NCBI GenBank assembly: GCA_009783295.1
Contig: WRHK01000027.1
Span: 1-48,621, forward strand
Length of the DNA: 48,621 nucleotides
Direction of reading: 5' to 3'
Source: Promicromonosporaceae bacterium
GTDB lineage: Bacteria; Actinomycetota; Actinomycetes; Actinomycetales; Cellulomonadaceae
Shown here: one piece after another, positions 1-48,621 of the stretch
How positions within the stretch are numbered: position 1 is the first letter of the stretch
Layout of the letters: every line of letters begins with the position of its first letter
Notes under the pieces: generated by a model
Told to the model about the DNA's origin: nothing
Seen by the model: the letters and a program-made list of their open reading frames with translations, nothing else
Database searches by the model: none
Made by a program: the position numbers and the translations under genes

Positions 1-353
1 GAGAGCCCGAAGTTCGGCGCCACGACCACGCCCAGGCCGTCGGCCCGGCCCGCGTTCGCGGCGGCGGCGTGCTCGGCCACGCGGGTCAGCGACTCCTCGG
101 TCCACCCCGTCGCGCCGACGACGGCGTGCACCCCGGCGTCGAGCAGCGCGTGCACGTTCGCCTCGGTGACCGCCGGGACGGTGAAGTCAATCGCCACCTG
201 CGCCTGCGCGGCGCCCACGACGGCGGCGATGTCGTCGCCCACGTCGACGCGGGCCACGAGCTCGAGGTCGGGGGCGGCCTCGACGGCGGCGCACGTGGTG
301 GCGCCCATGCGGCCGGCGGCGCCGAGCACGGCGACGCGGATCTTGTCAGTCAA
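1..353 (-). CDS. dapB: 4-hydroxy-tetrahydrodipicolinate reductase, N-terminal part (cut by window edge)
   Basis: Only the first 117 codons are in the window; the gene runs off the left edge. The product would reduce 4-hydroxy-tetrahydrodipicolinate with NAD(P)H in the diaminopimelate/lysine pathway in the cytoplasm. The start is the nucleotide-binding motif VAVLGAAGRMG, followed by the family pattern DFTVPAVTEANV and VVGATGWT. I chose the TTG start at 353 because GGAG lies five bases upstream and the glycine-rich motif then begins at about residue 7, as expected. It follows the M16 peptidase gene by 12 bp on the same strand, a neighbourhood common in actinobacteria. Lysine/DAP supply links it to peptidoglycan synthesis. 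Confidence 0.9.
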   Translation of the reverse strand, partial: MTDKIRVAVLGAAGRMGATTCAAVEAAPDLELVARVDVGDDIAAVVGAAQAQVAIDFTVPAVTEANVHALLDAGVHAVVGATGWTEESLTRVAEHAAAANAGRADGLGVVVAPNFGL

Positions 354-365
354 CGGTTCTCCTTG

Positions 366-1694
366 TCAGTCGCCGAACGGGCCCACGCGGACCACGGAGC
401 GCGGGCGCGCGGCGAGGTCGACGGCCAGGTCGCGGACGTCGTCGACGGTCACGGCGCGGATGCGCTCGAGGGACTCCTCGAGGCTGAGGATCTCGCCGAA
501 CACGAGCTCGGCCTTGCCGAGCCGGCTCATGCGCGAGCCCGAGTCCTCCAGGCCCAGCACCAGGCCGCCGGAGAGCTGGCCGATCGAGCGCTCGAGCTCG
601 GCGACCGTGATGCCGTCGGCGGCGAGCCGGTCGAGCTCGGCGTGCAGCAGCTTCTCGACGACGTCGACCTTGGCCGGCGCGCAGCCCGCATACAGCCCGA
701 ACGTGCCGAGCCCGCCGTGGCCGGCGGCGAACGAGTACGTCGAGTACGCCAGGCCCCGCTTCTCGCGGATCTCCTGGAACAGGCGCGAGCTCATGCCGCC
801 GCCCAGCACCGCGTTGAGCACGGACAAGGCGAAGCGGCGGTCGTCGGTGGCGGTCAGGCCCGTGGACCCGACGATGACGTTGGCCTGCTCGACGGGCCGG
901 CGGATCGCCAGCTCGACGCCCTCGACGGGCACGCCCTCGGACTCCTCCGTGGTGGCGCGCCGGTCGCGCGGCGCGACGGCCTCCTCGAGCGACCAGCCGC
1001 CGCGCACGAGCGCCTCGGTCACCTGCGCCACGACCACGTCGTGGTCCACGCCGCCCGCCGCCGCGACCACGAGGGTCTCGGGGCGGTAGTGCCAGCGGTA
1101 GTGCTCCCAGACGGCGTCGCGCGGGACGGCGCGGATCGTGTCGGGCGTGCCGCCGATGGGGCGCCCCAGCGGGTGCGCGCCCAGCACGGCCTGCGAGAAC
1201 TCCTCGTGCACGACGTCCGACGGGTCGTCGTCGTTCATCGCGAGCTCTTCGAGGATCACGCCGCGCTCGGTCTCGAGCTCGTCGGCGTCGAGGCGCGCGG
1301 AGGTGACCATGTCGCTGATGACGTCGACCGCCATCGGCAGGTCGGTGTCGAGCACGCGCGCGTAGTAGCACGTGTGCTCCTTGCCGGTCGCGGCGTTGGC
1401 CTCGCCGCCGACGGCGTCGAACGCCTCGGCGATGTCCATCGCGGACCGGCGCGTGGTGCCCTTGAACAGCAGGTGCTCGAGGAAGTGCGTCGAGCCGAAG
1501 TGCCCGTCGACCTCGTCGCGGGAGCCGACGCCGACCCAGGCGCCCACGGTCGCCGAGCGCTGGCCCGGCATGTGCTCGGTGAGCACGCGGACGCCGCCGG
1601 GCAGGACGGAGCGACGGATCGTCGCACCGTCCTGCCCGGCGGTCAGCTCGGCACCCGGCTCGCCTGCGGCGACGAGCGGAAGGTGCCAGGTCAT
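366..1694 (-). CDS. M16 family zinc metallopeptidase (processing-peptidase type)
   Basis: The 442-residue protein is a single-chain M16 peptidase of the size typical for the bacterial PNP-linked form. Inverted zinc motif HFLEH lies at residues 70-74 (His70, Glu73, His74), and the distal glutamate is in the conserved stretch around residues 142-149 (ERGVILEE). The C-terminal half contains the R/Y-type motif of the second M16 domain (GGGMSSRLFQEIREKRGLAY). No signal peptide is visible, so it should be cytoplasmic. The ATG at 1694 lies 2 bp after the pnp stop, which suggests translational coupling in a pnp-M16-dapB transcript. Its physiological substrate is not known from sequence. Confidence 0.9.
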   Translation of the reverse strand: MTWHLPLVAAGEPGAELTAGQDGATIRRSVLPGGVRVLTEHMPGQRSATVGAWVGVGSRDEVDGHFGSTHFLEHLLFKGTTRRSAMDIAEAFDAVGGEANAATGKEHTCYYARVLDTDLPMAVDVISDMVTSARLDADELETERGVILEELAMNDDDPSDVVHEEFSQAVLGAHPLGRPIGGTPDTIRAVPRDAVWEHYRWHYRPETLVVAAAGGVDHDVVVAQVTEALVRGGWSLEEAVAPRDRRATTEESEGVPVEGVELAIRRPVEQANVIVGSTGLTATDDRRFALSVLNAVLGGGMSSRLFQEIREKRGLAYSTYSFAAGHGGLGTFGLYAGCAPAKVDVVEKLLHAELDRLAADGITVAELERSIGQLSGGLVLGLEDSGSRMSRLGKAELVFGEILSLEESLERIRAVTVDDVRDLAVDLAARPRSVVRVGPFGD

Positions 1695-1696
1695 GC

Positions 1697-3940
1697 TCAG
1701 GCCTCGGCGCCCTCGGCGACCTCGGACGCGGCCGGAGCCGCCTCCGACTTCGCCTCGTCCTCGTCGGTCACGGCCACGAGCGACAGCTTGCCGCGCGGGT
1801 CGATCTCGCCGATCTCGACCTGGACCTTCTGGCCCACGGACAGCACGTCGTCGACGTTCTCGACGCGCTTGCCGCCCACGAGCTTGCGGATCTGCGAGAT
1901 GTGCAGCAGGCCGTCCTTGCCCGGGGAGAGGGAGATGAACGCGCCGAACGACGTCGTCTTGACGACGGTGCCGACGAAGCGCTCGCCCACCTCGGGGACG
2001 TGCGGGTTCGCGATCGCGTTGATCGCCGCACGCGCGGCCTCCGCCGACGGGCCGTCGGTGGCGCCGATGTAGACCGTGCCGTCGTCCTCGATCGAGATGT
2101 CGGCGCCGGTCTCCTCCTGGATCTGGTTGATCATCTTGCCCTTCGGGCCGATGACCTCGCCGATCTTGTCGACCGGCACCTTCACCGTGATGACGCGCGG
2201 GGCGTTCGGGGACATCTCGTCCGGGACGTCGATGGCCTCGTTGATCACGTCGAGGATCGTCAGGCGGGCGTCGCGGGCCTGGGTCAGCGCGCCGGCCAGC
2301 ACCGAGGCGGGGATGCCGTCGAGCTTGGTGTCGAGCTGGATGGCCGTGACGAACTCGCGCGTGCCGGCGACCTTGAAGTCCATGTCGCCGAAGGCGTCCT
2401 CCGCACCGAGGATGTCGGTGAGCGCCGCGTAGCGGGTCTCGCCGTTCACCGTGTCGGAGATGAGGCCCATCGCGATGCCGGCGACGGGGGCCTTGAGCGG
2501 CACACCGGCGTTGAGCATCGACAGGGTCGAGGCGCAGACGGAGCCCATCGACGTCGACCCGTTGGAGCCGAGGGCCTCGGACACCTGACGGATCGCGTAG
2601 GGGAACTCCTCGCGCGACGGGAGCACGGGCACGAGGGCGCGCTCGGCGAGGGCGCCGTGGCCGATCTCGCGGCGCTTCGGCGAGCCGACGCGGCCCGTCT
2701 CGCCCGTGGAGAACGGCGGGAAGTTGTAGTTGTGCATGTAGCGCTTGCGCGTGACCGGCCCGAGCGAGTCGATCTGCTGCTCCATGCGCAGCATGTTCAG
2801 CGTGGTGACGCCCAGGATCTGGGTCTCGCCGCGCTCGAACAGCGCGGAGCCGTGCACGCGCGGGATGACCTCGACCTCGGCCGAGAGCGTGCGGATGTCC
2901 GCGAGGCCACGGCCGTCGATGCGGACGCCGTCGGTGAGCACGCGCTTGCGCACGAGCTGCTTCTGCAGGCTGCGGAACGCGGCCGACAGCTCCTTCTCGC
3001 GACCCTCGAACTGGCCGGCGAGGTCGGACACGACCTGGGCCTTGAGCTCGTCGAGACGGTTCTCGCGGTCCTGCTTGTCGGCGATGGTCAGCGCCTCGGC
3101 CGTGGGGCCGGAGACGGCGGCCTCGACGGCGGCGTACGCGTCGGGCTGGTAGTCCGGGAACAGCGGGAACTCCTGGACCTCCTTGGCCGACTGCGCGGCC
3201 AGGGCGGCCTGGGCCTCGCACAGCGCCTTGAGGAACGGCTTGGACGCCTCGATGCCCTGCGCCACGACCTCCTCGGTCGGGGCCTGGACGCCGTCCTCCT
3301 TGATGAGCTTCCACGCGTCGTCGGTGGCCTCGGCCTCGATCATCGCGATGGCGACGTCGTCGCCGACGACGCGGCCGGCGACGACCATCTCGAAGACGGC
3401 GCGCTCCTTGTCCGAGTACTTCGGGAAGGCGACCCACTGGCCGTCGATGAGCGCGACGCGCACGCCCGCGACCGGGCCGGAGAACGGCAGGCCGGAGATC
3501 TGCGTCGAGAGCGACGCGGCGTTGATCGCCAGGACGTCGTAGGCGTCGTCCGGGTGGATCGCCAGGACGGTCACGACGACCTGGACCTCGTTGCGCAGGC
3601 CCTTGACGAACAGGGGGCGCAGCGGGCGGTCGATGAGACGGCAGGCCAGGATGGCCTCGGTCGAGGGACGGCCCTCGCGACGGAAGAACGAGCCGGGGAT
3701 GCGGCCCGCGGCGTACATGCGCTCCTCGACGTCCACCGTCAGGGGGAAGAAGTCGAACTGGTCCTTGGGGTGCTTGCCGGCCGTCGTGGCCGACAGCAGC
3801 ATCGTCTCGCCGTCGAGGTAGGCGGCGACGGAGCCGGCGGCCTGGCGGGCCAGGCGGCCCGTCTCGAAGCGGACGGTGCGGGTGCCGAAGCGGCCGTTGT
3901 CGATGACGGCCTCGGCGAACTGGATCTCGGGACCCTCCAC
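1697..3940 (-). CDS. pnp: Polyribonucleotide nucleotidyltransferase (PNPase)
   Basis: PNPase degrades RNA 3'-to-5' phosphorolytically and, in actinobacteria, also synthesises 3' tails. The 747-residue product has two RNase PH domains, a KH domain ([20 protein letters not shown]) and an S1 domain near the C-terminus ([16 protein letters not shown]), then an acidic Ala/Glu tail. I chose GTG at 3940 (product begins [12 protein letters not shown]) because GGAGG lies about eight bases upstream and homologues begin there. An in-frame ATG at 4039 would add 33 non-conserved residues. It lies 217 bp downstream of rpsO, with a GC hairpin between them, an arrangement shared by many bacteria where pnp is partly co-transcribed with rpsO. 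Confidence 0.97.
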
Positions 3941-4110
3941 GGGTGCCCTCCGTTCTGCGACGGCGCCGACCCCGGCGGTCTTCGATCGAGACCCACCGAC
4001 GGTGCCCAGCGCCTGGCGGGCTGAAGGTCGGGAGGCCACTACCGAGGACCGGACGGAGGCCCGGCGCGAGTGGTTCTACTGCGTACTGGTTACCGGTACA
4101 TCTCACCAGA

Positions 4111-4143
4111 CCGGCCCGGCCCCTGCGAGAGGGACCGGGCCGG
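4111..4143 (-). terminator. GC hairpin between rpsO and pnp
   Basis: Arms 4111-4123 and 4131-4143 pair over 13 bp with one mismatch around a 7-nt loop. It sits 14 bp after the rpsO stop. There is no U-tract, so it may be a weak terminator or an RNA-processing/stability hairpin that lowers pnp relative to rpsO. The rest of the 217-bp gap shows nothing I can name. Confidence 0.6.
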
Positions 4144-4157
4144 GGTGGCGTGGATTG

Positions 4158-4427
4158 TCAGCGGCGCAGACCGAGACGCTCGATGAGCGAGCGGTAGCGC
4201 TCGATGTCGATCTTCTGGAGGTAGCCCAGGAGACGACGGCGCTGGCCGACCAGGAGGAGCAGGCCACGACGCGAGTGGTGGTCGTGCTTGTGCGCCTTCA
4301 GGTGCTCGGTCAGGTCCTTGATGCGCTGCGTCAGCAGCGCGATCTGCACCTCGGGCGAGCCGGTGTCACCCTCGTGGGTGGCGTACTCGGTCATGATCGC
4401 CTTCTTGGTGGCGGTGTCGAGCGGCAT
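4158..4427 (-). CDS. rpsO: 30S ribosomal protein S15
   Basis: This 89-residue protein binds 16S rRNA in the central domain and helps nucleate the small-subunit platform. The sequence shows the family hallmarks: [18 protein letters not shown], the [12 protein letters not shown] loop that contacts rRNA, and the C-terminal [12 protein letters not shown]. Start ATG at 4427 is preceded by GAGGAG at a normal distance; upstream in-frame starts add unrelated residues. It lies between ribF and pnp, as in most bacteria. A candidate extended -10 promoter (4513-4521) lies upstream, so it probably has its own promoter. Confidence 0.97.
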
Positions 4428-4491
4428 AGGGCTCTCCTCGGTGTCGTTGCGCGGTGCACCGGGGCTTGTCCACCGGGCGCTCTGGATCCGC

Positions 4492-4507
4492 GGCCGTTCG
4501 TACGGCC
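4492..4507 (-). terminator. Short hairpin after ribF
   Basis: GGCCGT (4492-4497) and ACGGCC (4502-4507) form a 6-bp GC-rich stem with a TCGT loop, 20 bp past the ribF stop. It would lie at the very start of an rpsO transcript from the predicted promoter. Stability is modest and there is no U-tract. Confidence 0.35.
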
Positions 4508-4512
4508 CGGTC

Positions 4513-4521
4513 ATCCTACCA
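4513..4521 (-). promoter_or_regulatory. Candidate extended -10 promoter for rpsO
   Basis: On the minus strand the sequence reads TGGTAGGAT, which is a TGn extension plus a TANNNT -10 hexamer. Predicted transcription start is near 4506, leaving a leader of about 80 nt before rpsO. No convincing -35 box is present, as expected for an extended -10. Confidence 0.5.
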
Positions 4522-4526
4522 GCGCG

Positions 4527-5486
4527 TCAGCGCAGGATCCCCCTCGCCCGGTCCACGTCGGCGTGCATCTGCTCGATCAGCGCGTCGACGCTGTCGAAGC
4601 GCAGCGTGGGGCGCAGCCGCTCGACGAGCTCCACGACGACCTCCTCGTCGTACAGGTCGAGGTCGTCGCGGTCGAGCACGTAGGCCTCCACGCGGCGGTC
4701 GACGCCGTCGAACGTGGGGTTGGTGCCGACGGAGACGGCGGCCGGGAGCACCCGGTCCGGCGCGCCCTCGGCGAGCGCCGGGCGGCGCACCCAGCCGGCG
4801 TACACGCCGTCGGCGGGGACCATGCCCTGGATGTGACCGAGGTTCGCGGTGGGGAAGCCGAGCTGGCGGCCGCGGGCGTCGCCGTGCACCACGACGCCCC
4901 GCAGGCGGTGCGCGCGGCCCAGCACGCCGGCGGCCGCGGCGACGTCGCCCTCCGCGAGCAGGGCACGGGCGGCGGAACTCGACCAGCGGGCGCTGCCGCC
5001 GGCGGTGCGGGGAGTGCACCGGCCGACGTCGTCGACCGCGACGACCTCGAAGCCGTGCACGCCGCCCAGCTCCACCATCGTGGCGAGCGAGCCGGAGTTG
5101 GCCTTGCCGAACCGCACGTCGTGCCCGACGACGACGGTGCGCGCGTGCAGCGCGTCGACCAGGTAGCGCGTGACGAACTCCTCCGGGCTCAGCGCGGCGA
5201 GGTCGAGCGTGTACGGCACCACGAGCACGGCGTCGAGGCCGGCCGCGGCGAGCAGGTCGAGCTTGTCGTCCAGGCCCGTGAGCAGCTCGGGAGCCTCGTC
5301 GGGGCGGTGCACCAGCGCGGGGTGCGGGTCGAACGTCACGGCGACGGCCGAGCGGTGGTCGGCGCGCGCGAGGCCCACGACGCGGTCCAGCACGGCGCGG
5401 TGGCCGCGGTGCACGCCGTCGAAGTTGCCGATCGTCACGACCGACGACTCGACGCTCACCTGCTCCAGGTCATGCCACACCTGCAC
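4527..5486 (-). CDS. ribF: Bifunctional riboflavin kinase / FAD synthetase
   Basis: The 319-residue protein phosphorylates riboflavin to FMN and adenylates FMN to FAD. The N-terminal nucleotidyltransferase domain shows IGNFDGVHRGH (HxGH-type motif) and VTFDPHPA. The C-terminal kinase domain shows GRQLGFPTANL, GVYAGWV and VGTNPTFDG. The GTG start at 5486 is preceded by GAGGAG about ten bases upstream and gives the usual VWHDL start region. It is normally adjacent to truB; here a TetR/MFS module separates the two. Cytoplasmic. Confidence 0.95.
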   Translation of the reverse strand: MQVWHDLEQVSVESSVVTIGNFDGVHRGHRAVLDRVVGLARADHRSAVAVTFDPHPALVHRPDEAPELLTGLDDKLDLLAAAGLDAVLVVPYTLDLAALSPEEFVTRYLVDALHARTVVVGHDVRFGKANSGSLATMVELGGVHGFEVVAVDDVGRCTPRTAGGSARWSSSAARALLAEGDVAAAAGVLGRAHRLRGVVVHGDARGRQLGFPTANLGHIQGMVPADGVYAGWVRRPALAEGAPDRVLPAAVSVGTNPTFDGVDRRVEAYVLDRDDLDLYDEEVVVELVERLRPTLRFDSVDALIEQMHADVDRARGILR

Positions 5487-5580
5487 GCGTGCTGCTCCTC
5501 GGGTCGTGATGGGCGCCGACGGCGGCCGACGCCGCTCCAGGGTACGCAACCGCGGCTGGTGCCCGGTGTCTTCCGCGCGG

Positions 5581-6141
5581 TCAGTCGCCCGGGCCGATGC
5601 CGATGCACGACGTGACGAGGGCGTCGAACGACGGGTCCTCCCCCAGGTGCCGCTGGCCCTGGACCGCGAGGAGCACGTTGATGAGCATCCCGTAGGCGAC
5701 GAAGTCGCGCGCCTCCTCCACCGTGCCGCCGGTGCGCGACCGGTACAGCTCGAAGGCCTGGGCCAGCACGGAGCGGGCCCGAGCGCCGACGACGGGGTCG
5801 GCGCCGTGGTTGAACCCGTGCAGCAGCACCCGCAGCCGGTCGGGGTCGGCCACCAGGTGGGCGTACGCCGCGGCCATCTGGCCACGGGCGTCGGGCCCCG
5901 GCTCGATCGCCTCGAAGATCTCGAGGATCTGCCCCGAGACACCGTCGAACACGGCGCGGAAGAGCTGCTCCTTGGAGCCGAAGAGCCGCACCACGTAGGG
6001 CTGGCTGACGCCCGCGGCCTGCGCGACCTCGTCGGTCGTGGTGCCGGCGTAGCCCCCGGCGGCGAACGCCTTGGTCGCGGTGGCGAGGATCTGCTCACGC
6101 CGGGCGTCGCGGGTCATCCGGCGGGTCGGTTCGGTGCTCAC
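5581..6141 (-). CDS. TetR-family transcriptional regulator
   Basis: This 186-residue protein has an N-terminal helix-turn-helix at about residues 14-60 (ILATATKAFAAGGYAGTTTD, then VSQPYVVRLFGSKEQLFRAV) and a helical ligand-binding/dimerisation domain after it. It is divergent from the MFS exporter at 6223, the classic layout for a local repressor of an efflux pump. The intergenic region contains two 17-bp dyads that are good candidates for its binding sites, one of them overlapping its own -10. GTG at 6141 lies seven bases after a TAACCT -10 box, so its mRNA may be leaderless. The ligand cannot be read from sequence. Confidence 0.9.
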   Translation of the reverse strand: MSTEPTRRMTRDARREQILATATKAFAAGGYAGTTTDEVAQAAGVSQPYVVRLFGSKEQLFRAVFDGVSGQILEIFEAIEPGPDARGQMAAAYAHLVADPDRLRVLLHGFNHGADPVVGARARSVLAQAFELYRSRTGGTVEEARDFVAYGMLINVLLAVQGQRHLGEDPSFDALVTSCIGIGPGD

Positions 6142-6148
6142 CCTTGAC

Positions 6149-6154
6149 AGGTTA
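6149..6154 (-). promoter_or_regulatory. Predicted -10 box of the TetR gene (leaderless)
   Basis: TAACCT on the minus strand, followed by seven bases and then the GTG start at 6141. It overlaps the -35 box of the divergent MFS promoter and the edge of operator site 1, consistent with autoregulation. Confidence 0.5.
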
Positions 6155-6168
6155 TCAGTCGATGCTTA
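6152..6168. promoter_or_regulatory. TetR operator-like site 1
   Basis: TTATCAGTCGATGCTTA, an imperfect dyad. It matches site 2 at 15 of 17 positions in the same orientation, 33 bp (about three helical turns) away start to start. Confidence 0.6.
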
Positions 6169-6184
6169 GCGTCGGGAGTGTTAG

Positions 6185-6201
6185 TAATCACTCGATGCTT
6201 A
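6185..6201. promoter_or_regulatory. TetR operator-like site 2
   Basis: TAATCACTCGATGCTTA, dyad of the form TAAnCA-N5-TGnTTA. It lies between the predicted MFS transcription start and its ribosome-binding site. Confidence 0.6.
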
Positions 6202-6222
6202 CAACATCCTGGAGCGCCTGCC

Positions 6223-7647
6223 ATGTCCACCGTCGCACCCCCCACCTCCCTCACCAGAGCGCCCGACGCGCCACCGCGCACCCGCGCGCTCTGGCTCGTG
6301 CTCCTGGCGGCCTCGCTGCCCGCCTTCATGGCCACCCTCGACAACCTCGTGGTCACCAGCGCCCTGCCCGTGATGGCCCGCGACCTGCACCCCACCGTCG
6401 CGCAGCTGCAGTGGTTCATGGACGCCTACACGCTCGCGTTCGCCACGTTCATGCTGCCCGCGGCAGCCCTCGGCGACCGGATCGGCCGCCGGCTCGTGTT
6501 CCTGCTCGGCATCGTCGTGTTCGCCGCCGGGTCGATCGGCGGCGCGCTGTCGACCACGGCGGCCGAGCTCATCACCACGCGTACCGTCCAGGGCATCGGC
6601 GCGGCCGCGATCCTGCCGCTCTCGCTCGCGCTGCTGTCCTCCGCCGTCTCGCCCCAGCGGCGCGCCGCCGCGATCGGCGCCTGGGGCGGCGTCACGGGGC
6701 TCGGCGTCGCGCTCGGGCCCGTCGTCGGTGGCGCCGTCGTCCAGGGCGTGAGCTGGCAGACCATCTTCTGGCTCAACGCGCCGGTGGCCGTCGTGGCCGT
6801 GCCGCTCGTGCTGGCCGGGCTCCGTGAGTCGCGCGGGCGGGCCGGGCGCATCGACATCCCCGGGCTGCTGCTCGCCGGCGGCGGCGTGCTCGCCGCCGTC
6901 TGGGCGATCATCGACGCCAACGCCGACGGGTGGGGCTCCGCCCGGATCGTCACGATGCTCACGGCGGCGGCCGTGCTGCTGGTCGCCTTCGTGGTGCGGC
7001 AGCGGCGCACGGCCGACCCCCTGGTGCCGCTGCGGCTCTTCCGGTCGCGGTCGTTCAGCGCGTCGTCCGTGACCAGCGTCGTGTTCTCGGCCGGGATGTT
7101 CGGCGTCGTGTTCCTGCTGACGCAGTACCTGCAGATCGGGCAGGGGTACAGCCCGCTCGCGGCCGGCGTGCGGACGCTCCCCTGGACGGCCGCGCCGATG
7201 ATCGTGGCCCCGATCGCGGGGCTGCTCGTGGCGCGGATCGGCGTCCGGCCGCTGGTCGTCTCCGGGCTCGTGACGCTCGCGGCGGCGTTCGGCTGGATGG
7301 CCCTGGTGCTCAACACGAACCCCGACGGCTACGCCGTGCTGGTCCCCGCGCTCGTGCTGGCGGGGCTGGGGTCCGGGCTGATCTTCGCGCCGATCTCCAC
7401 GGCGGTGCTGCACGGGCTGGTCCAGGAGGACCACGCCACGGCCAGCAGCGTCAACGCGACGCTGCGCGAGGTGGGCGTCGCCACGGGCGTCGCCGTGCTC
7501 ACGGCGGTGTTCCTCGCGTCCGACGGCGCGCTCACCCCGACGGCGTTCGTCAGCGGGCTCGTGCCGGCGATGGCGGTGGGGGCCGTGCTCGTGGCGGTCG
7601 GGGCCGCGGCGGCGGCGTTCGTGCCGCGCGGGGCGGGCCGCGCCTGA
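6223..7647 (+). CDS. MFS multidrug exporter, DHA2 (14-TMS) type
   Basis: The 474-residue membrane protein is built of hydrophobic segments spaced as in the 14-helix DHA2 drug:H+ antiporters. Helix 1 carries the family sequence LPAFMATLDNLVVTSALPVM, and the loop 2-3 motif A is GDRIGRRLVFL. Motif C-like sequence GLGVALGPVVGG is in helix 5. ATG at 6223 has GGAG eight bases upstream; the upstream in-frame GTG at 6178 would fall inside the promoter/operator region. Divergent from the TetR gene and convergent with truB. Likely exports a toxic small molecule; the substrate is not identifiable. Confidence 0.9.
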   Translation: MSTVAPPTSLTRAPDAPPRTRALWLVLLAASLPAFMATLDNLVVTSALPVMARDLHPTVAQLQWFMDAYTLAFATFMLPAAALGDRIGRRLVFLLGIVVFAAGSIGGALSTTAAELITTRTVQGIGAAAILPLSLALLSSAVSPQRRAAAIGAWGGVTGLGVALGPVVGGAVVQGVSWQTIFWLNAPVAVVAVPLVLAGLRESRGRAGRIDIPGLLLAGGGVLAAVWAIIDANADGWGSARIVTMLTAAAVLLVAFVVRQRRTADPLVPLRLFRSRSFSASSVTSVVFSAGMFGVVFLLTQYLQIGQGYSPLAAGVRTLPWTAAPMIVAPIAGLLVARIGVRPLVVSGLVTLAAAFGWMALVLNTNPDGYAVLVPALVLAGLGSGLIFAPISTAVLHGLVQEDHATASSVNATLREVGVATGVAVLTAVFLASDGALTPTAFVSGLVPAMAVGAVLVAVGAAAAAFVPRGAGRA

Positions 7648-7704
7648 GGGTACGGCTGCGCGGCGGGCCGGGTTCGCGCGGCGGGCGACTTCGCGCGGGC
7701 TGGG

Positions 7705-7773
7705 TCAGGTCGGTGGTTCGGGATCAGGTCGGTCGTTGCGAACCGCCGACCCGATCCCGAACCACCGACCTGA
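7705..7773. terminator. Long two-sided terminator hairpin between MFS gene and truB
   Basis: Arms 7705-7732 and 7746-7773 pair over 28 bp with a single mismatch (a G:U pair on the minus-strand RNA) and a 13-nt loop. A second, outer 8-bp pairing (7695-7702 with 7781-7788) encloses it. It lies between convergent genes and should stop transcription from both sides. The remainder of the 7648-7791 gap holds nothing else recognisable. Confidence 0.8.
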
Positions 7774-7791
7774 TGCCGCGCAGCCCGCAAC

Positions 7792-8748
7792 TCACTGCGC
7801 CGGCGCCACCACCAGCACCGGCTTCGCCAGCGGCTGGCCCTGGCGGCGCGTGTCCTCCAGCAGGGCGACCAGCTGGCCTTCCGGGCCCACCGCCGCGACC
7901 GTGCCCGGGCGCCCCGTGGGGGCCACCCAGCGGCCGAAGCCCAGGTCGCGGGCCTCGTCGGCCGTGAGGTCCCGCACCGGGAGGTCGGCGGCGGCGGCCT
8001 GCGCGAGCGGGATCGTGGCGAGCACGCCGTCGGCGTCGGCCTGGGCCTCCATCGCCTCGAGGGTGCGGGCTTGCACGAGCGTGTGGCCGCCCACGCGGGT
8101 GCGGCGCAGCGCGGTCAGGTGCCCGGCGGAGCCGAGGGCCGCGCCGAGGTCGCGTGCGAGGGCGCGGACATAGGTGCCCGACGACACCGTGACGCTCACG
8201 TCGAGGTCCAGGACGGGCACGCCGTCGGCGTCCGCGGGCCGCGCCGCGAGGACGTCGAACGCCGAGACCGTCACCGGCCGCGCCTGCAGCTCGACCTGCT
8301 CCCCCGCCCGGGCCAGCGCGTACGCGCGCTTCCCGTCGACCTTGATCGCCGAGACGGTGGTGGGCACCTGGAGGATGTCGCCGGTCAGGTCGCGGAGGGC
8401 GGCGCGCAGGGCGTCGTCGTCGGCCGTGCCGGTGAAGCCCGGCGAGGCCACGACCTCGCCCTCGGCGTCGTCCGTGGTGGTGCCGACGCCGAGGCGGATC
8501 GTGGCGTCGTACGCCTTGTCCGCCCCGACGACGTACGTGAGCAGCCGGGTGGCGCGCCCGATGCCGACCACGAGCACGCCCGTGGCCATCGGGTCGAGCG
8601 TGCCGGCGTGGCCCACCTTGCGGGTGCCGGCCAGCCGGCGCACCCGCCCGACGACGTCGTGGCTGGTCCACCCCGCCGGCTTGTCGACGACGACGAAGCC
8701 GTCGGGCGCCGTCGGGCGGCGCGGCGGGCGCTGCTGCTGCTCGCTCAC
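7792..8748 (-). CDS. truB: tRNA pseudouridine-55 synthase
   Basis: TruB isomerises U55 in the T-loop of tRNAs. The 318-residue protein has the catalytic motif GHAGTLDPMATGVL with the catalytic Asp at residue 52, then LTGDILQVPTTVSAIKVDGKRAY, and SSGTYVRALARDLG. A C-terminal extension of about 70 residues resembles the actinobacterial TruB C-terminal domain. The GTG start at 8748 is supported by the beginning of the conserved GFVVVDKPAGWTSHD block at residue 17. It follows rbfA by 7 bp, so the two are probably co-transcribed from infB. Confidence 0.95.
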   Translation of the reverse strand: MSEQQQRPPRRPTAPDGFVVVDKPAGWTSHDVVGRVRRLAGTRKVGHAGTLDPMATGVLVVGIGRATRLLTYVVGADKAYDATIRLGVGTTTDDAEGEVVASPGFTGTADDDALRAALRDLTGDILQVPTTVSAIKVDGKRAYALARAGEQVELQARPVTVSAFDVLAARPADADGVPVLDLDVSVTVSSGTYVRALARDLGAALGSAGHLTALRRTRVGGHTLVQARTLEAMEAQADADGVLATIPLAQAAAADLPVRDLTADEARDLGFGRWVAPTGRPGTVAAVGPEGQLVALLEDTRRQGQPLAKPVLVVAPAQ

Positions 8749-8755
8749 GCGGGCG

Positions 8756-9208
8756 TCAGTCCTCGTCCTCGTCGAGGTCCTCGTCGTCCTCCCGCGGCTT
8801 CTTGTACGGGTCCTCCTCGCCGGCGAACGCCTTGCCGGCGCGCAAGGCGGCGAGCTCCTCGTCGCGGCGCCGCGCCTCGTCGAGGGCCGCCGTGAGGTGG
8901 GCCGACGTCTCGGGGACGGTGTCGAGGTGGAACTCGATGGTCGGGGTCAGGCGGATGCCCGTCTGCTTGCCGACCTCGGAGCGGATGAGGCCCTTGGCGC
9001 TGTTCAGCGCCGCGGCCGTGCCGGCGCGCTCCTCGTCGGAGCCGTAGACGGTGTAGAAGACCGACGCCATCTGGAGGTCGCCGGTGACGCGCACGTCGGT
9101 GACGGTGACGAACCCGAGGCGCGGGTCCTTGATCCGGGTGTCGAGCATCGTCGAGACGATGACCTTGATGCGGTCGGCCAGGCGCTTGGAGCGCGGGTTC
9201 TCGGTCAT
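8756..9208 (-). CDS. rbfA: 30S ribosome-binding factor A
   Basis: RbfA binds the immature 30S subunit and assists 16S rRNA 5'-end maturation. The 150-residue product shows [32 protein letters not shown] and the [10 protein letters not shown] strand of the KH-like fold. The tail ([11 protein letters not shown]) is strongly acidic, typical of actinobacterial versions. ATG at 9208 has AAGGA upstream. It lies 82 bp downstream of infB, with a strong hairpin in between. Confidence 0.95.
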
Positions 9209-9231
9209 GGAGAGGTCCTTTCTGCGGTACG

Positions 9232-9277
9232 ACGGCGGCGGCCTGGGCGTCCCGAAGGACCCCCAGGCAGCCGCCGT
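9232..9277 (-). terminator. UUCG-capped hairpin between infB and rbfA
   Basis: Arms 9232-9247 and 9262-9277 enclose an inner stem (9249-9252 with 9257-9260) whose loop is UUCG closed by C-G on the minus-strand RNA. It is very stable, with no U-tract. It begins 14 bp after the infB stop and may be an attenuator or a 3'-end protecting structure. Confidence 0.65.
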
Positions 9278-9290
9278 TCACCTGTCGATG

Positions 9291-12227
9291 TCAGGAACGC
9301 GGCTTCTCGCGCATCTCGAAGGTCTCGATGATGTCGCCCTCGGTGATGTCGTTGTACGACCCGAGGCCGATACCGCACTCGAAGCCCTCGCGGACCTCGG
9401 TGACGTCGTCCTTCTCGCGACGCAGCGACTCGATCGTGAGGTTGTCCCCGATGACCTTGCCGCCGCGCAGCACGCGGGCCTTTGCGTTCCGTCGGATCGA
9501 GCCCGAGCGGATGATCGAACCGGCGATGTTGCCGAACTTCGAGGAGCGGAAGACCTGGCGGATCTCCGCGGTCCCGAGCTGGACCTCCTCGTACTCCGGC
9601 TTGAGCATGCCCTTGAGGGCGGCCTCGACGTCCTCGATCGCCTGGTAGATGACCGAGTAGAACTTGACCTCGACGCCCTCGCGGTCCGCCAGCTCCTCGA
9701 CGCGCTCGCCGAACTTCACGTTGAAGCCGATGATCACGGCCGAGTCGACCGTGGCCAGGTTCACGTCGTTCTGCGTGATGGCGCCGACGCCGCGGTGGAT
9801 GACGCGCAGCTCGACCTCGTCGCCCACGTCGATCTTGAGCAGCGCGTCCTCGAGTGCCTCGACGGCACCGGACACGTCACCCTTGATGACCAGGTTGAGG
9901 GTCTCGACCTTGCCCTGCTCGAGAGCCTTGGTGAAGTCCTCGAGGCTGATGCGCTTGCGGCGCTTGGCCAGGAGGGCGGCACGCTCGGCGGCCTCGCGCT
10001 TCTCGGCGATCTGACGGGCGGTGCGCTCGTCCGGTGCCACGAGGAACGTGTCACCGGCGCTCGGCACGGACGACAGGCCCAGCACCTGGACGGGGCGCGC
10101 CGGCTCGGCGGCCTCGACCGTGTTGCCGTGCTCGTCGAACATCGCACGGACGCGGCCGTGGGCCGTGCCCGCGACGATCGCGTCGCCGACGTGGAGCGTG
10201 CCGGACTGCACCAGGACGGTGGCCACGGCACCGCGGCCGCGGTCGAGGTTGGCCTCGATCGCGACGCCGCGCGCGTCCTTGTCCGGGTTGGCGCGCAGGT
10301 CGAGCGCGGCGTCCGCGGTGAGCAGGACCGCCTCGAGGAGGCTGTCGATGCCCATGCGGTTCTTCGCCGACACGTCGACGAACATGGTGTCGCCGCCGTA
10401 CTCCTCGGCCACCAGGTTGTACTCGGTGAGCTGCTGGCGGATCTTGGCCGGGTTCGCGGCCTCCTTGTCCACCTTGTTGACCGCGACCACGATCGGCACA
10501 CCGGCCGCCTGGGCGTGGTTCAGCGCCTCGATGGTCTGCGGCATCACGCCGTCGTCGGCCGCGACCACGAGGATCGCGATGTCCGTGACCTGGGCACCAC
10601 GGGCACGCATGGCGGTGAACGCCTCGTGACCCGGGGTGTCGATGAACGTGATGGCGCGCTCGAGGCCCTCGTGCTCCGTGCGGACCTGGTACGCACCGAT
10701 GTGCTGGGTGATGCCGCCGGCCTCGCCCGCGACGACGTCCGTCTGGCGGATGGCGTCGAGGAGCTTGGTCTTGCCGTGGTCGACGTGACCCATGACGGTG
10801 ACGACCGGCGGGCGCGGCGCGAGGTCCTCGTCGGACTCGGCCTCGAGCTCGGCGTCGAGGTCGATGGAGAACGACCCGAGCAGCTCGCGGTCCTCCTCCT
10901 CCGCCGACACCATCTCGATCTTGTAGCCGAGCTCCTCGCCGAGGACGCCGAACGTCGCCTCGTCGAGCGACTGCGTCGCCGTGGCCATCTCACCGAGGTG
11001 GAACAGCACCGTGACGAGCGACGCGGGGTTCGCGTCGATCTTGTCGGCGAAGTCGTTGAGCGAGGCACCCTGACGCAGGCGGACGATCGTGTCGCCGTTG
11101 CCGCGCGGGACGGACACGCCGCCCAGCGACGGTGCCTGCATCGCCTCGAACTCCTGGCGCTTCGCGCGCTTCGACTTCCGCCCACGGACCGGACGACCGC
11201 CTGCGCGGCCGAACGCACCCTGCGTGGAGCCACGACCGGCGCCACCGCGACCACCGCCGCCGCCACCGGGACGGCCGGCGAAACCGCCGCCGCCACCCGG
11301 GGCGCCACCGGGACCACCGGCACCGCCAGGGCGACCGCCGAAGCCGCCGCCACCGCCGGGACGACCGCGGCCGCCGCCTGCGCCGGCACCCGCCGGGCGC
11401 TCGCCCGGACGCGGCATCGACGTGCGGCCGGGCATCATGCCCGGGTTGGGGCGGGGGCCGCCGCCGGGACGCGGCGCCGCGGGACGCGGGCCACCCGGAC
11501 GGGGACCGCCGGGACGCGGCCCACCGGGACGCTCGCCCGCCGACGCGGCGGCGGGGGCGTTCTCGTTGCGCTCGGGCCGCTGGCCCGGGCGCGGCATCCC
11601 CTGCGAGGACGCGAAGGGGTTGTTGCCCGGACGCGGGGCACCGCCACCGGCGCCGGGGCGACCGCCCTGGCGGGGCATGCCCTGCGACGAGGCGAACGGG
11701 TTGTTGCCCGGACGCGGGGCACCCGGACGGGCGCCACCGCGCTCGCCGCCGGACGCGGCCGGACGCGGCGCACCGGGGCGCGGGCCGGCGGCGGGACGGG
11801 GCTGAGCCGGGCGCGCCGTCGTCTCGGCGGGCGCCGGGGCAGCGGATGCGGCCGGGGCGGCCGGGGCCGAGGCAGCCGGACGCGGCGCAGGCGCCGCCTT
11901 GGGGGCGGGCGCAGCGGCCGGGGCCGGAGCGGCCGCGGCAGGGGCCGGAGCCGGAGCCGGGGCGGCGGCCGGAGCCGGGGCCGCAGCAGCGGGCTTGGCC
12001 GCGGCGGGCGCCGGAGCCTTGGGGGTCGGGGCAGCCTTGGGGGCTGCGGCCGGGGCGGCCGCACCCGCGGCGCCCTTGTGCTTCTCGCGCATCGCGCGCT
12101 CGACCGGCGCCTCGAGCGTCGAGGACGCCGACCGGACGAATTCGCCTGCTGCCTTCAGATCATCCAGCAGGGCCTTGCTAGTCACGCCGAGCTCCTTGGC
12201 GAGCTCGTGCACGCGGACCTTCGCCAC
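9291..12227 (-). CDS. infB: Translation initiation factor IF-2
   Basis: IF-2 is the GTPase that delivers fMet-tRNA to the 30S subunit and promotes subunit joining. The 978-residue protein begins with an IF2-N module ([20 protein letters not shown]), followed by about 280 residues of Ala/Pro then Gly/Arg/Pro-rich low-complexity sequence. The G domain has G1 GHVDHGKT near residue 480, G3 DTPGHEAF and G4 NKVDK. Domains II-IV follow to the C-terminus. GTG at 12227 has AGGAG upstream. The low-complexity part contains a duplicated block (see repeat). It belongs to the rimP-nusA-ylxR-infB-rbfA-truB series. Confidence 0.97.
11591..11723 (-). repeat. In-frame tandem duplication inside infB
   Basis: Two copies of about 52 bp, offset by 81 bp (27 codons), encode [16 protein letters not shown] twice. 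It is part of the low-complexity linker of IF-2 and keeps the reading frame. Confidence 0.8.
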
Positions 12228-12284
12228 TTCTCTCCTGTCTCGGCCCTCCCCGGGACAGGGTGGACCGTCGTTAGTACTGAGTAC

Positions 12285-12698
12285 TCATCGCTGGGGACTC
12301 ATCGGGTGCCCATCGGCTTCTGACCCGCTTCCTTGTCGACGAACGATTGACTCCCTGACCTCCGCGAGGTCGAGCGGGACGGTCACGCGCAGCGCGCGCG
12401 GCACGGCCCGCCGCCGGGCGGCGAGGTCCAGGCACGCGGTGGAGGGATGGACCCAGGCGCCGCGACCCGGCAGGGCCTTGCGCACGTCCACCACGACACG
12501 AGGGCTAGCCCCTGCCGTGGCGTCCGGCACGAGGACCAGCCTCAGGAGTGCCGACCGCAGGTCACGCTCCCGGCACCCGACACAGGTGCGCACCGGCCCG
12601 GCAAGGGATGCCGGTGAGGGGGTGCGGAGGCGTGTCGGACCCTGGGCGCGCGGCCCGGTCGCGGACAGTCTAGCGCGCGGGCCGCCGGGCGCCAGCAT
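12285..12698 (-). CDS. ylxR: YlxR family RNA-binding protein (DUF448)
   Basis: A small basic protein found between nusA and infB in most bacteria. The 137 residues contain the family signature RTCVGCRERDLRSALLRLV, then DVRKALPGRGAWVHPSTACL. In other bacteria YlxR binds RNA or RNase P RNA; its role here is not shown by sequence. The ATG at 12698 has GGAGG eight bases upstream and adds about 37 N-terminal residues before the conserved core; shorter in-frame starts cannot be excluded. It is separated from nusA by 23 bp. Confidence 0.88.
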   Translation of the reverse strand: MLAPGGPRARLSATGPRAQGPTRLRTPSPASLAGPVRTCVGCRERDLRSALLRLVLVPDATAGASPRVVVDVRKALPGRGAWVHPSTACLDLAARRRAVPRALRVTVPLDLAEVRESIVRRQGSGSEADGHPMSPQR

Positions 12699-12721
12699 CC
12701 CGCGGCCCTCCGCGCCGTCGG

Positions 12722-13756
12722 TCACGACTGGTCGGCGCCCGCGGCCGCGGCCGGGGCGGCCGCCTCGTCCGAGCGGATGTCGATGCGCCAGCCGGTGAGC
12801 TTCGCGGCCAGGCGGGCGTTCTGGCCCTCCTTGCCGATCGCGAGCGAGAGCTGGTAGTCCGGCACGACGGCGCGGGCCGCACGCGCGTCCTCGTCCACGA
12901 CGGTGACCGACGTCACCCGGGCCGGGGACAACGCGTTCGCGACGAACCGGGCCGGGTCGTCGGAGTGGTCGACGATGTCGATCTTCTCGCCGTGCAGCTC
13001 GGCCATGACCGCCCGCACGCGCGCGCCCATCGGGCCGATGCAGGCGCCCTTGGCGTTGAGGCCGGGCACCTTGGAGCGGACGGCGACCTTCGAGCGGTGG
13101 CCCGCCTCGCGAGCGATCGCGGTGATCTCGACGGAGCCGTCGGCGACCTCGGGCACCTCGAGCTCGAAGAGCTTGCGGACCAGGCCGGGGTGCGTGCGGC
13201 TCAGCGTCACCTGGGCGCCCTTGGGGCCGCGTGCGACCTCGACCACGTAGGCGCGCAGGCGCTCGCCGTGCACGTACTCCTCGGTGGGCACCTGCTCGTG
13301 CGGGGGCAGCACGGCCTCCGTGCCGCCGACGTCGACCATGACCACGCGCGGGTCGCGGCCCTGCTGGATGACGCCGGCGATGACCTCGCCCTCCTTGCCG
13401 CGGAACAGTCCGAGCACCTGGTCGTCCTCGGCGTCGCGCAGGCGCTGGACGATGACCTGGCGGGCGGTCGCGGTGGCGATGCGGCCGAAGTCCTTGGGCG
13501 TGTCGTCGAACTCCGGGCCGAAGTCGATCGTGGGGCGCGCCTCGGGGTCCGACGGGTCGGGCGTGCGGATCTCCTCGCGCGCCCACACGGTGACGCGGCC
13601 CGAGCGGCGGTCGACCTCGACGCGCGCCTTCGCGAAGGCGTCGGGCGTGCGGTGGTACGCCGACAGGAGGGCCTGCTCGATCGCCTCGACCAGGACGTCC
13701 AGGCTGATGTCCCGCTCGCGCTCGAGCAGTCGCAGCGTGGTCATGTCGATCTCCAT
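12722..13756 (-). CDS. nusA: Transcription termination/antitermination factor NusA
   Basis: NusA binds RNA polymerase and modulates pausing, termination and antitermination. The 344-residue protein has the N-terminal RNAP-binding region ([20 protein letters not shown]), a short S1 domain ([16 protein letters not shown]), and two KH domains ([35 protein letters not shown]). It lacks the C-terminal acidic repeats of E. coli NusA, as is usual in actinobacteria. ATG at 13756 lies one base past the rimP stop with AGGAGG overlapping the end of rimP, implying coupling. Confidence 0.96.
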
Positions 13757-13757
13757 G

Positions 13758-14318
13758 TCAGCCCTCCTGGGTGCGGGCGTCGCCCGCGTCGTCATCGTCG
13801 TCAGAGTCGTCTGCTGCGTCGTCGTCCCCGAGCTCCTCGAGGCGCTTGAGCTCCACCTCGACGCGGCCGCGGCGCACCGCGGAGACGGGCACGCGCGCGC
13901 CGTCGTCGAGCACGAGCTCTGGGCCCTCGGCACCGTCGACCAAGTCCTCGAGGCGGCCGGCGGCCTCGCCGCCGTCGTGCAGCTGGAGCGTCACCAGCCG
14001 CGTGCGAGCGCGCCTGAAGTGGCGCAGCTCGGTCAGCGGGCGGCTGGTGCCGGGCGTGGAGACCTCGAGCACGTACACACCGGGCACGACGTCGTCCGCG
14101 TCGAGCGCGGCCGAGACGGCGCGCGACGCCTCGCCGAGGGCGTCGGAGCCCAGGGCGCCGACCTGGTCCTCGGGGAGGTCGACCGTCACGCGGACCACGG
14201 AGCGGGAGCCGGCGCGGGTGACGTGGACGTCCTCCAGCCACAGGCCCGCCTCGTCGACCGCGGGGCCGACCACGCGACGCACCGCGTCGGCGATCGCCGA
14301 TTCCCTCGACCCTGCCAT
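13758..14318 (-). CDS. rimP: Ribosome maturation factor RimP
   Basis: RimP assists 30S assembly. The 186-residue protein shows the RimP pattern: an N-terminal alpha-beta domain ([35 protein letters not shown]) with the [14 protein letters not shown] signature, then the C-terminal Sm-like domain. The tail is very acidic ([16 protein letters not shown]). ATG at 14318 is preceded by GGGAGG. First gene of the rimP-nusA-ylxR-infB series; a TAGGCT -10 candidate lies at 14379-14384. Confidence 0.95.
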
Positions 14319-14378
14319 CGTCTGCCTCCCGTCGGCCCACTCCGGGTCGGTCGACCGGTGTGTTGTTGTGCGCGGACA

Positions 14379-14384
14379 AGCCTA
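14379..14384 (-). promoter_or_regulatory. Candidate -10 box for rimP operon
   Basis: TAGGCT on the minus strand (TANNNT), about 61 bp upstream of the rimP start. No clear -35 box. This gap (14319-14489) separates divergent genes and shows no other feature. Confidence 0.35.
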
Positions 14385-14489
14385 ACGGCCGCGTGGCCTC
14401 GCACGACCCGAAACAGCACGTCGCAGGCAGGGCCAGGACGCGACGTGGCACACACCCGGACACGCGCGGCGATGGGAGGATCGGTGGTG

Positions 14490-15557
14490 ATGACACCTCA
14501 GCCGCTCGCGCGCACCCGCCGGACCAGCCGCCTGCTCGCCGGACTCGTCGCCGTGCTGCTGCTCGGCGTGCTCTCCGGCTGCGGGCTGCGGCTCGAGACG
14601 GCGCCGCCCACGGAGCCCGTCCCGGACGCCACCGAGCTGCTGCGGCGCACCGCCGTCACCGACGCGCTGGGCGTCGCCACGCTGGCCGACGCCGCACGCC
14701 AGACCAAGGGCGAGGCGTCGGCGGTGACCACCGAGCTGGAGCGCGTCTCGAAGGACAGCCACGCCCAGGCCGAGGCGCTCGGCGGCCCCTACGTGTCCGG
14801 GCTGCCGTCCGACCCGTCGGTGTTGCCCAAGCCCGTGCACGCCACGCCCGCCGAGGTGGTCCGTGCGCTGGTCGACGCCGCCGGCCGCAGCCGCACCGCG
14901 GCGTCCACGACGACCGACGGCGACCTCGCGCGCCTGGTCGCCTCGATCGGGGCCTCGCAGACCGTGTCCGCGACCCGGCTCGCGACCGCCGCGGGGCTGG
15001 AGGCGCCCAAGGCGGTGCCCGTCGCGGTGCCGCCGCCCGGCGCGGCCACCGCGAGCCCCTCGCCCGAGCCCACCGGATCCCCCACGCCCGGAGCCGTCGC
15101 GACGACGGCCCCCGGCGACGAGCCCACGGTGCCGCCGGCCGGCCTGACGGCGTCGGACTACCAGGCGCTCGTGGTCGCGGAGGACGGCGCCCGCTACGGG
15201 CTGGAGGTGTGGGCGGCGCGCTCGTCGGGCGCCGAGCGGGAGCGGCTGCTCGCCCGGTCCGTCGTGCACGGCACCCGCGCCCAGGCGTGGGCCGAGCTCG
15301 CGCGCATCGCCGACACCGACCAGGACCCGCGGCGCATCGCCTACGTGCTCCCGCCCGGCAAGGACGCCAAGGCCCTGGTCCAGGCGATCGAAGAGGGCCT
15401 GGCGACCGACTACGCGAGCCTGGTGGGCACCACGGAGGCGGGCACGCGCGGCGTGCTCGTGGACCTGCTCGTGGACGCCGCCCTCACGCGCAACGCGTGG
15501 GGCGGGGTCCCGCTGACGTTCCCGGGCCTGCCGGAACGGGCCAAGGCGGCCGGCTGA
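14490..15557 (+). CDS. Lipoprotein with C-terminal ferritin-like domain (DUF4439 type)
   Basis: The 355-residue protein starts with a lipoprotein signal: basic N-terminus, hydrophobic run and lipobox ending in VLSGC with the lipidated Cys at residue 31. It should therefore be anchored on the outer face of the membrane. A helical segment is followed by a Pro/Ser/Thr-rich linker (about 178-215) and a C-terminal helical domain (SDYQALVVAEDGARYGLEVW and later helices) that resembles DUF4439. Function is unknown. ATG at 14490 has GGGAGGA nine bases upstream; GTG at 14487 is equally possible. It lies alone, convergent with proS. Confidence 0.75.
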   Translation: MTPQPLARTRRTSRLLAGLVAVLLLGVLSGCGLRLETAPPTEPVPDATELLRRTAVTDALGVATLADAARQTKGEASAVTTELERVSKDSHAQAEALGGPYVSGLPSDPSVLPKPVHATPAEVVRALVDAAGRSRTAASTTTDGDLARLVASIGASQTVSATRLATAAGLEAPKAVPVAVPPPGAATASPSPEPTGSPTPGAVATTAPGDEPTVPPAGLTASDYQALVVAEDGARYGLEVWAARSSGAERERLLARSVVHGTRAQAWAELARIADTDQDPRRIAYVLPPGKDAKALVQAIEEGLATDYASLVGTTEAGTRGVLVDLLVDAALTRNAWGGVPLTFPGLPERAKAAG

Positions 15558-15568
15558 GGCACGCCTCG

Positions 15569-15608
15569 CGGTGGTCGAGCCCGCCGGTCCCGACAGGCTC
15601 GACCACCG
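15569..15608. terminator. Bidirectional terminator hairpin between lipoprotein gene and proS
   Basis: A perfect 13-bp stem (15569-15581 with 15596-15608) around a 14-nt loop, placed between convergent stop codons. The arm contains GTGGTCGAGCC, which resembles a palindromic unit repeated in many actinobacterial genomes. Confidence 0.75.
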
Positions 15609-15615
15609 ACGCGGC

Positions 15616-17436
15616 TCAGGCGAGCAGCGCCTCGACCTCGGCCGTGGCCTCGGCCACCGCCTCGGCCACCGGCACCTGGCGCGCCTCGCCGGCGCGCGGG
15701 CGCAGCTCCACGACGCCGTCGGCCAGGCCGCGGCCCACCACGAGCAGCAGCGGGACGCCCAGCAGCTCGGCGTCGGCGAACTTCACGCCCGGCGACACCT
15801 TGGGGCGATCGTCGTAGACGACCTCGACGCCGTTCGCGGACAGGCCCTGGGCGATCGCCTCGGCCGCCTCGAACACCTCGGTGCCCTTGCCCGTGGCGAC
15901 CAGGTGGACGTGCGCCGGGGCGACGTGCGCCGGCCAGGCCAGGCCGCGGTCGTCGTGGTTGGCCTCCGCGAGCGCCGCGAGCGCGCGCGTCACGCCGATG
16001 CCGTAGGAGCCCATGGTCACGGTGACCTGCTTGCCGTTGACGTCGAGCACCTGCAGGCCCAGCGCCTGCGCGTACTTGCGGCCGAGCTGGAAGATGTGCC
16101 CCATCTCGATGCCGCGGGCGAGCTCCAGCGGGCCCGAGCCGTCGGGCGCCTCGTCGCCGGCGTGCACCTCGGCGGCCTCGATGGTGCCGTCGGCCTCGAA
16201 GTCGCGGCCCTTGACCAGGTCGAACACGTGCTTGCCAGCCTCGTCGGCGCCGGTGATCCAGCGGGTGCCGTCGACCACGCGCGGGTCGAGCACGTAGCGG
16301 ACGGCGCTGACGGCGCTGCCGTCCTGCTGCGTCACCTGGGCGCCCTGCGGGCCGAGCGCGCGCGGGCCGATGTAGCCCTTGACCAGCTCGGGGTGCTTGG
16401 CGAAGTCGGCGTCGGAAGCGGGCTCGGCCTCGGCCGGGGCGAGCGCGGCCTCGAGGCGCTTGAGGTCCACCTCGCGGTCGCCGGGCAGGCCCACGACCAG
16501 GAGCTCTCGCGCGCCGTCCGGGTGCGTCACGGCGAGCACGACGTTCTTGAGGGTGTCGGCGGCGGTCCACTCACGGTCGGGGCGCGGGTACTTCGCGTTC
16601 GCGAGAGCCACGAGCGACTCGATCGTGGGGGTGTCCGGGGTGTCCTCGACGTGCGCGGCGGGGGCGTCGTCGTACGGGAGCGCGGCCGGCACGGGCGTGA
16701 CCACGGCCTCGACGTTCGCGGCGTACCCGCCGGCCGAGCGGACGAACGTGTCCTCGCCGATGGGCGAGGGCGAGAGGAACTCCTCGGAGCGCGAGCCGCC
16801 CATGGCGCCGGACATGGCCGAGACGATGACGTACTCCAGGCCCAGGCGCTGGAAGATCCGCTCGTACGCGCCGCGGTGGCGCTGGTACGCCTCGTCCAGG
16901 CCCCCGTCCGTGGCGTCGAAGGAGTAGGAGTCCTTCATGACGAACTCGCGGCCGCGGATCAGGCCGGCGCGGGGGCGGGCCTCGTCGCGGTACTTGGTCT
17001 GGATCTGGTACAGGGTCAGGGGCAGGTCCTTGTACGACGAGTACAGGTCCTTGACCAGGAGGGTGAACATCTCCTCGTGCGTCGGCGCCAGCAGGTAGTC
17101 GGCCTGCTTGCGGTCCTGGAGGCGGAACAGGTTGGGCCCGTACTCCTCCCACCGGCCGGTCGCCTCGTAGGGCTCGCGGGGCAGCAGCGCCGGGAAGTGC
17201 ACCTCCTGGCCGCCGATGGCGTCCATCTCCTCGCGCACGACCGCCTCGATCTTGGCGAGCACCCGCAGGCCCAGCGGCAGCCAGGTGTAGATGCCCGGGG
17301 CGGCGCGGCGGATGTAGCCCGCGCGGACGAGCAGCTTGTGGCTGGCGACCTCGGCGTCGGCCGGGTCCTCGCGCAGCGTGCGGACGAACAGGGACGAGAG
17401 GCGCAACAGGTCACCGCGGCGGGCGAGAGCAGACAT
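15616..17436 (-). CDS. proS: Prolyl-tRNA synthetase, bacterial type with editing insertion
   Basis: ProRS charges tRNA-Pro. The 606-residue length and layout match the bacterial form: class II core motifs 1 and 2 ([54 protein letters not shown]), an inserted Ala-editing (INS) domain between about residues 220 and 400, motif 3 ([16 protein letters not shown]) and the anticodon-binding domain at the end. The ATG at 17436 has no Shine-Dalgarno sequence, but a TAACCT box ends seven bases before it, so the mRNA is probably leaderless. Divergent from the Fpg/Nei gene. Confidence 0.96.
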
Positions 17437-17443
17437 GGGCCCA

Positions 17444-17449
17444 AGGTTA
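17444..17449 (-). promoter_or_regulatory. -10 box for leaderless proS mRNA
   Basis: TAACCT on the minus strand, seven bases before the ATG at 17436, which would place the transcription start at the start codon. Confidence 0.5.
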
Positions 17450-17572
17450 CCGGCGCGGCAGCGCCCGTTCGGAGCGTGCCTGCGGGATCGGGACGTGCGG
17501 TGGGTCGCACGCTCCGGTCCCGGACGCACGTCTCGATCGGCGCCCGCCCCGCTCCCCCGTCAAGATGGGGGC

Positions 17573-18469
17573 ATGCCTGAGCTGCCCGAGGTGGAGGGGT
17601 TGCGGACGTTCCTCGGCGAGCGCACGCGCGGGCGCACGGTCGCCGCGGCCGAGGTGGGGAACATCGCCGCGCTCAAGACGTTCGACCCGCCGCTCGCCGC
17701 GCTGGTCGGCGCGACCGTCCGGGGGTGGGCCCGCCACGGCAAGTGGCTGGACCTGGAGACGTTCACGTTCGATGACGACGCCGACCCCCACCTGCTGTTC
17801 CACCTCTCCCGCGCGGGGTGGCTGCGCTGGTACGACACCGTGCCGACGGCGACCGTGCGCCCGCGTCTGGGCGGCTCCGCCCGCGGCGCCGTGATCGCCC
17901 TGCGCATCCGTCTCGACGACGGCTCCGGCTTCGACCTCACCGAGGCCGGCACCCAGAAGCGCCTGGCCGTGCACGTGGTGCGCGACCCGCTCGACGTGCC
18001 CCAGGTGGCGACGCTGGGCCCCGAGCCGCTCGACGAGGCCTTCACCGCCGACACGCTCAAGGCGCTGCTCCAGGCGAAGAACCAGCAGGTCAAGGGCCTG
18101 CTGCGCGACCAGTCCGCCATCGCGGGCATCGGCAACGCCTACTCCGACGAGATCCTGCACGTGGCGCGCATGTCCCCGTTCAAGCTCACGCGGGGCTTCA
18201 CCGACGACGACGTCGCCACGCTGCACGCCGCGATCGTCGGCACGCTCACCGAGGCCGTGGCGGCCGCGTCGGGCAAGCCCGCCAAGGAGCTCAAGGACGC
18301 CAAGCGCGCGGGCATGCGCGTGCACGGCCGCACCGGCCTGGCGTGCCCGGTGTGCGGCGACACGGTCCGCGAGGTGTCGTTCGCGGACCGGTCGCTGCAG
18401 TACTGCGCGACGTGCCAGACCGGCGGCCAGCCGCTGGCCGACCGGCGGATGTCACGCCTGCTGAAGTGA
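17573..18469 (+). CDS. Fpg/Nei family DNA glycosylase/AP lyase
   Basis: Base-excision repair enzyme removing oxidised bases and nicking the abasic site. The 298-residue protein has the catalytic N-terminus (M)PELPEVE with Pro2 as nucleophile and Glu3, the lysine loop RHGKWLDLE, the H2TH segment NQQVKGLLRDQSAIAGIGNA, and a C-terminal zinc finger (CPVC...CATC). ATG at 17573 is fixed by the Pro2-Glu3 requirement. Whether it prefers 8-oxoguanine or oxidised pyrimidines cannot be decided. It overlaps the convergent gene downstream by 18 bp. Confidence 0.9.
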   Translation: MPELPEVEGLRTFLGERTRGRTVAAAEVGNIAALKTFDPPLAALVGATVRGWARHGKWLDLETFTFDDDADPHLLFHLSRAGWLRWYDTVPTATVRPRLGGSARGAVIALRIRLDDGSGFDLTEAGTQKRLAVHVVRDPLDVPQVATLGPEPLDEAFTADTLKALLQAKNQQVKGLLRDQSAIAGIGNAYSDEILHVARMSPFKLTRGFTDDDVATLHAAIVGTLTEAVAAASGKPAKELKDAKRAGMRVHGRTGLACPVCGDTVREVSFADRSLQYCATCQTGGQPLADRRMSRLLK

Positions 18470-20416
18470 CACCAGCGGGATCGCCCCCGTGACCGGGTAC
18501 GGCTCCGGGTCCATGGGCGTGAGCGCCAGGTAGTCGTCCAGGGTGCCGTCGGCCAGGCAGACCTCGATGATGGCCCGGCCCAGCGGGTCGAGCTCGTCGG
18601 TGAGGAACTGCTGGAGCTCCGTCTTGAAGAAGTCCGTGATGATCGCGGCGCCCGCGTCGTACGCCGCGAGGCCGACCCGGGACTGCAGCTCGGGGCGCAG
18701 CAGCGTGGGGCGCATCTGCTGGCCGTCGATCTTCATCTCCCGCAGCGCGTACCCGAACAGGGGGCAGCGGGCCGGGACCAGCGACTCCGGGCGCACCTGG
18801 CCCTGGCCGCGGCGGGCCAGCCACTCGCGCGTGATCCACTCGGCCGCGAAGCCCACCTGGTAGGCGCCGACGTGCTGGTTGGGGGTGAGCACGAACCGCG
18901 TCCGCGGCGCCGCCAGGATCTGCCGCAGCAGCAGGTTGGCGCCACCCACCTTGGTGTTGGTGGAGAACGGCCAGAACGACCCGACCCCCTCGGCCACCAT
19001 GCCGCCGTGGGCGATGGTCTCCGACTCGGCCGCCGTCGCGGCGATCGACGGGTTCTTGTCGCCGCGCGGGGTGACCAGCCGCCACAGCCACGCCAGCGCC
19101 GGCGGGATGTAGTGCATCAGGCCCATGATCCCGTAGGTCGGGTTGTCGGCCGTGCAGGCGGGCATGCGCACGCCGAACGTGCGGACGTCGACCTCCTGCG
19201 GCTCGTTGACGATGCCCTTGATCTGGTTGCGCGGGATGATCACGCGCGGGTTGGAGCAGGGCTTGCCGGCGTCGTCCTTGATGTGCTCCCAGGGCAGCGC
19301 GGTGGCGCCCACGTGGCCGTCGATGTTGAGGAACACCAGCGGCTGGTCGGGGTGGATGATGGCGCGCTCGAGGTGCGGGTCCTCGCCGTAGTGGGTCAGG
19401 TTGTCGACGCGCACGAACCAGCCGTCCTCGGCGTCGGCGATCGCCATCTTGCCGCTGCTGGGGCGCTGGATCGACGGGTGGCACAGCGTCATGTCGTCGG
19501 TGACGGGCTCCAGGCGCGACGACTCCGACAACGTGATGGCGTACTCGTCGCCCGAGACGATGTTGACGCCCAGCAGCACCCGGCCGTCCTCGGTGCGGCG
19601 CACGTCCTGGCACATCTCGGACTTGCCGCCGCCCGACGCGCCCTCGTGCATGATCACGGTCTCGTTCTCGTACGGCGTCGTCACGCGCACGGACGAGGCG
19701 TGGGCGGTGAGCCAGCCCTCGTGCGTGCCGATGTCGAGCAGGGCCGAGAACACGCCCTTCTTGGCGCTGGGCCCCGGGTACAGGTTGTAGGCCCAGATCT
19801 CGTGCAGGGTCTCGGTGCGGTCGTGCACCACCACCTGCTTGCCGGCGAAGTGCGTGTGCCGGAACGGCGGGGCCAGGTACACGATCGAGCGCGGCGCGAA
19901 GGGCCCCAGCTCGTCGAACGTCACGAAACCTTGGAGGTCCACCAGCGCGGTGCCGAAGAACCCGCAGTTGCGCGGGACGACGGCGAGCGACGGGCTGCCG
20001 TACACCGGACCGCCGGCTTTGAACGGGACCACGATGAGGTCCTGGCCGGCCAGCCACGCGAGCGTCTCGGCCTTGACCGGGGCGAACGGGCCGTAGTCGT
20101 CCTTGAAGCGGCGCTTGTCGGAGGGCAGCTCGTCGCCGATGCGCATGCAGTCGGGGTCGCGGCGCCGGATGTAGTCCTCGACGTAGTTGACCGAGATGCC
20201 GTTGCGGCAGCGGACGACGTCGCCCTCCTTGACCAGGCCGCGGCCCGGCACGTCGAACGCGATGTCGAACGTGTCGCGCCCCTCGCCGCCCACCTCGGCG
20301 CCCAGGGAGAGCTCGTACAGCTCGGCCCTGCTGGCGGGGATCGTGATGCTGCGGGCAGCCTCCAGGCACGCCGCGAGGTACGGGGGGAGCGTCAGCTTGC
20401 GGAGCACGTCGTCCAT
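18452..20416 (-). CDS. PEP-carboxykinase-like P-loop protein (DUF4914 family)
   Basis: The 654-residue protein resembles the DUF4914 family, which is distantly related to phosphoenolpyruvate carboxykinases. It has a glycine-rich phosphate-binding loop GASGGGKS at residues 259-266, preceded by IMHE. Other conserved stretches are YLAPPFRHTHF, NLYPGPSAKKG, GSFWPFSTNT and FVLTPNQHVGAY. The signature motifs of ordinary GTP-PEPCK are not seen, so a plain pckG call is not justified. No signal peptide. The reaction is unknown. ATG at 20416 has only a poor ribosome-binding site. It overlaps the convergent glycosylase gene. Confidence 0.75.
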   Translation of the reverse strand: MDDVLRKLTLPPYLAACLEAARSITIPASRAELYELSLGAEVGGEGRDTFDIAFDVPGRGLVKEGDVVRCRNGISVNYVEDYIRRRDPDCMRIGDELPSDKRRFKDDYGPFAPVKAETLAWLAGQDLIVVPFKAGGPVYGSPSLAVVPRNCGFFGTALVDLQGFVTFDELGPFAPRSIVYLAPPFRHTHFAGKQVVVHDRTETLHEIWAYNLYPGPSAKKGVFSALLDIGTHEGWLTAHASSVRVTTPYENETVIMHEGASGGGKSEMCQDVRRTEDGRVLLGVNIVSGDEYAITLSESSRLEPVTDDMTLCHPSIQRPSSGKMAIADAEDGWFVRVDNLTHYGEDPHLERAIIHPDQPLVFLNIDGHVGATALPWEHIKDDAGKPCSNPRVIIPRNQIKGIVNEPQEVDVRTFGVRMPACTADNPTYGIMGLMHYIPPALAWLWRLVTPRGDKNPSIAATAAESETIAHGGMVAEGVGSFWPFSTNTKVGGANLLLRQILAAPRTRFVLTPNQHVGAYQVGFAAEWITREWLARRGQGQVRPESLVPARCPLFGYALREMKIDGQQMRPTLLRPELQSRVGLAAYDAGAAIITDFFKTELQQFLTDELDPLGRAIIEVCLADGTLDDYLALTPMDPEPYPVTGAIPLVSLQQA

Positions 20417-20484
20417 AGGGCCATTGGACGCGAGCGGCGCGCTGCGAACCTGTCCCTGACGCGATCCGATCGGTCGGGGGCCGC

Positions 20485-21399
20485 TCAGAAGAGCACGGTG
20501 GCGAAGGTGCCGACCTGCTCGAAGCCCACCCGGCGGTAGGCCCGCAGGGCGCGCGTGTTGTACGCGTTGACGTACAGCGAGACGACGGGTGCGACGCGCC
20601 GCCGGGCCTCGACGACGACGGCCGCCATGCCCGGCTCGGACAGTCCCCGCCCGCGCAGCACCGGGTCCACCCACACGCCCTGCACCTGCGCCACGCCCAG
20701 CGCGACGGCGCCCAGCTCCGCCTTGAACTCCGGCTGCGGCGGGCCGGCGTACGGGTCGCCGGTCGCCGACCAGCGCACGTACGCCCGCTCGGACTCCACG
20801 AGGGAGCGCACGCGCTCCCGGTAGGCGGTGCCGCCGCCGGCCACGGGCGAGTAGCCGACCTCTTCGGTGAACATCGCGATGCACGCCGGGAGCAGGGTGG
20901 CCAGCTCGTGCGGCTGCGCGAGCCGCACGCGCGGGTCGGGCTCGACGTCCGGGTCGCGCGCGATCGCCAGCGACGGCTGGGCGGAGCGCACCTCGCGGGC
21001 CCGCGGCCAGAACCGCTCCAGCCCCCGCCACAGCTCGAGCGCCACGCGCGAGTCCCCCACGATCGACGACGAGCGCCGCCCGTGCGCCCGCGCCGTCCGC
21101 ACGAACGCGTCGACGGCGGCGTGGGCGTCGTCGGCGCCGAGCGTGGGCGGCACGACGGGGACCAGGTTGGCGCCCGCCCAGCAGACGGCGAGCAGCGGCC
21201 CGTCCACGGGCCAGCCCCAGACCTGGCCGCCCGCCAGGCCGGGGCCCACCCGCTGGGCCACCTCGATGCGCGTCGCCGCGAGCACGGACGCGACCGGGTC
21301 GAGCGTGCAGACGGCGAGCGCCGCGGGCAGGTCGGTGGGGCCGAGCACGCGCGACGCGGCGCGACCCAGCCCGGAGGCGACCTGGTCCCTGACGCCCAC
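20485..21399 (-). CDS. GNAT N-acetyltransferase with N-terminal DUF4081 domain
   Basis: The 304-residue protein has an N-terminal domain (VLGPTDLPAALAVCTLDPVA) of the DUF4081 type and a C-terminal GNAT fold. Acetyl-CoA-binding motif A is seen as VQGVWVDPVLRGRGLSEPGM, and the last strand-helix as NAYNTRALRAYRRVGFEQVG. The acceptor is unknown. It lies 8 bp after ispG, the same arrangement as Rv2867c beside gcpE in Mycobacterium tuberculosis. GTG at 21399 is chosen because it follows ispG closely; its ribosome-binding site is weak (GAGAG). Confidence 0.85.
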   Translation of the reverse strand: MGVRDQVASGLGRAASRVLGPTDLPAALAVCTLDPVASVLAATRIEVAQRVGPGLAGGQVWGWPVDGPLLAVCWAGANLVPVVPPTLGADDAHAAVDAFVRTARAHGRRSSSIVGDSRVALELWRGLERFWPRAREVRSAQPSLAIARDPDVEPDPRVRLAQPHELATLLPACIAMFTEEVGYSPVAGGGTAYRERVRSLVESERAYVRWSATGDPYAGPPQPEFKAELGAVALGVAQVQGVWVDPVLRGRGLSEPGMAAVVVEARRRVAPVVSLYVNAYNTRALRAYRRVGFEQVGTFATVLF

Positions 21400-21407
21400 G
21401 GCGGCTC

Positions 21408-22571
<1,164 letters not shown>

Positions 22572-22645
22572 CGGCCCAGTATCCCCCGGTTGGCACCACT
22601 CGCCCCCGCCCTGCGGGAAGCGCGCACGGGGTCGTCGAGACGTCG

Positions 22646-23944
22646 TCAGAAGATCTTCACGGGGTCGATCACGTCGGCGAGCATGAGCAGCACGCCGGAG
22701 CCCAGCAGCACCACGAACATGACGTACGCGACCGGCATCATGCGCGCGACGTCGGCCGGTCCGGGCAGCGGGTGGGTGCCGCGGAAGCGCGCCACCTGCC
22801 GCTTCGCGCCCTCGTACAGGGCGTTGACCACGTGACCGCCGTCGAGCGGCAGCAGCGGGATGAGGTTGAAGACGAACAGGGCCATGTTGAGCGAGCCGAG
22901 CAGGCTCAGCAGGAACGCCACCCGCTCGGGGATGCCGGCGTCGGCGCCCGCGACCTCGACGGCGATGCGGCCGACGCCCACCACGGACATCGCGCTGTCG
23001 GACGAGCGGGGCGTGCTCGTGAAGGTCTGCTCGGCGGCCTGGTAGACGCGGTACGGGAACGTCGCGACCATCGACGCCGTGCCGGTGAACGTCTCGCCGA
23101 CCACGCTCGGGAGCTGGCCCAGGGGCAGCGGCTGGCGCAGCGCCTGTGACGAGACGCCCAGGAACGTGCCGCTCACCGTCTCCACGGTGCCGTCGGTGTC
23201 CTTGACGGGCTTGCCGTCGTTGCCGAGCACGGCGCGCGTCGCGTCGACCGGGGTCACCGTCAGGGAGACCCGCTGCCCGTCGCGCTCGACCACCATCGGC
23301 ACGGTCCGCTCGCCGGCGTGCGAGATCTGGGCGAGCACGTCGTCCCACGTGCTCACGGCGACGCCGTCGTACGACACGATGCGGTCGCCGGCCTTGAGGC
23401 CCGCGAGCGCGGCGGGCGACGGCGCCGTCGCGGCGTCGCACGGCTCGCCGCTCTCCGTCGGGACGCACGCGCTGACGCCGGCCAGCGTGGTGCTCGGCTG
23501 GTACGTGGGGATGGCGAACGAGCCGGCCATGAAGACGACGGCGAGCAGCAGGTTCATCACCGGGCCGCCCAGCATCACGACGAGCTTCTTGGGCGTGGAC
23601 AGGTGGTAGAACGCGCGGTGCTCCTCGCCCGGGCGGATCTCCTCGACCGACTGGTCGCGCGCGTCGGCGATGACCTGCGAGAAGAACCCGTTGCCGGCCC
23701 GCTTGCCCGCCGGGGCGCCCGGCATCATGCCGACCATGCGCACGTACCCGCCCAGCGGGAACGCCTTGACGCCGTACTCCGTCTCGCCCTTGACCTTGGA
23801 CCAGAGCGTCGGGCCGAACCCGATCATGTACTGCGACACCCGCACGCCGAACTTCTTGGCAGGCACCATGTGGCCGACCTCGTGCAGGCCGATGGACACG
23901 ACGATGCCCACGACGACGACCAGGATTCCGACGACCACGCTCAC
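22646..23944 (-). CDS. rseP: Site-2 intramembrane zinc metalloprotease (RseP/Rip1)
   Basis: This 432-residue membrane protease cleaves anti-sigma factors and other membrane proteins within the bilayer. The zinc motif HEVGH is at residues 21-25 in the first transmembrane helix, and the second metal motif [12 protein letters not shown] lies near the C-terminus. A PDZ domain lies at about 180-250 ([20 protein letters not shown]). GTG at 23944 lies six bases after a TAGGCT box, suggesting a leaderless transcript. Position between ispG and dxr matches M. tuberculosis Rip1 (Rv2869c). Confidence 0.94.
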
Positions 23945-23950
23945 GGGCCC

Positions 23951-23956
23951 AGCCTA
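23951..23956 (-). promoter_or_regulatory. -10 box for leaderless rseP mRNA
   Basis: TAGGCT on the minus strand followed by GGGCCC and the GTG start. The layout matches the one before proS. Confidence 0.45.
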
Positions 23957-24023
23957 GGGGGACGGTCTGGAGGTGTACTGGGGACGGTGTGCGGAGATCC
24001 GGGACGAGGCGCGCCCGTAACCC

Positions 24024-25205
24024 CTACCGCCGGGCGAGGAGCTCGTCGGCGCGGGCCCGGGCCCACGCCTCCGCGCCCTCGACGTCGGCCAGCGTGACCA
24101 CCCCCGCGGCGACGCCGTCGTGCTCCGCCAGCACGCGCTCGACCGTCGCCACGATGTCCAGGAAGCCGATCCGGCCCACGAGGAACGCGGCGACGCCCTG
24201 CTCGTTGGCCGCGTTGTAGACGGCGGGGTGCGTGGCGCTCGCGGCCGCGGCGGCCCGGGCCAGCCCGACGGCGGGGAACGTCGCCCCGTCGAGCGGCTCG
24301 AACGTCCACGCGGTCGCCTGCGTCCAGTCGCACGGCGTGGCGACCGGGTCGAGACGGTCGGGCCACGACAGGCCGAGCGCGATGGGCAGCCGCATGTCGG
24401 GCGGGGACGCCTGCGCGATGGTCGACCCGTCGACGAACTCGACCATCGAGTGCACCACGGACTGCGGGTGCACCACCACGGCGATGCGCTCCACCGGGAT
24501 GTCGAACAGCAGGTGCGCCTCGATGAGCTCGAGGCCCTTGTTCATGAGGCTCGCGCTGTTGATGGTGACGACCGGGCCCATGCTCCACGTGGGGTGTGCG
24601 AGCGCCTGGTCCGGCGTCACCGCCTTGATGTCGTCGCGGGTGCGGCCCCGGAACGGGCCGCCGCTCGCGGTGAGCACCAGTCGGCGCACCTCGGCGTGCG
24701 TGCCCGACCGCAGCGCCTGGGCGATCGCCGAGTGCTCCGAGTCGACGGGCACGATCTGGTCCGGCCGGCGCTGGGCAGCCTTGACCAGCGCCCCGCCCAC
24801 CACGAGCGACTCCTTGTTCGCCAGGGCCAGCGTGGACCCCGCCGCGAGCGCCGCGAGCGTGGGCCGCAGCCCCACGCTGCCGGTGATGCCGTTCAGCACG
24901 ACGTCGCTGCCGCGCCCCGCAAGCTCGGCGGCCGCGTCGGGGCCTGCGAGCACCTCGACGCCGGTCACGCCCGCCGCGGCGAGGGCCTCGCGCAGGGGCT
25001 TCGCGCGGTCGTGGTCGGCCACGGCGACGGCCCCGACCTCAAGCTCCGCGGCCTGCGCGGCCAGCAGCCCGACGTCGCCCCCGCCGGCGCTGATCGCCTC
25101 GACGCGGAACCGCTCGGGGTGCCGCCGGACGACGTCGATCGCCTGGGTGCCGATGGACCCCGTGGAGCCGAGAAGGGTGACGCTGCGGGGCGTGTGAACC
25201 TGCAT
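24024..25205 (-). CDS. dxr: 1-deoxy-D-xylulose-5-phosphate reductoisomerase
   Basis: DXR makes MEP from DXP with NADPH, the first committed step of the non-mevalonate pathway. The 393-residue protein has the NADPH-binding GSTGSIGTQAIDV, the metal/substrate motifs VDSEHSAI and TASGGPFRGR, and HPTWSMGPVVTINSAS. ATG at 25205 is preferred because GGGAGG lies nine bases upstream; the in-frame ATG at 25214 directly abuts that same site. Divergent from the secreted SH3 protein gene. Confidence 0.96.
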   Translation of the reverse strand: MQVHTPRSVTLLGSTGSIGTQAIDVVRRHPERFRVEAISAGGGDVGLLAAQAAELEVGAVAVADHDRAKPLREALAAAGVTGVEVLAGPDAAAELAGRGSDVVLNGITGSVGLRPTLAALAAGSTLALANKESLVVGGALVKAAQRRPDQIVPVDSEHSAIAQALRSGTHAEVRRLVLTASGGPFRGRTRDDIKAVTPDQALAHPTWSMGPVVTINSASLMNKGLELIEAHLLFDIPVERIAVVVHPQSVVHSMVEFVDGSTIAQASPPDMRLPIALGLSWPDRLDPVATPCDWTQATAWTFEPLDGATFPAVGLARAAAAASATHPAVYNAANEQGVAAFLVGRIGFLDIVATVERVLAEHDGVAAGVVTLADVEGAEAWARARADELLARR

Positions 25206-25313
25206 GACGGCCATCCTCCCAGGTGCACGGTGGCCGCGAACTTCACCCGCGTCGGTGCTTGACTTTGGCTCGCGCCGATAACGTCCCAGGTCGCGGCCCT
25301 AGAGGGCCCGAAT

Positions 25314-25319
25314 TACGTT
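25314..25319 (+). promoter_or_regulatory. Candidate -10 box of the secreted SH3 protein gene
   Basis: TACGTT (TANNNT), six bases before the ATG at 25326. No Shine-Dalgarno sequence is present, so translation may be leaderless. Confidence 0.4.
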
Positions 25320-25325
25320 CATGTC

Positions 25326-26156
25326 ATGCTCACACCGGACAAGCGACCCCGCTGGGGGTCCCGACACCGCGCGGGCCGCAGGGTGCTCGCCGGCGTCGTC
25401 TCGCTGCTGGCCGCGGGCACCGCCACCGTGCTGCTGGCGGCCCCCGCCTCCGCGGACCCGTCGGACGGGTCCACGTTCCGCGTCTACGCGACGCGCGAGG
25501 GCCTCGTCGGCCGCACGACGGCCAACCACCACGTGGTCGCGCCGAACGACCACTTCGTCGCGCTGCCCTCGACCCGCGCGCTCTCGGGCAGCGCCTCCGG
25601 GGCGTACACCGTGCGGGTGTGCGCGCCGGCCACCGCCCGGTGCGAGTACGCGCCGGTCTGGGACGTCGGGCCGTGGAACACGACCGACGACTACTGGAGC
25701 GCGACCCGCCACGCGTTCACCAACCTGCCGCGGGGCCTTCCCGAGGCGACCGCCGCGTACACCCGCAAGTACAACGGCGGGAACGACCAGTTCGGGCGCC
25801 ACGTCACCAACCCGGCCGGGATCGACCTGGCGGACGGGGTGTTCACGCAGGGCCTGCACCTGGTGTCCAACGGGTACGTCAACGTGACGTTCCTGTGGCA
25901 GGGCAACGCGCGGACCGGCGTGGTCGCGTCGCCCGACGCGCCGCTCAACGTGCGCTCGGGTCCCGGCACGGGCTACCGGGCCGTCGGCCTGGCCGCCAAC
26001 ACCGCCCGCGTGCCCCTGCTGTGCTACCTGCGCGGCACCACCGTGTCCGGCACGCGCGGCACCACGAACCTCTGGTACCACATCGGCGCGCAGAACTGGG
26101 TGTCGGACGCCTACCTGGTCACCGGGACCGGTCTGCCCGTGGCTCCGCACTGCTGA
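25326..26156 (+). CDS. Secreted protein with expansin-like and SH3 domains
   Basis: The 276-residue product has a Sec signal: basic N-terminus, hydrophobic core (VLAGVVSLLAAGTATVLLAA) and ASA at residues 41-43 with cleavage likely after Ala43. The mature part first shows a beta-rich domain (VWDVGPWNTTDDYW, GNDQFGRHVTNPAGIDLADG) like the double-psi-barrel/expansin-like part of Streptomyces secreted proteins. A bacterial SH3 domain follows (APLNVRSGPGTGYRAVG). SH3b domains usually bind the cell wall. No catalytic function can be assigned. The end overlaps the convergent methyltransferase gene by 38 bp. Confidence 0.75.
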   Translation: MLTPDKRPRWGSRHRAGRRVLAGVVSLLAAGTATVLLAAPASADPSDGSTFRVYATREGLVGRTTANHHVVAPNDHFVALPSTRALSGSASGAYTVRVCAPATARCEYAPVWDVGPWNTTDDYWSATRHAFTNLPRGLPEATAAYTRKYNGGNDQFGRHVTNPAGIDLADGVFTQGLHLVSNGYVNVTFLWQGNARTGVVASPDAPLNVRSGPGTGYRAVGLAANTARVPLLCYLRGTTVSGTRGTTNLWYHIGAQNWVSDAYLVTGTGLPVAPHC

Positions 26157-26877
26157 GCGCGGCCGCGGGGGCCGTCCACTCGAGCGAGTAGCGGAAGAAC
26201 AGCCGCCGGCGCACGCGGGCGCCCGGCAGCTCGGCGGCGGCCGCCCCGACGACGGCGGTGAACGTCTCGTCGGGGTCGCGCACGGGCATCCCGTCCTCCC
26301 CCGCGTGCGCACCGCGCCCGAAGGCCCGCTTGACCATGCCCACGAGCGGGTTGAGCGCGACCGAGACGGCGTCGACGGCGAAGTCGCGCGGAGTGCTGGG
26401 GCGCGACAGGCCGACCACGAGCAGCCGCCCACCCGGGGCGAGCAGCCCCCGGGAGCGGCGGAGCGCCTCGGTGAGGCTGGTCTCGTGCGACAGGTGGTGC
26501 AGGGAGGCGACCATCGTCAGGGCGTCGGCCCCGCCGTCGGGGACGACGCCGTCGCCCGGGGCGAGGTCGCCGAACGCGACCTGCGCGACGTGCACGCCGG
26601 GGTCGGCGGCGAACCGCCCGGCGGCCTCCCGGGCCATGCGCTCGTCGGGGTCGACGCCGACCACGCGCGCGAACCGCCCGCGGCCGCGCAGCGCCGCCAC
26701 GAGCTCGCCCCGGCCGCAGCCGACGTCGACGGCGGTGCCGCGCGCGGCCGGCAGGCGGCGCAGCAGCCAGCCGTGGAAGTGGTCGTTGTGGCTCCACGGG
26801 AACCGGGCGTTGGCCCGGTCGATCGCCACGACGATGCGGGGCAGGCGTGCGCCGATCACGCGCCTGTCCCAGGGCAT
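26119..26877 (-). CDS. Class I SAM-dependent methyltransferase
   Basis: This 252-residue protein has a Rossmann-type methyltransferase core: SAM motif I AVDVGCGRGELVAAL at about residues 49-63, acidic residue after strand 2 (VVGVDPDERM), motif II/III region ALTMVASLHHL and the LAPGGRLLVVGLSRP strand. The substrate is unknown. ATG at 26877 lies 10 bp after the DivIVA-repeat gene stop, so the two may be co-transcribed, but no clear Shine-Dalgarno sequence is seen. The 3' end overlaps the convergent secreted-protein gene. Confidence 0.85.
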   Translation of the reverse strand: MPWDRRVIGARLPRIVVAIDRANARFPWSHNDHFHGWLLRRLPAARGTAVDVGCGRGELVAALRGRGRFARVVGVDPDERMAREAAGRFAADPGVHVAQVAFGDLAPGDGVVPDGGADALTMVASLHHLSHETSLTEALRRSRGLLAPGGRLLVVGLSRPSTPRDFAVDAVSVALNPLVGMVKRAFGRGAHAGEDGMPVRDPDETFTAVVGAAAAELPGARVRRRLFFRYSLEWTAPAAALSSAEPRADRSR

Positions 26878-26887
26878 CGGGCGGCCG

Positions 26888-27442
26888 TCACTCGACGCCG
26901 AGCAGAACCTCGACCGCGCGCGAGAAGAACGCGTCGACGGGACCCTCTGCGTAGGCGTCCTGGCCGCGGGCGGCGGTGAACGTGACCGACCGCAGCTCGG
27001 CGGAGGTCAGCGGCTCCTGCCGGTCGAAGTACCCGACCAGGCGGTCGCACAGCGCGTCGACGTCGTCGATGTCGTAGCCCTGCTGGCCGCGGTCGGCCGG
27101 GGCGAACTTCTCGCCGTCGGGCCGGCCCAGGCGGCCGTAGAGCGTGCGGGCGCGCTCGGCGAGCGCGGCCATCCACGCGTCCTGCCCCTGCGAGCCGACG
27201 AACTCGGCGCGCTGGCGGGCGATGAACGCCGCCTCGAGGCGGTCGAGGGCGGCGTCGACCTCGTGGGTGTCGTACCCGCCGCGCACCAGGTCGAACGTCG
27301 CCTCCTGGATGTCCGCAGCGGTGAGCGGCTGGGCGGTGCGCCCCTCGTACGCCTGGCGTGCGTGGTCGAAGAACTCGTCGACCTCGTCCTTGTCGTACCC
27401 GGTCCGCAGCACCGACACGGTGCCGAACAGAGCGCTGCTCAC
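26888..27442 (-). CDS. DivIVA-motif repeat protein
   Basis: The 184-residue protein has four short DivIVA-like units of the form GYDxxEVDxFxDR at about residues 14-30, 56-72, 122-138 and 163-180 (the last degenerate). They are arranged as two copies of a unit pair joined by an LTxA(D/E)(I/L) spacer. It lacks the long coiled coil of true DivIVA/Wag31, so it is more likely a small DivIVA-domain protein of unknown role at the membrane or division site. GTG at 27442 has GAGGAGG upstream. Such a gene often sits between rlmN and dxr in actinobacteria. Confidence 0.8.
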   Translation of the reverse strand: MSSALFGTVSVLRTGYDKDEVDEFFDHARQAYEGRTAQPLTAADIQEATFDLVRGGYDTHEVDAALDRLEAAFIARQRAEFVGSQGQDAWMAALAERARTLYGRLGRPDGEKFAPADRGQQGYDIDDVDALCDRLVGYFDRQEPLTSAELRSVTFTAARGQDAYAEGPVDAFFSRAVEVLLGVE

Positions 27443-27585
27443 ACGTCCTCCTCAACCGTCCAGCGGGCGCGCGGTTCCCCGTCCGGGTACCGTGCGCCCG
27501 CCATCGTGCCACGAACTCCTGGGGCCGAGCACCCCCCGTCCTCCTGGTGGCCTGCCTGCTGGCCCGTCACCACCGGCCTCCGGGG

Positions 27586-30129
27586 TCAGCCCGCGACCGC
27601 CAGGTCGGCCGTCACGGGCAGGTCGGCGCTCGACGTCCCCGCGGCCAGCCGGTAGGTCGCGGGCTGCACCCGCAACGCCCCGGCGTGCAGCCAGTCTTCG
27701 CCCGACGTCGCCCCGCGGGACCCCGCGTCCCACACGGCCAGGCGCCGCACGTCGAACGGCACGACGACGTCACGCGTCTCCCCCGGCGCCAGCACGACGC
27801 GCGCGAAGCCCAGCAGCAGGCGGCGCGGCGTGCCGAGCGGCAGGTCCTGGGGCGGCAGCGCGTAGACCTGGACCAGCTCGTGCGCGGGGCGCTCGCCCGT
27901 GTTGGCGACGCGCACCGTGGCGGCGAGGCCGGCGGCGTCGTCGTCGGACGCGACCCCGAGCGGCACGTGCCGCAGCGACGGCGCGGGCGCCGGGACGCTC
28001 CCTTCCGAGAGCTCGAGGCCTTGGTACTCGACGCGCGTGTACGTGAGGCCGTGCCCGAACGCGAACGCCGGCTCCCGGTCGGTGTGCCGGTAGGTGGCCT
28101 TCTGCCGGGCCGTGTCGTAGTCGAGGATGTCGCCGGCCTGGGCCTCGTCGACGGGCCACTGCTGGGCCAGCCGGCCGGCCGGCTCGGCGTCGCCCGCGAG
28201 CACGTCCACGAGCCCGTGCCCGAGCTCCTGCCCGCCGTGGCTCGACCAGACGACGGCGCGGGCACGCGCCGCCACGGGCGGCAGCACGTACGGGAAGCTC
28301 GACACGATCGTCAGCACCGTCGTCGGGTTGGCCTCCTGGGCGACGCGCAGCAGCTCGGCGGCGCACTCGGGCAGCCGCAGGTGCGGCCGGTCCTGCGTCT
28401 CGCGGCCCGCGAGGTGCGGGTCGTTGCCGACGGCGACGACGACGACGTCCGCCCCGGCCGCCGCGTCCCGCACGGCCTCGTGACCCGAGACCACGGTGCG
28501 CTGGACGAACCGCTCGGCCTCCTCGACCGACAGCCCGTCCGCACCGGCGAGCAGGGTGCCGCGCGTGACGCGCAGCCACTTGTTGGACCCGAGGTGCTGG
28601 AACGACACGGTGCCGTCGGGGTGCAGGTGGCGGCGGAACGACTCCTGGACCACCCAGCCGCCCACGCGGTCGGCGTCGGCGTGCGCGGGCCAGGCGGCGC
28701 CGGTCAGCACGCGGCCCGACGCCTGGGAGCGCAGGGTCACGATGCCGTCGCCCCAGTCGGTGACGTCCCACAGGGCGGCGCCGCCCGCGCTCTCGCCGTC
28801 GGCGGAGACGACGGCGCCGTCCTCGCTCGCGACCAGGTAGGCGTCGGTGCTCACGGCGCGCAGGGCCACGGTGTCGGCCCCGGTCACGCCCGTGACGGCC
28901 GCGTCCCCGAACCGCTCGCACAGCGCCGCCTGCAGCGACACCGCGTACGGCGGCGTGCCCGAGTACCAGTCCGTGAGCACGGCGTCGGCGAGCGGCCCCA
29001 CGACCGCCACGCGGCGCGGCGCGGCGAGCGGCAGCACGCCGTCGTTCGCCAGCACGACCACCGACCTCGCCGCCGCCTCGCGGGCGAGGGCGCGGTGCTC
29101 GGGCAGGTCGATGGCGTCGGCGCCGATGCCCGCGTACGGATCCGCCGGGCCGCCGTTCACATCGAGGTCGAGCTCGCCCGTGCGGATGCGCAGGTGCAGC
29201 AGCCGCAGCACGGCGCGGTCGACGTCGGCCTCCGTGACCAGGCCCCGCTCGAGCGCCTCCGTGAGGCGCTCGACCGTGTGCTGGGACGCGGCGTCGCCGT
29301 CGGTGAACGAGTCGAGGCCGGCCTTGAGGGCGGCCGCGTGCGACTCGACGTGGTCGGCGAACGCCCGCTGCACGGTGACGAGCGCCGTCGGCGCCCACGC
29401 GTCGGAGACCAGGGCGATCTCGTCGGGCGCCCAGGAGCGCAGCTCGTCGAACAGCGCGCCGCTGGTGTGCGCGGGCTCGCCGTTGACGCGGTTGTACGAC
29501 GGCATGACCGCCCCGGCCACGCCCTGCTCGACCGGCTCGCGGAACGCGGCGAGCTCCTCCTCGTGCAGCGTCCGCTGGGACAGCTCGGAGCTGGTCGACG
29601 AGCGGTCGACCTCGTTGTTGTACCCGAGGAAGTGCTTGAGGGTGGGCACCGTCTTCCACACCGTCGGGTGGGAGCCGCGCAGGCCGCGCGAGTACGCCGT
29701 GGCCAGGTGGGCGGTCAGGTGCGGGTCCTCGGAGTAGCCCTCCTCGTTGCGGCCCCAGCCCGGGTGCCGCAGCGTGTTGACGACCGGGGCCCACACGTTG
29801 AGGCTCACGTGCGGGTTCTCGGCGTGCTTGGCCCGCTGCTCCGTGGCGACCATCTCCCCCAGCCGCTCCAGCAGCTCCGGGTCCCATGTGGCGCCCAGGC
29901 CCACGGCCTGCGGCAGCACCGTGGCGCGGCCCAGCCAGGCGACGCCGTGCAGCGCCTCGGCACCCGTGTGGAACGGGGCCAGGCCCAGCCGCTCGACGGC
30001 CGGGGAGTGCTGGTGGAGCATGGCCACCCGCTCCTGCGGGGTCAGGCGGGACAGCAGGTCCTTGGCGCGGTCGATCGCGGGGAGCGACGGGTCGCGGAAC
30101 GGTGCTGTGGTCAGGTCGTCGGCGCTCAT
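27586..30129 (-). CDS. GH3 beta-glycosidase with inserted beta-trefoil (fascin-like) domain
   Basis: The 847-residue cytoplasmic enzyme releases terminal beta-linked sugars. The GH3 barrel includes KHFLGYNNE (about 165-173) and the nucleophile Asp243 in ALVSDAWAP. The second alpha/beta domain is interrupted at about 422-545 by a sequence with beta-trefoil/fascin-like repeats (LRAVSTDAYLVASEDGAVVS; VSFQHLGSNKWLRV). A fibronectin-III-like domain closes the protein (NTGERPAHELVQVYA). Start ATG overlaps the stop of the GH31 gene by 4 bp, so it is translated in coupling as the last gene of a GH42-GH31-GH3 operon. Beta-glucosidase fits the context; beta-xylosidase is possible. Confidence 0.88.
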   Translation of the reverse strand: MSADDLTTAPFRDPSLPAIDRAKDLLSRLTPQERVAMLHQHSPAVERLGLAPFHTGAEALHGVAWLGRATVLPQAVGLGATWDPELLERLGEMVATEQRAKHAENPHVSLNVWAPVVNTLRHPGWGRNEEGYSEDPHLTAHLATAYSRGLRGSHPTVWKTVPTLKHFLGYNNEVDRSSTSSELSQRTLHEEELAAFREPVEQGVAGAVMPSYNRVNGEPAHTSGALFDELRSWAPDEIALVSDAWAPTALVTVQRAFADHVESHAAALKAGLDSFTDGDAASQHTVERLTEALERGLVTEADVDRAVLRLLHLRIRTGELDLDVNGGPADPYAGIGADAIDLPEHRALAREAAARSVVVLANDGVLPLAAPRRVAVVGPLADAVLTDWYSGTPPYAVSLQAALCERFGDAAVTGVTGADTVALRAVSTDAYLVASEDGAVVSADGESAGGAALWDVTDWGDGIVTLRSQASGRVLTGAAWPAHADADRVGGWVVQESFRRHLHPDGTVSFQHLGSNKWLRVTRGTLLAGADGLSVEEAERFVQRTVVSGHEAVRDAAAGADVVVVAVGNDPHLAGRETQDRPHLRLPECAAELLRVAQEANPTTVLTIVSSFPYVLPPVAARARAVVWSSHGGQELGHGLVDVLAGDAEPAGRLAQQWPVDEAQAGDILDYDTARQKATYRHTDREPAFAFGHGLTYTRVEYQGLELSEGSVPAPAPSLRHVPLGVASDDDAAGLAATVRVANTGERPAHELVQVYALPPQDLPLGTPRRLLLGFARVVLAPGETRDVVVPFDVRRLAVWDAGSRGATSGEDWLHAGALRVQPATYRLAAGTSSADLPVTADLAVAG

Positions 30130-32429
30130 CGGGCGGCCTCCTCGTCGAGGGTGATGGTCACGGTGCCGGCGCCGCGGGTGCTCGCCTCGCGGGCGCCGGC
30201 CTTCAGGGTCCAGGTCCCGGGCGCCTCGTCGGCGGTCGCGGTGACGCGGTCGCCGTCGCGCCGGACGCGGAACGTCGCGGGCGCTCCGGTGCCGCCGGGC
30301 ACCGTGACCGCCTGGTCGAACCCGTCCGGCAGCTCGTGGGCGTGCAGCGTGACGCCGTCGGCCCACGCGTACTCGGGGGCGTCGTCGTGCGCGCCGACGG
30401 GCAGCACCGTGCCCGGGCGCACGTACAGCGGCAGCGAGCCGAAGCCGTGCTGCTCGCGCACCCAGCCCGGGCCGGTCACCGTGCTGCCGTCCAGGAGGGA
30501 CGTCCACGTGCCCTCCGGCACGTAGACGTCCACGGACCCGGTCGCGCTGAACACGGGGGCCACGACCAGCGTGTCGCCCAGCATGAACTGGGTGTCCACG
30601 GGGTGGGCGCCGCGGTCCTCGGGGAACTCCAGCACCATGGGCCGCAGCATCGGCAGGCCCTGGGTGTGGGCCTCGTCGGCCAGGCGCCCGAGGTACGGCA
30701 TGAGCGACATCTTGAGGCGCGTGAAGCGGCGGGCCACGTCCACGGCCTCGTCGTCGAAGGCCCACGGCACGCGGTAGCTCGTGTTGCCGTGCAGCCGCGA
30801 GTGGGAGGACAGGAGCCCGAACGGCAGCCAGCGCTTGAACACCCCGGCGTCCGGGGTGCCCTCGAAGCCGCCGATGTCGTGCGACCAGTACCCGAACCCG
30901 GACAGCGCGAGCGACAGCCCGCCGCGCAGGGTCTCGGCCATCGAGGCGTAGGTGGAGTCGTTGTCGCCGCCCCAGTGGACGGGCAGCTGCTGCCCGCCGG
31001 CCGTGGCCGAGCGCGCGAACAGCACGGCCTCGCCCTCGCCGCGGCGGCGCTCCAGCAGGCGGAAGACCGTCTCGTTGTAGAGCTGCGTGTAGTAGTTGTG
31101 CATCCGCTGCGGGTCGGAGCCGTCGTGCCAGACGACCTCGTCGACGGGGATCCGCTCGCCGAAGTCGGTCTTGAACGTGTCGACGCCCTGGTCGATCAGC
31201 GTCTCGAGCTTCCCCGCGAACCACGCGGCCGCCTCGGGGTTGGTGAAGTCCACCAGGCCCATGCCTGCCTGCCACATGTCCCACTGCCAGACGCCGCCGT
31301 CGGTGGTGCGCAGCAGGTACCCGCGCTCGGCCGCCTCGGCGAACAGGGGCGAGCGCTGACCGATGTACGGGTTGATCCAGACGCACACCTTGAGGCCGCG
31401 CTCGTGCAGGCGCTCCAGCATGCCGACCGGGTCGGGGAACACGCGCGGGTCCCACTCGAAGTCGCACCACTGGTACTCGCGCATCCAGAAGCAGTCGAAG
31501 TGGAACACCGACAGCGGGATCTCCCGCTCGCGCATCCCGTCGATGAAGCTGGTCACGGTGGCCTCGTCGTACGACGTCGTGAACGACGTCGACAGCCACA
31601 GGCCGAACGACCAGGCCGGGACCCGCGCGGGCCGGCCGGTCAGGGCCGTGTAGCGGCGCAGCACGTCCTTGGGCGTGGGCCCGGCGATGACGTAGTACTC
31701 GAGCGACTCGCCCGCCACCGAGAACTGCGTGCGCGTGTTCACCTCGGCGCCCACCTCGAACGACACGCGCTCGGTGTGGGCGACGAACACGCCGTACCCG
31801 TGGGACGACAGGTAGAACGGCACGTTCTTGTACGCCTGCTCGGACGACGTGCCGCCGTCCTCGTTCCAGACGTCGACCTCCTGGCCGTTCTTCACGAACG
31901 CACCGAACCGCTCGCCCAGGCCGTAGACGCTCTCGCCCGGCTCGAGGGACAGCTGCTCGTGCACCCACGTGCCCACGGGCAGCGGGCCGGAGCCGTCGGA
32001 CGTCATGTAGCCCACGGACTTCGGCAGGCTCGACGTGAGCGGGCGGCCGTCCTGCTCGAACTCGATGCGCCATGGACCGCTGCGCCGCACCCGGACGGTG
32101 AGGCCGTCGGCGTCGAGCAGCGCCTCCTCGTCGTCGACCTTGAGGATCGGGGTGTAGCCGTCCTGCCCCGCCACGGGGAAGGACGGGCCGTGCGAGGCGG
32201 CGCCCGCGTGGTGCGTGATCCGCACGCGGACGACGCCGGGTGCGGGCGCGCCGAGCTCGACCGTGAGCATGGGCCGGTTGAGCGTGTCACCGCGGTGGGC
32301 GATCCGCGCCGTCGGCGCGTAGGCCGTGAGGGTGCCTGCGGCCTCGTCGGCGCGCACGTCGTCGACCTCCACCGCGTACAGCGGCGCCACGCCGCGGCGG
32401 GCCTTCCAGTAGCCGTCAGTGAACTTCAT
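30126..32429 (-). CDS. GH31 alpha-xylosidase (YicI type)
   Basis: The 767-residue enzyme should remove alpha-1,6-xylose from the non-reducing end of xyloglucan oligosaccharides or isoprimeverose. Its barrel closely follows E. coli YicI: HFDCFWMREYQWCDFEWDP (Cys-Phe at 313-314, linked to xylose specificity), nucleophile Asp422 in FKTDFGERIP and acid/base Asp489 in HWGGDNDSTYASM. No signal peptide, so it works on imported sugar. ATG at 32429 has AAGGAA upstream and lies 35 bp after the GH42 gene. Operon with GH42 and GH3. Confidence 0.92.
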   Translation of the reverse strand: MKFTDGYWKARRGVAPLYAVEVDDVRADEAAGTLTAYAPTARIAHRGDTLNRPMLTVELGAPAPGVVRVRITHHAGAASHGPSFPVAGQDGYTPILKVDDEEALLDADGLTVRVRRSGPWRIEFEQDGRPLTSSLPKSVGYMTSDGSGPLPVGTWVHEQLSLEPGESVYGLGERFGAFVKNGQEVDVWNEDGGTSSEQAYKNVPFYLSSHGYGVFVAHTERVSFEVGAEVNTRTQFSVAGESLEYYVIAGPTPKDVLRRYTALTGRPARVPAWSFGLWLSTSFTTSYDEATVTSFIDGMREREIPLSVFHFDCFWMREYQWCDFEWDPRVFPDPVGMLERLHERGLKVCVWINPYIGQRSPLFAEAAERGYLLRTTDGGVWQWDMWQAGMGLVDFTNPEAAAWFAGKLETLIDQGVDTFKTDFGERIPVDEVVWHDGSDPQRMHNYYTQLYNETVFRLLERRRGEGEAVLFARSATAGGQQLPVHWGGDNDSTYASMAETLRGGLSLALSGFGYWSHDIGGFEGTPDAGVFKRWLPFGLLSSHSRLHGNTSYRVPWAFDDEAVDVARRFTRLKMSLMPYLGRLADEAHTQGLPMLRPMVLEFPEDRGAHPVDTQFMLGDTLVVAPVFSATGSVDVYVPEGTWTSLLDGSTVTGPGWVREQHGFGSLPLYVRPGTVLPVGAHDDAPEYAWADGVTLHAHELPDGFDQAVTVPGGTGAPATFRVRRDGDRVTATADEAPGTWTLKAGAREASTRGAGTVTITLDEEAAR

Positions 32430-32464
32430 CGTCACCGGTTCCTTGCGTCTCGTGTCTCGTGGTC

Positions 32465-34498
32465 TCAGGAGCTCTTCGCCGGGGTCAGCACGGCGGCGTC
32501 GTGGGCGGGCAGCGTCACGGCGTCGGCGACGTCGCGGCCCGTGAGCAGGTCGGTCCAGCGGCCGGGCACCGCGACGGTGCGGGCCGTGTCGCTGCGGTTG
32601 AGCAGGAACACCGCGTCGCCGCGGACGACGGCCTCGACGCCCCCGGCCGCGACGGCGCCCGGCACCGCCGGCTCGATCGCGCAGCGCGCGAGGGCGTCGG
32701 CCAGGACGGCGCCCAGCAGCGGCTCGTCGAGCACCGTGCCGACGTACCAGACGGACCCACCCGGGCCCTCCGGGTCGCGGCGCGTCACGGCGGGCAGGCC
32801 GGCGAGGTAGCCCTCGGCGAACGTGGCGAGCACGGTGGCGTCGTCGGCCCGCAGCAGCTCGCCGTGGACCGTGGCGCGGCCCCCGCCGGGGAGCTCGGCC
32901 CACGGGCCGGGCTCGGCCGCGACGGCGACCCCGGCGTCGGGCAGCGCCACCCACTCCTCGCCGCTCGCCCCGGCCAGGTCGGCGACCCGGGCGGGGAACC
33001 GGCCGGGCACCACGTGGGCGTTGCCGTCGGCCACGCCCGTCATCGGGCCGACGACCACGCCGGCCCCGCGCGCGGCGGCCTTGCGCAGGGCGGCCTCGGC
33101 CGCGTCGTCGAGCACGTACGTCTGCGGCACGACCACCAGGTCGTACGCGTCGAGCGACGCCCCGGGCCGCACGACGTCGACCGCGACGCCCCGGTCCCAG
33201 AGCGGGCGGTAGAAGGCGCGCACCTGGTCGAGCGTGCGCAGGCGCTCGGTGACGCGGCCCGGCTCCTCGGCCGCCCACCACGACTCCCAGTCGAACAGCA
33301 GCGCCGTGCGGGCGGGCACGCGCGTCCCAGCCACGGGGCGCAGGCGCGCGAGGTCGGCGCCCAGCCGCTGCACCCCACGGTGCACGCGGGTGTCCACGCC
33401 GGCGTGCGGCAGCATCGCCGAGTGGAAGCGCTCGGCGCCCACCGTGGAGGCCCGCCACTGGAAGAAGCAGACGCCGTCCGCGCCGCGGGCCACCGCCTGG
33501 AGCGAGTCGAGCCGCAGGCGCTCGGGGGTGCGGGGCAGGTTGTGCTCGCGCCACGACGTCGCGCCCGCGGCCTGCTCCATGAGCATCCAGGGCGCGCCGT
33601 CCCCCAGCCCGCGCATCAGGTCCTGGACCAGGGCCGAGTCGGCGGGCGAGCGCGGGTCGGCGAGGTCCGGGTACTGGTCGTCGGCGACGACGTCGACCTC
33701 GCCGGCCCAGGCCCAGTAGTCCGCGAGCGCGAAGAAGCCCATGAAGTTGGTGGTGACCGGCACCGTGACGCCGGCGGCGCGGATCGCGTCGCGCTGCTCG
33801 CGGTAGCAGGCGAGCAGCTCGTCGGACGTGAACCGGCGGAAGTCGAGCGACTGCGTCGGGTTGACCAGGTACGGGGTGCGGCGCGGCGGCAGCACGTCGT
33901 CGAAGCTCCGGTAGCGCTGCGACCAGAAGGTGGTGCCCCAGGCGGCGTTGAGGCCGTCGACCGTGCCGTACCGCTCGCGCAGCCAGCGGCGGAACTCCCG
34001 CGCGGCCTCCTCGCCGTGGTCCACCTGCCCGTACTCGTTGCCCACGTGCCACATGCGCACGGCGGGGTGAGTGGCGTAGCGGGCCGCGAGGTCGCGCGTG
34101 ATGGCCAGGGCCGCGGCGCGGTAGACCCGCGACGACGGGCTGAACTGGTTGCGCGACCCGGGCACCAGGCGCACGCCGTCGCGGTCGACCGGCAGCGTGT
34201 CGGGGTGGTCGACGCCGAGCCACGGGGGCGGCGACGCGGTCGGGGTCGCCAGGTCGACGGCGATGCCGTGGGCGTGCAGCAGGTCGAGCACCTCGTCCAT
34301 CCAGGCGAAGTCGCGCACGCCCGGCTCGGGCTCGTAGCGGGCCCACGAGAACACGCCGACGGTCACGAGGTTCACCCCCGCCTCACGCATGAGGCGGGCG
34401 TCCTCGCGCCACACGGCGGGGTCCCACTGCTCGGGGTTGTAGTCGCCCCCGTAGAGGATGCCCAGGTCGTCCGTGACCTGGTCGAAAATAGGCTGCAC
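32465..34498 (-). CDS. GH42 beta-galactosidase
   Basis: The 677-residue cytoplasmic enzyme hydrolyses terminal beta-galactosides. The GH42 barrel shows YGGDYNPEQW near the start, acid/base Glu155 in MWHVGNEYG and nucleophile Glu308 in WMLMEQAAG, followed by the trimerisation and C-terminal beta domains. GTG at 34498 is chosen because GGAGAT lies six bases upstream; the open frame continues upstream, but that part contains the predicted operator and promoter. First gene of the operon. In a xyloglucan setting it would take galactose off the side chain, a role more often filled by GH2 or GH35. Confidence 0.9.
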   Translation of the reverse strand: MQPIFDQVTDDLGILYGGDYNPEQWDPAVWREDARLMREAGVNLVTVGVFSWARYEPEPGVRDFAWMDEVLDLLHAHGIAVDLATPTASPPPWLGVDHPDTLPVDRDGVRLVPGSRNQFSPSSRVYRAAALAITRDLAARYATHPAVRMWHVGNEYGQVDHGEEAAREFRRWLRERYGTVDGLNAAWGTTFWSQRYRSFDDVLPPRRTPYLVNPTQSLDFRRFTSDELLACYREQRDAIRAAGVTVPVTTNFMGFFALADYWAWAGEVDVVADDQYPDLADPRSPADSALVQDLMRGLGDGAPWMLMEQAAGATSWREHNLPRTPERLRLDSLQAVARGADGVCFFQWRASTVGAERFHSAMLPHAGVDTRVHRGVQRLGADLARLRPVAGTRVPARTALLFDWESWWAAEEPGRVTERLRTLDQVRAFYRPLWDRGVAVDVVRPGASLDAYDLVVVPQTYVLDDAAEAALRKAAARGAGVVVGPMTGVADGNAHVVPGRFPARVADLAGASGEEWVALPDAGVAVAAEPGPWAELPGGGRATVHGELLRADDATVLATFAEGYLAGLPAVTRRDPEGPGGSVWYVGTVLDEPLLGAVLADALARCAIEPAVPGAVAAGGVEAVVRGDAVFLLNRSDTARTVAVPGRWTDLLTGRDVADAVTLPAHDAAVLTPAKSS

Positions 34499-34514
34499 TC
34501 GAAGATCTCCATCG

Positions 34515-34543
34515 ATGACTTTGTCGAAGCGCTTCGCTAACCT
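34515..34543 (+). promoter_or_regulatory. Candidate promoter for GH95-lacI operon
   Basis: -35-like ATGACT (34515-34520), 17-bp spacer, -10 TAACCT (34538-34543). The LacI-type palindrome lies inside the spacer, so binding would block polymerase. Confidence 0.45.
34525..34536. promoter_or_regulatory. LacI-family operator (site 1)
   Basis: Perfect palindrome CGAAGCGCTTCG in the GH42/GH95 divergent promoter region. The central CG and overall form are typical of LacI-family sites. The same core occurs at 38014-38031. Confidence 0.8.
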
Positions 34544-34568
34544 AAGCATCGGGAGCGCATGATGTCTA
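34539..34568 (-). promoter_or_regulatory. Candidate promoter for GH42-GH31-GH3 operon
   Basis: On the minus strand: -35 TAGACA (34563-34568), 18-bp spacer, -10 TAGGTT (34539-34544). The operator begins two bases downstream of the -10. The -10 boxes of the two divergent promoters share the same bases (TAACCTA). Confidence 0.5.
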
Positions 34569-34614
34569 CGTCCAGCTCCCGCATCACCGCTTCCCACGAC
34601 GACGTGAGGACCCC

Positions 34615-36930
34615 ATGCACCACCTGCGCTACGACTCGCCGGCGACCCGCTGGGTGGAGGCGCTGCCGGTCGGCAACGGCGTGCGTGCCGCGATGTGCGA
34701 GGGGCGGCCGGGCGGCGAGCGGCTCTGGCTCAACGACCTGCGCGCCTGGTCCGGCCCCGTGGACCGCGACCCGCTCGACGCCGTCGAGTCGCCCGGGCCC
34801 CAGCAGCTCGCGGCCGTCCGCGCGGCGGTCGCCCGCGGCGACGCGCGCGAGGCGGAGCGGCTCCTCATGCAGCTTCAGACGCCGTGGGTGCAGGCCTACC
34901 TGCCGCTCGGCGAGCTCGAGGTGGCGGTCGGCACCGCCCCCGCCGACGACGGCGACTACGCCCGCGGCCTCGACCTGCGCGACGCCACCGCCTGGCACAC
35001 CTATACGTCCGATGGCGCCCGCGTGCGCCACCAGACCTGGGCGGACTCGCGGGGCGGAGCCGTCGTCCACCTCGTGGAGTCCGACCGGCCGGTGCGCCTG
35101 ACGGTGCGGTTCACCAGCCCGCTGCGCGCGGACGCCGCGGCCACGGCAGCGCCTGAAGGCGCGCTGGTCCACGTGCTCGTCCCGCCCGTCGACGTCGCCC
35201 CGGGCCACGAGGTGGTGCCCGAGCCGGCGCGCTACGCCCCCACCGACTCCCGGTTCGCGGTCGCCGTGCGCGCGGTCGGCGACCCGGACGCCGTCGTCGT
35301 CGATGGCACCCTGCGGACCGGCACGGCGGCCATCCACCTGCTGCTGGTCGGCACCGCCGTGACGCACGACCAGGCCGCCGGAACGGTCGTGGCACCCGCG
35401 GACGCCGTCGCCGCGGCGCTCGCGCTGGTCGCCGACGGCGAGGGCGCCGCCGACCGCTGGGACGCGCACGTCGCCGCGCACCGCGAGCTCTACGACCGCG
35501 TCGAGCTGACCCTGCCCGCCGCCGCGCCGGACCGCCCCACGGACGCACGCGTCCTCGCCTCGGCCGACGCCGACGACCCCGCCCTCGCCGCCCTCGCCTT
35601 CCACTACGGGCGCTACCTGCTGCTGGCGTCCTCCCGCCCGGGCGGCCTGCCGGCCACGCTCCAGGGCATCTGGAACGCGGAGCTCCCCGGGCCCTGGTCC
35701 AGCGCGTACACCACCAACATCAACCTGCAGATGGCCTACTGGGCGGCCGAGACGACGGCGCTGCCCGAGTGCCACGAGCCGCTGCTGCGCTTCGTGGAGC
35801 GCCTCGCGGCGACCACGGGTGCCGAGGCCGCGCAGCGCCTGTACGGGGCGCGGGGCTGGACGGCACACCACAACTCCGACGCCTGGGGGGCCGCCGGGCC
35901 CGTCGGCGCAGGTCACGGCGACCCCGCCTGGGCGTCCTGGGTGTTCGGCGGCATCTGGCTGGCCCACCACCTGTGGGAGCACCACCAGTTCGGCGGCGAC
36001 GAGGAGTTCTGGCGCGAGCGGGCGCTGCCCGCACTCCAGGGTGCCGCGGACTTCGCGCTGGACTGGGTCCAGAGCGACGGCCGCACCGCCTGGACCAGCC
36101 CGTCGACGTCACCCGAGAACCACGTGCTCGCCCCGGACGGCACGCCCACGGGCGTCGCGACGACCGCCACGATGGACGCCGAGCTGCTGCGCTGGCTCGC
36201 GTCCGTGGTGGGCGGCGAGCTCGCCGACGTCGTCGCGCTGCTGCCCCCCGCCCGTGTGGGGCCGCGCGGCACGCTGCTCGAGTGGGCCGACGACCTCCCC
36301 GAGGCCGAGCCCGAGCATCGGCACCTGTCCCACCTGGTCGGCACGTTCCCGCTCGCGTCCGTCACGCCCGCGACGACGCCGGACCTCGCCGCCGCCACGG
36401 CGCGCAGCATCGAGGCGCGCGGCCCGGAGTCGACGGGCTGGTCGCTGGCGTGGCGCGCCGCCCTGTGGGCGCGGCTCGGCGACGGAGACCGCGTGCACGG
36501 CGAGCTCCGCAAGGCCCTGCGCCCCGCCCGCGACGACGCCGGTGCCCACCGCGGCGGCCTCTACCCCAACCTGTTCTCCGCGCACCCGCCCTTCCAGGTC
36601 GACGGCAACCTGGGCCTCACGGCCGCGGTCGCCGAGGCGCTGCTGCAGAGCCACGAGACGTCCGGCGGCGAGCGCCTGCTGCGCCTGCTGCCCGCCCTGC
36701 CCACCGCGTGGCCCGACGGCGCCGTGCGCGGGCTCCGGGCCCGGGGTGGCCTGCGGGTCGACCTCGCGTGGGCCGGCGGGGCCCTGACCAGGGCGCACGT
36801 CCACAACGACACGCCACGCCCGGCGACGCTCGCCGTCGCCGTCGGGCCGCAGACTGCCGACCGGCGCATCACGATCCCCCCGGCGTCGAGCCTCGCGCTC
36901 ACGCCCGAGCAATCCCTAGGAGCCTCATGA
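34615..36930 (+). CDS. GH95 alpha-L-fucosidase (or alpha-L-galactosidase)
   Basis: The 771-residue enzyme is an inverting GH95 glycosidase acting on terminal alpha-1,2-L-fucose (some members take L-galactose). Catalytic residues match the family: Asn368 and Asn370 in [11 protein letters not shown], Glu501 in TSPENH, and Asp663 in [13 protein letters not shown]. The last motif differs slightly from the common QxDGNFG. No signal peptide, which implies that fucosylated oligosaccharides are imported intact. ATG at 34615 has GAGGA upstream. It overlaps lacI by 4 bp and is divergent from the GH42 operon. Confidence 0.87.
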
Positions 36931-37940
36931 CGACCATCGAGGACGTCGCCCGCCTCGCCGAGGTCTCGACGTCGACCGTCTCGTACGCCCTGTCGGGCAA
37001 GCGGCCGATCTCGGCGACCACGCGGCGGCGCATCGAGGCGGCGGTGGCCGAGCTGGGCTACCGCCCGCACGCAGGCGCGAAGGCGCTCGCCTCGGCCCGC
37101 AGCGACGTCATCGGGCTCATGGTGCCGCTGCGCGCGGGCATCGACGTCACCGTGATCATGCAGTTCGCGGGCGGCGTGGTGCTGCGCGCGCGGGAGCACC
37201 AGCACGACGTCCTGCTGCTCACCAAGGACGACCTGGACGGCCTCGAGCGCGTCACCGACGGCTCGATGGTCGACGCCCTGGTGGTCATGGACGTGGAGGC
37301 CGACGACGCCCGCGTGCCGATCCTCCAGCGCACCCGGCAGCCGTCGGTGCTCATCGGTCTGCCGCGGATGGCCGCGGGCCTGTCGTGCATCGACCTCGAC
37401 TTCGAGGCCGCCGGCCGGCTGGCCGCCCACGAGCTCGCGAGGCTGGGCCACCAGGAGATCGCGATGGTGGGCTCGCCGCCGGAGGTGCTGGAGCGGCACA
37501 CGTCGTACGCGGACCGCGTGACACGCGGGTTCCTCGGCACGGCCGACGACGAGGGCGTCACGGCCCGCGCCGTGAGCTGCCCCGTGAGCCCGCCGGAGGT
37601 CGACGCCGTGGTCGAACGGCTCCTGGCCGACTCCCCCGGGCTCACGGGCCTGTTCGTGCACAACGAGCGCGCGCTTCCGCACGTGCTGCACGCCCTGCGC
37701 GAGCGCCGGCGCTCCGTGCCCAAGGACGTCTCGCTGATCGCGCTCTGCCCCGAGGACGTCGCGCTGTCGCAGCAGGTGCCGCTCACCAGCATCGACCTGC
37801 CCGCCACGACCATCGGCTCGCTCGCGGTCGACATGGTCATGTCCCGGCTCGCCGACGCGGCCTACCCGGCCGAGACGCGCCTCATCGCGCCCACCCTCAC
37901 GGAACGGGCGAGCACCCGCGCACCCCGGGGCGCGCGCTAG
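36927..37940 (+). CDS. LacI-family transcriptional regulator
   Basis: The 337-residue repressor has the LacI helix-turn-helix ([23 protein letters not shown]) with hinge helix ([11 protein letters not shown]), then a periplasmic-binding-protein-like sugar domain. The start overlaps the GH95 stop (ATGA) with AGGAG upstream, so it is coupled to GH95 expression. The two palindromes at 34525-34536 and 38014-38031 are its likely operators, meaning that it controls the glycosidase operon, its own operon and the importer. The inducer is probably a xyloglucan-derived sugar, an inference from the neighbours. Confidence 0.92.
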
Positions 37941-37983
37941 CACTCCTTCTCGCCCACGAGACGAGAAAGTCGCGAGGAACCCC

Positions 37984-38013
37984 TTGCGGTGGCGTCGAAC
38001 GCGCTGCTATAAA
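37984..38013 (+). promoter_or_regulatory. Promoter of the ABC importer operon
   Basis: -35 TTGCGG (37984-37989), 18-bp spacer, -10 TATAAA (38008-38013). The -10 is unusually AT-rich for this genome and the operator abuts it directly. An isolated copy of the half-site CGTCGAA lies in the spacer at 37993-37999. Confidence 0.7.
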
Positions 38014-38031
38014 CGTCGAAGCGCTTCGACG
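38014..38031. promoter_or_regulatory. LacI-family operator (site 2)
   Basis: CGTCGAAGCGCTTCGACG, a perfect 18-bp palindrome placed directly after the -10 box and covering the predicted transcription start. It contains the 12-bp core of site 1. Confidence 0.85.
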
Positions 38032-38095
38032 ATGAGCGCAACGGTGAGCCGACGGCGGCGCACCGTGGGGTGGTTTCCGCACGAAGGAGTGACTC

Positions 38096-39088
38096 GTGAC
38101 CGTCCATCAGGTGACCTCTGCCGAGGTGCTCCTCGACGACGTCTCGACGCGCCGCGCCTCGGCACCGCGCACCGAGCCGCGGCGCAAGGGGCCGCGCACG
38201 TCGCGCACGATGTTCCTTCTGCTGCTGCCGTTCCTGGTGCTCGTCTTCGCGTTCAGCTACCTGCCCCTGGCCGGCTGGGTCACGGCGCTCTACGACTACA
38301 AGCCGGCGCTCGGCCTGGGCGGCAGCCAGTTCGTGGGGCTCCAGTGGTTCCGCATGCTCGTCGGCTCGCGCACCCAGCTCGAGCAGATCGGGCAGGTCAT
38401 GGCGAACACCTTCGCCATGAGCGGCCTGGGCATCCTGACCTCGCTGTTCCCGGTGTTCTTCGCGATCCTGCTCAACGAGGTGCGGGCCAAGTGGTTCCGC
38501 AACATGGTGCAGACGCTCACCACCCTGCCGAACTTCATCTCGTGGGTGCTCGTCTACGCGATCGCGTTCTCGCTGTTCTCCACGAGCGGCCTCGTCAACA
38601 CCACCCTGCACGACTGGGGCCTGATCACCACCCCGATCCACTTCCTCGACTCCGACAACCACGTGTGGCTGACGATGCTCGCCTGGAGCCTGTGGAAGGG
38701 CCTCGGGTGGGGCGCCATCATGTACCTCGCCGCGATCGCGGGCATCGACCCCACGCTCTACGAGTCGGCGCGGATCGACGGCGCCAACCGCTTCCAGCTC
38801 ATGCGGTACATCACCTTCCCGCAGCTCATGCCGACGTACGTCGTGCTGCTGATGCTGTCGGTCGCGAACCTGCTGAACAACGGCATGGAGCAGTACTACG
38901 TGTTCCAGAACGCGTTCAACCGCGACCACATCCAGGTGCTCGACCTGTACGTCTACAACATCGGCCTCACGGGCAACAGCCTGTCGATGGCCGCGGCGCT
39001 GAGCATGCTCAAGAGCGTGGTGTCGGTGCTCCTGCTGCTTTTCGTCAACTGGGTCGCCAAGCGCGTGCGCGGCACGTCGATCATCTGA
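38096..39088 (+). CDS. ABC sugar importer permease (LplB type)
   Basis: The 330-residue inner-membrane protein has six predicted helices and the EAA loop that contacts the ATPase (YESARIDGANRFQLMRYITF). Sequence style (LPLAGWVTALYDYKP near the N-terminus, YVYNIGL near the C-terminus) is that of the LplB/YtcP class of CUT1 importers that pair with large binding proteins. GTG at 38096 has AAGGAG at an ideal distance. First gene of the importer operon; the second permease starts 10 bp later. Confidence 0.92.
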   Translation: MTVHQVTSAEVLLDDVSTRRASAPRTEPRRKGPRTSRTMFLLLLPFLVLVFAFSYLPLAGWVTALYDYKPALGLGGSQFVGLQWFRMLVGSRTQLEQIGQVMANTFAMSGLGILTSLFPVFFAILLNEVRAKWFRNMVQTLTTLPNFISWVLVYAIAFSLFSTSGLVNTTLHDWGLITTPIHFLDSDNHVWLTMLAWSLWKGLGWGAIMYLAAIAGIDPTLYESARIDGANRFQLMRYITFPQLMPTYVVLLMLSVANLLNNGMEQYYVFQNAFNRDHIQVLDLYVYNIGLTGNSLSMAAALSMLKSVVSVLLLLFVNWVAKRVRGTSII

Positions 39089-39098
39089 GGGGCCGGAC

Positions 39099-40040
39099 AT
39101 GACTGCCATCACCGCCGCTGCGCTCGCAGCCAAGCCGACTCGCCTGAAGCGCGAGCGCGGGGACGTCCCGTTCTCCGCGTGGAACTACCTGTGGTTCGCC
39201 ATCTTCGCGCTCGTGTGCGCCTACCCGTTCTGGTACCTGATCGTGAACTCGGTCAGCGCCAACGACGTCAGCGCGCTGGGCCAGGTGCGCGTCTGGCCGC
39301 AGGGCTTCCACCTGTCGAACTACACCCAGATCCTGCACCTGGACGGCCTCACGGGCGCCGCGCTCATCTCGCTGGCCCGCACCGTCATCGGTACGGCGTT
39401 CACGGTGCTGGCGTCCGCGTTCCTCGGGTTCATGTTCACCCAGGAGCGCATGTGGAAGCGGGCCCTGTGGTACCGGCTCGTGGTCATCACCATGTACTTC
39501 AACGCCGGCCTGATCCCGGTGTACGTGACGATGAAGACGCTGGGCCTGACCAACTCGTTCTGGGTCTACATCCTCCCGGCGATCGTGCAGCCCTTCAACA
39601 TCATCCTCGTCAAGACGTACATCGAGTCGCTGCCCTCCTCGCTCCAGGAGGCGGCGGAGGTCGACGGGGCCAGCACGCTGCGGATCTTCTTCTCGATCAT
39701 CCTGCCGAACACGACGCCCATCCTCGCCACGGTCGCGATCTTCAGCGCCGTCGCCCAGTGGAACTCGTTCCAGGACACCCTGCTCTACATCACGGACCAG
39801 AAGCTCTACTCGCTGCAGTACCTGCTCTACATGTTCATCAACCAGGCCAGCAGCCTGGCTCAGGCCGCGCAGAACGCCCAAGGGAACCTTGGCGCCCTCG
39901 CGTCGGCAGCATCGAAACAGACCCCCACGTCGATCCGCATGACCGTCGCGGTGATCGTCGTCCTGCCGATCATCTTCGTCTACCCGATGTTCCAGCGTTA
40001 CTTCGTCAAGGGGATCATGCTCGGCGCCGTCAAGGGCTGA
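39099..40040 (+). CDS. ABC sugar importer permease (YtcP/CUT1 type)
   Basis: The 313-residue partner permease has six membrane segments and the EAA loop LQEAAEVDGASTLRIFFSII. It should form a heterodimer with the upstream permease. It carries a C-terminal segment ending in FQRYFVKGIMLGAVKG, characteristic of this class. ATG at 39099. No nucleotide-binding subunit is encoded nearby, so the pair likely uses a shared MsiK-type ATPase encoded elsewhere. Confidence 0.92.
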   Translation: MTAITAAALAAKPTRLKRERGDVPFSAWNYLWFAIFALVCAYPFWYLIVNSVSANDVSALGQVRVWPQGFHLSNYTQILHLDGLTGAALISLARTVIGTAFTVLASAFLGFMFTQERMWKRALWYRLVVITMYFNAGLIPVYVTMKTLGLTNSFWVYILPAIVQPFNIILVKTYIESLPSSLQEAAEVDGASTLRIFFSIILPNTTPILATVAIFSAVAQWNSFQDTLLYITDQKLYSLQYLLYMFINQASSLAQAAQNAQGNLGALASAASKQTPTSIRMTVAVIVVLPIIFVYPMFQRYFVKGIMLGAVKG

Positions 40041-40074
40041 CCGCGCCATCACCTCTCACCGAGAAAGGCAACCC

Positions 40075-41835
40075 ATGCGTTCCAGGAAGGCCATCGCGCT
40101 GCTGGTGGCACCGCTCGTCGGGGTCCTCGCCCTGACTGCGTGCTCGAGCGGCGGCAGCGCTGCCACCGACAAGTCCCAGACTGTCAACGTCGACAAGGAC
40201 TGGTCCAAGGCCGCACCGATCACGATCGACGTGTTCGACGGCCTCGCCAACTACCAGGGCATCCAGTCCGGGTGGTTCGGCAAGATCGTCCAGGACAAGT
40301 TCAACATGAAGCTCAACATCATCGCCCCCAACGTGGCGGGCGGCGGTGACACGCTCTACAACACGCGCGTGGCCGGCGGGAACCTCGGTGACCTCATCAT
40401 CACCGACAAGGGCCAGAAGATGGACGAGCTGATCCAGGGCGGTCTGCTCCAGGACGACTCGTCGTACTACGGCTCCATGAAGAGCATGAAGACGTACGAC
40501 GCCGCCGTCCAGAAGCTCAACGACGGCAAGAAGGGCGTGTACGCCTTCCCGACGCAGGTCTCGGCGCAGAAGCCGACCGTGTCGTCCGAGGGCCTCGACC
40601 CGACGTTCGGCCCGTTCCTCCGCTGGGACTACTACGCCCAGCTCGGCTACCCCAAGATCAACACGCTCGAGGACCTGCTGCCCGTCCTCAAGCAGATGCA
40701 GGACGCCCACCCCACCGCCGACAACGGCAAGAAGGTCTACGCGGTCGACCTCTTCAAGGACTGGGACGGCAACATGATGGTGATGGGCAAGCAGCCCACC
40801 ACCCTCTACGGCTACGACGAGATGGGCTTCGTCCTGGCCAAGGCCGACGGCTCCGACTACCAGAGCATCGTCGACTCGGACTCGCAGTACGTCCGTGCGC
40901 TGAAGTTCTACTACCAGGCCAACCAGATGGGCCTGGTCGACCCTGAGTCGACCACGCAGAACTACGACACGATGTTCTCGAAGTACCAGAACGGCCAGGT
41001 GCTGCTGTCCTGGTGGCCGTGGCTGGGCCAGTCGGCGTACAACACGACGGCGAACACCCAGGCCGGCAAGGGCTTCGAGCTCGTGCCCATGAAGGACCAG
41101 AACATCTTCTCCTACGGTGCCGCCGTCTACGGCGCCACGCAGGTCATGGCCATCGGCTCCAAGGCGAAGGACCCGGCCCGCATCGCCGCGTTCATCGACT
41201 GGCTGTACTCCCCTGAGGGCATCCTCGCCTCGTCGTCGCAGACGATGGGCGGCGCCGGCCCGCAGGGCCTCACCTGGGACATGAAGAACGGCAAGCCCGA
41301 GCTCACCGACTTCGGCCAGAAGGCCATCCTGGGCGACGGCACGGCTGAGGTCCCGGCCAGCTGGGGCGGCGGCCAGTACGCCAAGGGCGTCTCGGCGCTC
41401 AACGTGACCACGGTGCTGCCGATCGACACCGACCCGAACACCAAGATGCCGTACAACTACAAGTACTGGCCGCAGGTGCAGGCGCTCACGTCGACGCCGC
41501 TGTCGAAGGACTGGTCGTCGCACATGGGCAACGCCACGTCGACCATGGACTACCTCCAGAAGAACCACGAGGTCCTCGTGGCCCCCGGCTCCGGCTACGC
41601 CGCCCCGGCGGACTCCTCGGAGATCCAGACCATCCGCAACCAGGTCAAGGCGTCCATCGTCGAGTACTCGTGGAAGATGGTCTTCGCGAAGAACGACGCC
41701 GACTTCTCCTCGCTGCTCAAGCAGATGCAGGACACGGTCAAGGGCCTCGGCTACCAGAAGGTGCTCGACTTCGACATGGCGAACGCGAAGGCGCAGAACC
41801 AGGCCCGCCTCGACGTCACGGCCGCGTTCAAGTGA
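40075..41835 (+). CDS. ABC importer substrate-binding lipoprotein (LplA/YtcQ type)
   Basis: The 586-residue protein captures the oligosaccharide outside the membrane and delivers it to the permeases. It begins with a lipoprotein signal peptide and lipobox LTAC with Cys23 as lipidation site. The size, larger than usual CUT1 binding proteins, matches the LplA/YtcQ group that handles complex oligosaccharides. ATG at 40075 has GAAAGG upstream. Last gene before a strong hairpin, which may raise its mRNA level relative to GH43. Confidence 0.92.
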   Translation: MRSRKAIALLVAPLVGVLALTACSSGGSAATDKSQTVNVDKDWSKAAPITIDVFDGLANYQGIQSGWFGKIVQDKFNMKLNIIAPNVAGGGDTLYNTRVAGGNLGDLIITDKGQKMDELIQGGLLQDDSSYYGSMKSMKTYDAAVQKLNDGKKGVYAFPTQVSAQKPTVSSEGLDPTFGPFLRWDYYAQLGYPKINTLEDLLPVLKQMQDAHPTADNGKKVYAVDLFKDWDGNMMVMGKQPTTLYGYDEMGFVLAKADGSDYQSIVDSDSQYVRALKFYYQANQMGLVDPESTTQNYDTMFSKYQNGQVLLSWWPWLGQSAYNTTANTQAGKGFELVPMKDQNIFSYGAAVYGATQVMAIGSKAKDPARIAAFIDWLYSPEGILASSSQTMGGAGPQGLTWDMKNGKPELTDFGQKAILGDGTAEVPASWGGGQYAKGVSALNVTTVLPIDTDPNTKMPYNYKYWPQVQALTSTPLSKDWSSHMGNATSTMDYLQKNHEVLVAPGSGYAAPADSSEIQTIRNQVKASIVEYSWKMVFAKNDADFSSLLKQMQDTVKGLGYQKVLDFDMANAKAQNQARLDVTAAFK

Positions 41836-41902
41836 TGACGGCCTGACCACAGACGTGACGACGGCGGCTCCGTGACCCCGGTCGCCGTCGCCGCGACACC
41901 CC

Positions 41903-41934
41903 GAGGGGGAGGCTCCACCCGGAGCCTCCCCCTC
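41903..41934 (+). terminator. Hairpin between binding-protein gene and GH43 gene
   Basis: A perfect 14-bp stem (41903-41916 with 41921-41934) with an ACCC loop, followed by a short T-containing stretch. It probably acts as a partial terminator or 3'-stabiliser, allowing high binding-protein expression with less GH43. Confidence 0.8.
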
Positions 41935-41994
41935 ACCCCTTTGCCCCGCCCCCGCCCGCCCCGCTCGCCGGGCCGCCCCCGAGAGAAGGTCCCG

Positions 41995-43497
41995 TTGTCC
42001 CTCGCCGCCAACCCCGTGATCCCCGGCTTCTTCCCGGACCCGTCCGTGTGCCGGGTCGGCGACACGTACTACCTGGCGTGCTCGAGCTTCGAGTACCTCC
42101 CCGCGATCCCCGTGTTCCGCAGCACCGACCTGGTGCGCTGGGAGCAGGTCGGCAACGTGATCGACCGACCCGGGCAGGTCGTGTTCCCGGCCGACATGCC
42201 GTCGTCGGCGGGCGTGTACGCGCCGACGCTGCGGCACCACGACGGGCGCTTCCGGCTCATCGTGACCGTGGTGGGTGCGGTCGGGAACGTCGTGTTCACC
42301 GCCACCGACCCGGCGGGCCCGTGGTCGGACCCCATCCCGCTGCCGGGCGTGCCGGGCATCGACCCCGACCTCGCGTGGGACGACGACGGCACGTGCTGGT
42401 GCACCGTCGCCGGCGTCTCCCAGGTGCGCATCGACCCGGCCACGGGCGAGACGTCGGGCGCGCTGCGGCCCCTGTGGTCGGGCGGCGCAGACGCGCAGGC
42501 GCCTGAGGCCCCGCACCTCTACCACGTGGGCGACCACTGGTACCTGCTCATCGCCGAGGGCGGCACGGAGCGCGGCCACGCCGTCTCGGTGGCCCGGTCC
42601 ACCAGCCCCACCGGGCCCTTCGAGCCTTGCCCCGACAACCCCGTGCTCACGCACCGCGGCACCCACCTGCCGGTGCAGAACACCGGCCACGCCGACCTGG
42701 TCCAAGCGCCCGACGGCTCCTGGTGGATGGTGCTGCTGGGCGTGCGCCCCGGCGGCGGCACCCCCGGGTGGCACGTGCTGGGCCGCGAGACCTTCCTGAC
42801 GCCCGTGACCTGGGAGGACGGCTGGCCCCGTCCGGCCCGCGTGACCGAGCAGGTCGAGGTGCCGTGGCCCGTGGCGCCCGCGGCCGACGAGCGGTTCCGC
42901 GACGACTTCGACGCCGCAGCGCTCGACCCGGCCTGGGTCACGCCCCGGCGCCTGCCCGCCGAGGTCGCAAGCACGACGTCGCGCGCCGGCCACCTGACGG
43001 TCACCGGCACCGGCGCGACGCTCGACGACCCCGACGTCGCGTTCGTGGGCGTGCGCCAGCGCCACCGCGCCCTCACGGTGCGCGCGTCGCTCGACGTCGC
43101 CGACGGCGCCCGCGGTGGGCTGGCCCTACGCCTCGACGAGGAGCACCACTACGAGGTCGACGTCGCCGACGGCGTCGCCATGGCCGTGGCCCGGATCGGG
43201 CCGCTGCGCACCGTCGTGGGCTCGCACCCGGTGGGCGACGGGCCCGTCGTGGTGCGGATCGGCATCACCCCGACCGACGGGTGGGACCCACGCCAGGGCC
43301 CCGACGTCGTCACGCTGGGGGTCGAGGCCGCCGACGGCGATCTCGTCGAGCTCGCCGCACTGGACGGGCGCTACCTGTCGACCGAGGTCGCGGGCGGGTT
43401 CACCGGGCGGATCGTCGGGCCGTACGCCGTCGAGGGCGACGTCGCCGTGGACTGGGTCGAGGTCGTGCCCGGGCCTACTGCCCCGAGTGCGGGCTGA
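41995..43497 (+). CDS. GH43 beta-xylosidase / alpha-L-arabinofuranosidase
   Basis: The 500-residue cytoplasmic enzyme has the five-bladed GH43 propeller: base Asp15 in GFFPDPSVCRVGDTYYL, the middle Asp in GIDPDLAWDDDG and the acid Glu in APEAPHLYHVGDHW. A C-terminal concanavalin-like domain follows (about 300-500). The NPVIPGFFPDPS and SSFEYLPAIPVF pattern resembles the group that includes arabinofuranosidases of Bacteroides xyloglucan loci, but beta-xylosidase cannot be excluded. TTG at 41995 has AGAAGG seven bases upstream; the frame is open further upstream but covers the hairpin. Overlaps the convergent yesL by 23 bp. Confidence 0.87.
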   Translation: MSLAANPVIPGFFPDPSVCRVGDTYYLACSSFEYLPAIPVFRSTDLVRWEQVGNVIDRPGQVVFPADMPSSAGVYAPTLRHHDGRFRLIVTVVGAVGNVVFTATDPAGPWSDPIPLPGVPGIDPDLAWDDDGTCWCTVAGVSQVRIDPATGETSGALRPLWSGGADAQAPEAPHLYHVGDHWYLLIAEGGTERGHAVSVARSTSPTGPFEPCPDNPVLTHRGTHLPVQNTGHADLVQAPDGSWWMVLLGVRPGGGTPGWHVLGRETFLTPVTWEDGWPRPARVTEQVEVPWPVAPAADERFRDDFDAAALDPAWVTPRRLPAEVASTTSRAGHLTVTGTGATLDDPDVAFVGVRQRHRALTVRASLDVADGARGGLALRLDEEHHYEVDVADGVAMAVARIGPLRTVVGSHPVGDGPVVVRIGITPTDGWDPRQGPDVVTLGVEAADGDLVELAALDGRYLSTEVAGGFTGRIVGPYAVEGDVAVDWVEVVPGPTAPSAG

Positions 43498-44122
43498 TCG
43501 CGTCGCGGCCGTCGGATCCGGCGGCCGCGCGCGTGGTCATGCTGCGCAGCACGAACGCGGCACCGTACGCGGCGACCGAGCACCCGATCGTCGCGGCGAG
43601 CACCACGGATGCCGGCCAGGCGTAGAGCAGCAGGCCGCCGGCGACGGGGATCAGCAGCAGCACGCCGGCGCGCACGGGCTCGGCCAGCGGGAGCAGCACG
43701 GCGCTGCGCAGGGTCTGGCGGATCGGGGCGGTGTGCGTGCCGACGATGCCCAGCCCGCAGGCCAGCGCCGTCGCCAGGTACACCGCGCCCACGAGGCACA
43801 GCAGCCCCAGCACGGCCGTCGGGATGCCGGCCATCGACAGCCAGAACACGCCCGCGAACATGAGCATCGCGCACGGCACCAGCAGCGCGAGGTACACGGC
43901 CGTGCCGCGCGCGAAGTTGCGCCGGAACGCCGCGAGGTAGCCGCGCACCAGGTCGCCGCGCTCGTGGTCGGCGTACCGCGTGGTCACCTCGAGCAGCGAG
44001 CTGGTCGCGGCGCCGATCGTCACGAGCGGCACGCACGTGACCAGGTACAGCACGTTGAGCACCACGAAGAGGATGAGGGTGGTGACGCCCTGGATGGTGC
44101 GGCCGTCGGGGTCGATCTTCAC
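43475..44122 (-). CDS. YesL family membrane protein (DUF624)
   Basis: The 215-residue protein has about five hydrophobic segments and the DUF624 layout (LILFVVLNVLYLVTCVPLVT near the start). Genes of this family often accompany LplB-type sugar importers, but the biochemical role is unknown. GTG at 44122. It is on the opposite strand to the importer, convergent with GH43, and 4 bp after the rlmN stop, so it could also be read from the rlmN side. Confidence 0.82.
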   Translation of the reverse strand: MKIDPDGRTIQGVTTLILFVVLNVLYLVTCVPLVTIGAATSSLLEVTTRYADHERGDLVRGYLAAFRRNFARGTAVYLALLVPCAMLMFAGVFWLSMAGIPTAVLGLLCLVGAVYLATALACGLGIVGTHTAPIRQTLRSAVLLPLAEPVRAGVLLLIPVAGGLLLYAWPASVVLAATIGCSVAAYGAAFVLRSMTTRAAAGSDGRDAISPHSGQ

Positions 44123-44126
44123 GTGG

Positions 44127-45272
44127 CTACTCGTCGTCCTCGGCGGCGAGCTGGCCGCAGGCGCCGTCGATGTCCGACCCGCGGGTGTCGCGGATCGTCG
44201 TCGGGATGCCGTGGCCGCGCAGACGGTCGACGAACTCGTTCTCCACGTCGCGGTCCGACGCCGTCCAGATGGACCCGGGCGTCGGGTTGAGCGGGATCGG
44301 GTTGACGTGCACCCAGCCGCGGCCCCGGGCGTTGAGCTTCTTGCCCAGCAGGTCCGCGCGCCAGGCGTGGTCGTTCATGTCCTTGATGAGCGCGTACTCG
44401 ATGGACACGCGGCGGCCGGTGGCGTCGAAGTAGCCGCGTGCGGCGTCGAGCGCCTCGTCCACGGAGAACCGCGTGTTGATCGGCACCAGCTCGGAGCGCA
44501 GGTCGTCGTCGGGCGCGTGCAGGCTCAGTGCGAGCGTGAGCGGCAGGCCCTCGGCGGCGAGCTTCTTGATGCCCGGGACCAGGCCCACCGTGGAGACCGT
44601 GATGTTGCGGGCGCTCATCCCGAAGCCCTCGGGCTGGTCGGCGACCAGCGCGCGGATGCACGCCATGATCGCCTTGTAGTTGATGAGGCCCTCGCCCTCG
44701 CCCATGAACACGAGGTTGTTGAGGCGCGTGGGGCCGCCCGGGATCTCGCCCAGCGCGAGCGACCGCATGGCCATCCGCACCTGCTCGAGCATCTCCGACG
44801 TCGACAGGTTGCGCGTGAAGCCCAGCTGGCCCGTCGCGCAGAACGGGCAGGCCATGCCGCAGCCCACCTGGCTCGAGATGCACAGCGTGGCGCGGCGCGG
44901 GTAGCGCATGAGCACCGACTCGATGCGGTTGCCGTCGTGCAGTCCCCACAGCGTCTTGACCGTCGTGCCCTTGTCGGCCTGGAGCGTCTTGCGCGGCGTC
45001 AGAAGGGTCGGGAACAGGGCGGAGGCGAACGCCTCGCGCGCGGCGCCGGGGATGTCCGTCCAGTCCGCGGGGTCGGCGGTGAAGTGCTCGAAGTAGTGCG
45101 TCGCGAGCTGCTTGGCCCGGAACGGCTTGTGCCCCAGCTCCTCGACGACGGCGGCCCGCTCGGCCGGTGTGAGGTCGGCGAAGTGGCGGGGCGGCTTGAC
45201 CACCCGGCGCGGCGCCATCTGCAGCGCGACGGGCTTCGTCTCGTCCCCGGGGCGGACCTCGATCTTGGCCAT
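44127..45272 (-). CDS. rlmN: 23S rRNA (adenine-2503-C2)-methyltransferase
   Basis: RlmN is a radical-SAM enzyme that methylates A2503 of 23S rRNA and A37 of some tRNAs. The 381-residue protein has the cluster motif CGMACPFC, the helper-Cys regions of the family ([15 protein letters not shown] at the C-terminus), and an N-terminal HhH-like domain. The SAM-binding motif, usually GMGEPL, reads GEGEGL here, which is unusual. ATG at 45272. It follows cdsA by 12 bp in the rpsB-tsf-pyrH-frr-cdsA-rlmN series. Confidence 0.94.
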
Positions 45273-45284
45273 GAAGGTCCTTCC

Positions 45285-46214
45285 TTAGAGCGCGGGTCCC
45301 GAGGCGGCGACCGAGAGGACCAGGTACACGAACGGGGCCGTGACCAGGAGGGAGTCCACCCGGTCGAGCACGCCCCCGTGGCCGGGGAGCAGTGAGCCCA
45401 TGTCCTTCAAGTCTAGGTCGCGCTTGAGCAGCGACTCCGCCAGGTCGCCCACCGTCGCTGTGATCGCGGTCATGAGGCCGAGCGCCAGGCCCAGCACCAG
45501 CGACGACCCGAGCAGCGGCTGCCCGCTGCTCGGCAGGAACGGCAGGTTCATGACCAGGTGCGAGCCCACGAGGCCCACGAGCGTGGTCAGCACCACCGAC
45601 CCGGCCAGGCCCTCCCAGCTCTTCTTGGGGCTGACCGTCGGGGCGAGCGGGTGACGGCCGAACAGGACGCCCGCGATGTACCCGCCCGTGTCGTTCGCGA
45701 CGCCCAGCAGCACGAAAAGGGCGACGCGCCAGCGGCCGTCCTGCTGCCCGAGCAGCAGCACCACGAACCCGGCCAGGAACGGCACGTACGTCGCCGCGAA
45801 GATGCTCGCCGCGACGTCGCGCAGCGCCTGCGGGCCCGGGCCGTCGAGCACGCGCCACAGCGCGACCGCGGCCAGCGTGAGCACGTAGGCGATGAGGAGC
45901 GCCTCGGGCCCGCCGAGGTACGCCGACACCGCCATGCCGATGCCGCCCACGATGAGCGGCCAGATCGGCAGCGCGATGCCGCGGCGCGCGAACGCCGAGC
46001 GCAGCTCCCACAGGCCGGCCGTGACGGCCACGGCGACGACGCCGACGAACGGCTCCGGCCGGAACCAGAGCGACGCGCCGACGGCGACCAGCAGCACGAG
46101 GCCGACGGCGATCGCCACCGGGAGGTTGCGCCCCGCGCGCGACGCGGGCCCTGACGGTCCAGGCATGGCGGGCTCGCTCGACGCGGGCCCGGCGGGTTCG
46201 GATGTGGCGGTCAT
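45285..46214 (-). CDS. cdsA: Phosphatidate cytidylyltransferase (CDP-diglyceride synthase)
   Basis: This integral membrane enzyme makes CDP-diacylglycerol, precursor of acidic phospholipids and phosphatidylinositol. The 309-residue protein has about eight hydrophobic helices and the CTP-transferase signature SLLKRDLDLKDMGSLLPGHG followed by GVLDRVDS. The N-terminus is Pro/Ser/Ala rich. The ATG at 46214 overlaps the frr stop by one base (TGATG), indicating translational coupling. Confidence 0.95.
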   Translation of the reverse strand: MTATSEPAGPASSEPAMPGPSGPASRAGRNLPVAIAVGLVLLVAVGASLWFRPEPFVGVVAVAVTAGLWELRSAFARRGIALPIWPLIVGGIGMAVSAYLGGPEALLIAYVLTLAAVALWRVLDGPGPQALRDVAASIFAATYVPFLAGFVVLLLGQQDGRWRVALFVLLGVANDTGGYIAGVLFGRHPLAPTVSPKKSWEGLAGSVVLTTLVGLVGSHLVMNLPFLPSSGQPLLGSSLVLGLALGLMTAITATVGDLAESLLKRDLDLKDMGSLLPGHGGVLDRVDSLLVTAPFVYLVLSVAASGPAL

Positions 46215-46771
46215 CAGACCTCGAGCAGCTCGCTCTCCTTGCCCGCGAGGAGCTGGTCGACCTGGTCGACGTGCTTCTTCGTCAGGGCCTCGAGCTCCTT
46301 CTCGGCGCGCGCGACCTCGTCCTCGCCGGCCTCGCCGTCCTTGACGAGCTTGTCGAGCGTGTCCTTGGCCTTGCGGCGGATGTTGCGCACCGTGATGCGG
46401 GCGTCCTCCGCCTTCGACTTCGCCAGCTTGACGTAGTCGCGGCGGCGCTCCTCGGTCAGGGCGGGCAGGATGATGCGGATCGCGTTGCCGTCGTTCGACG
46501 GGTTCACGCCCAGGTTGGAGTCGCGCAGGGCCTTCTCGATCGCGGGCATCGAGCTCTTGTCGAAAGGCGTGATCAGCACGGTGCGGGCCTCGGGGATGTT
46601 GAACGAGGCGAGCTGCTGCAGCGGCGTCGGAGCGCCGTAGTAGTCCACGGTGATCTTGCTGAACATCCCGGCGTTCGCACGGCCCGTGCGGATGCCCGCG
46701 AAGTCCTCCATGGCGACCTCGATCGCCTTGTCCATCTTCTCTTCGGCCTCGAAGAGGGTCTCGTCGATCAC
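46214..46771 (-). CDS. frr: Ribosome recycling factor
   Basis: RRF splits the post-termination ribosome with EF-G. The 185-residue protein has the full-length family pattern: [28 protein letters not shown]-like [29 protein letters not shown] and the helical end. GTG at 46771 has GAGGAG upstream. Lies 34 bp downstream of pyrH and overlaps cdsA. Confidence 0.97.
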
Positions 46772-46805
46772 TGGTGCTCCTCAGAGGTTGTCGTGGCCGG
46801 GGGTG

Positions 46806-47546
46806 TCACGCGCGTGCCGTCATCAGTGTGCCGATCTTCTCTCCCAGCAGCGCGCGGGTCACGTTACCCGCACCCTCCAGGCCGAAGACGCGCATCTGCA
46901 CGTCGTTGTCGCGGCACATGGCGATCGCGGTGTTGTCCATGACCTGCAGGTTGTCTCGCAGGGCCGTGTCGTAGGTCAGGGTGTCGTAGCGGACCGCGTC
47001 CGGGTCCTTGCGGGGGTCGGCGTTGTAGACGCCGTCGACGCCGTTCTTGCCCATGAGCACCTCGATGCAGTGCACCTCGAGGGCGCGCTGGACCGACACG
47101 GTGTCGGTGGAGAAGTACGGCATGCCCGCACCGGCGCCGAAGATGACGACGCGCCCCTTCTCCAGGTGGCGGATGGCGCGCAGCGGGATGTACGACTCGG
47201 CGACCTGGCCCATCGTGATGGCGGTCTGCACGCGCGTCTTGGTGCCGTCCTGCTCCAGGAAGTCCTGCAGCGCGAGGCAGTTCATGACGGTGCCGAGCAT
47301 GCCCATGTAGTCGGCACGCGACCGGTCCATCCCGGCCTGCGAGAGCTCGGCCCCGCGGAAGAAGTTGCCACCGCCGACGACGACGGCCACCTGGACGCCC
47401 TGGCGGACGGCCTCGCCGATCTCCTGGGCGATGCGGCGCACGACGATCGCGTCGAGCCCGACGGCGCCACCGCCGAAGGCCTCGCCGGAGAGCTTCAGCA
47501 GGACGCGGCGGGCGCGGGTCTTCGTCGGGTTCGTGTGCTCGGTCAT
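46806..47546 (-). CDS. pyrH: UMP kinase
   Basis: PyrH phosphorylates UMP to UDP. The 246-residue protein shows the amino-acid-kinase fold motifs: [39 protein letters not shown] and [15 protein letters not shown] chose ATG at 47546 (product [16 protein letters not shown]); an in-frame GTG six bases upstream is possible. It lies between tsf and frr as in most bacteria. Confidence 0.96.
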
Positions 47547-47580
47547 TGCCACCGGTCCTGTCGTCGTGCGGATGTGCGAA

Positions 47581-47614
47581 GCGGCCCGGCCCACCGTATC
47601 GGGGGCCGGGCCGC
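47581..47614 (-). terminator. Hairpin between tsf and pyrH
   Basis: A perfect 12-bp GC stem (47581-47592 with 47603-47614) and a 10-nt loop, eight bases past the tsf stop. No U-tract. Confidence 0.7.
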
Positions 47615-47622
47615 TGGGTGCG

Positions 47623-48462
47623 TCAGTTGCCGACGCGGAAGCGGACGAAGGCGTCGAGCGTGCCGCCCGCAGCCTCGACGTGCTTGGCGACCGTCGTCTT
47701 GGTGTCCTTGGCGAGCGGCTGCTCGACGAGGACGTTCTCCTTGAAGAAGCCGTTGAGGCGACCCTCGACGATCTTCGGCAGCGCGGCCTCGGGCTTGCCC
47801 TCGGCGATCGACACCTCGCGGGCGATCTCGCGCTCCTTCTCGACGACCTCGGCCGGGACGTCCTCACGGGTGAGGTACTTCGGGGCCATCGCGGCGATGT
47901 GCTGCGCGACGTCCTTGGCGACGGCCTCGCCGGCAGCGTCCGTCACGACGACGACGCCGATGCTCGGCGGCAGGTCCTTGGCGGTGCGGTGCAGGTAGGT
48001 CGTGACCTTCGGGCCCTCGACGCGAGCGACACGGCGCAGGACGATCTTCTCGCCCATGGTGCCGGCCGACGTGGCGATGACGTCGGCGACCGTCTCGGTG
48101 CCCAGCGGGGCGGCGAGGGCGGCGTCGGCGTCGGTGGCGCCCGAGGCGGCCGCAGCAGCGAGGATCTCCTCGGCCAGCGCGACGAACTTGTCGTTCTTGA
48201 CGACGAAGTCGGTCTCGGCGTTCAGCTCGATGAGCGTGGCGACCTGGCCCGCAGCGGTGTCCTCGACCTTGACGGCCACGAGGCCCTCGGAGGTCGCGTT
48301 GCCCTCACGCTTGGCAGCCTTGGCGAGGCCGCGCTTGCGGATGAGCTCGACGGCCTTCTGCTGGTCGCCGTCGGCCTCGTCGAGCGCCTTCTTGACGTCG
48401 GTCATGCCGGCGCCGGTCAGAGCGCGCAGGTCCTTGATGTCCTGGATGGTGTAGTTCGCCAT
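47623..48462 (-). CDS. tsf: Elongation factor Ts
   Basis: EF-Ts exchanges GDP for GTP on EF-Tu. The 279-residue protein has the N-terminal UBA-like domain ([17 protein letters not shown]), the Tu-contact stretch [15 protein letters not shown], and two core subdomains with the RFRVGN end. ATG at 48462 has GGAGG upstream. Located 78 bp after rpsB with a hairpin between. Confidence 0.97.
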
Positions 48463-48502
48463 GGTGGGCGGTCCTCCGTGCTTGAGGGGTGGCAGCGGCG
48501 TG

Positions 48503-48537
48503 GGCGCGGGCCGGGGTCGGTGACCCCCGCCCGCGCC
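48503..48537 (-). terminator. Hairpin between rpsB and tsf
   Basis: Arms 48503-48518 and 48522-48537 pair over 16 bp with one mismatch and a 3-nt loop. Common position for an attenuator that adjusts tsf against rpsB. Confidence 0.65.
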
Positions 48538-48540
48538 GTC

Positions 48541-48621
48541 TCACTCGGACTTCGTGTCCGCCCCGGCCTCCACCTCCGGGGCCCCGGCCGCCGGGGCCTC
48601 CAGCGGGGGCTCCTCGGGCGC
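48541..48621 (-). CDS. rpsB: 30S ribosomal protein S2, last 26 residues (cut by window edge)
   Basis: The final 27 codons, including the stop, encode an acidic Ala/Pro/Glu tail (APEEPPLEAPAAGAPEVEAG then ADTKSE). The call rests mainly on position directly upstream of tsf, plus the acidic extension that S2 proteins of actinobacteria usually carry. The conserved S2 body lies outside the window. Confidence 0.8.
   Translation of the reverse strand, partial: APEEPPLEAPAAGAPEVEAGADTKSE

What the first reader, a model, noticed from the sequence alone, without database searches (positions are those of the whole stretch)
27586..44122. Complete intracellular set for fucosylated/arabinosylated xyloglucan oligosaccharides
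Seen: GH95, GH42, GH31, GH3 and GH43 genes without signal peptides around one ABC importer and one LacI gene, with catalytic residues in place. Known: GH31 YicI-type enzymes take off alpha-1,6-xylose, GH95 alpha-1,2-fucose, GH42 beta-galactose, GH43 arabinose or xylose, GH3 beta-glucose. These are the linkages of plant xyloglucan side chains and backbone ends. Inference: the cell imports decorated oligosaccharides whole and trims them inside in the order Fuc/Ara, Gal, Xyl, Glc. A single actinobacterial locus covering every side-chain sugar is unusual.
Basis: partly seen in the sequence, partly recalled or inferred. Interest (0 to 1): 0.85.

Follow-up and report, generated by a model that had tools for sequence, protein, structure and literature searches.

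The report
Xyloglucan-fragment uptake and trimming gene cluster
An actinobacterium related to Xylanimicrobium carries a gene cluster that most likely pulls whole decorated fragments of the plant-wall sugar xyloglucan into the cell and trims them inside; the strategy was already known from clostridia, and related clusters were found in many other actinobacteria.

Summary
The genes are real: GH3, YicI-type GH31, GH42, GH95, LacI, a CUT1-like ABC importer, GH43 and a DUF624 membrane protein, with catalytic residues in place and no signal peptide visible on the enzymes. Xyloglucan is the best-supported substrate. A profile of the binding-protein family matches the A. bescii xyloglucan binder 9PMY best among PDB sequences (E 6e-6; next 0.0015). 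Relatives keep GH42-GH31-GH3 beside the same importer. In two relatives a GH74 xyloglucanase homologue sits in the cluster behind the same operator. That operator (TCGAAGCGCTTCGA) lies in both control regions of the window and, exactly matched, at one other place in the genome, before a second LacI, ABC importer and YicI-type GH31. The cluster type is not rare: 67 related loci, 34 with GH95, 27 with GH31+GH42+GH3; but it is patchy (15 of 200 family genomes), and all five enzymes together are a minority because GH43 is accessory. Import-whole, trim-inside was shown in Ruminiclostridium cellulolyticum in 2016. Open: GH95 (L-fucose or L-galactose), GH43 (arabinose or xylose), GH3 (glucose or xylose); no fucose isomerase or mutarotase family was found. 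A new actinobacterial member of a known kind.

The parts
27586..30129 (-). GH3 exo-glycosidase, with a ~115-residue insert in the C-terminal domain; probable backbone beta-glucosidase
   Evidence: Pfam GH3 N, C and Fn3-like; best NCBIfam match Xyl3A at 360 bits, far below its 1250 cut-off; D243 and E577 invariant in an alignment of 18 sequences, this one included
30126..32429 (-). GH31 alpha-xylosidase, YicI type; overlaps the GH3 gene by 4 bases
   Evidence: NCBIfam NF007940 (alpha-xylosidase) 1211 bits vs cut-off 606; first four PDB sequences are YicI, best E 4e-273
32465..34477 (-). GH42 beta-galactosidase
   Evidence: Pfam GH42 E 1.5e-141; PDB 9ta3 E 7e-160
34523..34536 (.). LacI-type operator GTCGAAGCGCTTCG between the divergent GH42 and GH95 genes
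   Evidence: enrichment control
34615..36930 (+). GH95 alpha-L-fucosidase (or alpha-L-galactosidase)
   Evidence: Pfam GH95 E 1.3e-136; PDB 2rdy E 2e-154, 7kmq E 4e-125 (that 7kmq is the Xanthomonas xyloglucan-locus enzyme is recalled)
36927..37940 (+). LacI-family regulator
   Evidence: Pfam LacI and Peripla_BP_3
38015..38030 (.). LacI-type operator GTCGAAGCGCTTCGAC between LacI and the first permease gene
38096..39088 (+). ABC permease A (CUT1-like)
   Evidence: Pfam BPD_transp_1
39099..40040 (+). ABC permease B (CUT1-like)
   Evidence: Pfam BPD_transp_1
40075..41835 (+). Solute-binding lipoprotein, probable xyloglucan-oligosaccharide binder
   Evidence: profile of 27 relatives: best PDB match 9PMY E 6e-6, next 5gx8 E 0.0015; as a single sequence 9PMY is the last of six matches, E 0.0027
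41989..43497 (+). GH43 alpha-L-arabinofuranosidase / beta-xylosidase (GTG start)
   Evidence: PDB 5z5d (beta-xylosidase) E 1e-99, BoGH43A E 2e-92, BoGH43B E 5e-89
43475..44122 (-). DUF624 (MusI-like) membrane protein, probable transporter accessory
   Evidence: Pfam DUF624; NCBIfam MusI_fam 69 bits, below its cut-off of 160; similar gene in 62 of 67 related loci

Best explanation
A LacI-controlled xyloglucan-oligosaccharide utilisation locus. Outside the cell an endo-glucanase (probably the secreted GH5 on contig C47) cuts xyloglucan. The lipoprotein captures decorated oligosaccharides, and the two permeases, with an ATPase encoded elsewhere and perhaps the DUF624 protein, import them whole. 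In the cytoplasm GH95 removes alpha-1,2-fucose (or L-galactose), GH42 beta-1,2-galactose and GH43 arabinofuranose or beta-xylose; then GH31 and GH3 alternately remove alpha-xylose and beta-glucose from the non-reducing end. Without inducer, LacI sits on TCGAAGCGCTTCGA sites and represses the GH42-GH31-GH3, GH95-lacI and ABC-GH43 transcription units; a second ABC-GH31 unit elsewhere carries the same sites. Shown here by sequence: gene content, catalytic residues, operator conservation, homology of the binding protein. Inferred: substrate, order of action, transcription units, repression, ATPase sharing.
For: GH31 is a YicI equivalog well above cut-off. The SBP-family profile matches 9PMY best (E 6e-6, next 0.0015); 9PMY binds XXXG at 14 nM (PMC12710961, abstract). 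In 67 related loci: DUF624 62, GH31 48, GH3 44, GH42 41, GH95 34, GH29 14. A GH74 homologue with a signal-like N-terminus lies in two loci of different genera (L071, same contig as L029; L096) with operator-like sites just upstream. Within 200 family genomes GH74 occurs in 12 of 15 lipoprotein-positive and 40 of 185 negative genomes (Fisher p 8e-6). Operator: 115 sites (up to one mismatch) in 46 of 55 high-GC loci, against a mean of 0.5 and a maximum of 13 for 60 control palindromes. GH43 has the two B. ovatus XyGUL enzymes as second and third PDB match. Experimental precedent with GH42, GH31, GH3 and an essential ABC importer in R. cellulolyticum (PMC4780118).
Against: No expression, binding or activity data. 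9PMY aligns over about 336 of 582 profile positions at a modest E-value, and with the single sequence it came sixth of six, behind alginate binders. GH3 scores nearer to beta-xylosidases than to the xyloglucan-active GH3 enzymes in the PDB list. The own genome has no match to PF15902, to a GH74 protein, to GH9 or to GH12, and no operator-like site was seen before its secreted GH5. No FucU or FucI family match, so use of released fucose is unexplained. The 12 low-GC loci have none of these operators, no GH3 and GH42 in only 1 of 12. The GH74 co-occurrence is not corrected for phylogeny.
Confidence: 0.85

Rival explanations
1. The locus serves complex glucuronoarabinoxylan oligosaccharides carrying alpha-xylose and L-galactose, as in the B. 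ovatus PUL-XylL, with GH95 as alpha-L-galactosidase and GH3 as beta-xylosidase.
For: The two B. ovatus xylan PULs hold GH3 and GH43, and PUL-XylL also GH31 and GH95 (PMC4491172, passages). Window GH95 has Thr366 at the position where the L-galactosidase has Thr and AfcA has His. GH3 scores best against a Xyl3A model, though far below its cut-off.
Against: GH31 is YicI type. GH42 is kept in 41 of 67 loci. The SBP profile finds the xyloglucan binder first. GH74 homologues sit behind the operator in two relatives. XacAfc95 has the same Thr and is fucose-specific (PMC8245568, passages).
Confidence: 0.07
2. The locus serves host or bacterial fucosyl-oligosaccharides such as 2'-fucosyllactose or blood-group glycans.
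For: GH95 and GH42 occur in such pathways (general knowledge).
Against: Alpha-xylosidase and GH43 have no known role there (general knowledge); the SBP and GH74 links point to xyloglucan.
Confidence: 0.02
3. Xyloglucan locus in which small products (isoprimeverose, single XX or XG units) rather than whole heptasaccharides are imported.
For: YicI-type enzymes act on isoprimeverose (recalled); a second, different ABC importer with its own YicI-type GH31 carries the same operator in this genome.
Against: The window SBP is the long form related to 9PMY, which prefers XXXG (PMC12710961); a full side-chain enzyme set would not be needed for isoprimeverose.
Confidence: 0.06

Closest known systems
Ruminiclostridium cellulolyticum xyloglucan cluster Ccel_2451-2458 (PMC4780118)
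   Same: GH42, GH31 and GH3 without signal sequences beside an SBP and two permeases with no ATPase gene; oligosaccharides imported whole and trimmed in order. Its Fig. 12 legend shows comparable clusters in other prokaryotes, with alpha-fucosidase genes marked.
   Different: Two-component system with an AraC-like regulator instead of LacI; no GH95 or GH43 among the genes named for that cluster in the parts read; supplied by cellulosomal xyloglucanases.
Anaerocellum bescii Athe_2052-2054 importer with Athe_2057 GH31 (PMC12710961)
   Same: SBP family (best PDB profile hit), permease pair, GH31; a putative GH42 and a putative alpha-fucosidase are named elsewhere in that genome.
   Different: Genes more scattered; GH74 enzyme CelF in the genome; no LacI control described in the parts read.
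Bacteroides ovatus XyGUL with BoGH43A/B (PMC10952531)
   Same: BoGH43A and BoGH43B are the second and third PDB match of the window GH43.
   Different: Periplasmic trimming; no alpha-fucosidase in that XyGUL according to PMC10952531.
Xanthomonas XyGUL (PMC8245568)
   Same: GH95, GH31 and a beta-galactosidase acting in sequence.
   Different: GH35 in place of GH42; GH74 and an esterase in the locus; TonB-dependent transporters.

Membership tests
Gram-positive xyloglucan-oligosaccharide uptake locus (R. cellulolyticum type) | GH31, GH42 and GH3 exo-enzymes without secretion signals, in one locus | tested here: met
   (signals judged by eye)
Gram-positive xyloglucan-oligosaccharide uptake locus (R. 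cellulolyticum type) | Importer of lipoprotein plus two permeases without own ATPase, adjacent to the enzymes | tested here: met
   kept together with the enzymes in relatives
Gram-positive xyloglucan-oligosaccharide uptake locus (R. cellulolyticum type) | Binding protein specific for xyloglucan oligosaccharides | tested here: inconclusive
   Homology to 9PMY only; binding not testable here
Gram-positive xyloglucan-oligosaccharide uptake locus (R. cellulolyticum type) | Secreted endo-xyloglucanase in the genome | tested here: inconclusive
   No match for PF15902, a GH74 protein, GH9 or GH12 (GH44 and GH16 not tested); of two GH5 matches one has a signal-like N-terminus and is nearest to BhCel5B, PDB 4v2x
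Gram-positive xyloglucan-oligosaccharide uptake locus (R. cellulolyticum type) | Induction by xyloglucan | not testable with these tools
   needs expression data
Gram-positive xyloglucan-oligosaccharide uptake locus (R. cellulolyticum type) | Two-component AraC-like regulator beside the enzymes (as in R. cellulolyticum; not taken here as essential to the kind) | tested here: not met
   a LacI gene takes its place
GH31 YicI-type alpha-xylosidase | NCBIfam NF007940 above curated cut-off; catalytic aspartates | tested here: met
   1211 vs 606 bits; D422, D489
GH95 | Catalytic Asn pair and general acid Glu | tested here: met
   N368, N370, E501, compared with the AfcA and BACOVA_03438 residues given
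GH95 alpha-1,2-L-fucosidase (versus L-galactosidase) | Release of L-fucose from XXFG | not testable with these tools
   Thr366 does not decide
GH3 xyloglucan beta-glucosidase | Closest characterised relatives are glucosidases | tested here: inconclusive
   Best matches are beta-xylosidases, Xyl3A far below cut-off; a GH1 lies beside GH31 in 4 of the 14 family loci (one of the four checked by Pfam)
B. ovatus PUL-XylL-like xylan locus (rival) | Xylanase or xylan-specific endo-enzyme in the locus | tested here: not met
   None in the window locus, and no xylanase family among 30 ORFs of relatives scanned, out of 491 called in the flanks

The most novel reading that the evidence does not exclude
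Actinomycetota share an undescribed LacI xyloglucan regulon, readable from one operator (TCGAAGCGCTTCGA): a large-oligosaccharide importer with interchangeable side-chain modules (GH95 or GH29 for fucose, optional GH43), in some species a GH74, and in this genome a split-off second unit with its own LacI, a different importer and a second alpha-xylosidase for smaller fragments.
Probability: 0.55. Interest if true: 0.5.

Novelty: new member of a known kind. Interest (0 to 1): 0.35.

Why it matters
It gives a testable genetic marker (SBP family, GH31-GH42-GH3, operator) for xyloglucan use in actinobacteria, for which the paper searches made here listed no description by title or abstract, and it predicts the regulon without transcript data. 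It also frames clear tests of what GH95, GH43 and GH3 enzymes of this kind cut.

Tried and rejected
Rarity of the cluster type: rejected by the 67 related loci; rarity of the five-enzyme set: not rejected (2 of 67 stretches). GH74, GH9, GH12, FucU and FucI in the own genome: none found. Thr366 as proof of an L-galactosidase: rejected after passages of PMC8245568. Arabinoxylan-uptake model of R. cellulolyticum (PMC9675976, passages): enzymes named are GH51, GH43 and GH8, and GH31, GH95 and GH42 do not occur in its main text. Regions L156-L158 were fetched and not analysed. Searches for an earlier description in actinobacteria: none seen in the titles and abstract starts listed; the library holds only open-licence papers and most listed papers were not opened.
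Full report
Observation. Ten genes fill 27586-44122: GH3, GH31 and GH42 on the minus strand; GH95, lacI, two permease genes, a lipoprotein gene and GH43 on the plus strand; and a convergent DUF624 gene. Domain matches are far beyond chance except for the lipoprotein, which reaches no Pfam cut-off. Catalytic residues are in place. The GH31 is a YicI equivalog at twice the curated cut-off. None of the enzymes shows a signal sequence by eye; the binding protein has a lipobox.

Regulation. Two palindromes lie at 34523-34536 and 38015-38030, one in each intergenic control region. In the 3.98-Mb own genome the exact 14-base pattern gives 8 matches (both strands counted), in the window or at C6:79957-80018; with one mismatch allowed there are 20 matches against 6 for the reversed control. 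At C6 the sites are in tandem just before a second lacI gene (37% identical overall, 33 of the first 47 residues), followed by a different ABC importer and a second YicI-type GH31, 78% identical to that of the window and cut by the contig end. In 67 related loci, up to one mismatch, there are 115 sites in 46 of 55 high-GC loci and none in 12 low-GC loci; 60 control palindromes of the same half-site composition gave 0.5 sites on average, 13 at most. These loci share ancestry, so the numbers show conservation, not independent events.

Relatives. Searching 200 genomes of the family with the lipoprotein found it in 15, own included. The 14 others were read as 20-kb stretches: permeases in 13 of 14, LacI 12, GH31 11, GH42 11, DUF624 11, GH3 9, GH95 7, GH43 2 (several stretches are cut by their ends). 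A scan of genome contigs with an alignment of 17 sequences gave 67 loci, among them Microbacterium, Isoptericola, Promicromonospora, Myceligenerans, Antribacter, Demequina, Tessaracoccus, Agromyces, Brachybacterium, Actinomyces, Curtobacterium, Enterococcus and Fundicoccus. Counts over all 67: DUF624 62, GH31 48, GH3 44, LacI 42, GH42 41, GH95 34, GH43 19, GH29 14, GH1 7, GH74 2; GH31+GH42+GH3 27, plus GH95 19, plus GH43 as well 2 (L094, L102). GH95 with GH43 occurs in 6. So GH42-GH31-GH3 is the common core, GH95 frequent, GH43 accessory. All 12 low-GC loci have GH31 and a GH29 fucosidase and no GH95 or GH3; 11 have a GDSL esterase, 8 a GH43, 5 a GH1 and 1 a GH42; a sensor kinase was called in 12 and a response regulator in 7.

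Substrate. Four lines point to xyloglucan. First, a profile of 27 lipoproteins matches 9PMY best (E 6e-6; three entries of one other binder follow at 0.0015-0.0018; nothing else but a stray hit up to E 1); 9PMY is the A. bescii xyloglucan binder (PMC12710961: abstract, passages and section 5 read). As a single sequence, 9PMY came last of six. Second, a protein with a signal-like N-terminus beside the lipoprotein gene in Promicromonospora panici (L029/L071) matches GH74 xyloglucanases (E 8e-204) and has three operator-like sites, with one or two mismatches, upstream; in Microbacterium aurantiacum (L096) a GH74 homologue (44% identical, signal-like N-terminus) has an exact site just upstream. 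Third, GH74 is more frequent in genomes with the lipoprotein, 12 of 15 against 40 of 185, not corrected for phylogeny; the window's own genome is one of the three without it. Fourth, GH42+GH31+GH3 plus importer is the set proven in R. cellulolyticum, where the importer is essential for growth on xyloglucan (PMC4780118: abstract, passages, Discussion and part of the Fig. 12 legend read). That legend mentions comparable clusters with alpha-fucosidase genes, so the combination with a fucosidase is also in print.

What is not settled. GH95 has Thr366 where BACOVA_03438, an L-galactosidase, has Thr370 and AfcA has His419 (PMC4491172, passages), but XacAfc95 has Thr and is fucose-specific (PMC8245568, passages). 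BoGH43A, a close relative of the GH43, takes both arabinose and xylose (PMC10952531, passages). GH3 is nearest to beta-xylosidases but far below the NCBIfam cut-offs. The fate of fucose is unknown: no FucU or FucI family match; oxidative fucose routes were not tested. For the endo-enzyme, no match to GH74, GH9 or GH12 was found, but one of two GH5 matches (L034:1303-3003) has a signal-like N-terminus and is nearest to BhCel5B (PDB 4v2x, E 3e-159), a GH5_4 enzyme active on xyloglucan (PMC4817029, passages). GH16 and GH44 were not tested.

Setting. Ten of 11 same-genus genomes gave an rlmN stretch. In six without a locus gene in the 4-kb stretch, rlmN is followed by the DivIVA-like gene; one stretch is cut by the contig end. 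In the window the locus lies between rlmN and the DivIVA-like gene; in G034 and G090 it lies just beyond the DivIVA-like gene. In several other genera the cluster borders an amidohydrolase gene (Pfam for one) and genes read by eye as nucS and ATP synthase, which in this genome border the C6 unit. The likely history is a split of one ancestral cluster in this genus (inference).

Verdict. What is added here is the operator, the second unit, the breadth of the family and the link to GH74.

Noticed in passing
L145 (own genome C6:70001-86428), 9957-16428: Second operator cluster with a second LacI, a different ABC importer and a second YicI-type GH31 cut off by the contig end.
   Followed up: partly
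L034 1303-3003 (own genome C47): GH5 with a signal-like N-terminus, aligned almost end to end with BhCel5B; the only candidate endo-xyloglucanase found; no operator-like site seen upstream.
   Followed up: partly
window 27586-30129, residues ~430-545 of GH3: An insert of about 115 residues within the GH3 C-terminal domain, conserved in relatives; by eye like a beta-trefoil or fascin repeat, not tested.
   Followed up: no
window 3974-4053 (-): Actino-pnp RNA element, Rfam RF01688, 50 bits.
   Followed up: no
L105, L108, L109, L111-L113, L116, L118, L121, L124, L126, L127: Enterococcus-type loci carry the same importer with GH31 and a GH29 fucosidase, and 11 of 12 a GDSL esterase, perhaps for acetylated xyloglucan.
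   Followed up: partly
L030 12767-15904; L028 2024-3922: Flanking large multidomain protein with GH43 and CBM5/12 modules, and a GH35 beta-galactosidase, near the cluster in two relatives; relation to the cluster unknown.
   Followed up: no
L086: An 8-kb contig labelled Stenotrophomonas maltophilia holds an actinobacterial-looking copy; probably contamination of that assembly.
   Followed up: no
L154 (G067): rlmN of this same-genus genome reads with one internal TGA; could be a sequencing error or a broken gene.
   Followed up: no
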